Assembly (NCBI RefSeq): GCF_001434055.1
Contig: NZ_AZCZ01000027.1
Coordinates: forward strand, 1-37,047
Length of the DNA stretch: 37,047 bases
Direction of reading: 5' to 3'
Source of the DNA: Levilactobacillus parabrevis ATCC 53295
GTDB lineage: Bacteria; Bacillota; Bacilli; Lactobacillales; Lactobacillaceae
The notes beneath the pieces are model-generated. The model was not told the origin of the DNA and did no database searches. It was given only the letters and a program-made list of their open reading frames with translations. How positions within the stretch are numbered: position 1 is the stretch's first letter; each line of letters starts with the position of its first letter. This document shows, piece by piece, positions 1 to 37,047 of this stretch. The position numbers and the translations under genes were made by a program.

Positions 1-903
1 ACGGTCAGTTATTAGGTGCTTACAATTGTTATACCAATCCATGAAATCCGCCACTAGTGCTGTGATTTCTTCTAGCGATAATGGATGTTCAAAGTCAAAA
101 TATTCCGTCTTCATATGACTCCACAAACTCTCCATAGGGCTATTATCACCGGGGGTTCCTGGGCGTGACATGCTATGAGTTACGCCTGCACCAGCTAAAG
201 CTTTATTGTACTGCCCTGACGTATAGCTCGATCCTTGGTCGCTATGAAGGATGTCTGGTTTCACGCCACCGGTAGCTAATATAGCCGCACTAAAGGTGTC
301 GGTCACTAAGGCAGCTGTCTCCGTTGGCTCGATTCGCCAAGCCACGACATGATGATCGTACAGGTCCTTGATGGCACTGACACGGATTTTACTACCGCCC
401 TTAATACCATATTTAAGTTCACTACAGTCGGTTACCCAGACTTGATTAGGCTTGTCAGGGTGGAAGTCATGCTTGGCATCTGCTGTGAGTAACTTATTGC
501 CGAGAATATACTCCTTGCGTTCGGCCTTACGGTCATGCTTCGCAACTAGAATTGATGCTCTGATATTGTGCTTCTTCATCAACCGTCGGATTCTTCCGGC
601 ACTTACATGATACGGCGTTTCCTTGTTTACGTATGCCACTAGGCGCTTTACTCCGAAGATGTAATGGCGCTTCTCTTCTAGTGCTTTAATGTACTTATAG
701 ATTTCCTCATTATCGAGTTCTCGTTGATTAGGGCGTCGATGAAGCCACTTGTAGTAGGCGGCTCGTGAAACCTCTAAGCACTGACACATTAACCCAATTT
801 GAGTTGGTTCGTTTCGGTTTAAGGCTTCTTGGGCGAGCGCTTGGATTGCGCGATATTTAACCTCTGAGGGGCATCCTTCCTTTCCAATTCCTTCATTTTT
901 TTT
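1..903 (-). CDS. IS3-family transposase OrfB (DDE integrase), 3' end outside window
   Basis: This is the catalytic half of the transposase. Translating the minus strand in the -1 frame relative to OrfA gives an uninterrupted protein up to the window edge. It has the N-terminal HTH_21-like segment (SRAAYYKWLHRR, then the region around EEKRHYIFGVKRL) and the rve core. The core shows WVTDCSELKY (first Asp), ILHSDQGSSYTS (second Asp) and NSPMESLWSHMKTEYF (Glu). It has no good independent start at its 5' end; an in-frame ATG at 789 is internal. It is therefore expected to be made as an OrfAB fusion by frameshifting. The C-terminus is missing only because the window ends. Confidence 0.88.
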
Positions 904-1544
904 AGGACTTCATTCTCCTTCGATAGGTAGGCAATCCTTGCTTCTAGAGCCTTGACTTTAAGCTCCTGCTTCTCCGCCTCAGTCAATTGGGGCTTTCCGG
1001 ATTTATCTTTACCACGACGGTCTTGTAGGGCCTCTGGCCCACCTCGCCTGAACTTCTTGACCCAGGCATACACTTGCCCGTAAGATACCTGAAACTGCTG
1101 TACGGCGGCGTTGTAGTCCAGGCTGTTTGCGATAGCCCACTGCGCAATTTCAATTCGTTCCTTCTGTGTCGTCTTCCTACCAGTATTCATGGTCTTGGAC
1201 CTCCCAGTGGTTTTCAATGATTTACCACTAGTATACAGGTTCACCCACTGATAAATAACACCGGGATTAGAAATATCAAACTGCTTCGCTAACTGTGAAT
1301 AAGAAGTATTACCGGCTAGATATAAGTCAACCACCTTCTGCTTGAGCTCTGAGGAGTATTGGCGTACCTTTCGTCGTTTCAAGCCATCAATACCCGCAGC
1401 TTGAAAACGTTCAACCCACTGATTGACTTGTGCCTGCTTTACACCATACTGCCGTTCGATCCCAGATACCGTTTGTCCTTGTTCAACCAAATGAATATAG
1501 TACAGCTTATCTTCCAGACTGTACCGGATGCCTCTTCGGCCCAT
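819..1544 (-). CDS. IS3-family transposase OrfA, long form with three helix-turn-helix segments
   Basis: This is the DNA-binding subunit of the IS3-type transposase, 241 aa. It starts with ATG after GGGAGGAG at 8 nt spacing. Three helix-turn-helix units are visible: about residues 8-55, 62-108 (SYSQLAKQFDISNPGVIYQW) and 125-170 (DYNAAVQQFQVSYGQVYAWV). A predicted coiled coil follows at about 188-220 (LEARIAYLSKENEVLKKMKE), as usual for the multimerising zipper of IS3 OrfA. At 241 aa it is longer than the roughly 100-180 aa typical of the family, because of the additional HTH unit. The last 25 residues are read only if the ribosome does not frameshift into OrfB. Confidence 0.88.
   Translation of the reverse strand: MGRRGIRYSLEDKLYYIHLVEQGQTVSGIERQYGVKQAQVNQWVERFQAAGIDGLKRRKVRQYSSELKQKVVDLYLAGNTSYSQLAKQFDISNPGVIYQWVNLYTSGKSLKTTGRSKTMNTGRKTTQKERIEIAQWAIANSLDYNAAVQQFQVSYGQVYAWVKKFRRGGPEALQDRRGKDKSGKPQLTEAEKQELKVKALEARIAYLSKENEVLKKMKELERKDAPQRLNIAQSKRSPKKP
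894..905 (-). other. Programmed -1 frameshift site (A8 run) joining OrfA and OrfB
   Basis: On the minus strand OrfA reads GTC CTA AAA AAA ATG. Slipping back one base within the run of eight A opens the OrfB frame (AAA AAA AAT GAA), which continues without a stop to the window edge. This is the classical A-run slippery sequence of IS3-family elements. A downstream stimulatory structure was not established. Confidence 0.8.
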
Positions 1545-1614
1545 ACAAAAAACTCCTCCCTAAGTAAACAAGCTTTGATTATTTGCTTGTCTACTTAAGT
1601 AGGAGTATAGCCCG

Positions 1615-1644
1615 AAAAGCCTTCGCAATTGCGAAGGCTTTTTT
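1615..1644. terminator. Palindromic terminator downstream of the MFS gene
   Basis: AAAAGCCTTCGCAA is followed by its exact reverse complement, giving a 14-bp uninterrupted dyad. A T run follows on the plus strand, and four T on the minus strand. It lies about 50 bp past the stop of the minus-strand MFS gene and directly beside the IS end. Confidence 0.7.
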
Positions 1645-1692
1645 GTTGCCTATGATATTTGGTGTCGATAGAAAGGTCTGTTGACGCCATTT

Positions 1693-3123
1693 CTAAGCCC
1701 GTGCGCGCCGACTAAACAACTGCCAGCCCGTAATCACACTGGCCACCAAACAGATCACCAGCGAGACCATAAAGGCCACGTGCATCCCACTAATAAAGAC
1801 TTCAGGATGCGCCGGCAGATACGCGGTGACCTTGTGTCCCGCGTAGTGACCCATGGCAGAGAACAGAACGGTCGTGGCAATGGAGATACCCACAACCATG
1901 CCCATCTCCCGTGCCAGCGCGTTAACCCCACCAGCTACACCAAGGTCGCGCACCGGTACGGAGCTCATAACAATGGCATTATTGGGCGCCATGAAGACCC
2001 CGTTCCCGAAGCCAACCAGACCGATGAAGAACATGAACACCCACAACGGGGTCGCTAGGGTAGCCAACATGTAACCCACCTGACTGACCGAAATCAACAC
2101 GAGGCCGATAAACGTCAAAATTTCTGGTCCAATCCGATCCGAAATACTCCCGGCAATCGGCGCAACCACGACCTGCACGATGGGAAAGGTCATCAGCGCA
2201 TAGCCGGCGTAATTAGCCGCCATGCCCCGAGCATTTTCCAAGTAGAATGGGGCGATGACGTTAAAGAAGAAGTTGGCTACAAAAATCAGAAAGGCACAGA
2301 GAATACTGATCGTGAATCGCTTATTTTCAAAGAGATGTAACGCTAAGATTGGGTTGTCAATTCGCAGCTCAAGCCGCACGAAGAAGACCGTAGCAACGAT
2401 GGCGACCGCAAATAATCCCAGAATCACTGGCCTCGTAAACCCAATCTCCTGGCCGATAAAGACGCCAGCAAACAACGTCACCATCATCAGAGCGAACAGC
2501 CCCGCCCCAGGCTTATCGATTGCCTGTCGACTGACCGTAATATCTTTGGGTAGGATGCGCTGGCCAATCAGTAGCGCCACAATCCCAATTGGCACGTTGA
2601 TCCAGAAGATGTAGCCCCAATTGAAGTGGGCCAGAATCAGGCCCCCTACCCCGGGACCGGCAATACTGCCGAGTGCCACAAAGGAGCCAATCATCCCCAG
2701 CGCTCGCCCTCGCTCGTTGAACGGAAAGACTTCGGTAATGATGCCGCTGTTGGTCGCCATAGTCATGGCTGCCCCGATGGCCTGAATTGTCCGAGCCACC
2801 AGCAGGAACCCCAGACCCACACTGAATCCACAGAGTAGTGAGCCAACGGTGAACAGGACGGAACCAATTTTAAAGATACGAATCTTCCCGCGGGTATCGC
2901 CGAGCTTGCCAAAGAGCAGTAGCAACGCGCAGATGGTGATCAAGTAGATTGACACCACCCACTCCGCTTGGTTCATGGGAATGGCAATGTCCTTACTAAT
3001 GACCGGTAGCGCAATGTTGACGATGCTCCCGTCCAACGTCGACATGAAGGTAAATAGACAGACGGCCACCAGAATTAGCCACCGATGTTTTTGAATCGCA
3101 GGATCATCCGCAAAATTTTTCAT
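1693..3123 (-). CDS. MFS multidrug exporter, DHA2 (EmrB/QacA) 14-TM type
   Basis: This is a proton-driven drug efflux permease of the cytoplasmic membrane; the substrate cannot be told from sequence. The 476-aa protein has about 14 hydrophobic segments. It carries the DHA2 signature LDGSIVNIALPVI in TM1, motif A (GKLGDTRGKIRI) in the first cytoplasmic loop and motif C (GSIAGPGVGGLI) in TM5. The ATG at 3123 is preferred over the one at 3129, because GGGGAG lies 7 nt before the former but only 1 nt before the latter. It is transcribed away from the methyltransferase-like gene at 3310, and no local regulator gene is fused to it. The alternative, a metabolite exporter of the same family, cannot be excluded. 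Confidence 0.9.
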   Translation of the reverse strand: MKNFADDPAIQKHRWLILVAVCLFTFMSTLDGSIVNIALPVISKDIAIPMNQAEWVVSIYLITICALLLLFGKLGDTRGKIRIFKIGSVLFTVGSLLCGFSVGLGFLLVARTIQAIGAAMTMATNSGIITEVFPFNERGRALGMIGSFVALGSIAGPGVGGLILAHFNWGYIFWINVPIGIVALLIGQRILPKDITVSRQAIDKPGAGLFALMMVTLFAGVFIGQEIGFTRPVILGLFAVAIVATVFFVRLELRIDNPILALHLFENKRFTISILCAFLIFVANFFFNVIAPFYLENARGMAANYAGYALMTFPIVQVVVAPIAGSISDRIGPEILTFIGLVLISVSQVGYMLATLATPLWVFMFFIGLVGFGNGVFMAPNNAIVMSSVPVRDLGVAGGVNALAREMGMVVGISIATTVLFSAMGHYAGHKVTAYLPAHPEVFISGMHVAFMVSLVICLVASVITGWQLFSRRARA

Positions 3124-3309
3124 GTTCATTCTCCCCTACGTCACCCGGTCCGAACCGAGTCAACTCTTTTATCGGCCCCCATTATAGGGTATCCGGCCAA
3201 TAGATGAAAGCTAATTTCTCAGCTATTTAATTCTCCATGCATAACCCAACGACTTTACGCTGATGCTCTCGTGCAGTACGCTAGGGTTATCCAAAAGGAG
3301 GGTTCGCTT

Positions 3310-3951
3310 ATGTATGGGATTAACCGAACAACGACGGGGGCAAAACTACTGATCTTAGCCGCTCAGTGTTGCTACCTCGTGGTGAGTGGTTACTGGTTGG
3401 CAAACGCCGCGCAACCCCCACTACTCACCTGGACCATGGCTGGCTGCCTCGCCGTCATCTTCCTGCGGCTTAACGCCATGATGTTTGTCTGGCTACCGCG
3501 CGGCATTGGGTGGTCTGAAGCGTTGGGAAATAGTCTGGCCTTTGCCCTCTACTATCTGGGATTCCCATGGCTCTTAATTCACGGTGGCGGCTTCGTCCTG
3601 TGGCCCTATCTGCTCGGACTCCTCTTCTTTGTCAGTGGTAGCGCCCTAAACACGACCGCCGAGCTGCTTCGAAAACCCTTCAAAAACGATCCCCGTAACG
3701 CCGAAAAGCTCTATCGCGGCGGTCTTTTCAAGTACGCCATTCACATTAACTACTTGGGTGACGTATTGTGGGTGCTGGGCTGTGCACTAGTGACCGGTAA
3801 CCCTTACGCGCTCCTGGTACCGTTACTGCTGCTGGCACTGTTTGTCTTCTCTTACATCCCCACAGCCGACCGCTACCTCGCGCAGAAATACGGGACGGCC
3901 TTCACAGACTATCAACGTGAAACCAAGGAGCTCATCCCCTTCATCTGGTAA
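3310..3951 (+). CDS. Membrane protein of the isoprenylcysteine methyltransferase / DUF1295-like fold
   Basis: The 213-aa protein has about five to six membrane segments. Near its C-terminus, LYRGGLFKYAIHINYLGDVLWVLG matches the pattern R-G-x-[FWY]-x-x-x-x-H-x-N-Y-x-G of the ICMT/DUF1295/steroid-reductase C-terminal superfamily, which binds S-adenosylmethionine or NADPH. The tail KYGTAFTDYQRETKELIPF matches the usual YxxYxxxVxxxIPF ending. The start at 3310 follows AAAAGGAGGG at about 8 nt. The bacterial substrate is unknown. The gene is monocistronic: the MFS gene diverges and a bidirectional terminator follows. Confidence 0.75.
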   Translation: MYGINRTTTGAKLLILAAQCCYLVVSGYWLANAAQPPLLTWTMAGCLAVIFLRLNAMMFVWLPRGIGWSEALGNSLAFALYYLGFPWLLIHGGGFVLWPYLLGLLFFVSGSALNTTAELLRKPFKNDPRNAEKLYRGGLFKYAIHINYLGDVLWVLGCALVTGNPYALLVPLLLLALFVFSYIPTADRYLAQKYGTAFTDYQRETKELIPFIW

Positions 3952-4012
3952 GGATGTAGGTAATTAATCCACCCACCGGCTTCACGTTGCAACCATCAAG
4001 TACACGCCTCGC

Positions 4013-4048
4013 AAAAAGGCGCCCGGGATTTTCCCCCGAGCGCTTTTC
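4013..4048. terminator. Bidirectional terminator between convergent genes
   Basis: AAAAAGGCGCCCGGG and CCCCCGAGCGCTTTT form a GC-rich stem with one bulge, flanked by A and T tracts. It lies between the ends of the plus-strand methyltransferase-like gene and the minus-strand MerR gene, so it can serve both. Confidence 0.75.
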
Positions 4049-4097
4049 ATTTACGATTAAAAATCAACGACGCTAATGACGACCAAACCTTCACCGC

Positions 4098-4568
4098 TTA
4101 AACGCGACTCGCATCGGTCAAGCGCTGGGCCTCATCGTTTGGTAATAGTTTGTAATGAATGGGACCATCGTCGGGCAACAGGGCCATCAATGTTTGGGTA
4201 TCATCGAAAGCCCCCAAGTTAATGGCCATTTGATTGTCAATCATGGCAAAGCCCTTCATCCCGGTAGAAACGAAGCGGTGAATGTGCTTCACGTTTTCCT
4301 CACGCGCCTGCGCCTGCTTAGCGGCCCCGGCCAACGTGTAGCCGGCATCCAAGAAATATTTCATCATTGACACCTTGATAAACGTTTTAAATGTATAGAC
4401 CCGGGCCTGTTGACCGTCCTCACGCTCTCGAGAAGCAATCAATTCCTTCTTCTCCCAGTAACGTAACTGCCGAGCCGAGACACCGGTCATCGACGATAAC
4501 TCCCCGATTCGAAAGACCAACCGGTGAAAATCAAAGGTCTGCCGGATCTGATCTGTAAATTCTGCCAT
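4098..4568 (-). CDS. MerR-family transcriptional regulator
   Basis: The 156-aa protein has an N-terminal winged-helix domain at about residues 18-85: FRIGELSSMTGVSARQLRYWEKKELI, then the wing with READGQQARVYTF-like residues (here REREDGQQARVYTF). This fits the MerR DNA-binding fold. The remainder is not a recognised heavy-metal or drug domain; no Cys pair for metal is present. The start at 4568 gives a compact N-terminus and follows GGGGAGGA at 12 nt; an upstream extension to 4607 has no better site. The target is unknown. It is divergent from the NlpC/P60 hydrolase gene across a 204-bp intergenic region, so control of that gene is possible but unproven. Confidence 0.88.
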   Translation of the reverse strand: MAEFTDQIRQTFDFHRLVFRIGELSSMTGVSARQLRYWEKKELIASREREDGQQARVYTFKTFIKVSMMKYFLDAGYTLAGAAKQAQAREENVKHIHRFVSTGMKGFAMIDNQMAINLGAFDDTQTLMALLPDDGPIHYKLLPNDEAQRLTDASRV

Positions 4569-4702
4569 CCTGCTATGACTTCCTCCCCGTGTTAACTTAC
4601 TTACCAATCCTGTTAGATTTTAACAAGTTTTGCCCCTAAATTGCAACTATATTGCTAAAAGTAATGATTTGTTTAAGACATTTAACGGGTTTGCAAAGGG
4701 CT

Positions 4703-4719
4703 TGTTACATATTTGTCAC
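4703..4719 (+). promoter_or_regulatory. WalR (YycF)-like operator upstream of the NlpC/P60 gene
   Basis: TGTTAC-ATATT-TGTCAC matches the known WalR direct repeat TGTWAH-N5-TGTWAH with one mismatch in the second half. It is 53 bp upstream of the start codon of a secreted peptidoglycan hydrolase, a classical WalR target class. Confidence 0.55.
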
Positions 4720-4772
4720 ATTACATTGGTACGCTAGTAACTGTAATAATTCATGAGGAGTTGTCAGTAGGA

Positions 4773-5252
4773 ATGAAGAAAGTTGTTAAAATATTAGCCG
4801 CATTTGCATTAGTTATTGTTGGTGTCTTCGCTGTCTCGATGAGTACGACCACCACGGCATCCGCCGCTTCTAACTCATCATTCAAGTCCGTTTACAAAGT
4901 TGCCAAGTCACATTTAGGTGCTAGTTACGTTTATGGTGCTACTGGTCCTTCCGCATTTGATTGCTCAGGGTTCACTGGTTATATCTACAAGAAGGGTGCC
5001 AAGACAACGTTGCCTCGGACCGCACAAGCCCAATACAACAAGTACAAGCACGTCAGCTACAAGAACATCAAAAAGGGTGACTTGGTCTTCTTCGGTTACA
5101 GTAAGGGATCCATCTCCCACGTTGGGATGTACATCGGTGGCGGCAAGATGATTGATGCCCAAAACCGTGGTGTGGTCCGCGAAGCCGTTCACGCGCCATG
5201 GTGGCATGCTGTTGGTTACGCCCGCGTTAATACCGCAACTGACGCTGACTAG
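4773..5252 (+). CDS. Secreted NlpC/P60 peptidoglycan hydrolase
   Basis: This is a probable D,L-endopeptidase acting on stem peptides of the cell wall. The 159-aa protein has a signal peptide (KK, hydrophobic core, TASAAS cleavage region near residue 31). A single NlpC/P60 domain follows, at about 38-150, with no separate wall-binding domain. The catalytic Cys64 lies in FDCSGFTGYIY and His116 in SHVGMYIGGG. The third polar position falls at Asp128 (MIDAQ), where many family members have His. The start at 4773 follows GAGGAG at 12 nt. A WalR-like box precedes the gene and a strong terminator follows it, so it is a monocistronic gene probably controlled by cell-wall status. Confidence 0.92.
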   Translation: MKKVVKILAAFALVIVGVFAVSMSTTTTASAASNSSFKSVYKVAKSHLGASYVYGATGPSAFDCSGFTGYIYKKGAKTTLPRTAQAQYNKYKHVSYKNIKKGDLVFFGYSKGSISHVGMYIGGGKMIDAQNRGVVREAVHAPWWHAVGYARVNTATDAD

Positions 5253-5295
5253 TTCTACTGAACCTCATGAATTCAAATGAACGTTAATAAATGAC

Positions 5296-5341
5296 AAACA
5301 CGTTACGCACTGACAATTGGTCGGTGGTAACGTGTTTTTTT
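5296..5341 (+). terminator. Terminator of the NlpC/P60 gene
   Basis: AAACACGTTAC and GTAACGTGTTT form an 11-bp stem with a further short inner pairing, followed by seven T. Confidence 0.85.
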
Positions 5342-5371
5342 GTGGAAAATATCTCCCCCACCTCAGCCATC

Positions 5372-5410
5372 AAAAAAGACAAGCAGCGCTGAATCCATCG
5401 CCTGCTTGTC
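5372..5410 (-). terminator. Terminator of the GNAT / histidine phosphatase operon
   Basis: On the minus strand GACAAGCAGG pairs with CTGCTTGTC and is followed by TTTTTT. It lies 20 bp past the GNAT stop codon. Confidence 0.85.
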
Positions 5411-5429
5411 TCGTTTCTTTACTGTTACA

Positions 5430-5864
5430 TTATGCAATCGTGTACCGCATGGTTCGATGGGGAATCCCGGCTTCCTCAAACACATCGCCGATCACCGTGA
5501 AGCCTAGTTCCTGGTAGAATTCCAAGGCTGTCTGTTGGGCATCCAACTCCACTCGCGTCACATCGGACTTCTTGGCATCCTGAATAATCTGCTTGATCAA
5601 CTCTCCGGCATAGCCGTGGTGCCGCGCATCTTTCTCGGTGGCAACTCGCTGAATCTTCACGCGGTTTCCCGCCAACATGTCAATTCGCGCCGTTGTGACC
5701 GGCTGATCATCCTCATAGCCCACATAGTGCATCTTGTCCTCGTCAGTGCCGTCTAGCTCCAACTGAGGGTCAATGCCCTGCTCCGCAATAAAGACGTCCT
5801 TACGAATCTGTAGCGCGTCCTGATAGACGGGGTTTAGCTTACCCCAAGCCATTCTAATTTCCAT
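5430..5864 (-). CDS. GNAT-family N-acetyltransferase (ElaA/YjcF-like)
   Basis: The 144-aa protein transfers an acyl group from acetyl-CoA; the acceptor is unknown. The N-terminal RKDVFIAEQGIDPQLELDGTDED is the characteristic opening of the ElaA/YjcF group (VRxxVFxxEQxxxxxxExDxxD). The acetyl-CoA loop is QRVATEKDARHHGYAGELIK, and the C-terminal LDAQQTALEFYQELGF is the usual GNAT motif B. The start is the ATG at 5864, 6 nt after GAGGAT; the TTG just before it is less likely. It lies 15 bp after the histidine phosphatase gene and is probably cotranscribed with it. Confidence 0.9.
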   Translation of the reverse strand: MEIRMAWGKLNPVYQDALQIRKDVFIAEQGIDPQLELDGTDEDKMHYVGYEDDQPVTTARIDMLAGNRVKIQRVATEKDARHHGYAGELIKQIIQDAKKSDVTRVELDAQQTALEFYQELGFTVIGDVFEEAGIPHRTMRYTIA

Positions 5865-5879
5865 CAAACCATCCTCGTC

Positions 5880-6545
5880 CTAATCTTTTTGATTGTAACT
5901 CAACACCTGAATGTCGTCTGGTGTCAGTAATAATTTCGTTAAACTCCCGTTGGCTGGTCGCACACTCAGGTCGTATTTACCCTGACCGTAACGCTCCATC
6001 AGACTCAGCAAGGTATTGCCATGACTGATCATTAAGACCTTGTCACCGTCTTTTAACTCGGGATTACGCCGAATCATGTCAAACGCCTGATCAACTCGTG
6101 CCCAGTATTCCGCGTTGTTCTCAGCTTGCCGGAATGGATCGGCCTCTTTCAAAAAATCTTTGGCCTTGCCAATGGAATACTTCTCTTCAATCGCCTTAAA
6201 CGTTGGTACACCATGCGGTGCTCCCGCCACGTACCAAGCTTGGGCCATATCGGTCCCCTCATAGTAACCGTAGAACTCCTCACGGAAGTACGGTGCCGTT
6301 GTCAGCTTGGCCGCCGGTTGTGAATGGTTCGCCGCCAGAATAGTCTCCGCGGTCTGTTGGGCCCGAGTAGTATCACTGCAATAAGCTGCCGCAAACTTCA
6401 CATCCTGCAGCCGCTCACCGGCCGCCTTAGCATCGGCAATCCCGGCGTCGGTCAACGGCGAATTGCTCCAGCCCTGTAGTTTATTGTAGATGTTGAAATA
6501 AGTCTGACCGTGCCGTACCACGTACAACGTGATCTGCTTGTCCAT
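5880..6545 (-). CDS. Histidine phosphatase superfamily (phosphoglycerate mutase-like) protein
   Basis: The 221-aa protein is a cytoplasmic phosphohydrolase or mutase of branch 1 of the histidine phosphatases. The RHG motif is at residues 11-13 (VVRHGQTYFNIYNKLQGWSNSPLTDAG), and the second catalytic His is in MISHGNTLLSL near residue 181. At 221 aa with an insertion around the GYYEGTDMAQAW region it resembles lactobacillal phosphatases rather than glycolytic GpmA, so a broad phosphatase is more likely. The ATG at 6545 follows AAAGGTG; longer in-frame starts would translate repeat element A and are rejected. It is first gene of a two-gene operon with the GNAT. Its apparent leader contains repeat element A. 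Confidence 0.88.
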   Translation of the reverse strand: MDKQITLYVVRHGQTYFNIYNKLQGWSNSPLTDAGIADAKAAGERLQDVKFAAAYCSDTTRAQQTAETILAANHSQPAAKLTTAPYFREEFYGYYEGTDMAQAWYVAGAPHGVPTFKAIEEKYSIGKAKDFLKEADPFRQAENNAEYWARVDQAFDMIRRNPELKDGDKVLMISHGNTLLSLMERYGQGKYDLSVRPANGSLTKLLLTPDDIQVLSYNQKD

Positions 6546-6588
6546 AACGTCTTCACACCTTTCATTTTGTTGGTTTCCAATAGACATG

Positions 6589-6779
6589 TGCCTCCGGGAT
6601 GGTGAAAATCGCCCGTGACGCTGTGGGCGGACGCCGGAAGCCACAGAACGGTCTTCCGGCTTGGTTTTAAGCCGACAAATCACGTCTTAAAACCACCCAG
6701 TTCTCTAACCGGCTAAAATACGCCGGTAAGAGAACTCCCACAGCTGAGGCGATTTTCACCATCCCTGCGGCTAAGCTAG
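6589..6779 (-). repeat. Structured intergenic repeat, copy A (about 190 bp, intact)
   Basis: The closing stem is an exact 18-bp inverted repeat, gggatggtgaaaatcgcc at 6596-6613 and its complement at 6748-6765. Inside it GCTGTGGG (6620-6627) pairs with CCCACAGC (6737-6744). Three hairpins follow. HP1 is gccggaag/cttccggc (6633-6640, 6653-6660) with a 12-nt loop. HP2 is tggttttaag/cttaaaacca (6662-6671, 6686-6695). HP3 is gttctctaaccggc/gccggtaagagaac (6700-6713, 6722-6735), with one A-A mismatch. It fills the 520-bp region between the divergent phosphatase and ltaS genes. Orientation is defined so that copies D and F are forward on the plus strand, which makes this copy forward on the minus strand. 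Confidence 0.85.
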
Positions 6780-6828
6780 TACTAACCAACCGTTCAAATT
6801 ACCTTCTACTGTATTCATTTATTAACTA

Positions 6829-6857
6829 AAAGTATGACAGTCTTATACCATCATCAA
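6829..6857 (-). promoter_or_regulatory. Putative promoter of the histidine phosphatase operon
   Basis: On the minus strand TTGATG (6857-6852) and TACTTT (6834-6829) are separated by 17 bp. If used, the transcript would carry all of repeat element A in a leader of about 280 nt before the start codon at 6545. Confidence 0.4.
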
Positions 6858-7021
6858 TTCTATATCTCTAGTGTACCAAATAACATCACCAGCGGCGCAT
6901 GATTTCCCCATGGGACTTAAAATTTCCCTAAACTTACCCGAAGAATCCCTATCGGACCGGGGAATTTGCTAGGATAGGGAAAATGCCTGCGTTACGGGTG
7001 ACGGTTATTGCCCGTTAACTA

Positions 7022-7030
7022 TGGTAGAAT
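7022..7030 (+). promoter_or_regulatory. Extended -10 promoter of the ltaS-like gene
   Basis: TGGTAGAAT is an extended -10 element (TGn plus TAGAAT) 37 bp before the TTG start codon. No convincing -35 at the ideal distance was seen, as is common for extended -10 promoters. Confidence 0.5.
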
Positions 7031-7066
7031 AAGACTACTTATTTACAAATGAAGGAGCGAAATAAC

Positions 7067-9199
7067 TTGGAACGTTTCAAAAAGATCTGGGCCAGAACGG
7101 GGACACGGATGGGCTTTACGACCCTGCTCGTCGTGATCTTTTGGCTAAAGACATTAGTCGCCTATTTCGTCGACTTCAAATTAGGGCTCAGCGACCCCTT
7201 CCAGTTTCTCATCGTCCTCTTGAATCCAATTGCGACAACCATCCTGCTCTTCGGACTGGCGCTGTACCTGAAGCGGGCACGATTCTTCTACCCATTTATT
7301 TTTCTGATCGACATTCTTAACTCCCTACTGCTCTACATCAACGTCATCTACTTCCGGGAGTTCACCGACTTCATGACGGTCAGTACCATGTTGGGTTATT
7401 CAAAGGTCGACCAGGGACTCTCCGGCAGTTCGCTGGCACTGACCTCCCCCCACGACATTCTCTACTGGCTGGACCTGGTCATCGTCATCGTCTTGATGCT
7501 GACGCGGCGAATCTATATTGATCCTCGCCCCGTCAACAAACGAGTGGCTTTCGCCGTGACGTCGGTCGGCCTCCTCGCCTTTTCCGTCAACCTGACGCTG
7601 GGCGAAATGGACCGGCCACAGCTTCTGACGCGGACCTTCGATCGGACCTACGTGGTGAAGTACTTAGGATTAGACGCCTTCACCGTTTACGATGGTATCA
7701 AATCTGGCCACACTAGCGAGCTTCGTTCACACGCCAAGAAGTCCGAGCTCAGTGGTATTCTAAAATACGTTCATGGCAACTACGCGGCACCCGACAAAGA
7801 TCTCTACGGGGTCGCTAAAAAGAAAAACGTCATCATCATTCACTTGGAAAGTTTCCAACAATTCTTGATTAACAAGAAGGTTAACGGCCAAGAAGTCACG
7901 CCATTTCTGAACAAGCTCTACAAGAGCAAATCCACCTACAGCTTCGACAACTTCTTCCATGAAGTCGGTCAAGGGAAGACTTCCGACGCCGAAACGATGC
8001 TGGAAACCGGAACGTATGGCCTCTCTCAAGGGTCCCTATTCACTCAACTGGGCAACGACAACACCTTCCAGGCTGCACCGGCCATCTTCAATCAAGCTGG
8101 TTACACGAGTGCCGTCTTCCATGGTAACGTTGGGAGCTTCTGGAACCGAAACAACACTTACAAGAACCTGGGTTATCAGTACTTCTTCGATGCCAGTTAC
8201 TATGACACCTCTGGGGATAAGTCGTTAGGCTATGGTTTGAAGGACAAGCTGCTCTTCAACGACTCCGTGAAATACCTGCAGCACCTCCAACAGCCATTTT
8301 ACGTGAAATACTTGACCGTCTCGAACCACTTCCCATTCTCCTTGGATAGTGAGGATAGTACCTTCAAGACCCCAGACACTGGCGACAAGACCGTTGATAA
8401 TTACTTCAAGACGGCTAACTACCTCGATCAGTCGATTCAAGAATTCTACCACTACCTTAACAAGTCTGGGTTAGCAAAGAATTCACTGGTAATGATCTAC
8501 GGGGACCACTACGGTATTTCTAATTCATCCAACAAGAGTCTGGCGAAGTTGCTCGGCGTCAATCCGGACGACTGGAACGATTACAACAACGCGCAGCTAC
8601 AACGGGTACCACTGATGTTCAACATGCCTGGCTACAAGAAGGGTAAGATTGAACACACTTACGGTGGTGAAGTCGATGTGTTGCCAACCCTGCTCCATCT
8701 GATGGGGATGAACAGCAAGAAATACCTCCAGTTTGGAACGGACCTGTTCTCTAAACAACACAATCAGGTTGTCGCCTTCCGTAACCGTGACTGGGAAAGT
8801 CCGGGTTATACATCCGTCGACGACACCATTTACAGTAATAAGACCCAACAGGTCATTCACCCGACTGGGAAGCTGAAGGCTAAGATTGATAAGATGCAGG
8901 CACATGTCAACGAGGGGCTGAGCCTATCCGACTCACTGAACAACAAGAACCTCTTACGTTTCTACCATCCTAAGGGCTTTACAGCAGTCGATCCGAGCGA
9001 TTATAACTACTCGGACGGCTTACAAAAGGCTGAAAAACTGGAAAAGAAACTGGGCTTAAAATCAACCAGTCTCTTCTCCCGCAATGGCGACAAGTCCACG
9101 CAAGGCCTCTACAAGACCGATGCACCAGAACTTAACCACAAGCAGACTGATTCTAACCGGATCAAGATTACCAATCAGGACGATACCAGCGGCAAATAA
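7067..9199 (+). CDS. ltaS: Lipoteichoic acid synthase-like membrane sulfatase-fold protein (LtaS family)
   Basis: This enzyme polymerises glycerol phosphate from phosphatidylglycerol onto the lipid anchor outside the membrane. The 710-aa protein has five N-terminal membrane helices (about residues 15-175) and an extracellular sulfatase-fold domain (about 250-580). The nucleophile is Thr305 in GQGKTSDAE. Metal-binding residues are visible as Glu261 in HLESFQ and the Asp-His of YGDHYGIS. A long charged tail follows the catalytic domain. The TTG at 7067 is the start: AAGGAG lies 9 nt before it, and the upstream ATG at 7049 overlaps that ribosome site. It is monocistronic and ends at a strong terminator. 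A primase or a paralogous LtaS with different specificity is possible. Confidence 0.92.
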   Translation: MERFKKIWARTGTRMGFTTLLVVIFWLKTLVAYFVDFKLGLSDPFQFLIVLLNPIATTILLFGLALYLKRARFFYPFIFLIDILNSLLLYINVIYFREFTDFMTVSTMLGYSKVDQGLSGSSLALTSPHDILYWLDLVIVIVLMLTRRIYIDPRPVNKRVAFAVTSVGLLAFSVNLTLGEMDRPQLLTRTFDRTYVVKYLGLDAFTVYDGIKSGHTSELRSHAKKSELSGILKYVHGNYAAPDKDLYGVAKKKNVIIIHLESFQQFLINKKVNGQEVTPFLNKLYKSKSTYSFDNFFHEVGQGKTSDAETMLETGTYGLSQGSLFTQLGNDNTFQAAPAIFNQAGYTSAVFHGNVGSFWNRNNTYKNLGYQYFFDASYYDTSGDKSLGYGLKDKLLFNDSVKYLQHLQQPFYVKYLTVSNHFPFSLDSEDSTFKTPDTGDKTVDNYFKTANYLDQSIQEFYHYLNKSGLAKNSLVMIYGDHYGISNSSNKSLAKLLGVNPDDWNDYNNAQLQRVPLMFNMPGYKKGKIEHTYGGEVDVLPTLLHLMGMNSKKYLQFGTDLFSKQHNQVVAFRNRDWESPGYTSVDDTIYSNKTQQVIHPTGKLKAKIDKMQAHVNEGLSLSDSLNNKNLLRFYHPKGFTAVDPSDYNYSDGLQKAEKLEKKLGLKSTSLFSRNGDKSTQGLYKTDAPELNHKQTDSNRIKITNQDDTSGK

Positions 9200-9219
9200 G
9201 GCACAACTTGCCACAAAAT

Positions 9220-9265
9220 AAAGAAGCTATCCGTTCAATCTTAACGATGAGCGGATAGCTTCTTT
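9220..9265. terminator. Bidirectional terminator between ltaS and the ferredoxin-NADP reductase gene
   Basis: AAGAAGCTATCCG pairs with CGGATAGCTTCTT around a loop, with A- and T-rich flanks. It separates two convergent genes. Confidence 0.85.
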
Positions 9266-9285
9266 GCTTTTAACAAACCGAAATC

Positions 9286-10281
9286 TTAAGGTTTAGGGGT
9301 AATCGACGTACTGTGGACTGGGCCGCGACGGTCAGGAAAGTACGTGCTCATGATGGCTTGCACGGCAATTGGTGCTTCGCCGTAACCAATGGCAATCAAT
9401 GGCTCCTTGCCAGGATAGGTGGCCCCATCCCCAATCGCATAGATGCCGGGAACACTGGTCGTCATCTGCCGGTCAACGGCAATCAAACGCCGGTCCTCAG
9501 CCATATCCACGTCCCAGGCGGCCAAGGCCGAGTGGTCGGCGGTAAAGCCGTAGCTAACGACCAAATCATCAATGACTTGGTGAACCATATCGCTAGCCGC
9601 ACCCACGGGCTTCAACGTTACATCCAAAGCACCTTCGGCCGTGGCTTGCAGGTCCCGAATCAGGTATGGCGTTTTTACATTAACGGTCGATTCATGCAAC
9701 AAGTCCACCATGTGCGCCAGTCCACGGAACTGGGCGCGACGGTGAAGTAACGTGACGGACTTAGCAACCGGCACCAGCATCAGGGCTTGGTCGATGGCGG
9801 CATCACCACCCCCAGCGACCATCACACGGTGGCCACGGAACTTCTCCAAGTCACGGACACTGTAAAAGAGCTGCTTGCCAGCAAAATCATCGGCCCCGGC
9901 CACGTTTAACTTACGCGGCTTGAAAGCACCGTTACCCACGGCAACAATGACCGCTCGCGTCTGGCTTGTGCCCTTCGGCGTGGTAATCAAGAAGCCATCT
10001 GCATTGGGCGTCACGTTAGTCACGGACTCGTCCGTCTTGATAGTCAACGGAAATTGTTTGAGCTGCTCGCGTTGCCCGGCAATCAGATCACGGCCGGTGA
10101 CGCCCGGAAAACCCGCAACGTCAAGAATCGTCTTCTCCGGATAGAGGGCATCGACCTGCCCGCCCAGTGAAGAGAGACTCTCGACGACTTGGGTCTTGGC
10201 ATTGTGCATCCCGGCGTAAAAGGCGGCAAACATACCGACTGGGCCACCGCCAACAATGGTAATATCATAAGATTCTGTCAT
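9286..10281 (-). CDS. Ferredoxin/flavodoxin-NADP+ reductase, thioredoxin-reductase-like type
   Basis: The 331-aa flavoprotein passes electrons between NADPH and ferredoxin or flavodoxin. The FAD-binding motif is VGGGPVGMFAAFYAG near residue 9, and SSLGGQVDALYPEK follows. The NADPH-binding motif is VAGGGDAAIDQAL near 155, and the C-terminal FAD motif is GIYAIGDGATYPGKEPLIAIGYGEAPIAV. The CxxC pair of true thioredoxin reductases is absent, which places it in the TrxR-like FNR (YumC) family. ATG at 10281 follows GGAG at 9 nt. Only 52 bp separate it from the divergent hydrolase gene. Confidence 0.92.
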   Translation of the reverse strand: MTESYDITIVGGGPVGMFAAFYAGMHNAKTQVVESLSSLGGQVDALYPEKTILDVAGFPGVTGRDLIAGQREQLKQFPLTIKTDESVTNVTPNADGFLITTPKGTSQTRAVIVAVGNGAFKPRKLNVAGADDFAGKQLFYSVRDLEKFRGHRVMVAGGGDAAIDQALMLVPVAKSVTLLHRRAQFRGLAHMVDLLHESTVNVKTPYLIRDLQATAEGALDVTLKPVGAASDMVHQVIDDLVVSYGFTADHSALAAWDVDMAEDRRLIAVDRQMTTSVPGIYAIGDGATYPGKEPLIAIGYGEAPIAVQAIMSTYFPDRRGPVHSTSITPKP

Positions 10282-10333
10282 AATTTTGAACTCCATTTCT
10301 TTAACTCGACAAACACCTGAGGAGGTGATGGCT

Positions 10334-11089
10334 ATGAAACATCTGCGCGGACTCACGATTCTCCTGACCGCACTGGTCACGCTAGGCGCACTCGCTTGGG
10401 GCTGGCACGCGCGTCAAGCCGCCTTAGCGACGACCCGTGTTCCGCAGACGCGCACGGCCACCCTTTTCTTACCAGGAAACAGCGGCGGCTGGCTCTCCAT
10501 GCGGGACATGGTTCTCAGCCTCAACCGCCCACAACTGGCCCGCTTTAGCCTGACCGCGCGCGTGACCGATAGCGGACACGTCAGCTGGCAACAACACCAG
10601 CCCATCAATACTAATCCACTGGTACCGGTACTCTTTAAGGATAACACTCATGCCGCCAGAGAAGCGCGTCAACTCGTAACGGTGTTGACTCAACTACGAG
10701 CACGTTACGGCATTACCCACGTTAACTTCGTTGGCCACTCCTCGGGTGGCACGATTGCTTACGACTACCTGAACCAAGCCCGACGCGCGCCCGTGACGGT
10801 CAGCCGGATTGTCTGCATCGGCGCCGACTTTCCTGGCTGCCCACCACTTCGAGCGCACTACCCCCAGCTACACATCTTAAATCTTGCGGGCAGCATTGGT
10901 TTGACCGGCAACGACAGCGAGGTCCCTGTAGACACGGCGACCCCACTACGACACTTAGTTGCGGGTCACGTCGGTAGCTATCGTTTCGAAGAGCTGCGTG
11001 GTCCGGTGTGGGATATGCAACATTCCCTACTTCACGAGAACCCGGCGATTGATCGAAAAATCATTAGGTTTCTCTATCCGCCGAGTTGA
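10334..11089 (+). CDS. DUF915 alpha/beta hydrolase, membrane-anchored or secreted
   Basis: The 251-aa protein begins with a signal or anchor helix (LTILLTALVTLGALAWGW). The hydrolase domain follows, with the oxyanion region FLPGNSGGWLSMRDMV and the nucleophile Ser136 in VGHSSGGTIAYDYL. A late Asp (NDSEVPVDTA) and the His of LLHENPAI are plausible triad partners. DUF915 hydrolases are common in lactobacilli and act outside the membrane; their substrates are unknown. The ATG at 10334 lies 8 nt after AGGAGG; the ATG at 10328 is too close to it. Its last 16 bp overlap the convergent PrsW gene. A paralog is encoded at 14970-15797. Confidence 0.85.
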   Translation: MKHLRGLTILLTALVTLGALAWGWHARQAALATTRVPQTRTATLFLPGNSGGWLSMRDMVLSLNRPQLARFSLTARVTDSGHVSWQQHQPINTNPLVPVLFKDNTHAAREARQLVTVLTQLRARYGITHVNFVGHSSGGTIAYDYLNQARRAPVTVSRIVCIGADFPGCPPLRAHYPQLHILNLAGSIGLTGNDSEVPVDTATPLRHLVAGHVGSYRFEELRGPVWDMQHSLLHENPAIDRKIIRFLYPPS

Positions 11090-12117
11090 CTATTTTTCAA
11101 GATTCGTTGACCTTGCAGCGTTCTGACCTCTCGAAGACCGGCATTGATCAGTACAAAGATTGCCACCCAACCAATGGCGATCAGGGTCCACTGCTGGAGG
11201 TAAAGGATATCCAACACGTCGAACGGCGCATTCCAATCCCAACCGGCGTGGAGCAGAATCGCCAGCAGGTAGAATCGCAGGAACTTTGGCGCAACAATGT
11301 TACTTCCGGTCACGGGTTGATGCCGTTCCTTGGCAAGCATGATGGCCGCCCCCATGATGGCGGACCAGATCGTATGCGTCCCAATCGCCTGCCAGCTACG
11401 CATCAGCAAGGTCACCAGGCCGTATTGCCCCGTGTACCCGGCCGTTTCAAAGACGGCAAACCCTGCGCCGATGGCCGCTCCCAACAGCAGTCCATTAAAG
11501 ATATAATTCAAACGGAAACGATTGATAAAGAACGCGATCACTAACATCTTAGCGGTCTCTTCGATAAAGCCCACAATCAAGGCGGACTCCCACGACACAC
11601 CGTTCCCCGATGGAATCAGCGAATAGAGAATCATCGTCGCCACCAGTGACAGGATTCCCCCGACCAGAAAGACCGCCATGAGTTGATAGACGGAAATATT
11701 GCGGAAAACGTTGATTTCAAAAAACATGATCATTAGTGAAAATGGCACAGTCAACGACCCAATAAAGATCATCCCGGGAACGGCGTTGTTACTCCGAAAG
11801 CCCAGAAATAGTAAGGCTAACAAGACAAAGCTAGCGCCCAATAGTGCAAATACCCGGGAAAATAGCCACGGCTTCACCGGTGCGGTCGAGACGGCCTCCA
11901 GCGAAGGCGTGGTTTCTTTGGTCCCGACAATAAAGAGCGACTCCGCATCATCTAAATCGTGATGTTTAAAGACCGCCGAAAACATAGAAAATAAATGAAT
12001 TTCAACAACTTTATTTTCACCAGTCCACTCATTCATTTCTTTCGTTGCATCATCTAGTAAATGATTGTGATACTCAAAATGCCGTTTTGTCGGCTTCACT
12101 GACTCCTTATTCGCCAT
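11074..12117 (-). CDS. PrsW-family intramembrane metalloprotease
   Basis: The 347-aa integral membrane protein has the PrsW motifs in order. These are EETAK at residues 186-190, FAVFE at 220-224, His248 in GTHTIWSA and HAGWD at 290-294. These residues are expected to hold zinc and the catalytic water within the membrane. A soluble N-terminal part of about 80 residues precedes the first helix and contains AVFKHHDLDDAESLFIVGT, a segment also seen in other Firmicute PrsW proteins. Bacillus PrsW cleaves an anti-sigma factor. No sigma/anti-sigma pair is visible here, so the substrate is unknown. ATG at 12117 lies 8 nt after AGGGGG. Its 3' end overlaps that of the DUF915 gene. Confidence 0.85.
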   Translation of the reverse strand: MANKESVKPTKRHFEYHNHLLDDATKEMNEWTGENKVVEIHLFSMFSAVFKHHDLDDAESLFIVGTKETTPSLEAVSTAPVKPWLFSRVFALLGASFVLLALLFLGFRSNNAVPGMIFIGSLTVPFSLMIMFFEINVFRNISVYQLMAVFLVGGILSLVATMILYSLIPSGNGVSWESALIVGFIEETAKMLVIAFFINRFRLNYIFNGLLLGAAIGAGFAVFETAGYTGQYGLVTLLMRSWQAIGTHTIWSAIMGAAIMLAKERHQPVTGSNIVAPKFLRFYLLAILLHAGWDWNAPFDVLDILYLQQWTLIAIGWVAIFVLINAGLREVRTLQGQRILKNSQLGG

Positions 12118-12212
12118 TGCCCAATCCCCCTTGACCGGCCCATCAAAACGCTTGAGCCTGATTCTTAGTTTACCGTGAATGCCGTAACGCTTCAACTTGA
12201 TTCCGAGACCGC

Positions 12213-12241
12213 TTGCTAAATGTAAACCGTTACATTATAGT
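12213..12241 (+). promoter_or_regulatory. Promoter with cre-like operator in the spacer, nucleoside hydrolase gene
   Basis: TTGCTA (12213-12218) and TATAGT (12236-12241) are separated by 17 bp. The spacer contains TGTAAACCGTTACA (12221-12234), a dyad TGTAA-N4-TTACA. It fits the CcpA cre consensus TGWAANCGNTNWCA with one mismatch at the central CG. A repressor bound there would block RNA polymerase directly. A different repressor recognising the same dyad is possible. Confidence 0.55.
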
Positions 12242-12294
12242 TGTAGTAGGCGCTCAGCCAATTAAATATAGATCAAAGGGGAGACAATTATATC

Positions 12295-13251
12295 ATGGCA
12301 AAACGTAAAATGATTTTAGACTTAGATACTGGTATCGATGATTCCTTAGCAATTGCTTACGCATTAGGTGCCCCAGATGTGGACTTAATCGGGATTATCG
12401 GTTCTTACGGTAACGTCGTTGTTGAAGCAGGTGGCCAAAACTCCTTAAAGATTTTGGAACTCCTCGGCCACACCGACATCCCCGTTTACCTAGGTGAAAG
12501 TCATTCCTCAACCAGTGATCACTTTGATCGGATGCAAGTTAGTGCCGACATCCACGGTGAAAACGGGATTGGCCAAGTCGAATTACCAGAACCTAAGCGC
12601 GCTATCGAAAAGGAATCCGGTGTGGACTTCTTAATCGATGCTGCTCACAAGTACGGTAAAGATTTGACGTTAGTGCCAACTGGTCCAATGACCAACTTAG
12701 CTGCTGCTTTGAAGAAAGCTCCAGAAATCGCTACGGAAATCGGCAACATGACCTTCATGGGTGGGGCCTTAACTGTTCCTGGTAACGTGACGGCCTACGC
12801 CGAAGCCAACATCAACCAAGATGCTGAAGCTGCTAACGCCGTTCTGACCAGCCCAATGCACTCAACGATGGTCGGCCTGGACGTAACGCTGCGGACCCTC
12901 TTAACCAAGAAGGAAACCCAACAATGGCGTGACTTAGGCACCGAAGCCGGTGAAAAGTTTGCCGACATCGTTGACTACTACATTCAAGCCTACGTTGATG
13001 TTAACGACAACTTAGGTGGTTGTGCTTTGCATGATCCACTGGCTGTTGGGGTTGCTTTGGACCCTAGCTTCGTTACCACGATTGACCTGAACATGGTCGT
13101 AAACTACAACAAGGAAACTTACGGCCGGACCATCGGTGACGATAACCGGTTGAACGAACCAACTAACGTGAAGGTATCTGTTGCGGTTGATAAGGACCGT
13201 TACCTGAAGACCTTTATGGAATACTTGACGAACCTGTTCAAGCAAAACTAA
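12295..13251 (+). CDS. Inosine/uridine-preferring nucleoside hydrolase
   Basis: The 318-aa cytoplasmic enzyme hydrolyses the N-glycosidic bond of ribonucleosides to base and ribose. The calcium-binding motif is LDLDTGIDDSLAIAYAL near residues 8-24. Other family landmarks are VPTGPMTNLAAAL, FMGGALTVPGNVTAYAEANINQDAEAA and the late HDPLAV segment that supplies the conserved Asp ligand. Its length is normal for the family. AAGGGGAG precedes the ATG. Codons here look more AT-ending than in neighbours (TTA, GTT and GCT are common), which may reflect high expression or separate history. It is a single gene with its own promoter and terminator. Confidence 0.93.
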   Translation: MAKRKMILDLDTGIDDSLAIAYALGAPDVDLIGIIGSYGNVVVEAGGQNSLKILELLGHTDIPVYLGESHSSTSDHFDRMQVSADIHGENGIGQVELPEPKRAIEKESGVDFLIDAAHKYGKDLTLVPTGPMTNLAAALKKAPEIATEIGNMTFMGGALTVPGNVTAYAEANINQDAEAANAVLTSPMHSTMVGLDVTLRTLLTKKETQQWRDLGTEAGEKFADIVDYYIQAYVDVNDNLGGCALHDPLAVGVALDPSFVTTIDLNMVVNYNKETYGRTIGDDNRLNEPTNVKVSVAVDKDRYLKTFMEYLTNLFKQN

Positions 13252-13265
13252 ATTTAAGTCATTTG

Positions 13266-13298
13266 AATCCCGCCGTTTCGTAATGGCGGGATTTTTTT
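13266..13298 (+). terminator. Terminator of the nucleoside hydrolase gene
   Basis: AATCCCGCC pairs with GGCGGGATT, followed by seven T. Confidence 0.9.
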
Positions 13299-13324
13299 GC
13301 GCTGGACTGCTTTTTCAAGACAAC

Positions 13325-13363
13325 AAAAAACGAGTGGCAACGCCAATTGGGATTTGCCACTCG
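13325..13363 (-). terminator. Terminator of the secreted lysine/threonine-rich protein gene
   Basis: On the minus strand CGAGTGGCAA pairs with TTGCCACTCG and is followed by TTTTTT. It lies 12 bp past the stop codon. Confidence 0.88.
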
Positions 13364-13375
13364 CTAGAATCAGAT

Positions 13376-14029
13376 TTATTTCGTCTTGTAATTAAAGTTG
13401 CTCGTCATGTTCTTAACACCTTGATTGGCATACTGATTCGCATACTTTTTCTGGTTAGTTGCGTCCAAACTTTCAAACGCCTTCATGTACTGTTTGTACA
13501 ATGCTGGCTTAACGTACTTCTTGCCATAGGCTGCGGCTGGACTCTTCTTGGTCTTGGTGTACGTGTAAGTCTTTCCGGTCGTTGCCAAGCGCCGGTTAGC
13601 CTTCGTCCCCGCAATCTTAGCGGTGAACTTCGAGCTCGACTTCTTCGTTAACTTAAAGGTATAAGTCTTCTTGGTCAACGAGGTCGTGGTCTTGTTTTTA
13701 TCGGCGGTCTTAAATTGGATTAACTTGTACTTCGTCGTCAACGTTTGCCGATTCTTACTCAGCTTGGTTGAAGTTGGCACACCGTACTTCACGTTCGGCG
13801 TGGACCCAAAGTCACCAAAAATCAGCATCGTGCCGGTTTTGCCGCCTGATTTGTACGTCTTAAAGTAAAAGACTGTCTTTGACTTGGCATTCTTATAGTA
13901 CCGTTTCAAATCGGTATTGTTGATTGTTGGCTTCTTAGCAGCACTAGCAGAAACGCTCGGTGCAACGACCCCACCAAGGGTCCCCAATGCCATCACTGTT
14001 AGTCCTAGCTTAACCATTAAACGTTTCAT
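13376..14029 (-). CDS. Secreted lysine/threonine-rich protein of unknown function
   Basis: The 217-aa protein has a signal peptide (MKRLMVKLGLTVMALG, then PSVSASAAKK with probable cleavage near residue 30). The mature part is strongly basic, rich in Lys, Thr, Ser and Tyr, and has no Cys. It has an alternating beta-type pattern (KTVFYFKTYKSG, TYTFKLTKKSSSKFTAKI) and a more helical tail (KQYMKAFESLDATNQKKYANQYANQG). No catalytic motif was recognised. A soluble or wall-associated role by electrostatic attraction to teichoic acid is an inference. ATG follows AAGGAGG at good spacing. It is a single gene ending in its own terminator. Confidence 0.8.
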   Translation of the reverse strand: MKRLMVKLGLTVMALGTLGGVVAPSVSASAAKKPTINNTDLKRYYKNAKSKTVFYFKTYKSGGKTGTMLIFGDFGSTPNVKYGVPTSTKLSKNRQTLTTKYKLIQFKTADKNKTTTSLTKKTYTFKLTKKSSSKFTAKIAGTKANRRLATTGKTYTYTKTKKSPAAAYGKKYVKPALYKQYMKAFESLDATNQKKYANQYANQGVKNMTSNFNYKTK

Positions 14030-14110
14030 GACGATAATCCTCCTTAAAATTCATCCACTACACCTTTTATAGTGCCATTATTCTTTTGTAATTGCAAGAA
14101 GTCTCATCCG

Positions 14111-14926
14111 TTAGTCTAAGATCTCTGCAAAACGTTGTTTCAGATACTCAGCGACACCAGCTTCGTTGTTCGTCGTTGGCGTCTGATGATTGGCCGCAGC
14201 CTTGATTTCTGATTGACCATTTAACATGGCAACCCCATCGCCAGCGGCCTTAATCATCCCCAAATCATTTTCAGCATCGCCAAAGGCCATTAGGTCATCG
14301 AAGTCCCACCCGAAGTGTGTCAACAGTTGACCCAAGCCAACCGCCTTGTCCATATCGGCAGCTAAGAATTCAAGGATCTTGGGCTGTGACCGCACCACAT
14401 GGTACAAATCGTGTAGTTCAGGCGTCAATTTGGCAACGACTTGATCCAAGACATCTGCATCCGTTGCCATGACCGCCTTACTAAAGAGGTGTTCTGGCAA
14501 GTCAGCGAACGCCGTAGGAATAAAGTCCATCGGTGCCTTCAGCATATGCTGGTAGACGGATGGTGTTAGATCCGACACAGGGTAGACTTGGTCAAAATCC
14601 AAGATATCGAGTGGGTACCCGTTCTCCTTAGCAAAAGCGTGAAGCGGTTGAAAATCGTGCTTGCTTAACCCGCTTTGAGCCAAAGCTTCTTTGGTTGTAT
14701 TTTGAATAACCAACGCCCCGTTGAAAGTAATCGTGTAATCTTCAGCGGTCGTCAGGCCGAGTTGTTCGAGGTAGCCCCAAATCGCATTGATTGGGCGGCC
14801 GGTGCATAGTACCACTTTAATGCCAGCGGTGTGAAGCTTGCGCAAAACGGCAGCATTCTCCTCACTGATGGTCTTATCAGTATTCAGTAGCGTCTCGTCT
14901 AGGTCGAGTGCAATCATTTTTGTCAT
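14111..14926 (-). CDS. Cof-type HAD-superfamily hydrolase (YidA-like)
   Basis: This 271-aa cytoplasmic sugar-phosphate or flavin/PLP phosphatase has all HAD motifs. Motif I is IALDLDETLLNT with nucleophile Asp8 and general acid Asp10; motif II is VVLCTGRP. The Lys is in the region MDKAVGLGQLL, and the motif IV region is MAFGDAENDLGMIKAAGDGVAM. The C2-type cap lies between about residues 85 and 195. ATG follows GGAGG at 10 nt. It is 44 bp downstream of the DUF... no: it is preceded on the minus strand by the DUF915 gene, whose stop is 43 bp upstream of this ATG, so cotranscription with that cluster is possible. The specific substrate cannot be read from sequence. Confidence 0.9.
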   Translation of the reverse strand: MTKMIALDLDETLLNTDKTISEENAAVLRKLHTAGIKVVLCTGRPINAIWGYLEQLGLTTAEDYTITFNGALVIQNTTKEALAQSGLSKHDFQPLHAFAKENGYPLDILDFDQVYPVSDLTPSVYQHMLKAPMDFIPTAFADLPEHLFSKAVMATDADVLDQVVAKLTPELHDLYHVVRSQPKILEFLAADMDKAVGLGQLLTHFGWDFDDLMAFGDAENDLGMIKAAGDGVAMLNGQSEIKAAANHQTPTTNNEAGVAEYLKQRFAEILD

Positions 14927-14969
14927 TCGTTTTCGTCCTCCGTATACCTCCCATTTTACACGTAACCGG

Positions 14970-15797
14970 TTACGAATTAAACCCGGTCATCTTCAAAAGG
15001 TCTTGGCGAATCAAGCCAACAATTTGCTGATTCTCTGGAAGATCGGCGTGATTGGCATTCGCGCCGGTCACCGTCATTTGCGTAAAGCTTTTAACTTGGC
15101 CCTGAAAGATCAGTTTACCGCGGTTCACGCTATCAAAGGGCACAATACCATCACCGGAATAGCCCTCACTCCCAGCAATTGAGTAAACCGTGACGGACTT
15201 AGGCAGGTGCTTACGGTGCTGACTCAGTTGTTTAAACAGTGGTGTATCCACGTTTTGATCAGACTCTTCCAGATTAAACGGCGAGGCAATCGTCATTAAC
15301 CGATCAGCGTGGGCCTTTGTTTGGGCAACGTCGTCTTCCAAAAAAATCGTCAGTACCAGCCCACCATTGGAGTGACCCATCGCCGAGAAATGGTTGAAGT
15401 GATAGGTCTGTTGTAGGGCCTTGAAGGCAATGGTAAACCATTTGGCTTGCTTCTGAATCGTCTCATAACCATCACGATGATTCTCAAATCCCACAACAAT
15501 AATCGGTTGTTTGTCGGTTGGCCGAATACTACCGGTATACTTCAACGTCCCGTCAGTCATGACTTCCACGCGTAATAGACTGTGCTGGTGCGGCGTCTCT
15601 CGATTGAGTTCCGCGACTAACGCATTAAAGCGATTCTGCGTCGCGCTTGATCCCGGTACCAGAAAAACGGGCGCCATCGCACTGCGATAATCCGCTTGAA
15701 CATGGGCCCGCTGTTGGGACCGCCAGAGAAGGCCTGGGATGCAGAGAACAACTAAGGCCACTAGAATCACCGCTAAACTACGAAATCTTCGATTCAT
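14970..15797 (-). CDS. DUF915 alpha/beta hydrolase (second copy)
   Basis: The 275-aa protein has an N-terminal membrane or signal helix (FRSLAVILVALVVLCIPGLLW). An extracytoplasmic hydrolase domain follows, with VFLVPGSSATQNRF and the nucleophile Ser143 in AMGHSNGGLVLTIFLED. Asp in GYSGDGIVPFDSV and His in GANANHADLPEN complete a likely catalytic triad. It is homologous in plan to the protein at 10334-11089 but has a different nucleophile motif (GHSNGG against GHSSGG). ATG at 15797 follows GGAGGAGG at 9 nt. The start lies inside the end of the EIIC-like gene (20-bp overlap), which suggests translational coupling. Confidence 0.87.
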   Translation of the reverse strand: MNRRFRSLAVILVALVVLCIPGLLWRSQQRAHVQADYRSAMAPVFLVPGSSATQNRFNALVAELNRETPHQHSLLRVEVMTDGTLKYTGSIRPTDKQPIIVVGFENHRDGYETIQKQAKWFTIAFKALQQTYHFNHFSAMGHSNGGLVLTIFLEDDVAQTKAHADRLMTIASPFNLEESDQNVDTPLFKQLSQHRKHLPKSVTVYSIAGSEGYSGDGIVPFDSVNRGKLIFQGQVKSFTQMTVTGANANHADLPENQQIVGLIRQDLLKMTGFNS

Positions 15798-17070
15798 GAT
15801 TGACCGCCTCCTCCGCAATTCCAGCCCACTTCACGAATGGGTAATAGATTGCCGTACTGATGACGAGCTCCGCCACGGCCAAAACCAGCGCGCCCCAATT
15901 ACCACCAGTACCCAAGAATGCCTGTAAGATTCCCGGTGTCCCGTTAGCCAACGGATAGGCCACTGCTGGGACCCAATGCAGGACCAGGGCCGCCCAACTC
16001 AGCGTGATGCAGACTAACGGGGCCAGGATGAACGGTGTAAATAGTAGGGGACTAAAGATCACGGGTAGGCCCATTAATAACGGCGCATTAAAATTCCCCA
16101 GGGTCGGGACTAAGCAATACCACCCCATTCGCCGTTGTGCCGAGTTGTGCCGCACTAAAAAGATTGCTAGCAGAAGGGCCAGGACCATTCCCGGTCCCCC
16201 ACTTGTCGCATAGACATCGACCACGGTGTGCAGGGTAATCGGATGGGGCACCTGCCAACCACTATGATTCAGCACCGCAGCGAGGTTCTGGGCCGCTTCA
16301 ATTGACTGCCCCCCAACACTAGCGATTGGCCCCAAGATGCCCAACCACTGACAAGTTCCCGTGAGCAAGCCAAATCCTAATAGTGTTCCCAAACTATGTG
16401 GGAGTTGAAACGGCCACCGAGCTAGCGTCAGGAGTGCTGCATTCAAACTGACTGTCTGGGTACTGACCCAAATAAAGCCTAAACCAGTTAGTACCACCAA
16501 CCAAAGGCCCACAACCCCCACCGTCTGCTCCAGGTGCTCGTGTTCCGGATCTTGATGATTGATTAACCATCGGTACCCATTCCCCACCAGCAAGCCAACT
16601 AGGACCCCAACTAAGATACCTGAGAGCCCGAGATTACTAGAAAGCCACTGTACTGAATGATTGCTCAACACCGATTGGCGATTCACATTCAGTGACTTCA
16701 AGGCAATAATCGCGATGACTCCCGCCATCAACCGATCCCTAACCAGTGGGGTGGCCGGCGCCACCAGATAAAAGCTCACTGCAAAAGCCATTAGAATCGC
16801 CGTTAACCCTAGCGTACCTGCACTCAAGAGTCCGAGGTACTGGCGAAGGAGGTGCAATTGAAACGCCCACTTCGCCACGTGAAGCGTTTGATAATAATAC
16901 CCGCTGCGCTGTAGCCACGTCTGATTGACAAAATCAGCTAACGTTCCGACTAGAATTACAGGAAAAATCAGTCGCAGTGCCCGGTAAATGGCACTAACTT
17001 GCCGATTCCGTCGAAACTTAATTTCAAGTCCAATGAGGTTGCAACCAACCCTACTGATCCGTTCAGCCAT
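15778..17070 (-). CDS. Orphan PTS EIIC-like membrane protein (lactose/cellobiose class), substrate Glu replaced
   Basis: The 430-aa protein has about ten membrane segments and resembles CelB/ChbC-type EIIC permeases. Visible landmarks are the SGGPGMVLALLLAIFLVR helix and GNFNAPLLMGLPVIFSPLLFTPFILAPLV, which corresponds to the family motif N-x-N-E-P-x-x-F-G-x-P. Here the Glu that binds sugar in characterised EIIC proteins is Ala329. No EIIA or EIIB gene is nearby. It may be a diverged transporter borrowing EIIB from elsewhere, a transporter of another substrate, or a non-transporting relative. ATG at 17070 follows GAGGGGG; a GTG at 17079 is less likely. It overlaps the DUF915 gene and follows a HAD phosphatase gene by 85 bp, so the three probably form one operon. 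Confidence 0.75.
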   Translation of the reverse strand: MAERISRVGCNLIGLEIKFRRNRQVSAIYRALRLIFPVILVGTLADFVNQTWLQRSGYYYQTLHVAKWAFQLHLLRQYLGLLSAGTLGLTAILMAFAVSFYLVAPATPLVRDRLMAGVIAIIALKSLNVNRQSVLSNHSVQWLSSNLGLSGILVGVLVGLLVGNGYRWLINHQDPEHEHLEQTVGVVGLWLVVLTGLGFIWVSTQTVSLNAALLTLARWPFQLPHSLGTLLGFGLLTGTCQWLGILGPIASVGGQSIEAAQNLAAVLNHSGWQVPHPITLHTVVDVYATSGGPGMVLALLLAIFLVRHNSAQRRMGWYCLVPTLGNFNAPLLMGLPVIFSPLLFTPFILAPLVCITLSWAALVLHWVPAVAYPLANGTPGILQAFLGTGGNWGALVLAVAELVISTAIYYPFVKWAGIAEEAVNHESKIS

Positions 17071-17155
17071 CGGGACCACCCCCTCAATACCGCTGATTGT
17101 ACGGCATTTAGTGGTCGTCCTGTTACACGCGACACTCAGTTAGTCTGGCGATCAC

Positions 17156-17971
17156 CTAAACTAACCACTGGTCAATTTGTTGACCCACAGCACCTAACTG
17201 ATTGTTCGCAGGCAAGCGCTGAATATTTCCCGTAATAATAGCCGGGTCGGCATTTGCCACGGCAAAACCTTGACCCACCATTTCTAACATCGCGTGATCA
17301 TTGCCGGAATCGCCAAACGCTGCCATTTGCTCCGGTAAAACACCCCAGATTCGGCCTAAAGCTAACAGTGCGGTGGCTTTACTGACCAGTGGCAGCGTCA
17401 CGTTCATGCCACCTAGACCACTGCTAGTTCCCACCAAGTGGTTCTGAAAATGTTGATTAAATGCCGCCACCTGAGCGACCACGTCTGTCTTGAGCCACGT
17501 CACGTCAATCTTCAATATAGCATCTGTCACCTGAAGCAGATCTGAAACACTCGTCAGACTGGGATAAAAAGCTTGAGATTCATGGAATCGCTGACTCGTC
17601 GCCGGTAACTCAGTGTACGCCCGATTCCGGCCGCACACGATCACAAAACAGTCAGCCATGATGGGAACCGTCTTCAGCCAGGTCACCGCGGCTTGCCAGT
17701 CCTGTGGCGCAATTGCTTGGGACTGCAGTTGCTTCCCCGTCCCGGTCACTGTCAACGCACCATCCTCAACGATATAGGTTAATGTTGCCCGATTGGCCAG
17801 TGGTGCAAACAACGCTTGCACGTGGTCTAACGGGTCGCCTGTCGTTACCACAAAGCGCATTTCGCGGCGTGCCAGCGCCGCCAGTTGTGCATCAAACTGA
17901 TGCTGGTTGTAGTGACCATTTTCATCTAAAAACGTCCCATCTAAATCCGTTGCGATAATCTTTGGTCGCAT
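17156..17971 (-). CDS. Cof-type HAD-superfamily hydrolase
   Basis: The 271-aa phosphatase is paralogous in class, not close in sequence, to the one at 14111-14926. Motif I is IIATDLDGTFLDENG (Asp9 and Asp11), motif II is FVVTTGDP, the Lys is in LPLVSKATALLALG, and motif IV is MAAFGDSGNDHAMLEMVGQGFAVANA. ATG at 17971 follows AAGGG at about 10 nt. The longer in-frame extension to 18067 has no site and is rejected. It is the first gene of the likely operon with the EIIC-like and DUF915 genes. This could mean that it dephosphorylates a sugar phosphate delivered by the permease, which is an inference only. Confidence 0.88.
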   Translation of the reverse strand: MRPKIIATDLDGTFLDENGHYNQHQFDAQLAALARREMRFVVTTGDPLDHVQALFAPLANRATLTYIVEDGALTVTGTGKQLQSQAIAPQDWQAAVTWLKTVPIMADCFVIVCGRNRAYTELPATSQRFHESQAFYPSLTSVSDLLQVTDAILKIDVTWLKTDVVAQVAAFNQHFQNHLVGTSSGLGGMNVTLPLVSKATALLALGRIWGVLPEQMAAFGDSGNDHAMLEMVGQGFAVANADPAIITGNIQRLPANNQLGAVGQQIDQWLV

Positions 17972-18181
17972 CCACTGACACCCTTTCTTGAAATAACATA
18001 CCCCCATCATACCTGGCCATTCAGCCCAGTACAACGCATTTCTCTTATAAATAAAATCATAAAACAAACGCCGTCATACCAGGGATACCGATAGGCTAAA
18101 TGGCTTAATCTAGTATCTGTTTCAGTAACGATTCATCCCCCCAAAAGACCATCCACAATCAAGATAGTCGGCCACAAAAAT

Positions 18182-18214
18182 AAAAATCGCCCTGGATTTC
18201 TCCAGCGCGATTCG
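18182..18214 (-). terminator. Terminator of the first D-Ala-D-Ala carboxypeptidase gene
   Basis: On the minus strand AATCGCGCTGG pairs with CCAGGGCGATT around a short loop, followed by TTTTATTTTTG. Confidence 0.85.
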
Positions 18215-18229
18215 GCAACTATTTAAAGA

Positions 18230-19396
18230 TTAAGCATCCATGCCCAAACTGTAGGCGTGGTTCATCAATGACTTGGTTTCGGTAAATTCGTTCTCATCGT
18301 GCAGAACGACCGTGATCACCCGGTGCTTACCGGCTTTCTGGCCAGTCCCCACGAAGCAGTACCCTGCCAGTGGCGTATACCCGGTCTTCAAACCGTCCAC
18401 GTTCAGGCTCGCCTGATAATACTTGCGACCCTGTAACATGTTGTTGTAGTTATAGCATAATTGACCGTTGACCCGCTTGGAACCGACAGAACCATCCGTC
18501 AGAATCTGCGGGTAATCCTTGATCAGATGCCGCGCGATCAACGCCACATCCTTAGCGGAAACCATGTTGGCGTTGGCAGAACCGTAGTTGTAGCCAAACG
18601 CCTTTAAATCACTGTTTTCCAAACCAGAAGCGGAGACAAAGCTGGCCTTGTCCAAATTCCAGGATTGCGCTTGCGCATTCATCTTCTTGATGAATTTAGC
18701 GTTACTGCCAGAAACCCATTGGCCCAGCGCGATGGCGGCGTTGTTCGACGAATCTAGCAGTGCCGCATCGTATAATTCCTTAACCGTATACTTGTGATTG
18801 CTGTAGAACCTGAAGCCCCCACAGCTAGCACTATTGCCCATGGCAACTAACCCCCGATTATTGGTCTTCACGATGTCGGTCCACTTACCGGAACCATTGT
18901 CGATCTTATCCAAGACCAGGTACAGCGTCATCAGCTTGGAAACGGAAGCGATTGGCCGCGCCGTATTCGCACGCTTAGACCAAACCGCCTTACCCGTCGT
19001 GTAGTCTAAAGCAACGGCATTTTTGGCGTATTTCAGCCCAAATGGTGCCTTTCCCTTCTTCAGGTAGCCATGCCAGATCCAGCCCTTAACGGAGCCGCTC
19101 TTGTTAGCAACGTAGTAGTAAATTCCCTTGGAGTTACTGTGCTTGAGTGTGGCCTGTTGCGTCACGTACCAGGTTGTGTTGGGATAGCCCTTCATCGTAG
19201 CGATTCTCTTGTTATGTGCCTTATTGTAAATGGCTCCCGCTGCACTCTTCTTATGATAAGCGGCTTTCGTCACTGATTTCGTCGACACCGTGGTGTAAGT
19301 TGCGGCGTTGGCGGTCACCTGAACGTTTACGGCAGCCCCTAATGTGACCGTAAACAACAGGGCCAGCATGAACCCCTTGAACTTTGAAATTCTCAT
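18230..19396 (-). CDS. D-alanyl-D-alanine carboxypeptidase, peptidase S11, with N-terminal SH3-like domain
   Basis: This 388-aa exported penicillin-binding protein trims the terminal D-Ala of peptidoglycan stem peptides. It has a signal peptide (residues 1-31, ending VTANAA). An N-terminal domain at about 35-118 has the shape of a GW/SH3-like wall-binding module (TTWYVTQQATLKH, GSVKGWIWHGYLKKGKAP). The S11 catalytic domain follows, with SVSK at 151-154, SSN at 216-218 and KTG at 337-339. It lacks the C-terminal amphipathic anchor region of DacA, so it is about the length of the catalytic core plus module. ATG at 19396 follows AGGGG at about 11 nt. A close paralog lies just upstream; both have WalR-like sites. 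Confidence 0.92.
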   Translation of the reverse strand: MRISKFKGFMLALLFTVTLGAAVNVQVTANAATYTTVSTKSVTKAAYHKKSAAGAIYNKAHNKRIATMKGYPNTTWYVTQQATLKHSNSKGIYYYVANKSGSVKGWIWHGYLKKGKAPFGLKYAKNAVALDYTTGKAVWSKRANTARPIASVSKLMTLYLVLDKIDNGSGKWTDIVKTNNRGLVAMGNSASCGGFRFYSNHKYTVKELYDAALLDSSNNAAIALGQWVSGSNAKFIKKMNAQAQSWNLDKASFVSASGLENSDLKAFGYNYGSANANMVSAKDVALIARHLIKDYPQILTDGSVGSKRVNGQLCYNYNNMLQGRKYYQASLNVDGLKTGYTPLAGYCFVGTGQKAGKHRVITVVLHDENEFTETKSLMNHAYSLGMDA

Positions 19397-19476
19397 TGGT
19401 ATGTATTCCCCTTTTCTAATCTCTAACCCACAGCCTACCATGTTAAATAGACCGCAGACAAGGGGTCGCGCGACTT

Positions 19477-19493
19477 TGTAACCTAGTTGTTGG
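19477..19493 (+). promoter_or_regulatory. Degenerate WalR-like site upstream of the first carboxypeptidase gene
   Basis: TGTAAC-CTAGT-TGTTGG has one perfect half and one with two mismatches to TGTWAH. The surrounding GCGACTTTGTAACCTAGTTGT aligns with the better site at 20978-20994, showing that the two paralogous genes share upstream as well as coding ancestry. The site lies about 80 bp before the start codon, on the strand opposite the gene. Confidence 0.35.
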
Positions 19494-19600
19494 GACCGTA
19501 ATTTTACCGTAATCCATCACTTGTCGGCTGAACTAATTGTGGACTTTACTTTTACCCACCAACCCTATCCTATCGCCTGAGTTGCCCTTGACCCCAAAGT

Positions 19601-19644
19601 AAAAAGCGTCCAGTGAGAACCAATCGATTCTCACTGATGCTTTC
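19601..19644 (-). terminator. Terminator of the second D-Ala-D-Ala carboxypeptidase gene
   Basis: On the minus strand a GCATCAGTGAGAA arm pairs with TTCTCACTGGACGC, followed by TTTTTAC. The two carboxypeptidase genes are therefore separate transcription units. The rest of 19397-19703 holds only the upstream region of the 18230 gene. Confidence 0.82.
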
Positions 19645-19703
19645 AAGCAAGGGAATTCTGCCTAGCTTATATTAAAATCTATGCGTTTTTAGCTACACAC
19701 AGC

Positions 19704-20876
19704 CTAGTTATTCATGCTGATCATACCGTAAGCATGATTCATGAGCGACCGTGTTTCTGTGAACTCATTTTCATCATGTAGGACGACCGTAATCACCCGG
19801 TGCTTGCCGGACTTCTGACCCGTCCCAACGAAACAGTAACCGGCCAATGGCGTGTAACCGGTCTTTAACCCATCAACCTTCAAAGACGCGCGGTAGTATT
19901 TCCGTCCCTTCAACAAGTTGTTGTAATTGTGGCAAACCTGCCCGTTGACCTTCATTGAGCCAATCTTACCGTCCTTCAAGACCCGCGGATACTGAGTCAT
20001 CAGATGACGCGCAATCAACGCCACATCCTTAGCCGAAACCTTGTTGGCGTTGGCCTTGCCATAGGCGTAGCCGTACTGCCGCAAGTCGCTGTTCTCCAAG
20101 CCGGATGCTGAAACAAAGTGAGCTTGGCCCATCTTCCAGGCCTTGGCCTGCGCATTCATTTTCCGAATGAACTTACCGTTACTGCCACCGACCCACTGGC
20201 CCAGTGCAATCGCTGAGTTGTTAGATGAATCCAAGAAGGCTGCGTAGTAGAGCTGACGAACCGTGTACTTATGGTTCAGCTTAAAGTGGAAGCCGCCATA
20301 CGCAGCACTACGACTCATCGAGACCAGACCGCGACTGGTAATCTTGATTTTGTGATTCCAGTTACGCGACTTGCCATCGATCTTCTTCAACGTCAGATAC
20401 AATGTCATCAGTTTAGAAACGGACGCAATTGGTCGCGCCGTGTTGGCGTGCTTGGCCCAAACGACCTTCCCCGTCTTCGCGTCCATGGCAACGGCCGCTC
20501 TGGCTTTAGTCAAAGTAAACGGTGCCTTCCCCTTTTTCAGGTACCCGTGCCAAATCCAGCCCTTAACGCTACTCTTGCTATTCTTGACGTAGAAGTAAAT
20601 TCCCTTGGTCTTCCCGTGCTTCAACGTTGCTTGCTTGGTGGCATACCACGTTGTGTGGGGGTGTGCAGTTAGGTTAATAACCTTACGGGTGTGCCGCTTG
20701 TTGAAGATGGCGCCTTTGGCACTCTTCTTGTGATAAGCCGTTTTCTTGATTGATTTGGTGCTGACCGTCTTATACCCAGTGGCAGCGTTCACCGGCACAA
20801 CTGGACTAACTACGCCGCCTACCGTAATGGCCACGGCAAACGCGATAAGACCGCGTTTCATATGTACTTTACGCAT
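19704..20876 (-). CDS. D-alanyl-D-alanine carboxypeptidase, peptidase S11, paralog
   Basis: The 390-aa protein has the same architecture as the protein at 18230-19396. It has a signal peptide (cleavage near VNAATG, residue 33), an SH3-like module (about 36-120) and an S11 domain with SVSK at 152-155, SSN at 217-219 and KTG near 338-340. The C-terminal stretches around GLKTGYTPLAGYCFVGTGQK and KHRVITVVLHDENEFTET are nearly identical between the two, while the modules differ more. This copy is more basic. ATG at 20876 lies 8 nt after AAGGG. A long in-frame extension to 21041 covers the promoter and is rejected. A perfect WalR-type box lies upstream. Confidence 0.92.
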   Translation of the reverse strand: MRKVHMKRGLIAFAVAITVGGVVSPVVPVNAATGYKTVSTKSIKKTAYHKKSAKGAIFNKRHTRKVINLTAHPHTTWYATKQATLKHGKTKGIYFYVKNSKSSVKGWIWHGYLKKGKAPFTLTKARAAVAMDAKTGKVVWAKHANTARPIASVSKLMTLYLTLKKIDGKSRNWNHKIKITSRGLVSMSRSAAYGGFHFKLNHKYTVRQLYYAAFLDSSNNSAIALGQWVGGSNGKFIRKMNAQAKAWKMGQAHFVSASGLENSDLRQYGYAYGKANANKVSAKDVALIARHLMTQYPRVLKDGKIGSMKVNGQVCHNYNNLLKGRKYYRASLKVDGLKTGYTPLAGYCFVGTGQKSGKHRVITVVLHDENEFTETRSLMNHAYGMISMNN

Positions 20877-20922
20877 AACTCGAACCCTTCCTATCCAACA
20901 ATAATTAAGACAACTAACGATT

Positions 20923-20951
20923 AGAATAGCACTCTTTCTCAGCAACCGAAA
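20923..20951 (-). promoter_or_regulatory. Putative promoter of the second carboxypeptidase gene
   Basis: On the minus strand TTTCGG (20951-20946) and TATTCT (20928-20923) are 17 bp apart. The WalR-type box begins 27 bp upstream of the -35 position, a location compatible with activation. Confidence 0.4.
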
Positions 20952-20977
20952 GCGTTCTGGGGGGACACTAGTGCGAC

Positions 20978-20994
20978 TGTAACGTAGTTGTAAA
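20978..20994 (+). promoter_or_regulatory. Perfect WalR (YycF)-type box
   Basis: TGTAAC-GTAGT-TGTAAA matches TGTWAH-N5-TGTWAH at every defined position. It lies about 100 bp upstream of the carboxypeptidase start codon, on the opposite strand. WalR control of peptidoglycan-trimming enzymes is well known in low-GC Gram-positive bacteria. Confidence 0.6.
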
Positions 20995-21049
20995 AATAAT
21001 TTTGCCGCTGAACAGCTCATAGCATAGAAACGATTTTTCACGGCTGCGG

Positions 21050-21078
21050 TTGCAATTCCCGGGTAAACTCGTTAAGCT
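21050..21078 (+). promoter_or_regulatory. Putative promoter of the thiamin operon
   Basis: TTGCAA (21050-21055) and TAAGCT (21073-21078) are 17 bp apart, immediately upstream of the TPP aptamer. The -10 match is moderate. Confidence 0.4.
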
Positions 21079-21091
21079 AAGATTAATCAAA

Positions 21092-21167
21092 TACGACTGG
21101 GGTGCCATCGCGGCTGAGATCAAACCCATTGAACCTGCTCTGGTTAATACCAGCGAAGGGAACGCGT
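21092..21167 (+). ncRNA. TPP riboswitch (THI element)
   Basis: The conserved aptamer blocks appear in order: GGGGTGCC, GGCTGAGAT, then ACCCATTGAACCTG, then CTGGTTAATACCAGCGAAGGGAA. The closing stem is formed by TACG at 21092 and CGTA at the end. It precedes ykoE and is followed by a terminator, so thiamin pyrophosphate should shut off transcription of the operon. Confidence 0.95.
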
Positions 21168-21185
21168 AATCAATAGCTATCAATG

Positions 21186-21217
21186 ACCCCACTAAGTGTA
21201 TTAGTGGGGATTTTTTT
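21186..21217 (+). terminator. Terminator of the TPP riboswitch expression platform
   Basis: CCCCACTAA pairs with TTAGTGGGG, followed by seven T. It lies 20 bp after the aptamer and 47 bp before the ykoE start, as expected for transcription attenuation. Confidence 0.88.
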
Positions 21218-21263
21218 AGCATTGGTGGCCCCTCAGCGTCAAAATTTTAGGAGGCGGATGCTT

Positions 21264-21818
21264 ATGAAACGTTGGCATATTAGAGATATTATTTTAGTAA
21301 CGATTATTGCAATTTTTATGGGCGTTATTTTTTGGGCAATTGGTCCGGTTTACACAATTTTGGCGGCAGCTTTAGCGCCATTCGGGTTACAACCGCTAGC
21401 AAATGAACTGTTGTTAGGAATCTGGGTCATGGCGGGGCCCCTCGCCGGTTTCGTGATTCGGATTCCCGGCGCGGCAACCTTGGGTGAATTGCTGGGTGCC
21501 GTGGTAGAAATGTTTCTCGGCGGTATCTGGGGAGCCAGCACCCTGATTTCCGGTGTCCTCCAAGGTTTCGGTTCCGAACTCGGTTTCATCTTCACCGGCT
21601 ACAAGCGTTACGGCTGGTTCACGCTAGCTATGAGCACGCTTACCACGACCATCGTCACCTTCGCATGGGACCTGATTCGTAACGGGTACACGGCTTACCA
21701 CTTACCATTTCTGTTACTGTTGTTCGTTGTGCGGTTGCTGTCCGTCTTCGTCTTCGGTGGCGTGCTGACCAAGCTGATCAACAATCTCCTAGTGCGCGCC
21801 CACGTTTTGAAGGACTAA
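21264..21818 (+). CDS. ykoE: ECF transporter S component for thiamin precursor (YkoE)
   Basis: The 184-aa membrane protein is the substrate-binding subunit of an energy-coupling-factor transporter for thiamin or its pyrimidine moiety HMP. About five to six hydrophobic segments are visible, with the YkoE-like stretches RIPGAATLGELLGAVVEMFLGG and GLQGFG-like GVLQGFGSELGFIFTGYKRYG. The ATG at 21264 lies 9 nt after AGGAGG; the ATG at 21258 is too close. Control is by the TPP riboswitch directly upstream. The partner genes ykoD and ykoC follow, but only after a 340-bp gap filled by structured repeat B. Confidence 0.92.
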   Translation: MKRWHIRDIILVTIIAIFMGVIFWAIGPVYTILAAALAPFGLQPLANELLLGIWVMAGPLAGFVIRIPGAATLGELLGAVVEMFLGGIWGASTLISGVLQGFGSELGFIFTGYKRYGWFTLAMSTLTTTIVTFAWDLIRNGYTAYHLPFLLLLFVVRLLSVFVFGGVLTKLINNLLVRAHVLKD

Positions 21819-21827
21819 CCTTTTTGT

Positions 21828-22017
21828 CGCCTTACCGGGTGGCGCAAATAAACTGGAACGCTGGGGCGGACGCCGGAAGCCAAAGAACGGTCTTCTGGCT
21901 TGTCTTTGAACCTCTAAGAACCGAGTTTCAAAGACACCAATTCTCTAAGTGGCAGAATCGCCACTAAGAGAATTCCCACGGCTGAGCTTATTTGCGCCAC
22001 CCTCACGGCTTACATGG
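21828..22017 (-). repeat. Structured intergenic repeat, copy B (190 bp, intact), inside the thiamin operon
   Basis: The closing stem is an exact 15-bp inverted repeat, gggtggcgcaaataa at 21837-21851 and its complement at 21988-22002. HP1 is gccggaag/cttctggc (21872-21879, 21892-21899; one G-T pair), with loop ccaaagaacggt. HP2 is tgtctttgaa/ttcaaagaca (21901-21910, 21927-21936). HP3 is aattctctaagtggc/gccactaagagaatt (21939-21953, 21960-21974), with the same A-A mismatch as copy A. Ends CGCCTTACCGGG and CCTCACGGCTTACATGG match copy D in reverse. It is in reverse orientation relative to the ykoE-ykoD direction. Confidence 0.88.
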
Positions 22018-22158
22018 ATTCAGCCCTTCAAACTTGCTACCTTCTTTAACCACAAGTAAGCTTCGAACTATCAGAATTTCTGACAACTACAAGCAATCAT
22101 TCACACACCATCAAGCAACATATTTTCAAGTCTTTCAAGCAGTATTGGGGGAATTTAT

Positions 22159-23568
22159 TTGGCTACCGTCACGGTACAATCACTCACTTACACCTATCCG
22201 AAGCAAGACCAGCCGGTGCTGAATCACCTTTCTGGCACCTTTCCTGCTGGCAAATTTTCACTACTGACCGGCGTATCCGGCGGCGGCAAGTCGACGCTAC
22301 TCAAGTTGATTGCCGGACTGCTCCCTAACGCCGGTGATACGATTACGTTTGACGGTCACCCACTCAGCAGCGTCGCCCCAACCCAGCGCGCCGCCACCGT
22401 GGCCATGCTCTTCCAAGAACCCAGCACGCAGTTCACCATGGATACCGTCCAAAACGAACTGCGCTTCGCCTTAGAGAATCAACAGGTGCCTGCCGAACAG
22501 ATTGCGCAACGCAGTGATGCCGCGCTGTCCTTCGTGGGTATTTCAGATTTGAAATTTCGTAAGCTCATGCAGCTCTCTGGTGGCGAGCAACAGAAGGTGG
22601 CTTTGGCCATCATCGTTGCCATGAACAGCGATGTCATCCTTTTAGACGAGCCATTTGCTAGCATCGATCCGCCAACCCGCTTAGCCCTGTTGGAAAAACT
22701 GGTGGCGCTATGCACCGACCGGGGCAAGACAATCGTTCTGGCTGATCACGACCTCAGTGGCTATCAACAATGGGTCGACCACCTCGCCGTGTTAGCGGAT
22801 GGTCAGCTCAACTTACTCTCCGCAACCGAGACGCAGCAACGGTTTGCGGCTTTCACACCACAGCGCCTGCGTCTGTCACACGTGCAGTTGCCGACCGAGC
22901 AGCTCACAACCTGTCTCCACGGCACCCAACTTGGTCTGGCCCACGGCGACCGGCAGCTCCTGACACCACAAGATCTACGCTTTTACGCACACCGAACGAC
23001 CCTGATTACCGGTCCCAACGGCAGTGGTAAATCCACACTGTTCAAGGCACTCGTTCGCTTGGGTCACTACCAAGGCCACATCGCCTACCGCGATACCGAC
23101 ATTAAAAAGCTCCGGAAACGCCACTACGCCCGGCAAGTCGGCCTAATGTTTCAGTCGGCCACCGCACAATTTCTCAACGTCACCGTTGCTGAGGAACTGG
23201 CACTCTCGCAGAAATACGGCAATAGCACTTACTTCACGTCAACGCGGGTTCAAGCCCTTCTACGCGACCTCAACCTCGATGGCCGTGATGATCAGGTGCT
23301 CTATTCCCTGAGTAGCGGTCAACAGAAAAAGCTTCAGCTCCTGTGCATGCTCATGATGACACCAGAAGTCCTGTTGCTCGATGAACCTTTAAAGGGACTG
23401 GATTACGCCTCAATTCAAACGGTCATGACCATCCTGACCACGGTGCAACGTGAGCTCGACCTCACGCTGATTCTGATCAGCCATCAACTCAGTGGGTTGG
23501 ATGGCTTGGTCGATCTGCATTTGCAATTAGCCGACCAACACTTGACTTACCAGGGGGTGAGCGCATGA
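22159..23568 (+). CDS. ykoD: ECF transporter ATPase with two ABC domains (YkoD)
   Basis: The 469-aa cytoplasmic ATPase energises thiamin-precursor uptake with YkoE and YkoC. It contains two complete ABC domains. The first has GVSGGGKSTLLKL near residue 39, LSGGEQQKVALA and VILLDEPFASIDPP. The second has GPNGSGKSTLFKAL near 285, LSSGQQKKLQLL and VLLLDEPLKGLD. Fusion of the two EcfA-like ATPases in one chain is typical of YkoD. The start is TTG at 22159, 8 nt after GGGGGAA. It lies 340 bp after ykoE, with repeat B between, and overlaps ykoC by 4 bp (ATGA). Whether a second promoter lies between repeat B and this gene is unclear. Confidence 0.93.
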   Translation: MATVTVQSLTYTYPKQDQPVLNHLSGTFPAGKFSLLTGVSGGGKSTLLKLIAGLLPNAGDTITFDGHPLSSVAPTQRAATVAMLFQEPSTQFTMDTVQNELRFALENQQVPAEQIAQRSDAALSFVGISDLKFRKLMQLSGGEQQKVALAIIVAMNSDVILLDEPFASIDPPTRLALLEKLVALCTDRGKTIVLADHDLSGYQQWVDHLAVLADGQLNLLSATETQQRFAAFTPQRLRLSHVQLPTEQLTTCLHGTQLGLAHGDRQLLTPQDLRFYAHRTTLITGPNGSGKSTLFKALVRLGHYQGHIAYRDTDIKKLRKRHYARQVGLMFQSATAQFLNVTVAEELALSQKYGNSTYFTSTRVQALLRDLNLDGRDDQVLYSLSSGQQKKLQLLCMLMMTPEVLLLDEPLKGLDYASIQTVMTILTTVQRELDLTLILISHQLSGLDGLVDLHLQLADQHLTYQGVSA

Positions 23569-24218
23569 ATCCCTCACTAAAGTTAGCCTTGATTGTGCTG
23601 ATTGCGCTGGAAGTTTCCTTCGTTCAGGTGTGGACGGTCAACGTCGTCCTGATTGTTGTGAGCCTCCTGCTCATGCTGATCAACCGCGTGCCGTGGCGTC
23701 GACTTCTCTTACTCACGATTGTGCCGCTCTTCTTCGCCAGTGCCCTCGTTTGGTCGTTGATGATCCGTGGAGATGCTTCGACACACTTCTTAATCGTCAT
23801 CTTCACGCGGATGTTCGTGTACGTCTACATGGGAGGCTGGTTCACGCTGACCACGAAGCCCCTGCGGCTGACCCGTTCGTTGGAACAAAATGCCAAGTTA
23901 CCTAGTAAATTCGCTTATGGTTTTCTGGCAGCCTTCAACCTGATGCCCAAGATTCAGGCAGAAGTCTCCACCGTTCGAGCCGCGGCCTTGATGCGAGGAG
24001 AAGTTTTGCACGTCTGGTCGCCTCGTCTGTATTTCAAAGTCATTCTTGCCGCCATGAACTGGTCGGATCAATTAGCAGCCGCCATGGTCTCCCACGGCTT
24101 CGTGGAAGGGGCCCCGCGGACGCACTCCCTGACCGTGCCACTCGTTGCTCGTGACTGGTGGCTCTTTGGTGGTAGCCTTGTCTTGGTTCAGGTCGGTCTG
24201 TTCGTCGGCCTGCCTTAA
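23565..24218 (+). CDS. ykoC: ECF transporter transmembrane coupling protein (YkoC, EcfT-like)
   Basis: The 217-aa membrane protein couples the YkoD ATPase to the S component YkoE. It has four to five hydrophobic segments and the EcfT-type cytoplasmic helices with short Ala-Arg-Gly motifs: STVRAAALMRG near residue 137, and AAAMVSHGFVEGAPRT near 177 as the second. Its start codon overlaps the ykoD stop (ATGA), indicating translational coupling. tenA follows 24 bp later. Confidence 0.9.
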   Translation: MNPSLKLALIVLIALEVSFVQVWTVNVVLIVVSLLLMLINRVPWRRLLLLTIVPLFFASALVWSLMIRGDASTHFLIVIFTRMFVYVYMGGWFTLTTKPLRLTRSLEQNAKLPSKFAYGFLAAFNLMPKIQAEVSTVRAAALMRGEVLHVWSPRLYFKVILAAMNWSDQLAAAMVSHGFVEGAPRTHSLTVPLVARDWWLFGGSLVLVQVGLFVGLP

Positions 24219-24242
24219 CGTTCATTCAAAAGGAGTTTTGTC

Positions 24243-24929
24243 ATGTTTACCGATCAAGCACATGCCGCCACACTGGCTTCGTGGACGGCTTCCAAGCATC
24301 ATCCCTTCATCACCCAACTCTGCGCGGGAACCCTACCACGCGAGACGTTTCGCTACTATCTGATTCAAGATCACTATTACCTGCAGGAGTTCGGTAAGAT
24401 CCACGACCTCGCTGGCGATCAAAGTACTGACCCACGTGTCGCTAAACAGCTTCACGCTGGTGCTGAGCACTTGCGGCAAGGGGAAATTGCTGTGCGACAA
24501 ACCTTCTTTGACCGTCTCAATATCACAGCGGCAGAAGTTGCGGCAACGCCCGTAGCCCCGACCGGCTACGCCTACACCAGCCATCTCTACCGTGCGCTGA
24601 CTACGGTCGGTCCAGCTGGTGCGGTGGCGGGTCTTCTTCCCTGCTACTGGCTCTACGCCGAAATCGGTCAGGAGCTGGCGCAAGCAGGATCACCGGTTCC
24701 CATTTATCAGGATTGGTTGGACACTTACGATGCCGATGATTATACCGGCATGATGACGGACCAGTTGGCTCTCGCTAACCACGTCGCAACGTCAGCCAAC
24801 ACGACCACGTTACTCGACATTTTCGAAAAGAGTAGTTGGTATGAACTGAACTTCTGGCAAATGGCCCTCGACCATGAAAACTGGAATATTCCGGTTGCAG
24901 AGCCGTCAGATTTTTCAGCCGAAAACTAA
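24243..24929 (+). CDS. tenA: Aminopyrimidine aminohydrolase / thiaminase II (TenA)
   Basis: The 228-aa cytoplasmic enzyme hydrolyses aminomethyl-pyrimidine breakdown products of thiamin to HMP for salvage, and slowly cleaves thiamin. The conserved residues are present: Asp43 in IQDHYYLQEF, the nucleophile Cys134 in LLPCYWLYAEIG with Tyr138, and Glu201 in SSWYELNFWQMALDHE. AAAGGAG precedes the ATG. With ykoEDC it forms a riboswitch-controlled uptake-and-salvage unit for the pyrimidine half of thiamin. No thiamin biosynthesis genes (thiM, thiD, thiE) are in the window. Confidence 0.94.
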   Translation: MFTDQAHAATLASWTASKHHPFITQLCAGTLPRETFRYYLIQDHYYLQEFGKIHDLAGDQSTDPRVAKQLHAGAEHLRQGEIAVRQTFFDRLNITAAEVAATPVAPTGYAYTSHLYRALTTVGPAGAVAGLLPCYWLYAEIGQELAQAGSPVPIYQDWLDTYDADDYTGMMTDQLALANHVATSANTTTLLDIFEKSSWYELNFWQMALDHENWNIPVAEPSDFSAEN

Positions 24930-24970
24930 TGCGGTATACTGGAGACACCCTAAGAGAGAAAGTAGGTGTC
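24912..24970 (+). promoter_or_regulatory. Promoter and ribosome-site hairpin upstream of the small membrane protein gene
   Basis: TTTTCA (24912-24917) and TATACT (24935-24940), 17 bp apart, lie at the end of tenA. GACACC (24944-24949) pairs with GGTGTC (24965-24970) around 15 nt. The 3' arm contains the AGGTG that would serve as ribosome site for the ATG at 24975, so the hairpin could limit translation. Confidence 0.45.
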
Positions 24971-24974
24971 GTCG

Positions 24975-25337
24975 ATGAAAAGAATTCGACAATTAACATT
25001 CTTGCAGTCTTTCGGTTACCTGGCCCTAGCGCTGGGCCTCATCATTGAGGTCTACGCATTATTCAATGGCCTGGGAACCCGGTTGTCTGGTGACGACATG
25101 TTCGGGGGTGCGGTGGTCTTAGCATTAGCCATCGCCTTCATCCACAGTAAGAATCTACCAGTCAACTTGATCTTAATTGCACTGAGCACGCTTGGCTTTG
25201 CATACTTCACATTCATCCACACCCACGCCTGGTTCTGGACAATTGTCCTAGCTCTGTTAGCCGCGGCGTTCATGATTTACTTCTTCGGCCTACGCGGTGA
25301 AGTCCGCCGCAACCAAAGCGAGTGGTTCCACTTCTAA
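24975..25337 (+). CDS. Small four-helix membrane protein of unknown function
   Basis: The 120-aa protein consists mostly of four hydrophobic helices (about residues 10-30, 40-58, 60-80 and 85-105). It ends in a short charged tail (GLRGEVRRNQSEWFHF). No family was recognised. The ATG at 24975 follows AGGTG, which sits in a hairpin arm. The GTG at 24966 is an alternative start. It lies 45 bp after tenA with its own possible promoter, so membership of the thiamin operon is uncertain. The next terminator is at 25482-25510. Confidence 0.75.
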   Translation: MKRIRQLTFLQSFGYLALALGLIIEVYALFNGLGTRLSGDDMFGGAVVLALAIAFIHSKNLPVNLILIALSTLGFAYFTFIHTHAWFWTIVLALLAAAFMIYFFGLRGEVRRNQSEWFHF

Positions 25338-25355
25338 TGGTTGAACGGGATGAGT

Positions 25356-25450
25356 CGCCTGCGGCTGTCAGGAATTCCGTCGCTGTGGGGACCGCCCACA
25401 GCCTGAGAAACGGGCTTTCGGCTTGGTTTGAAATCACATTCTCATTTCGT
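25356..25450 (-). repeat. Structured intergenic repeat, copy C (truncated and degenerate)
   Basis: The stretch CGCCTGCGGCTGTCAGGAAT onward, through GTCGCTGTGGGGACCGCCCA and GGCTTTCGGCTTGGTTTGAA, aligns with copy E and more loosely with the first half of copy A. The alignment stops after the HP2 region, so HP3 and the second arm of the closing stem are missing. It lies 120 bp before copy D and in opposite orientation to it. Confidence 0.6.
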
Positions 25451-25481
25451 AATTAGAAGCTATTTAATTGATGATAACCTT

Positions 25482-25510
25482 AGTCCGTCCACGGTGGCGG
25501 ACTTTTTGTT
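25482..25510 (+). terminator. Terminator downstream of the thiamin operon and small membrane protein
   Basis: AGTCCG pairs with CGGACT with additional inner pairs, followed by TTTTTGTTTG. It lies between repeat copies C and D. Confidence 0.75.
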
Positions 25511-25570
25511 TGATTCTAAGACAATGAAATTGAAAGGGAGCATAAACAAACTGCAAAGGGAATACTAAAT

Positions 25571-25760
25571 CCATGTAAGCCGTGAGGACGGCGTAAATCA
25601 GCCCAGCCGTGTGAAAGTTCTTAGTGGCGAACCTTGCCGCTTAGAACTTTGGTGTCTTTGAAACGCGCTTCTCAGCGGTTCAAAGCAAGGTCAGAGACCG
25701 CTCTTTGGCTCTGGCCGCCCGCCCACGCGTTCCGGCTGATTTACGCCGCCCGGTAAGGCG
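25571..25760 (+). repeat. Structured intergenic repeat, copy D (190 bp, intact)
   Basis: The closing stem is an exact 15-bp inverted repeat, cggcgtaaatcagcc at 25589-25603 and its complement at 25734-25748. HP3 is aaagttcttagtggc/gccgcttagaacttt (25614-25628, 25636-25650), with a T-T mismatch at the place where copies A and B have A-A on the other strand. HP2 is ctttgaa/ttcaaag (25656-25662, 25679-25685). HP1 is ggtcagag/ctctggcc (25689-25696, 25709-25716), with loop accgctctttgg. The ends are CCATGTAAGCCGTGAGG and CCCGGTAAGGCG. With the surrounding 25338-25934 it forms a gene-free stretch. Confidence 0.88.
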
Positions 25761-25789
25761 CTGGTACATGCGATTTAGAAATTCAGCAC

Positions 25790-25824
25790 AAAAAGAAACA
25801 GACTAACCGAAGTTAGCCTGTTTC
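25790..25824 (-). terminator. Minus-strand terminator downstream of a 56-codon gene
   Basis: On the minus strand GAAACAGGCTAAC pairs with GTTAGTCTGTTTC across TTCG (one mismatch), followed by TTTTTG. It shows that a minus-strand transcript arrives from the 25935-26105 gene. Between the two lie further small dyads: GTAATC/GATTAC (25858-25874) and GCGGAG/CTCCGC (25915-25931). Confidence 0.8.
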
Positions 25825-25934
25825 CCCGCTTGATAAACTACAAGAGACTGTAGTCATGTAATCAATATGATTACCGATATTTAAGATGGTACAGCCGGTT
25901 GCCCGGCCCCGGTGGCGGAGTATCTCTCCGCAAT

Positions 25935-26105
25935 TTATTTAACGCGCATCTGTGAGGCATGCGTCCGCGTGACATTAACCGTTGCAGGTTGCGTGCCAAC
26001 GTGGGTCACGGTGCGTTTCCCCATGGTAAACCAGGAGAAGACACTAACAATGGCCAACAACACAACTGCCGTGGTCAAACTCGAAATTACATGTTTCAGA
26101 TTCAT
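25935..26105 (-). CDS. Small single-span membrane protein, 56 aa
   Basis: The ATG at 26105 follows GAGGTGACAGG. The product begins MNLKHVISSLTTAVVLLAIV, giving one transmembrane helix at about residues 8-28. A basic extracytoplasmic or cytoplasmic tail follows (GKRTVTHVGTQPATVNVTRT) and ends MRVK. No family was recognised. Support for a real gene comes from the ribosome site, the membrane-helix composition and the strong terminator 110 bp downstream on the same strand. A signal-anchored peptide or toxin-like small membrane protein are possible readings; neither is shown. Confidence 0.6.
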   Translation of the reverse strand: MNLKHVISSLTTAVVLLAIVSVFSWFTMGKRTVTHVGTQPATVNVTRTHASQMRVK

Positions 26106-26368
26106 CCTGTCACCTCATGGTCTTTCTCACCGCTTAGCTTAAGCCAGCAATATCACAAAACCATGACAGGTTGACCAAATTACGTTAACAATTAGCAGTC
26201 TAATCAACGATAATTGTTATATTGGATATAAGTTTACGCAATTTTGGTCTATTCATCAAGTAGAATACAAAAAAACTTGCAGATATCGAGGGTTATTTCA
26301 CCGCTTTTGCAAAACTTTAGTATAATAAACGTAAGCAGTAATTTGGATTATCATTTGGAGGGATATTA

Positions 26369-26563
26369 ATGAGTCAAGAATTAAATGATCTTGCTGAAGC
26401 AATCATCGCCTACCAAAAGAAATACGATAAAACTGATGGCGAAATGGCCTTTGGCTCTCGAATTTCAGTCGAAAAGTATCACGCAATCAAGTCGGGGGAA
26501 CTCACACCGACGAGTGACGAGCAAAGTTCTCTGAAAAGCTTAATCGCCACGAAGCCAAATTAA
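26369..26563 (+). CDS. Small conserved-type helical protein, 64 aa, possible DNA-binding fold
   Basis: The product is short, acidic and predicted helical (ELNDLAEAIIAYQKKYDKTD, then FGSRISVEKYHAIKSGELTP). The second half resembles the recognition part of an Xre/Cro-type helix-turn-helix (IS-x-E-x-x-x-x-I-K-x-G-x-x-x-P), but the full five-helix domain is too long to fit, so DNA binding is only a suggestion. GGAGGGATATTA precedes the ATG at ideal spacing, and a perfect TATAAT lies at 26321-26326. A terminator follows at 26621. It is a well-signalled monocistronic gene. Confidence 0.8.
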   Translation: MSQELNDLAEAIIAYQKKYDKTDGEMAFGSRISVEKYHAIKSGELTPTSDEQSSLKSLIATKPN

Positions 26564-26620
26564 CTGAGTCGCTGACTTAATCAGCCCGATTTACAAATTC
26601 CATTGTCACGTAATCAAAAC

Positions 26621-26661
26621 AAGTGCTCCAAATCAACTTTGGTTGGTTTGGAGCGCTTTTT
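26621..26661 (+). terminator. Terminator between the 64-aa gene and the macro-domain gene
   Basis: GTGCTCCAAAT and GTTTGGAGCGC with inner CAAC/GTTG pairs form a long stem, followed by TTTTT. On the minus strand the tail is an interrupted T tract, so it may also serve the convergent operon. Confidence 0.75.
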
Positions 26662-26667
26662 ATCATT

Positions 26668-27180
26668 TTATTGAATTTGATCCCAGGCCGTACGATAAGC
26701 CGCCGCCGTATGATCGTCGAACGCGACCAGGCGCACCGTTTGGACGCTCGTCGTATGCGCCAACACGGTCGCAATCGTTTGGGTCGCAACAGCCGCCGCT
26801 TCTTCCAGTGGATAGCCGTAAACACCCGTGCTGATCGAAGGAAAATCGACCGTTTGACAATCGTGTTGTCCAGCCAAGGCAAGACTGTTGCGGTAACAAG
26901 CCGCTAGCAACTCTGCCTCGTGCTGGTCGCCACCGTGCCAGACCGGTCCCGGCGTATGAATCACCCACGTTGCAGGGAGTTTAAACCCCGGGGTAATTCG
27001 CGCCTCACCCGTTGGACAACCGTTGAACGGCACACACGCCTGGAAGAGCTCTGGACCGGCTGCACGATGGATTGCTCCATCAACGCCACCGCCACCCAAC
27101 AGCGTGGTATTCGCCGCATTGACGATAGCGTCCACGTGACTCTCCGTAATATCGCCATGAATTACCGTAAACTCTGCCAT
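26668..27180 (-). CDS. Macro-domain protein, likely O-acetyl-ADP-ribose deacetylase (YmdB-like)
   Basis: The 170-aa protein is a single macro domain that binds ADP-ribose and, in the MacroD/YmdB class, removes acetyl or ADP-ribosyl groups. Motifs are [36 protein letters not shown] (residues about 6-42, ribose and phosphate loop) and [17 protein letters not shown] (about 112-128). Asn and Asp of the active-site loop are conserved. ATG at 27180 follows AAAGGAG at 8 nt. It is the last of four closely spaced genes; its start is 4 bp after the zinc-ribbon stop codon. Confidence 0.92.
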
Positions 27181-27184
27181 CTGA

Positions 27185-27439
27185 TCACTCCTTTGACCAC
27201 GGCCAATGCCACCGCTTCTTTGCGGGTGCCTGACTCGTCTGATCACGTGCCTTTAACCGTTTCATGCCTTCTCGATACGGGTTGGCATACAACGCTGATA
27301 AGTTTAACTTCTGACTGTTCGCTGGAGCCTTGGGCGCGGACCGAAACGGCCGCAGATCCGTATGACAGCGCGGACACTCATCGTCAGTGGCCGTCACTGC
27401 GGCACCACAGTGGGGACAAAATTTTAAGTCTTCAGCCAT
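27185..27439 (-). CDS. Zinc-ribbon protein, 84 aa
   Basis: The N-terminus is a classical zinc ribbon, [26 protein letters not shown], with Cys8, Cys11, Cys22 and Cys25 as ligands. The rest is basic and probably disordered, ending in a Trp-rich basic tail ([11 protein letters not shown]) that could associate with membrane or nucleic acid. The function is unknown. The ATG at 27439 follows AGGAGG at 7 nt, and this ribosome site overlaps the stop codon of the upstream gene. The macro-domain gene follows directly. Confidence 0.85.
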
Positions 27440-27450
27440 CGCTCTGCCTC

Positions 27451-27780
27451 CTACTTGGGTTGTTGCCGGTGCTGCTGATTACGCTGGCGGCGAACCACCG
27501 CGTTATTAGCCTCACGAGCCGCCGCTTGACGTTGTTCCTCAGCACGTCGTTGTGCCGCTTCTGCCGCCTGCTTAGCGGCCAGTTGACGTTTAGCACGACT
27601 ACGATAGCTCAAGAAGCTCCACGCCCCAACTGCGATCAGGGCCAAAACAATCTGCACTGGCACAATTCCCCAGTCAGGATGCTTGGCAACGACTAGATTA
27701 TAAGCGATTAACAGCACCGACATGGCACCGACCACCGACAAAGTATCGCGGAGCCAGCGCGGCATCTTCTTGGCTTTCAT
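27451..27780 (-). CDS. Small membrane protein with charged Ala/Arg/Gln-rich C-terminal helix
   Basis: The 109-aa protein has two hydrophobic helices (about residues 12-30 and 38-57). A highly charged helix of about 45 residues follows (RAKRQLAAKQAAEAAQRRAE and onward), likely a cytoplasmic coiled coil, and the C-terminus is Gln/Arg-rich (RQRNQQHRQQPK). The family is not recognised. The basic Gln-rich tail could bind RNA or anionic lipid. AAGGAG lies 8 nt before the ATG and overlaps the stop codon of the preceding gene. It is the second gene of the four-gene operon. Confidence 0.8.
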   Translation of the reverse strand: MKAKKMPRWLRDTLSVVGAMSVLLIAYNLVVAKHPDWGIVPVQIVLALIAVGAWSFLSYRSRAKRQLAAKQAAEAAQRRAEEQRQAAAREANNAVVRRQRNQQHRQQPK

Positions 27781-27792
27781 GGTTACAACTCC

Positions 27793-28959
27793 TTACAGGT
27801 CGCCTTCCACACGTAGTTGACGCTCTACCAGATAGGCGTCCAAATACCCAAAGGCGATTTCGTCAACATCACTGATGCGATAAACCTTGCCCACCTGATC
27901 CAGTTGATTATCCTCAACTTCATGGAAGATGAACCGCTCGCCACCGACCTGACTTGGATACCCCAACAGACCAGTGGTGTCGTGCATCTTCAAGCGGATA
28001 ATCGTTCGAAAGGCTGCCGCTTGGGTCAACCGCGCGCTGAACTGGTCAACGGTCGGATCGAACAGCCGCTCGTCGTTTAAGACCGGCTGAATCTGATGCT
28101 GCCGCGCTTGATTCAAGAGCGAGAACAGCCGCATCGTCTGTAGATAATCGGATTCGATGACTACTGCATGTAGCTCAGTCAGCCGCATCACGGTGTACCC
28201 ACCAAATTGTCCAGTCATATCGATCAAGTTCATGACCACGGCATTTTCCGTGACCACGTTGATCCGCCCAACAAAGAAAAGCTCCTTGTCGTGTGCTGGT
28301 ACCAGCGCAACCAGTGACTCTTGTCCCGCCAGTTTCTGCAGTGTTTCTGGAATGGCCTTGGCATCGGTCACTTCCTTAGGCGCCACGTGCGATAACTTCC
28401 GCAGATGGGGTGCCGCAATCCCTTGCAGCGTCAATTCTTTACCTTGAAACTCGATAACTTCAAGTTCAGCTGGATTCAGCGTAAAGACCGGCTGATCCGT
28501 ATAATCAAATTTATTCAAAAGTTGGATGGTCACTTGATCCGCTGCCACGCTGGTCACTAAGCCCTCGTAGAAGTGCTCGTCACCCTTGACGACTAGCATG
28601 ACGACCAGATGATCGACCCACGCGTGACTCAACACCTGCCGGCGCAAGTCGCGCTGACTGTCAAAGTCCATGGTTAGACCACCGGCTTGGATAAACTGCT
28701 CTTCTTGAGCTGTTTGAATCCGAAAAGCCATGTTATCCAAGTCATCGCTTGAAAACTCAACTTCATCGATGACATCGACCGCTAGGAACACGGCACCATC
28801 CGGCAAACCAAAATCATCAAACGTGGCGAGAATAATGCCGGAATCGCTGACCGTCGTCACGTAGCCGGTGTACACGACCTCTTGGTTAGTTTGATACACG
28901 TTAACCAATATATGCTGAGCCAACGCCCGGTTTAAATCATTCATAATCGAATTCAACAT
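27793..28959 (-). CDS. Four-repeat beta-rich (Sm-like) protein of unknown function
   Basis: The 388-aa soluble protein contains four related units of about 60 residues at about 15-75, 113-173, 213-270 and 316-372, separated by helical linkers. Each unit has the plan hydrophobic strand, charged turn, Y-x-G-x-V-x-x-V-x-x-x-x-I strand pair, then D-x-x-G and a closing I-D-E-V-strand. Examples are VVYTGYVTTVSDSGIILATF, HFYEGLVTSVAADQVTIQLL and LFFVGRINVVTENAVVMNLI. This resembles the five-strand barrel of Sm/LSm and other SH3-like domains; the assignment is structural inference, not a recognised motif. ATG follows GGGGG at 5 nt. It heads the operon with the membrane, zinc-ribbon and macro-domain genes. 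Confidence 0.75.
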   Translation of the reverse strand: MLNSIMNDLNRALAQHILVNVYQTNQEVVYTGYVTTVSDSGIILATFDDFGLPDGAVFLAVDVIDEVEFSSDDLDNMAFRIQTAQEEQFIQAGGLTMDFDSQRDLRRQVLSHAWVDHLVVMLVVKGDEHFYEGLVTSVAADQVTIQLLNKFDYTDQPVFTLNPAELEVIEFQGKELTLQGIAAPHLRKLSHVAPKEVTDAKAIPETLQKLAGQESLVALVPAHDKELFFVGRINVVTENAVVMNLIDMTGQFGGYTVMRLTELHAVVIESDYLQTMRLFSLLNQARQHQIQPVLNDERLFDPTVDQFSARLTQAAAFRTIIRLKMHDTTGLLGYPSQVGGERFIFHEVEDNQLDQVGKVYRISDVDEIAFGYLDAYLVERQLRVEGDL

Positions 28960-29084
28960 GACGACCCCCTTTTTATTTGAAGCTTAACTCGGCCGCTAAA
29001 ACGCACCCCGAGCTTATTTCTACTGTTCTGAAAATCTTATCATATCTGACTGAAAATAGCTCGTGAGCCGCCGCTAATTTCCGT

Positions 29085-30059
29085 TTAAGATACGGCCGTG
29101 CTCAGATACTCCGCGAGACGGTCACCCTGTAAGCCAGCGCTGAGGCCGACTAACAGCTTGATTCGAGCCTTTTGGCCGTTCAAGCCTTGGCATAACATCA
29201 AGCCCATCTTGCGTAGCTCGATACCACCACCCTGATAGTCGTAAATGTCCTCGGCAACGCCATTATAACACCGTGAGACTAAGACTAACGGGATATGCCG
29301 ATCTAAGAGGCGCTGAATGGCTGGTAAGGTAACTGGCGGTAAATTCCCAGCACCCAAGCCTTCGATGACGATACCGGCTGTCTGGTCACTGTTCAGGGCA
29401 TCAAATAAACTGGCGTCCATCCCCGCGTAGGCCTTGAGCAAGTACACGTGATCCACCACGTGGTCGATGTCGCAGGTCGCTTCTCGAATCAGCTGTTGGA
29501 AGTAGATTGGCTGTCCCTTGGCAACCAGACCAATGGGACCAAACGTCGGCGTGCGGAAAGTGGCAACGTTGGTGGTATGGGTCTTGGTCACGTACCGCGC
29601 CGTATGAATCTCATCGTTCATCACGACCATGACCCCATTGCCCCGTGAGGCGTCGTCTGCGGCCACTTCAATGGCCGTCTGAAAGTTATACAAGCCATCG
29701 GACCCAACTTCGTTAGAGGAGCGCATGGCCCCCGTCACGACTACGGGAATGGTGCTGGGCAGGGTCAGGTCGAGGAAATACGCTGTTTCTTCTAGCGTAT
29801 CGGTTCCGTGGGTGATGACCACGCCGTCGATGCCTTCCTTTTCTCCCTGGTTGATACGTTCCTTGATCTTCAGCATTTCAACCGGTGTCACGTGCGGTGA
29901 CGGTAAATTGAAGAGTTCGTCGGTAATCAGCTCAACGCGCCCTTCCATAATCGTTTCTTGCTGGGCAATTGGGTTCTGAGCGTTGGGCACGACCTCCCCC
30001 TTTTCGTTCTGGGACATCGAGATTGTTCCGCCCGTATGGATGGCTAAAATTTTCTTCAC
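29085..30059 (-). CDS. L-asparaginase, type I (AnsA-like)
   Basis: The 324-aa cytoplasmic enzyme hydrolyses asparagine to aspartate and ammonia. The first catalytic Thr is in ILAIHTGGTISM. The second Thr, with its Asp, is in VITHGTDTLEETAYFL; the conserved Lys lies in RYVTKTHTTN. TGAMRSSNEVGSDG completes the active-site set. GTG at 30059 is preferred because family members begin at (M)KKILxxHTGGTI; the TTG at 30080 would add seven residues, and both ribosome sites are weak. There is no signal peptide, consistent with type I. The gene is monocistronic; no clear terminator was seen downstream. Confidence 0.92.
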   Translation of the reverse strand: MKKILAIHTGGTISMSQNEKGEVVPNAQNPIAQQETIMEGRVELITDELFNLPSPHVTPVEMLKIKERINQGEKEGIDGVVITHGTDTLEETAYFLDLTLPSTIPVVVTGAMRSSNEVGSDGLYNFQTAIEVAADDASRGNGVMVVMNDEIHTARYVTKTHTTNVATFRTPTFGPIGLVAKGQPIYFQQLIREATCDIDHVVDHVYLLKAYAGMDASLFDALNSDQTAGIVIEGLGAGNLPPVTLPAIQRLLDRHIPLVLVSRCYNGVAEDIYDYQGGGIELRKMGLMLCQGLNGQKARIKLLVGLSAGLQGDRLAEYLSTAVS

Positions 30060-30153
30060 AACCGTCAACTTCTTTCTCAAAAGATTTTCTTTCCCACATT
30101 GTACCTTATTTGCTGTAGAATTTAGTTAGAATTAGGAGAGGATGTGTGGAAAT

Positions 30154-30303
30154 ATGCCGAAAAAAGATGAAAGCGCTAAACCCTACCGCCCTGGTGTGGT
30201 CGTCCACCCCAAAAAGTACAGCAATTCCGGTGGTGTCGCAGACTGGGGACCGCTATTCACTTGGTTTAGCGGGCTTTTCAAGAAACTATGGCATCGGCAT
30301 TAG
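30154..30303 (+). CDS. Small basic protein, 49 aa, unknown
   Basis: The product begins MPKKDESAKPYRPGVVVHPK. It continues with a Gly/Trp segment and an aromatic amphipathic C-terminus (GPLFTWFSGLFKKLWHRH), which looks membrane-active. AGGAGAGG lies 12 nt before the ATG. The amphipathic tail with lysines and tryptophans could be a membrane anchor or a peptide-toxin-like helix; no family was recognised. It lies between divergent asparaginase and the guanine riboswitch and is probably transcribed separately. Confidence 0.55.
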   Translation: MPKKDESAKPYRPGVVVHPKKYSNSGGVADWGPLFTWFSGLFKKLWHRH

Positions 30304-30333
30304 AAAAGTCTACCGGGTGTTGTTTTTTTCATT
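30294..30333 (+). terminator. Weak terminator after the 49-aa gene
   Basis: CATCGG pairs with CCGGGTG (one bulge) around the stop codon region, followed by TTGTTTTTTTC. The long loop makes this tentative. Confidence 0.3.
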
Positions 30334-30378
30334 TTCACGTGGTAAAGTTATCAACATTCCATTAAAAAAATAAAGTGA

Positions 30379-30448
30379 TTGCCTATATAATGCCAAGATA
30401 AGGTTGGCGAGTTTCTACCCAGAGCCGTAAACTCTGGACTATAAGCAA
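30379..30448 (+). ncRNA. Purine riboswitch, guanine type
   Basis: The aptamer has P2 GCCAA/TTGGC with loop GATAAGG, J2/3 GAGTTTCTAC, P3 CCAGAG/CTCTGG with loop CCGTAAA, and J3/1 ACTAT. The loops match the known loop-loop kissing pair. The specificity base in J3/1 is C (GGACTAT), as in guanine-sensing members; adenine-sensing ones have T. It precedes a purine permease gene. Confidence 0.94.
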
Positions 30449-30504
30449 ATTGAGGACGAAACTCTTTTTGCCGATGAAAAGAGTTCGTCGGTAGAGTTTT
30501 TAAG

Positions 30505-30534
30505 AAGCCCCCTTTTTGCAAAGGGAGCTTTTTT
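30505..30534 (+). terminator. Terminator of the guanine riboswitch expression platform
   Basis: AAGCCCCCTTT pairs with AAAGGGAGCTT, followed by TTTTTTG. An additional 13-bp hairpin (GACGA-ACTCTTTT with AAAAGAGT-TCGTC, about 30454-30489) lies between aptamer and terminator and may form the antiterminating alternative. Confidence 0.85.
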
Positions 30535-30586
30535 GTTTTCATCAACCTTGGCGGCGTATGGACATCACGAGAAGGAGGAACTTTTC

Positions 30587-31963
30587 TTGCAGTCCACTAA
30601 GTCCGCAACACCAGCCTCGTCATCAGAAAACGGGCCCGCCTTACCCATGTGGCGCGCGGCCATTCTCGGTTTTCAGCATTTATTAGCTATGTACTCTGGT
30701 GACGTCATCGTTCCCTTACTGATCGGGGGCGCGCTTCATTTTAACGCCATGCAAATGGCCTACTTAATCAGTGCGGATATCTTCATGTGTGGGGTTGCAA
30801 CCCTCCTACAGCTCAAACGGACACCGTTGACTGGAATCGGCCTGCCCGTCGTTCTCGGCTGTGCGGTCCAAGCCGTGACGCCACTGAGCGCTATCGGTAA
30901 TCAATACGGCGTGGGCGTCATGTACGGGGCCATCATCAGCGCTGGGATCTTCGTCTTCCTTAGCGCTGGGTGGTTTTCAAAGATCAAGAACTTCTTCCCA
31001 CCCGTTGTGACTGGCTCACTCATCACCATTATTGGGTTTACGCTAATCCCCGTCGGCTTCCAAGATCTCGGTGGTGGGGACGCCACGGCGAAGAACTTTG
31101 GTGATCCCAAGATGTTGCTGATCGGCTTTCTGACGATGGGGATCATCTTAGGACTCAATGTCTTTGCCAAGGGATTTCTTAAATCACTGGCCATTCTAGC
31201 CGGTATCCTGATTGGCACATTCATTGCCGCCGCTATGGGCATGGTTTCTCTAAAGGCCGTGGGTCAAGCCAGCTGGTTTCACCTGCCGCAGTTCTTCTAC
31301 TTCGGCACGCCCAAGTTCGAATGGTCTTCTATTCTGACGATGATTCTGGTGTCGCTGACCACGATGGTTGAATCAACGGGAGTCTTCTTCGCTCTCGGCG
31401 AGATCACCGGTCGTAAGATTGGCGAAAAGGATTTAAAACGTGGCTACCGCGCTGAAGGTATCGCCGTGATTCTCGGCGGCCTCTTCAACACCTTCCCCTA
31501 CTCGACTTTCTCCGAAAACGTGGGGGTCGTGCAACTATCTGGCGTCAAGACCCGTAAGCCACTTTACTTCTCAGCATTGTTTCTCATGCTGCTAGGCTTA
31601 CTGCCTAAGATTGGGGCTCTCGCCACGGTCATCCCCAACGCCGTCCTCGGTGGTGCGATGATCGTTATGTTTGGGATGGTTGGTGTGCAAGGTATCCGGA
31701 TGCTGCAACAGGTTGACTTTAAGGACAACAACAATCTATTGGTCTCCGCCATCTCCATCGGTTTAGGCTTAGGCGTCACCGTCTATCCCCAGATCTTTCA
31801 AGCCATGCCTCAGTCGCTTCAGATCATCATGAACAACGGGGTCGTCATCGGCAGTTTCTCCGCGATCATCTTAAATATTGTGTTCAACATGCGGCCACAA
31901 CGGGCAGTAGCGCCAGCCCAGGCACAGGTCAACACGACTGTCCAGCCGCAGAATCATCACTAA
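30587..31963 (+). CDS. pbuX: Xanthine/guanine permease (NCS2 family, PbuX-like)
   Basis: The 458-aa, 14-segment nucleobase-cation symporter imports xanthine or guanine. Landmarks are LGFQHLLAMYSGDVIVPLLIGGAL at the N-terminus, the NCS2 signature stretch around TTMVESTGVFFALGEITGRKI and the substrate-site NTFPYSTFSENVGVVQLSGVKTRKP. The start is TTG at 30587, 8 nt after GGAGG. The in-frame TTG at 30533 lies in the terminator and is rejected. The guanine riboswitch controls the gene. No xpt phosphoribosyltransferase gene precedes it, unlike the xpt-pbuX operon of Bacillus. Confidence 0.93.
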   Translation: MQSTKSATPASSSENGPALPMWRAAILGFQHLLAMYSGDVIVPLLIGGALHFNAMQMAYLISADIFMCGVATLLQLKRTPLTGIGLPVVLGCAVQAVTPLSAIGNQYGVGVMYGAIISAGIFVFLSAGWFSKIKNFFPPVVTGSLITIIGFTLIPVGFQDLGGGDATAKNFGDPKMLLIGFLTMGIILGLNVFAKGFLKSLAILAGILIGTFIAAAMGMVSLKAVGQASWFHLPQFFYFGTPKFEWSSILTMILVSLTTMVESTGVFFALGEITGRKIGEKDLKRGYRAEGIAVILGGLFNTFPYSTFSENVGVVQLSGVKTRKPLYFSALFLMLLGLLPKIGALATVIPNAVLGGAMIVMFGMVGVQGIRMLQQVDFKDNNNLLVSAISIGLGLGVTVYPQIFQAMPQSLQIIMNNGVVIGSFSAIILNIVFNMRPQRAVAPAQAQVNTTVQPQNHH

Positions 31964-31986
31964 CAGTTTCACGTTGTCTGTCACTG

Positions 31987-32031
31987 TAGCCAGTAACTGG
32001 GCCCCTTTGCCCTGATTGCCGGCTATTTTTG
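31987..32031 (+). terminator. Terminator of the purine permease gene
   Basis: TAGCC pairs with GGCTA and GGGC with GCCC in one long hairpin, followed by TTTTTG. Confidence 0.82.
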
Positions 32032-32079
32032 TCCGCAATTTTTGACGTTTAGGATTAACTATAAATTACGTAGCAGAAA

Positions 32080-32281
32080 ACCTCCGCCTACGGCTGCCAG
32101 AAATTCCGCCTGTTGTGGGGAGCGCCTGCAGCCAAAGATCTGGCTTCCAGCTCGGTTTGAAACCTCGCCGAAATCATGCGAGTTTCCAAACACGCCCCAC
32201 GCTGTAAGTCCGGGAAGAACCAATCGCCCGGCCTAACACCGTCGACACAACTGGCTGCATCCCTGGCCTCCTTCGGCTAAG
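32080..32281 (-). repeat. Structured intergenic repeat, copy E (degenerate, full length)
   Basis: The left part aligns with copy C (CCTACGGCTGCCAGAAATTC, TTGTGGGG, CAGCTCGGTTTGAAA). The right end CCTTCGGCTAAG resembles the right end of copy A (CCTGCGGCTAAG). HP2 survives as GTTTGAAACCTCGC (32155-32168) against GCGAGTTTCCAAAC (32178-32191), 12 of 14 pairs. GTGGGG/CCCCAC also remain (32115-32120, 32195-32200). The perfect closing stem and HP3 of the intact copies are not visible. It lies 149 bp before copy F in opposite orientation. Confidence 0.6.
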
Positions 32282-32430
32282 AAACCGATTTTCTACTTTA
32301 TATAAGCGTCACACCCATCCTGATAGTCATAAATTGTCTAATTTAAATCCTGTATATTTCCACTTAGACTGTTCCCAAAATGTGCTACCCAATTTCATTT
32401 CGAGTTAGCCAGCCGGTTGGAGGCTTACAT

Positions 32431-32624
32431 CCATGTGAGCCGTGAGGGCCGGTGAAAATGGGCTCAGCTGTGGGAATTCTCTTAGTGGCGGGTTGAGCCG
32501 CTTAGAGAATTGGTGGTCGTGAGACTCGTTCCCCAGAGGCTGACGGCCAAGCCTAAAGACCGTCCTTTGGCTTTAGGCGCCCGCCCTCAGCGACACGGCC
32601 CATTTTCACCGGCCCGGCAAGGCG
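32431..32624 (+). repeat. Structured intergenic repeat, copy F (194 bp, intact)
   Basis: The closing stem is an exact 18-bp inverted repeat, gggccggtgaaaatgggc at 32446-32463 and its complement at 32598-32615. HP3 is aattctcttagtggc/gccgcttagagaatt (32475-32489, 32497-32511), with T-T mismatch and one T-G pair. HP2 is tggtcgtgag/ctgacggcca (32514-32523, 32540-32549), with one wobble and one mismatch. HP1 is gcctaaag/ctttaggc (32551-32558, 32571-32578), with loop accgtcctttgg. The ends are CCATGTGAGCCGTGAGG and CCCGGCAAGGCG. It ends 20 bp before the promoter of the ABC transporter genes. Confidence 0.88.
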
Positions 32625-32643
32625 CAATATATAAGTATTCATT

Positions 32644-32673
32644 TTGGCTTGCGGGCGAGGGTTCGCGTATAAT
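32644..32673 (+). promoter_or_regulatory. Promoter of the NatAB-like transporter operon
   Basis: TTGGCT (32644-32649) and a consensus TATAAT (32668-32673) are 18 bp apart, placing transcription start about 25 bp before the start codon and directly after repeat F. Confidence 0.65.
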
Positions 32674-32705
32674 GTGAGTATTAACTTTGAAGAGGAGAAC
32701 TGTGC

Positions 32706-33602
32706 ATGCTAAGCATTCAACACATCAGCAAGCAATTTGACACCGTGAAAGCCCTAACCGACGTAAGCTTTGACGTACCCAATGGCCAGATTCTAGGATT
32801 GATCGGTCAAAACGGTGCGGGTAAATCCACAACTTTTCACAGTATCCTAAATTTCATTAAATACGATGGTACCATCACCTGGCAGGGTCATCCCCTGTCG
32901 CCCGACGACTTCGATACGATTGGCTACCTGCCCGAAGAGCGGAGTCTGATGACGAAGCTGACCATTGAACAACAGATTGTTTACCTCGCGCGACTCAAGA
33001 ACAAATCGGCCAAGGATACGCGACTACGCATCGATGACTGGCTGGGCCGCTTTGCCGTCAAAGGCACCCGTAAGAGCCGGATCAGCGACCTGTCCAAGGG
33101 AAATCAGCAGAAGGTCCAGTTGATCTGTACTCTGATTCACCATCCCAAACTGTTGATCCTGGATGAACCCTTCAGCGGTCTCGATCCCGTTAACGCCGAC
33201 TTACTGAAGCAAGCCATTCTGAGCGCTCGCGATGACGGTGCCGCCATTATCTTTTCCAGCCATGACATGGAAAATGTTTCGGCGCTATGTGACCACCTGG
33301 TCATGTTAAGAAAGGGCGAAATGGTTCTAAACGGCACCCTTAATGAAGTCCGTTCACAGTTCGGTAAGACTGAACTCTACGTCACGACGGATTGGTCAGC
33401 TACCCGTCTCGCCACACTGTCCGGCGTGGCCGATGTGGAAACCCGTCAACCCGGACAGTACCTCTTGCATTTGACCGATCCAGCCGTGGGCCCCGACATT
33501 TTTGCGGAACTTACTCAGGGTCACTACATCGAAGAATTCAGTCAGCAGCCACCGACCCTCGATGAGATTTTCCGAATGAAAGTGGGTGAAGACCATGCGT
33601 AA
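32706..33602 (+). CDS. ABC transporter ATP-binding protein (NatA-like)
   Basis: The 298-aa cytoplasmic ATPase drives the adjacent ABC-2 permease. Walker A is GLIGQNGAGKSTTFHS near residue 35, the signature is LSKGNQQKVQLICTL, Walker B is LLILDEPFSGLDP and the H-loop is IFSSHDMENV. The signature has LSKGN rather than LSGGQ, which is common in the NatA/YhaQ group. A C-terminal DUF4162-like extension (about 215-298) is present. The ATG lies 8 nt after GAGGAG. The stop overlaps the permease start by 8 bp. Substrate is unknown; relatives export sodium, drugs or peptides. Confidence 0.92.
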   Translation: MLSIQHISKQFDTVKALTDVSFDVPNGQILGLIGQNGAGKSTTFHSILNFIKYDGTITWQGHPLSPDDFDTIGYLPEERSLMTKLTIEQQIVYLARLKNKSAKDTRLRIDDWLGRFAVKGTRKSRISDLSKGNQQKVQLICTLIHHPKLLILDEPFSGLDPVNADLLKQAILSARDDGAAIIFSSHDMENVSALCDHLVMLRKGEMVLNGTLNEVRSQFGKTELYVTTDWSATRLATLSGVADVETRQPGQYLLHLTDPAVGPDIFAELTQGHYIEEFSQQPPTLDEIFRMKVGEDHA

Positions 33603-34818
33603 GACCTGGGTCGTCACCTTTGAAACCTACCTTCGTCAAATCAAGTCCTGGAGCTTCCTGTTCATGGTGCTCGGACCCTTCCTGATGATTGGCCTGACGA
33701 TTGGGATCAGCTATCTGAGTGCCAACAGCGCCTCGAGTAGTCGGCAGGTTGCCGTCATCAGTACCTCGCAACCCCTGCGGCGCGACTACATCAAGCAACA
33801 GGATAGTGGCCTCAATACCAAGATCACCACGGTCAGCGCGGCCAAGTCTGCGATGGGCAAAAATCATCTGGCAGGCTACCTGCTACTCAGCGATAATCAG
33901 CAGCAGATTCGTGCCGACTATCACGGCAGTAGCCAGATGAGTAGCGCACTCAAGGCGCAAACGCAGAACTTTCTGAGTCGCTATCAACAGGCCCACAATT
34001 ACCAGCAGGCTAAATTAACGACTAAGCAACAGCGCCTATTGGCCCGAACGCCGGTCCTACAACAGCACATCGAAAAAAAGGCTGGCACCGCCAACCTAGC
34101 TAAGACGATTTCCTTCTGGATTCTGGTGACGATGATCTACATCATCCTGATTACCTACTCCACGATTGCTGCGCAGGAGATTGCTTCCGACAAGGGCACC
34201 AAGATTATGGAAATCATCTTCTCGAGTACCACGGCCACCAGCTACTTTGTGGGAAAGATCACTGGGATTCTGCTGGTCATTCTTACCCAGATTATCATCT
34301 ACCTGTTAGGTGGCTGGGCGGCATTTCAATTCGCCATGAACAACGCTTCCCTAAAGCCGCTGATTACGCAGTACCAAAGCCTAATTGACACCGTTCTTCA
34401 CAATCTACTGAGTATCAACCTGGTCTACCTGTTCTTGGGTGTGATCATCTACACGCTTCTCGCGGCATACAGCGGTGCAATCGTGGCCAAGGCCGAGGAC
34501 GCCTCCAAGGCGGCACAGCCGGTCATCATGCTCGGTGTATTTGGCTTCTTTGCGACCTTCCCGTTCCAAAATAACATGGACGCTTTATTGGTCAAGATTC
34601 TCTCGTACGTCCCATTCTTTTCGTCATACTTCATGCCGATGCGGATCATCAACGGCACAGTCAACGGTTGGGAACAGGCGATTTCACTGGTTGTGTTGCT
34701 AGCCGCTATCGCCCTCTTCGCCGGTTACATCGGCAGTCAATACCAACGGCTGATGCTACAAACGGACAACCGTAGTTTCTGGCAACACCTGTTACACGGC
34801 TGGCGTCACCAGAGCTAA
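33595..34818 (+). CDS. ABC-2 type exporter permease (NatB/YhaP-like)
   Basis: The 407-aa membrane protein has one N-terminal helix (about 22-42), a large extracytoplasmic domain (about 45-180) and five to six C-terminal helices. This is the ABC2_membrane_3 arrangement of NatB. EIASDKGTKIMEIIFSSTTATSYFVGKI is the conserved cytoplasmic coupling segment following the second helix. The ATG at 33595 overlaps the ATPase stop codon and its ribosome site is the GGTGA inside that gene, so translation is probably coupled. No clear terminator is visible after it. Confidence 0.9.
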   Translation: MRKTWVVTFETYLRQIKSWSFLFMVLGPFLMIGLTIGISYLSANSASSSRQVAVISTSQPLRRDYIKQQDSGLNTKITTVSAAKSAMGKNHLAGYLLLSDNQQQIRADYHGSSQMSSALKAQTQNFLSRYQQAHNYQQAKLTTKQQRLLARTPVLQQHIEKKAGTANLAKTISFWILVTMIYIILITYSTIAAQEIASDKGTKIMEIIFSSTTATSYFVGKITGILLVILTQIIIYLLGGWAAFQFAMNNASLKPLITQYQSLIDTVLHNLLSINLVYLFLGVIIYTLLAAYSGAIVAKAEDASKAAQPVIMLGVFGFFATFPFQNNMDALLVKILSYVPFFSSYFMPMRIINGTVNGWEQAISLVVLLAAIALFAGYIGSQYQRLMLQTDNRSFWQHLLHGWRHQS

Positions 34819-34859
34819 TCTACGCTAGTCGCTCACTTCTCCAATAATCACATTGCCCA

Positions 34860-34887
34860 TTAACATTTTTAGCCAACGTGCTATAAT
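34860..34887 (+). promoter_or_regulatory. Promoter of the tRNA-Ala gene
   Basis: TTAACA (34860-34865) and consensus TATAAT (34882-34887) are 16 bp apart, and the tRNA begins 15 bp after the -10. Confidence 0.65.
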
Positions 34888-34902
34888 TAATGGGTAAGTT
34901 TT

Positions 34903-34975
34903 GGGCCTTTAGCTCAGTTGGGAGAGCGCCTGCTTCGCATGTAGGAGGTCGTCGGTTCAAGCCCGATAAGGTCCA
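34903..34975 (+). tRNA. tRNA-Ala (anticodon CGC)
   Basis: The 73-nt cloverleaf has acceptor GGGCCTT/AAGGTCC, D arm with AGCTCAGTTGGGAGAGC, and anticodon stem CCTGC/GTAGG with loop TTCGCAT, giving anticodon CGC at 34936-34938. The T arm has TTCAAGC. The discriminator is A and CCA is not encoded. It reads GCG alanine codons. Body and acceptor resemble lactobacillal tRNA-Ala. Confidence 0.95.
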
Positions 34976-35752
34976 TTGAATAGCGCTTCAGGGATAGAAA
35001 AAAGTGCTAACGAGTTGAAATAAAGATATTCTCTACCCAAGTAGAAGTACTACTGATTGCTATAAGATAACAATCAATACCAACTACTTTGAGAAGCTCA
35101 TGCCTGGCAAAACAATGAAACTGTTAGCTGTAATAGCTGGCGGTTTTTATTTTTTTCTTATATCAAAAACCCCACCTCACCTACTCAGGCAGCGCACTTG
35201 GCATCACAGTGTGTAACAGATAATTATTAGGAGGACTCTTCAAGGACCTGACAACACCTATATTACGACCTGCAGCGGAGACGTCCTAACTAGCCATGTC
35301 CTATTGAGGCAGACATTTAGACACTATTCCCCTCCCCCATACTGAGCACACGTTCAACGATGGCGACTACTATGGCCCATTTATGTTTTGCAAGATAGGT
35401 GTATCCTATTAAGTAGAGCGTGGGGAAACAAAGGTACACAGGGCCTTACGCACCAAAGAAAAAAGCCCCGAGATTTACTATCAGGGGTGGTAATGTTGCT
35501 ACTACAGTTATCACAACAGCAGTTACCATTTGACAGATATTCTCAAGGCCCTAGGAATAAGGCACAGGCGGTTGGGAGCCGCTTGTGTTCGTGTACCCCA
35601 ATTCTAGCATGTCTTGTTTAGTGGCTCAACTTATTAGGGGGCGAGTAATATTATTAGTAAAAAAGCAAGTAGAATCTGCTGGGCAATCGCACTAGTACTA
35701 TTCGGGTTTAACCTGTGCTACTGGTTGCTTAGATTGATAGGGAGACTTTAAA
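34976..35752. other. Gene-free 777-bp stretch downstream of the tRNA gene
   Basis: No frame here has a credible start, ribosome site and length. A good AGGAGG at about 35229 is followed by no start codon at proper distance. Small dyads are present: TAGCGCTT/AAGTGCTA (34981-35009), GATTG/CAATC near 35056-35080, and CACAGGCGG/CCGCTTGTG (35563-35587). A possible minus-strand terminator (CCCC/GGGG then TTTTTT) lies near 35459-35480. Base composition shifts from the neighbouring genes and stop codons are frequent, as in decayed or foreign DNA. No copy of the tRNA 3' end is seen that would prove an attachment site. Confidence 0.5.
35121..35157 (+). terminator. Possible terminator downstream of tRNA-Ala
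   Basis: CTGTTAGC pairs with GCTGGCGG (three G-T pairs), followed by TTTTTATTTTTTT. It is the first T-tract hairpin after the tRNA, 145 bp away. Confidence 0.4.
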
Positions 35753-35950
35753 ATGGCTAAAAATGAATACACCGAGGCCCGTGCAAAGGCTAACCGTAAA
35801 TGGGACGAAAAAAACAAAGATCGAACCAGGTACTTAAACGCCCGGTCCGCTGCGCGTAGCTTCATACGCACCAAGTCCACACTTGACGATTTGCAAGAAC
35901 TCAGAGAACTAATCGACAAGCGGGAGACTGATTTAAAAAAGCAACCGTAA
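35753..35950 (+). CDS. Small charged helical protein, 65 aa
   Basis: The protein is strongly charged, predicted all-helical and without Cys. It has the pattern YTEARAKANRKWDEKNKDRT at the N-terminus, then YLNARSAARSFIRTKST and a helical end (LDDLQELRELIDKRETDL). Proteins of this shape (YTxAxxxAxxKWxxxNKxR then RSxARSFI) are widespread in lactobacilli and their phages, with no assigned function; this comparison is from memory and not verified. A coiled-coil or nucleic-acid-associated role is possible. GGGAG lies 8 nt before the ATG. It is 89 bp before the secreted protein gene, which has its own promoter-like sequence. Confidence 0.75.
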   Translation: MAKNEYTEARAKANRKWDEKNKDRTRYLNARSAARSFIRTKSTLDDLQELRELIDKRETDLKKQP

Positions 35951-35974
35951 ATTATCCTGCCAGTTAACAGGAAT

Positions 35975-36005
35975 TTGCTTAATGCCATTCGGCTTGTGTT
36001 ACAAT
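35975..36005 (+). promoter_or_regulatory. Putative promoter of the secreted protein gene
   Basis: TTGCTT (35975-35980) and TACAAT (36000-36005) are 19 bp apart, a long but usable spacing. Confidence 0.4.
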
Positions 36006-36038
36006 ATTTACCAAGGAGTTATATTAGGGGGTAACTAC

Positions 36039-36851
36039 ATGATTAAGTTAACAAGTAAGGGGACCATTGTTCTCATGATGCTGGGTTTAGCTGCAGGGAT
36101 TGGCCTTGCCACGGGGACGACCACAGCACAAGCATCAAGTAAGTATTTAGACTTGGGCCAGTCGGGGTACGTACGCACTAAAAAAGCTATGTACGTTGGT
36201 CTCTATCAAAAGCATGGCAACACCTATAAGCCACTGCTCAAGAAAAAGGGCGCCCTATTACGGGTTGCCGGTATCTACCAGCCGACCGGAAAAGGCCCCA
36301 TTAAAGTTTCTTTCACTTCTGGAGCAGTCCACTATAGTCGGCTGAGCAAACTTAGATTCTCAGACACAGCAACCATTCCGCTCACTAAGGCAAACTTTAA
36401 GAACGTCAAGCTAAAAGCACCTCTCCGTGGAACTGTGTTGCGAGCAGGTAATGGATTCAAAGAAGACAACAAATTTAATTACGGCAATAGTTCCGCATTT
36501 TACCTTACGCTGGATAATTATATTCAATACTATAGTAAATCAGCGCTGATTAAGTATGATGCTCAGGGTGAAATGGTGATTGATGGTGGAAACGCCATGG
36601 AAAACTACAAGCCTACTGCGTCAGCCAAGATGATTAAGACAACCGTTAAGGGCAACACGACCACCGTGCAGTATAACAAACGTATTAAGGGAATTCCTGG
36701 TAAAAAACTGAGTGCCCACAAATATCAGATCAAAATTACCAATCTCAAAACACGCGGCGGTAAAAATTTTGCAGAAGAAACTCGGGGTAGCTGGACGAAC
36801 TACACTGTTAATGCTAAGCCCTACTTTGAAGGCATGATGTACTTCGACTAG
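36039..36851 (+). CDS. Secreted protein of unknown function
   Basis: The 270-aa protein has a signal peptide (KLTSKGTIVLMMLGLAAGIG, cleavage near TAQASS, residue 32). The mature protein is basic, beta-rich and without Cys. Its N-terminal half (YVRTKKAMYVGLYQKHGNTY, then KKKGALLRVAGIYQPTGKG) looks like an SH3-like or SLAP-type wall module. The C-terminal half has no recognised motif. The ATG at 36039 follows AGGGGGT at about 7 nt; the longer frame from 35982 covers the promoter. It ends at a strong terminator. Surface or wall association is inferred from the signal peptide and basic charge. Confidence 0.82.
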   Translation: MIKLTSKGTIVLMMLGLAAGIGLATGTTTAQASSKYLDLGQSGYVRTKKAMYVGLYQKHGNTYKPLLKKKGALLRVAGIYQPTGKGPIKVSFTSGAVHYSRLSKLRFSDTATIPLTKANFKNVKLKAPLRGTVLRAGNGFKEDNKFNYGNSSAFYLTLDNYIQYYSKSALIKYDAQGEMVIDGGNAMENYKPTASAKMIKTTVKGNTTTVQYNKRIKGIPGKKLSAHKYQIKITNLKTRGGKNFAEETRGSWTNYTVNAKPYFEGMMYFD

Positions 36852-36860
36852 CTGCCACTC

Positions 36861-36894
36861 AAAAAAGACTACTCATAACTGGGTAGTCTTTTTT
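36861..36894 (+). terminator. Terminator of the secreted protein gene
   Basis: AAAAAAGACTAC pairs with GTAGTCTTTTTT around TCATAACTGG. After it, 36895-37047 contains no gene; a dyad GTAAC/GTTAC with outer CCCC/GGGG is visible at about 36943-36984. Confidence 0.9.
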
Positions 36895-37047
36895 AGCCGT
36901 TAACTTAAATTGAAGTTAATGGGATCTACATTTTATTAAATGCCCCCTAAGTAACAATTCTTGTAAAATGTTACCAACATGGGGTAGACTCTCTTTAGTC
37001 ATAAAATCGATAATTGATAATAAAGTCAACCACGCCCGTTTAAAAAC

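What the first reader, a model, noticed from the sequence alone, without database searches (positions are those of the whole stretch)
6589..32624. Family of about 190-bp intergenic elements with a conserved multi-branched fold and compensatory changes
Four copies (A 6589-6779, B 21828-22017, D 25571-25760, F 32431-32624) share length, end sequences and a four-stem plan: an exact 15-18 bp closing stem around three hairpins. The stem arms differ between copies yet stay complementary; closing arms read gggatggtgaaaatcgcc, gggtggcgcaaataa, cggcgtaaatcagcc and gggccggtgaaaatgggc. HP1 stems also vary, while their 12-nt loop stays near ACCGTTCTTTGG. Variable paired bases with constant unpaired bases are the mark of selection on structure. 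The elements occur only between genes. Possible roles are a structured RNA, a protein-bound chromosomal site or a hairpin-dependent mobile element. I do not recognise it as a named family.
Basis: partly seen in the sequence, partly recalled or inferred. Interest (0 to 1): 0.9.

Follow-up and report, generated by a model that had tools for sequence, protein, structure and literature searches.

The report
Twin structured mobile repeats in lactobacilli
The four repeats are modules of an apparently undescribed, probably mobile, non-coding DNA family of lactobacilli that occurs in over a hundred copies in some genomes, often as head-to-head twins, and whose intricate fold is kept by natural selection on one particular strand, which points to a folded RNA or single-stranded DNA.

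Summary
In detail: all four ~190-nt copies are real, related and fold alike. They belong to a large family in Levilactobacillus: 138 matches in this genome (57 strong), 33 of 35 genomes of the genus, 11 of 40 genera sampled in the family, 0 of 23 genomes of other families. Rfam and my paper searches gave no name. A phylogeny-aware covariation test on 150 sequences finds 18 of 54 stem pairs significant; in 18 orthologous pairs, paired sites change about half as fast as unpaired ones.

(1) The folded strand is the opposite one for A and B: wobble tolerance and folding energy favour it (82 of 86 copies). (2) The copies are one module ("class I"); a related "class II" module often lies head-to-head. 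The window holds two (25356-25437, 32085-32282). Neighbours within 700 bp are convergent or tandem, never divergent (0 of 132). (3) A 440-bp twin recurs as a unit in several species; in one it sits between 15-bp terminal inverted repeats with 5-6-bp target duplications (7 of 19 repeat pairs; control 8 of 2000).

Best reading: a MITE-like twin whose modules act as outward-reading structured RNA (or ssDNA). Transcription, transposase and role are not shown.

The parts
6588..6778 (-). Copy A, class I module. Strand given = the strand that folds better as RNA (5' end at 6778, 3' end at 6588). No partner module found.
21828..22017 (-). Copy B, class I module (better-folding strand is minus); starts 10 bp after the stop of the ORF at 21183-21818. 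No partner found.
25356..25437 (-). Truncated class II module, head-to-head partner of D
   Evidence: class II profile, 63 bits; weak class I profile match
25438..25570 (.). Stretch between the class II remnant and D
   Evidence: coordinates
25571..25760 (+). Copy D, class I module; ortholog at the same site in G001 (91.5% identical)
32085..32282 (-). Class II module E, head-to-head partner of F; orthologous module in G001
   Evidence: class II profile 142 bits; class I covariance model 25.6 bits; alignment
32283..32430 (.). Stretch between E and F
   Evidence: coordinates
32431..32624 (+). Copy F, class I module; in the orthologous G001 copy the HP1+HP2 block is replaced by a different but self-complementary sequence
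32644..32673 (+). Promoter-like site (TTGGCT-18-TATAAT) between F and the ABC transporter ORF at 32706, also present in G001; so F lies upstream of this site. One such site is about what shuffles give (mean 0.7).
   Evidence: alignment; Pfam of the ORF

Best explanation
The copies are class I modules of a non-coding, MITE-like element family of the Lactobacillaceae. The full unit is a twin of about 440 bp: a class I and a related class II module (each ~185-200 nt; class I has one long closing stem around three hairpins), head-to-head around a linker, so that the folding strands of the two modules read outwards. SHOWN: family size and distribution; covariation (class I); constraint on one strand; head-to-head arrangement; amplification of the whole twin in several species; terminal inverted repeats with 5-6-bp target duplications in G014; replacement of modules or blocks at fixed sites between two species. 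INFERRED: (i) units spread by a transposase supplied in trans; (ii) recombination or conversion among copies homogenises them; (iii) each module acts as a folded single strand, most likely a transcribed RNA, and this function is kept at resident loci, because orthologous copies still conserve their pairs. What the RNA does (mark its own element for mobilisation, change transcript ends or decay, or act in trans) is open.
For: Genome: 138 matches, 57 of them >=120 bits (150 of 855 candidates scored, so a lower bound). Genus 33 of 35 with own genome, 0 of 23 genomes of other families of the order; family 39 of 151 genomes, 11 of 40 genera. Covariation: 18 of 54 pairs E<=0.05. Resident constraint: 18 vertically inherited orthologous pairs diverge 5.3% at paired and 9.7% at unpaired sites, with 19 compensated against 3 other double changes. 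Twin: neighbours <700 bp are convergent 22, tandem 1, divergent 0 in G000; 46/29/0 in the named-species loci; 34/0/0 in G014 (recounted in 106; orthologous sites in related species are not independent). The linker is conserved with the modules in G014, G019 and G023; the 440-bp unit matches as a whole in at least ten other genomes of the genus. Mobility: TIR ACTRAAGGTTGAAAG in G014 (90 matches against 11 for the reversed control); exact adjacent direct repeats >=5 bp at 7 of 19 TIR pairs (17 loci) against 8 of 2000 mismatched pairs.
Against: No transcript, 5' end or transposase was shown. TIRs on both sides were found only in G014 and, by extended matches, G017; G030 and G003 show one-sided extensions. 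Around copies of G000, G001 and named species there are few TIR-like hits (3, 1 and 9; no control run), so the TIRs may belong to a MITE that captured the twin. The one TIR unit with transposase ORFs (L300) is a secondary IS3-family insertion inside a class I module. Half the class I copies tested in this genome (19 of 38) have no partner within 450 bp. No clean empty site was recovered. No promoter-like or terminator-like excess around A, E or F. A consensus fold of class II was poor on my alignment.
Confidence: 0.6

Rival explanations
1. Selfish single-strand DNA element: the fold is needed only as ssDNA during mobilisation by a protein that recognises hairpins (as recalled for IS200/IS605 or REP elements), with no cellular RNA function.
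For: One-strand constraint fits ssDNA as well as RNA. Over 100 dispersed copies, gains and replacements.
Against: In G014 units have TIRs and 5-6-bp target duplications, the mark of a DDE-type transposase (established knowledge), not of single-strand transposition. No strand bias between chromosome halves in G014 (class I: 20+/18- and 16+/16-; origin not located). Resident orthologs still conserve pairing.
Confidence: 0.17
2. Cis-acting RNA element: a structured leader, 3' UTR element or insulator that tunes the neighbouring gene.
For: The 3' end of the folding strand lies near a gene: that end is nearer than the other in 102 of 124 copies, and the adjacent gene points away from the element in 38 of 52 and 78 of 124. 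High-copy bcr repeats of B. cereus are often parts of UTRs (PMC3446304, passages).
Against: The neighbour genes identified in the window are of different families. F lies upstream of a promoter-like site also present in G001. The gene-proximal end follows largely from the twin geometry. ORFs were called crudely.
Confidence: 0.13
3. Duplex or cruciform site bound by a chromosomal protein.
For: Intergenic, many copies, palindromic; many copies also sit between short inverted repeats (mean score 16.9 against 12.1 for mismatched flanks).
Against: A duplex or cruciform constrains both strands equally; here G.T is tolerated on one strand and A.C on the other.
Confidence: 0.05
4. Duplication artefact: stems look compensated only because whole modules were copied or converted.
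For: Replacement of the whole module or a block at 9 of 27 orthologous sites.
Against: The null keeps the tree and the number of substitutions per branch, and 18 structure pairs still stand out. Modules from other genera have different but complementary closing stems. 18 vertically inherited pairs show paired sites slower and 19 double compensations.
Confidence: 0.03

Closest known systems
bcr1-bcr18 repeats of the Bacillus cereus group (PMC3446304, passages read; original papers not held)
   Same: Intergenic repeats of a Gram-positive group; bcr1-3 MITE-like, bcr10 and bcr18 with conserved secondary structure; 84 of 165 and 62 of 155 copies found in transcripts in two strains
   Different: No sequence relation tested; no twin of two related multi-branched modules is described in the passages read
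RUP and BOX of Streptococcus pneumoniae (PMC2229807 and PMC10969869, passages; PMC3049150, listing only)
   Same: Many small intergenic repeats; MITE transcripts fold stably; RUP proposed to be moved by the transposase of IS630-Spn1
   Different: RUP is 107 bp with TA target; here 440-600 bp, TIR ACTRAAGGTTGAAAG in one species, target duplication 5-6 bp, no partner IS found
CIR repeats of Caulobacter/Brucella (PMC2229807, passages)
   Same: Two structured arms joined by a linker
   Different: Arms there are long inverted repeats with a GANTC motif; here each class I arm is itself a closing stem around hairpins
REP/BIME with RAYT (PMC3733652, listing only; inverted pairing and RAYT recalled)
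   Same: High-copy intergenic repeats, often as inverted pairs
   Different: 20-40 bp palindromes; here ~190-nt modules, with TIR/TSD in one species

Membership tests
MITE | short, non-coding, many dispersed intergenic copies | tested here: met
   138 matches in the genome; none of the 12 largest ORF clusters beside copies in named species looks by eye like a transposase (smaller clusters not looked at)
MITE | terminal inverted repeats | tested here: inconclusive
   Met in G014 and by extended matches G017; few TIR-like hits around copies of G000, G001 or the named species (3, 1 and 9)
MITE | target site duplication | tested here: inconclusive
   Exact >=5 bp at 7 of 19 TIR pairs in G014; not tested elsewhere
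MITE | related autonomous element with a transposase | tested here: not met
   In G014 only: of the TIR pairs fetched only L300 carries transposase ORFs, an IS3-family insertion inside a module. Other genomes not searched.
Rfam families (release 15) | covariance-model match at gathering score | tested here: not met
   Window: only purine and TPP riboswitches and a tRNA; A and the G014 unit at E<=10 give only matches far below the gathering score
REP/BIME | 20-40 bp palindrome | tested here: not met
   Module length ~190 nt
REP/BIME | Y1 (RAYT) transposase in the genome | not tested
   not searched
Structured RNA | significant covariation | tested here: met
Structured RNA | transcribed and folded in the cell | not testable with these tools
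   needs RNA-seq and chemical probing
bcr1 of Bacillus cereus | sequence homology | not tested
   original paper not held

The most novel reading that the evidence does not exclude
A new kind of genetic element: a transposable twin of two divergently read, multi-branched RNAs (possibly catalytic, or scaffolds for a host or transposase protein), old enough to be shared across Lactobacillaceae genera, whose RNA fold rather than any protein is the selected product.
Probability: 0.25. Interest if true: 0.92.

Novelty: new variant of a known kind. Interest (0 to 1): 0.74.

Why it matters
Lactobacillaceae are widely used food and gut bacteria, yet a repeat that takes up about 1% of this genome (138 x 190 bp of 2.6 Mb) has no name that I could find. 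Its fold is conserved across genera, on one strand, at resident loci. If it is an RNA, it would be among the most numerous structured RNA genes of these genomes. Because copies are many and diverged, its role can be tested directly with RNA-seq and deletions in harmless laboratory strains.

Tried and rejected
1. IS3 transposase as the autonomous partner: one TIR unit (L300) carries IS3-family ORFs, but alignment shows they sit inside a class I module, with GGA on both sides by eye: a secondary insertion. Rejected.

2. Composite transposon with genes between two copies (C46:118265+/120024-): the longer G001 version carries a TnpB-like ORF (judged by eye) between the same host genes. Rejected.

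3. Insertion into pre-existing hairpins: flanks of many copies are complementary, but some left arms overlap a coding end and no clean empty site was recovered (rows of 80 and 81 were cut in the output). Left open.

4. Single-strand transposition with replication-strand bias: none seen in G014.

6. Plasmid and phage collections: no match to B.

Against my reading: 19 of 38 class I copies have no partner. In 28 ortholog pairs judged on the A/B strand, 80 pair changes broke or made a pair against 117 double compensations, and most of the latter (97) lie in the nine low-identity pairs. Single changes in the 18 vertical pairs keep a pair on the folding strand only slightly more often than expected (28 of 57, p = 0.05). 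Some of the 11 genera rest on few or weak matches (best E 1e-6 to 1e-8); I looked at modules of six other genera.

Rows dropped: two fragmentary copies (C13_194, C75_1944) were left out of A3. One search used 137 typed rows of the 138 matches. The covariation set was cut from 211 to 150 at 90% identity; of the named set I left out the 15 L. fuyuanensis loci among the 80 titles shown, so the other 25 loci may hold more, and 8 of 127 copies are exact repeats of G001 copies. The orthology test used 40 G001 stretches chosen from the listed rows, against stretches holding 41 of the 57 strong G000 copies. One search used 18 of the 19 pairs above 0.86 identity (the partial L028 pair left out). The TSD test counts 19 TIR pairs from 17 of 40 G014 loci, which I had picked by TIR or twin. 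One search aligned 8 of the 20 fetched G014 twins, picked as the most alike.
Full report
OBSERVATION. The four copies exist at the stated places. Read in one orientation they align end to end; B and F fold with z-scores of -10.8 and -7.3. Blast of A against the window's own genome (G000, 2.61 Mb, 133 contigs) gives 42 matches, two of them only A's own arms. A profile finds 41 distinct copies at >=100 bits in the fetched stretches. A covariance model from 39 of them gives 138 matches in the genome at E<=0.1, 57 of them at >=120 bits (150 of 855 candidates scored, so a lower bound).

WHERE IT OCCURS. Genus: 33 of 35 genomes with the own one; 0 of 23 genomes of other families of the order. Family: 39 of 151 genomes, 11 of 40 genera, own genus included (stricter filters; some genera with few, weak matches). 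The corrected pattern scan of named genomes hit Levilactobacillus species (cerevisiae, lanxiensis, fuyuanensis, mulengensis, wangkuiensis, paucivorans, brevis CD0817, suantsaiihabitans, tujiorum, hammesii, humaensis) and an uncultured Lactobacillus MAG (80 of 105 titles shown). No match to B in plasmid or phage collections. Rfam gives no family.

STRUCTURE IS UNDER SELECTION. RNAalifold on 39 copies predicts 57 pairs, 37 with a change on both sides in at least one copy. For a stricter test I took 150 class I sequences below 90% identity (from 211), aligned by sequence only, and shuffled the inferred substitutions along the tree (40 null alignments). 18 of 54 structure pairs have E<=0.05. Of all 23 significant column pairs, 18 are in the structure, one more is a compatible G-C pair, and four link the two ends (columns 10/11 with 175/177), probably because the ends differ between subfamilies. 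Modules from other genera keep short motifs such as GCTGGAACG, AGCC...CGGTCT and CTGAGC (by eye), while their closing stems differ in sequence yet stay complementary.

ON WHICH STRAND. If an RNA or ssDNA folds, G.T pairs are tolerated on its strand and appear as A.C on the other. On the A/B strand A.C cells outnumber G.T 137 to 72 (55 of 57 pairs, 86 copies; 30 pairs against 12, p = 0.008), although the model was built on that strand. Folding energy agrees: the reverse strand is lower in 82 of 86 copies of G000 and G001, 108 of 127 of named species, 18 of 20 class I and 19 of 20 class II modules of G014; random windows 31 of 60. 17 of 21 further modules, 20 of them from six other genera, agree, and 211 of 233 class II sequences. 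On the tree, WC->G.T events outnumber WC->A.C 200 to 66 on that strand (there the structure was derived on that strand, which favours it). So the folding strand is minus for A and B and plus for D and F.

TWINS. Close neighbours (<700 bp) in G000 are convergent 22, tandem 1, divergent 0; in the named-species loci 46, 29, 0; in G014 34, 0, 0, with a gap mostly near 70 bp; recounted. Sites shared by related species are not independent. In G014 the partner is mostly a diverged class II module; in G000 it is class II for 11 and class I for 8 of 38 class I copies, and 19 have none within 450 bp. In G014, eight copies share one ~600-bp unit with conserved linker and outer parts; in G019 and G023 the class I-linker-class II unit is conserved among the ten copies fetched from each, one of them cut by a contig end; and the 440-bp core matches as a whole in at least ten other genomes of the genus. 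Convergent pairs also occur in two other genera, with linkers of 17, 18 and 115 nt in the three I measured. In the window the partners of D and F are 25356-25437 (truncated) and 32085-32282; A and B have none. Seen from the folding strands, the two modules of a twin read outwards.

MOBILITY. The G014 units end in ACTRAAGGTTGAAAG and its complement (90 matches in that genome with up to 2 mismatches against 11 for the reversed control). Exact adjacent direct repeats of >=5 bp flank 7 of 19 TIR pairs (17 loci) against 8 of 2000 mismatched pairs. Units with internal deletions exist. Around copies of G000, G001 and named species TIR-like hits are few (3, 1 and 9), so either other lineages used other ends, or their ends have decayed, or the G014 MITE captured the twin. 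The TIR unit with transposase ORFs, L300, proved to be an IS3-family insertion inside a class I module. The true mobilising enzyme is unknown.

TURNOVER AT FIXED SITES. Of the 40 G001 stretches fetched, 24 align by their flanks with a G000 stretch that I held. Of 27 orthologous module pairs compared, 18 are each other's nearest relatives and 9 are not: there the module was replaced wholly (7) or in part (L020 and F) by another family member at the same place and orientation, while flanking segments are 81-98% identical. Two replaced G001 copies 3.2 kb apart are 91% identical to each other, which points to conversion. In 18 vertically inherited pairs, paired sites differ at 5.3% and unpaired at 9.7%; 19 double changes keep the pair against 3 that do not; single changes keep a pair on the folding strand in 28 of 57 (expected 36%, p = 0.05). 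So constraint acts at resident loci, not only in actively moving copies; conversion may have added some of these double changes.

CONTEXT. With a crude ORF caller, the left end of the module (3' end of the folding strand) is nearer to a gene than the other end in 102 of 124 copies; the adjacent gene points away from the element in 78 of 124 and 38 of 52. Much of this follows from the twin geometry. Among the 12 largest ORF clusters beside the copies none looks like a mobilising enzyme. F lies upstream of a promoter-like site, so it would not be in that transcript's leader.

HOW IT MOST LIKELY WORKS. I commit to a MITE-like twin whose modules function as outward-reading folded single strands, most likely RNA (0.6 in all). 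The main rival is ssDNA used only in mobilisation (0.17). Transcription, transposase and function are not shown.

KNOWN KINDS. It resembles structured intergenic repeats and MITEs: RUP and CIR (PMC2229807, passages), BOX (PMC10969869, passages), bcr (PMC3446304, passages), stem-loop families (PMC2267715, passages; the one Lactobacillus family seen there, Lac-1 of L. johnsonii, lies in coding regions). Seven paper searches for a lactobacillus repeat of this kind listed none; the lists of 48, 58, 84 and 98 were cut. Three surveys of structured bacterial RNAs (PMC8040213, PMC8632094, PMC6429828) do not hold the word Lactobacill- in their main text. Supplementary files and most subscription journals were not searched. 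Hence: new variant of a known kind.

Noticed in passing
window 21088-21179 and 30363-30461: TPP riboswitch before an ORF with an ABC_cobalt domain (21183-21818), and a purine riboswitch before a permease-family ORF (Xan_ur_permease, 30533-31963).
   Followed up: no
window 18230-19441 and 19704-21041: Two neighbouring ORFs on the minus strand share stretches of 73-76% identical DNA: a tandem gene duplication.
   Followed up: no
L152 (G003) and L170 (G007), intergenic region of the locus of L003: A different, roughly 140-bp palindromic repeat (GGCAGCTGGTTCCGCTT...) lies at the orthologous place in two genomes (by eye); possibly another MITE family.
   Followed up: no
L300 723-2287: IS3-family insertion (two ORFs) inside a class I module, with GGA on both sides.
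   Followed up: yes
L314 139-1067 (G014): Two TIRs of the MITE family flank a ~930-bp stretch with what looks by eye like a NUDIX hydrolase gene.
   Followed up: no
G001:C45 163594-163992 (L079): TnpB-like ORF (zinc-finger motif recognised by eye) in the stretch between two copies that is shorter in G000.
   Followed up: partly
flanks of G000 copies, e.g. L012, L030, L010, L026: Short inverted repeats enclose many single modules; some left arms overlap the end of a coding sequence, so their origin is unexplained.
   Followed up: partly
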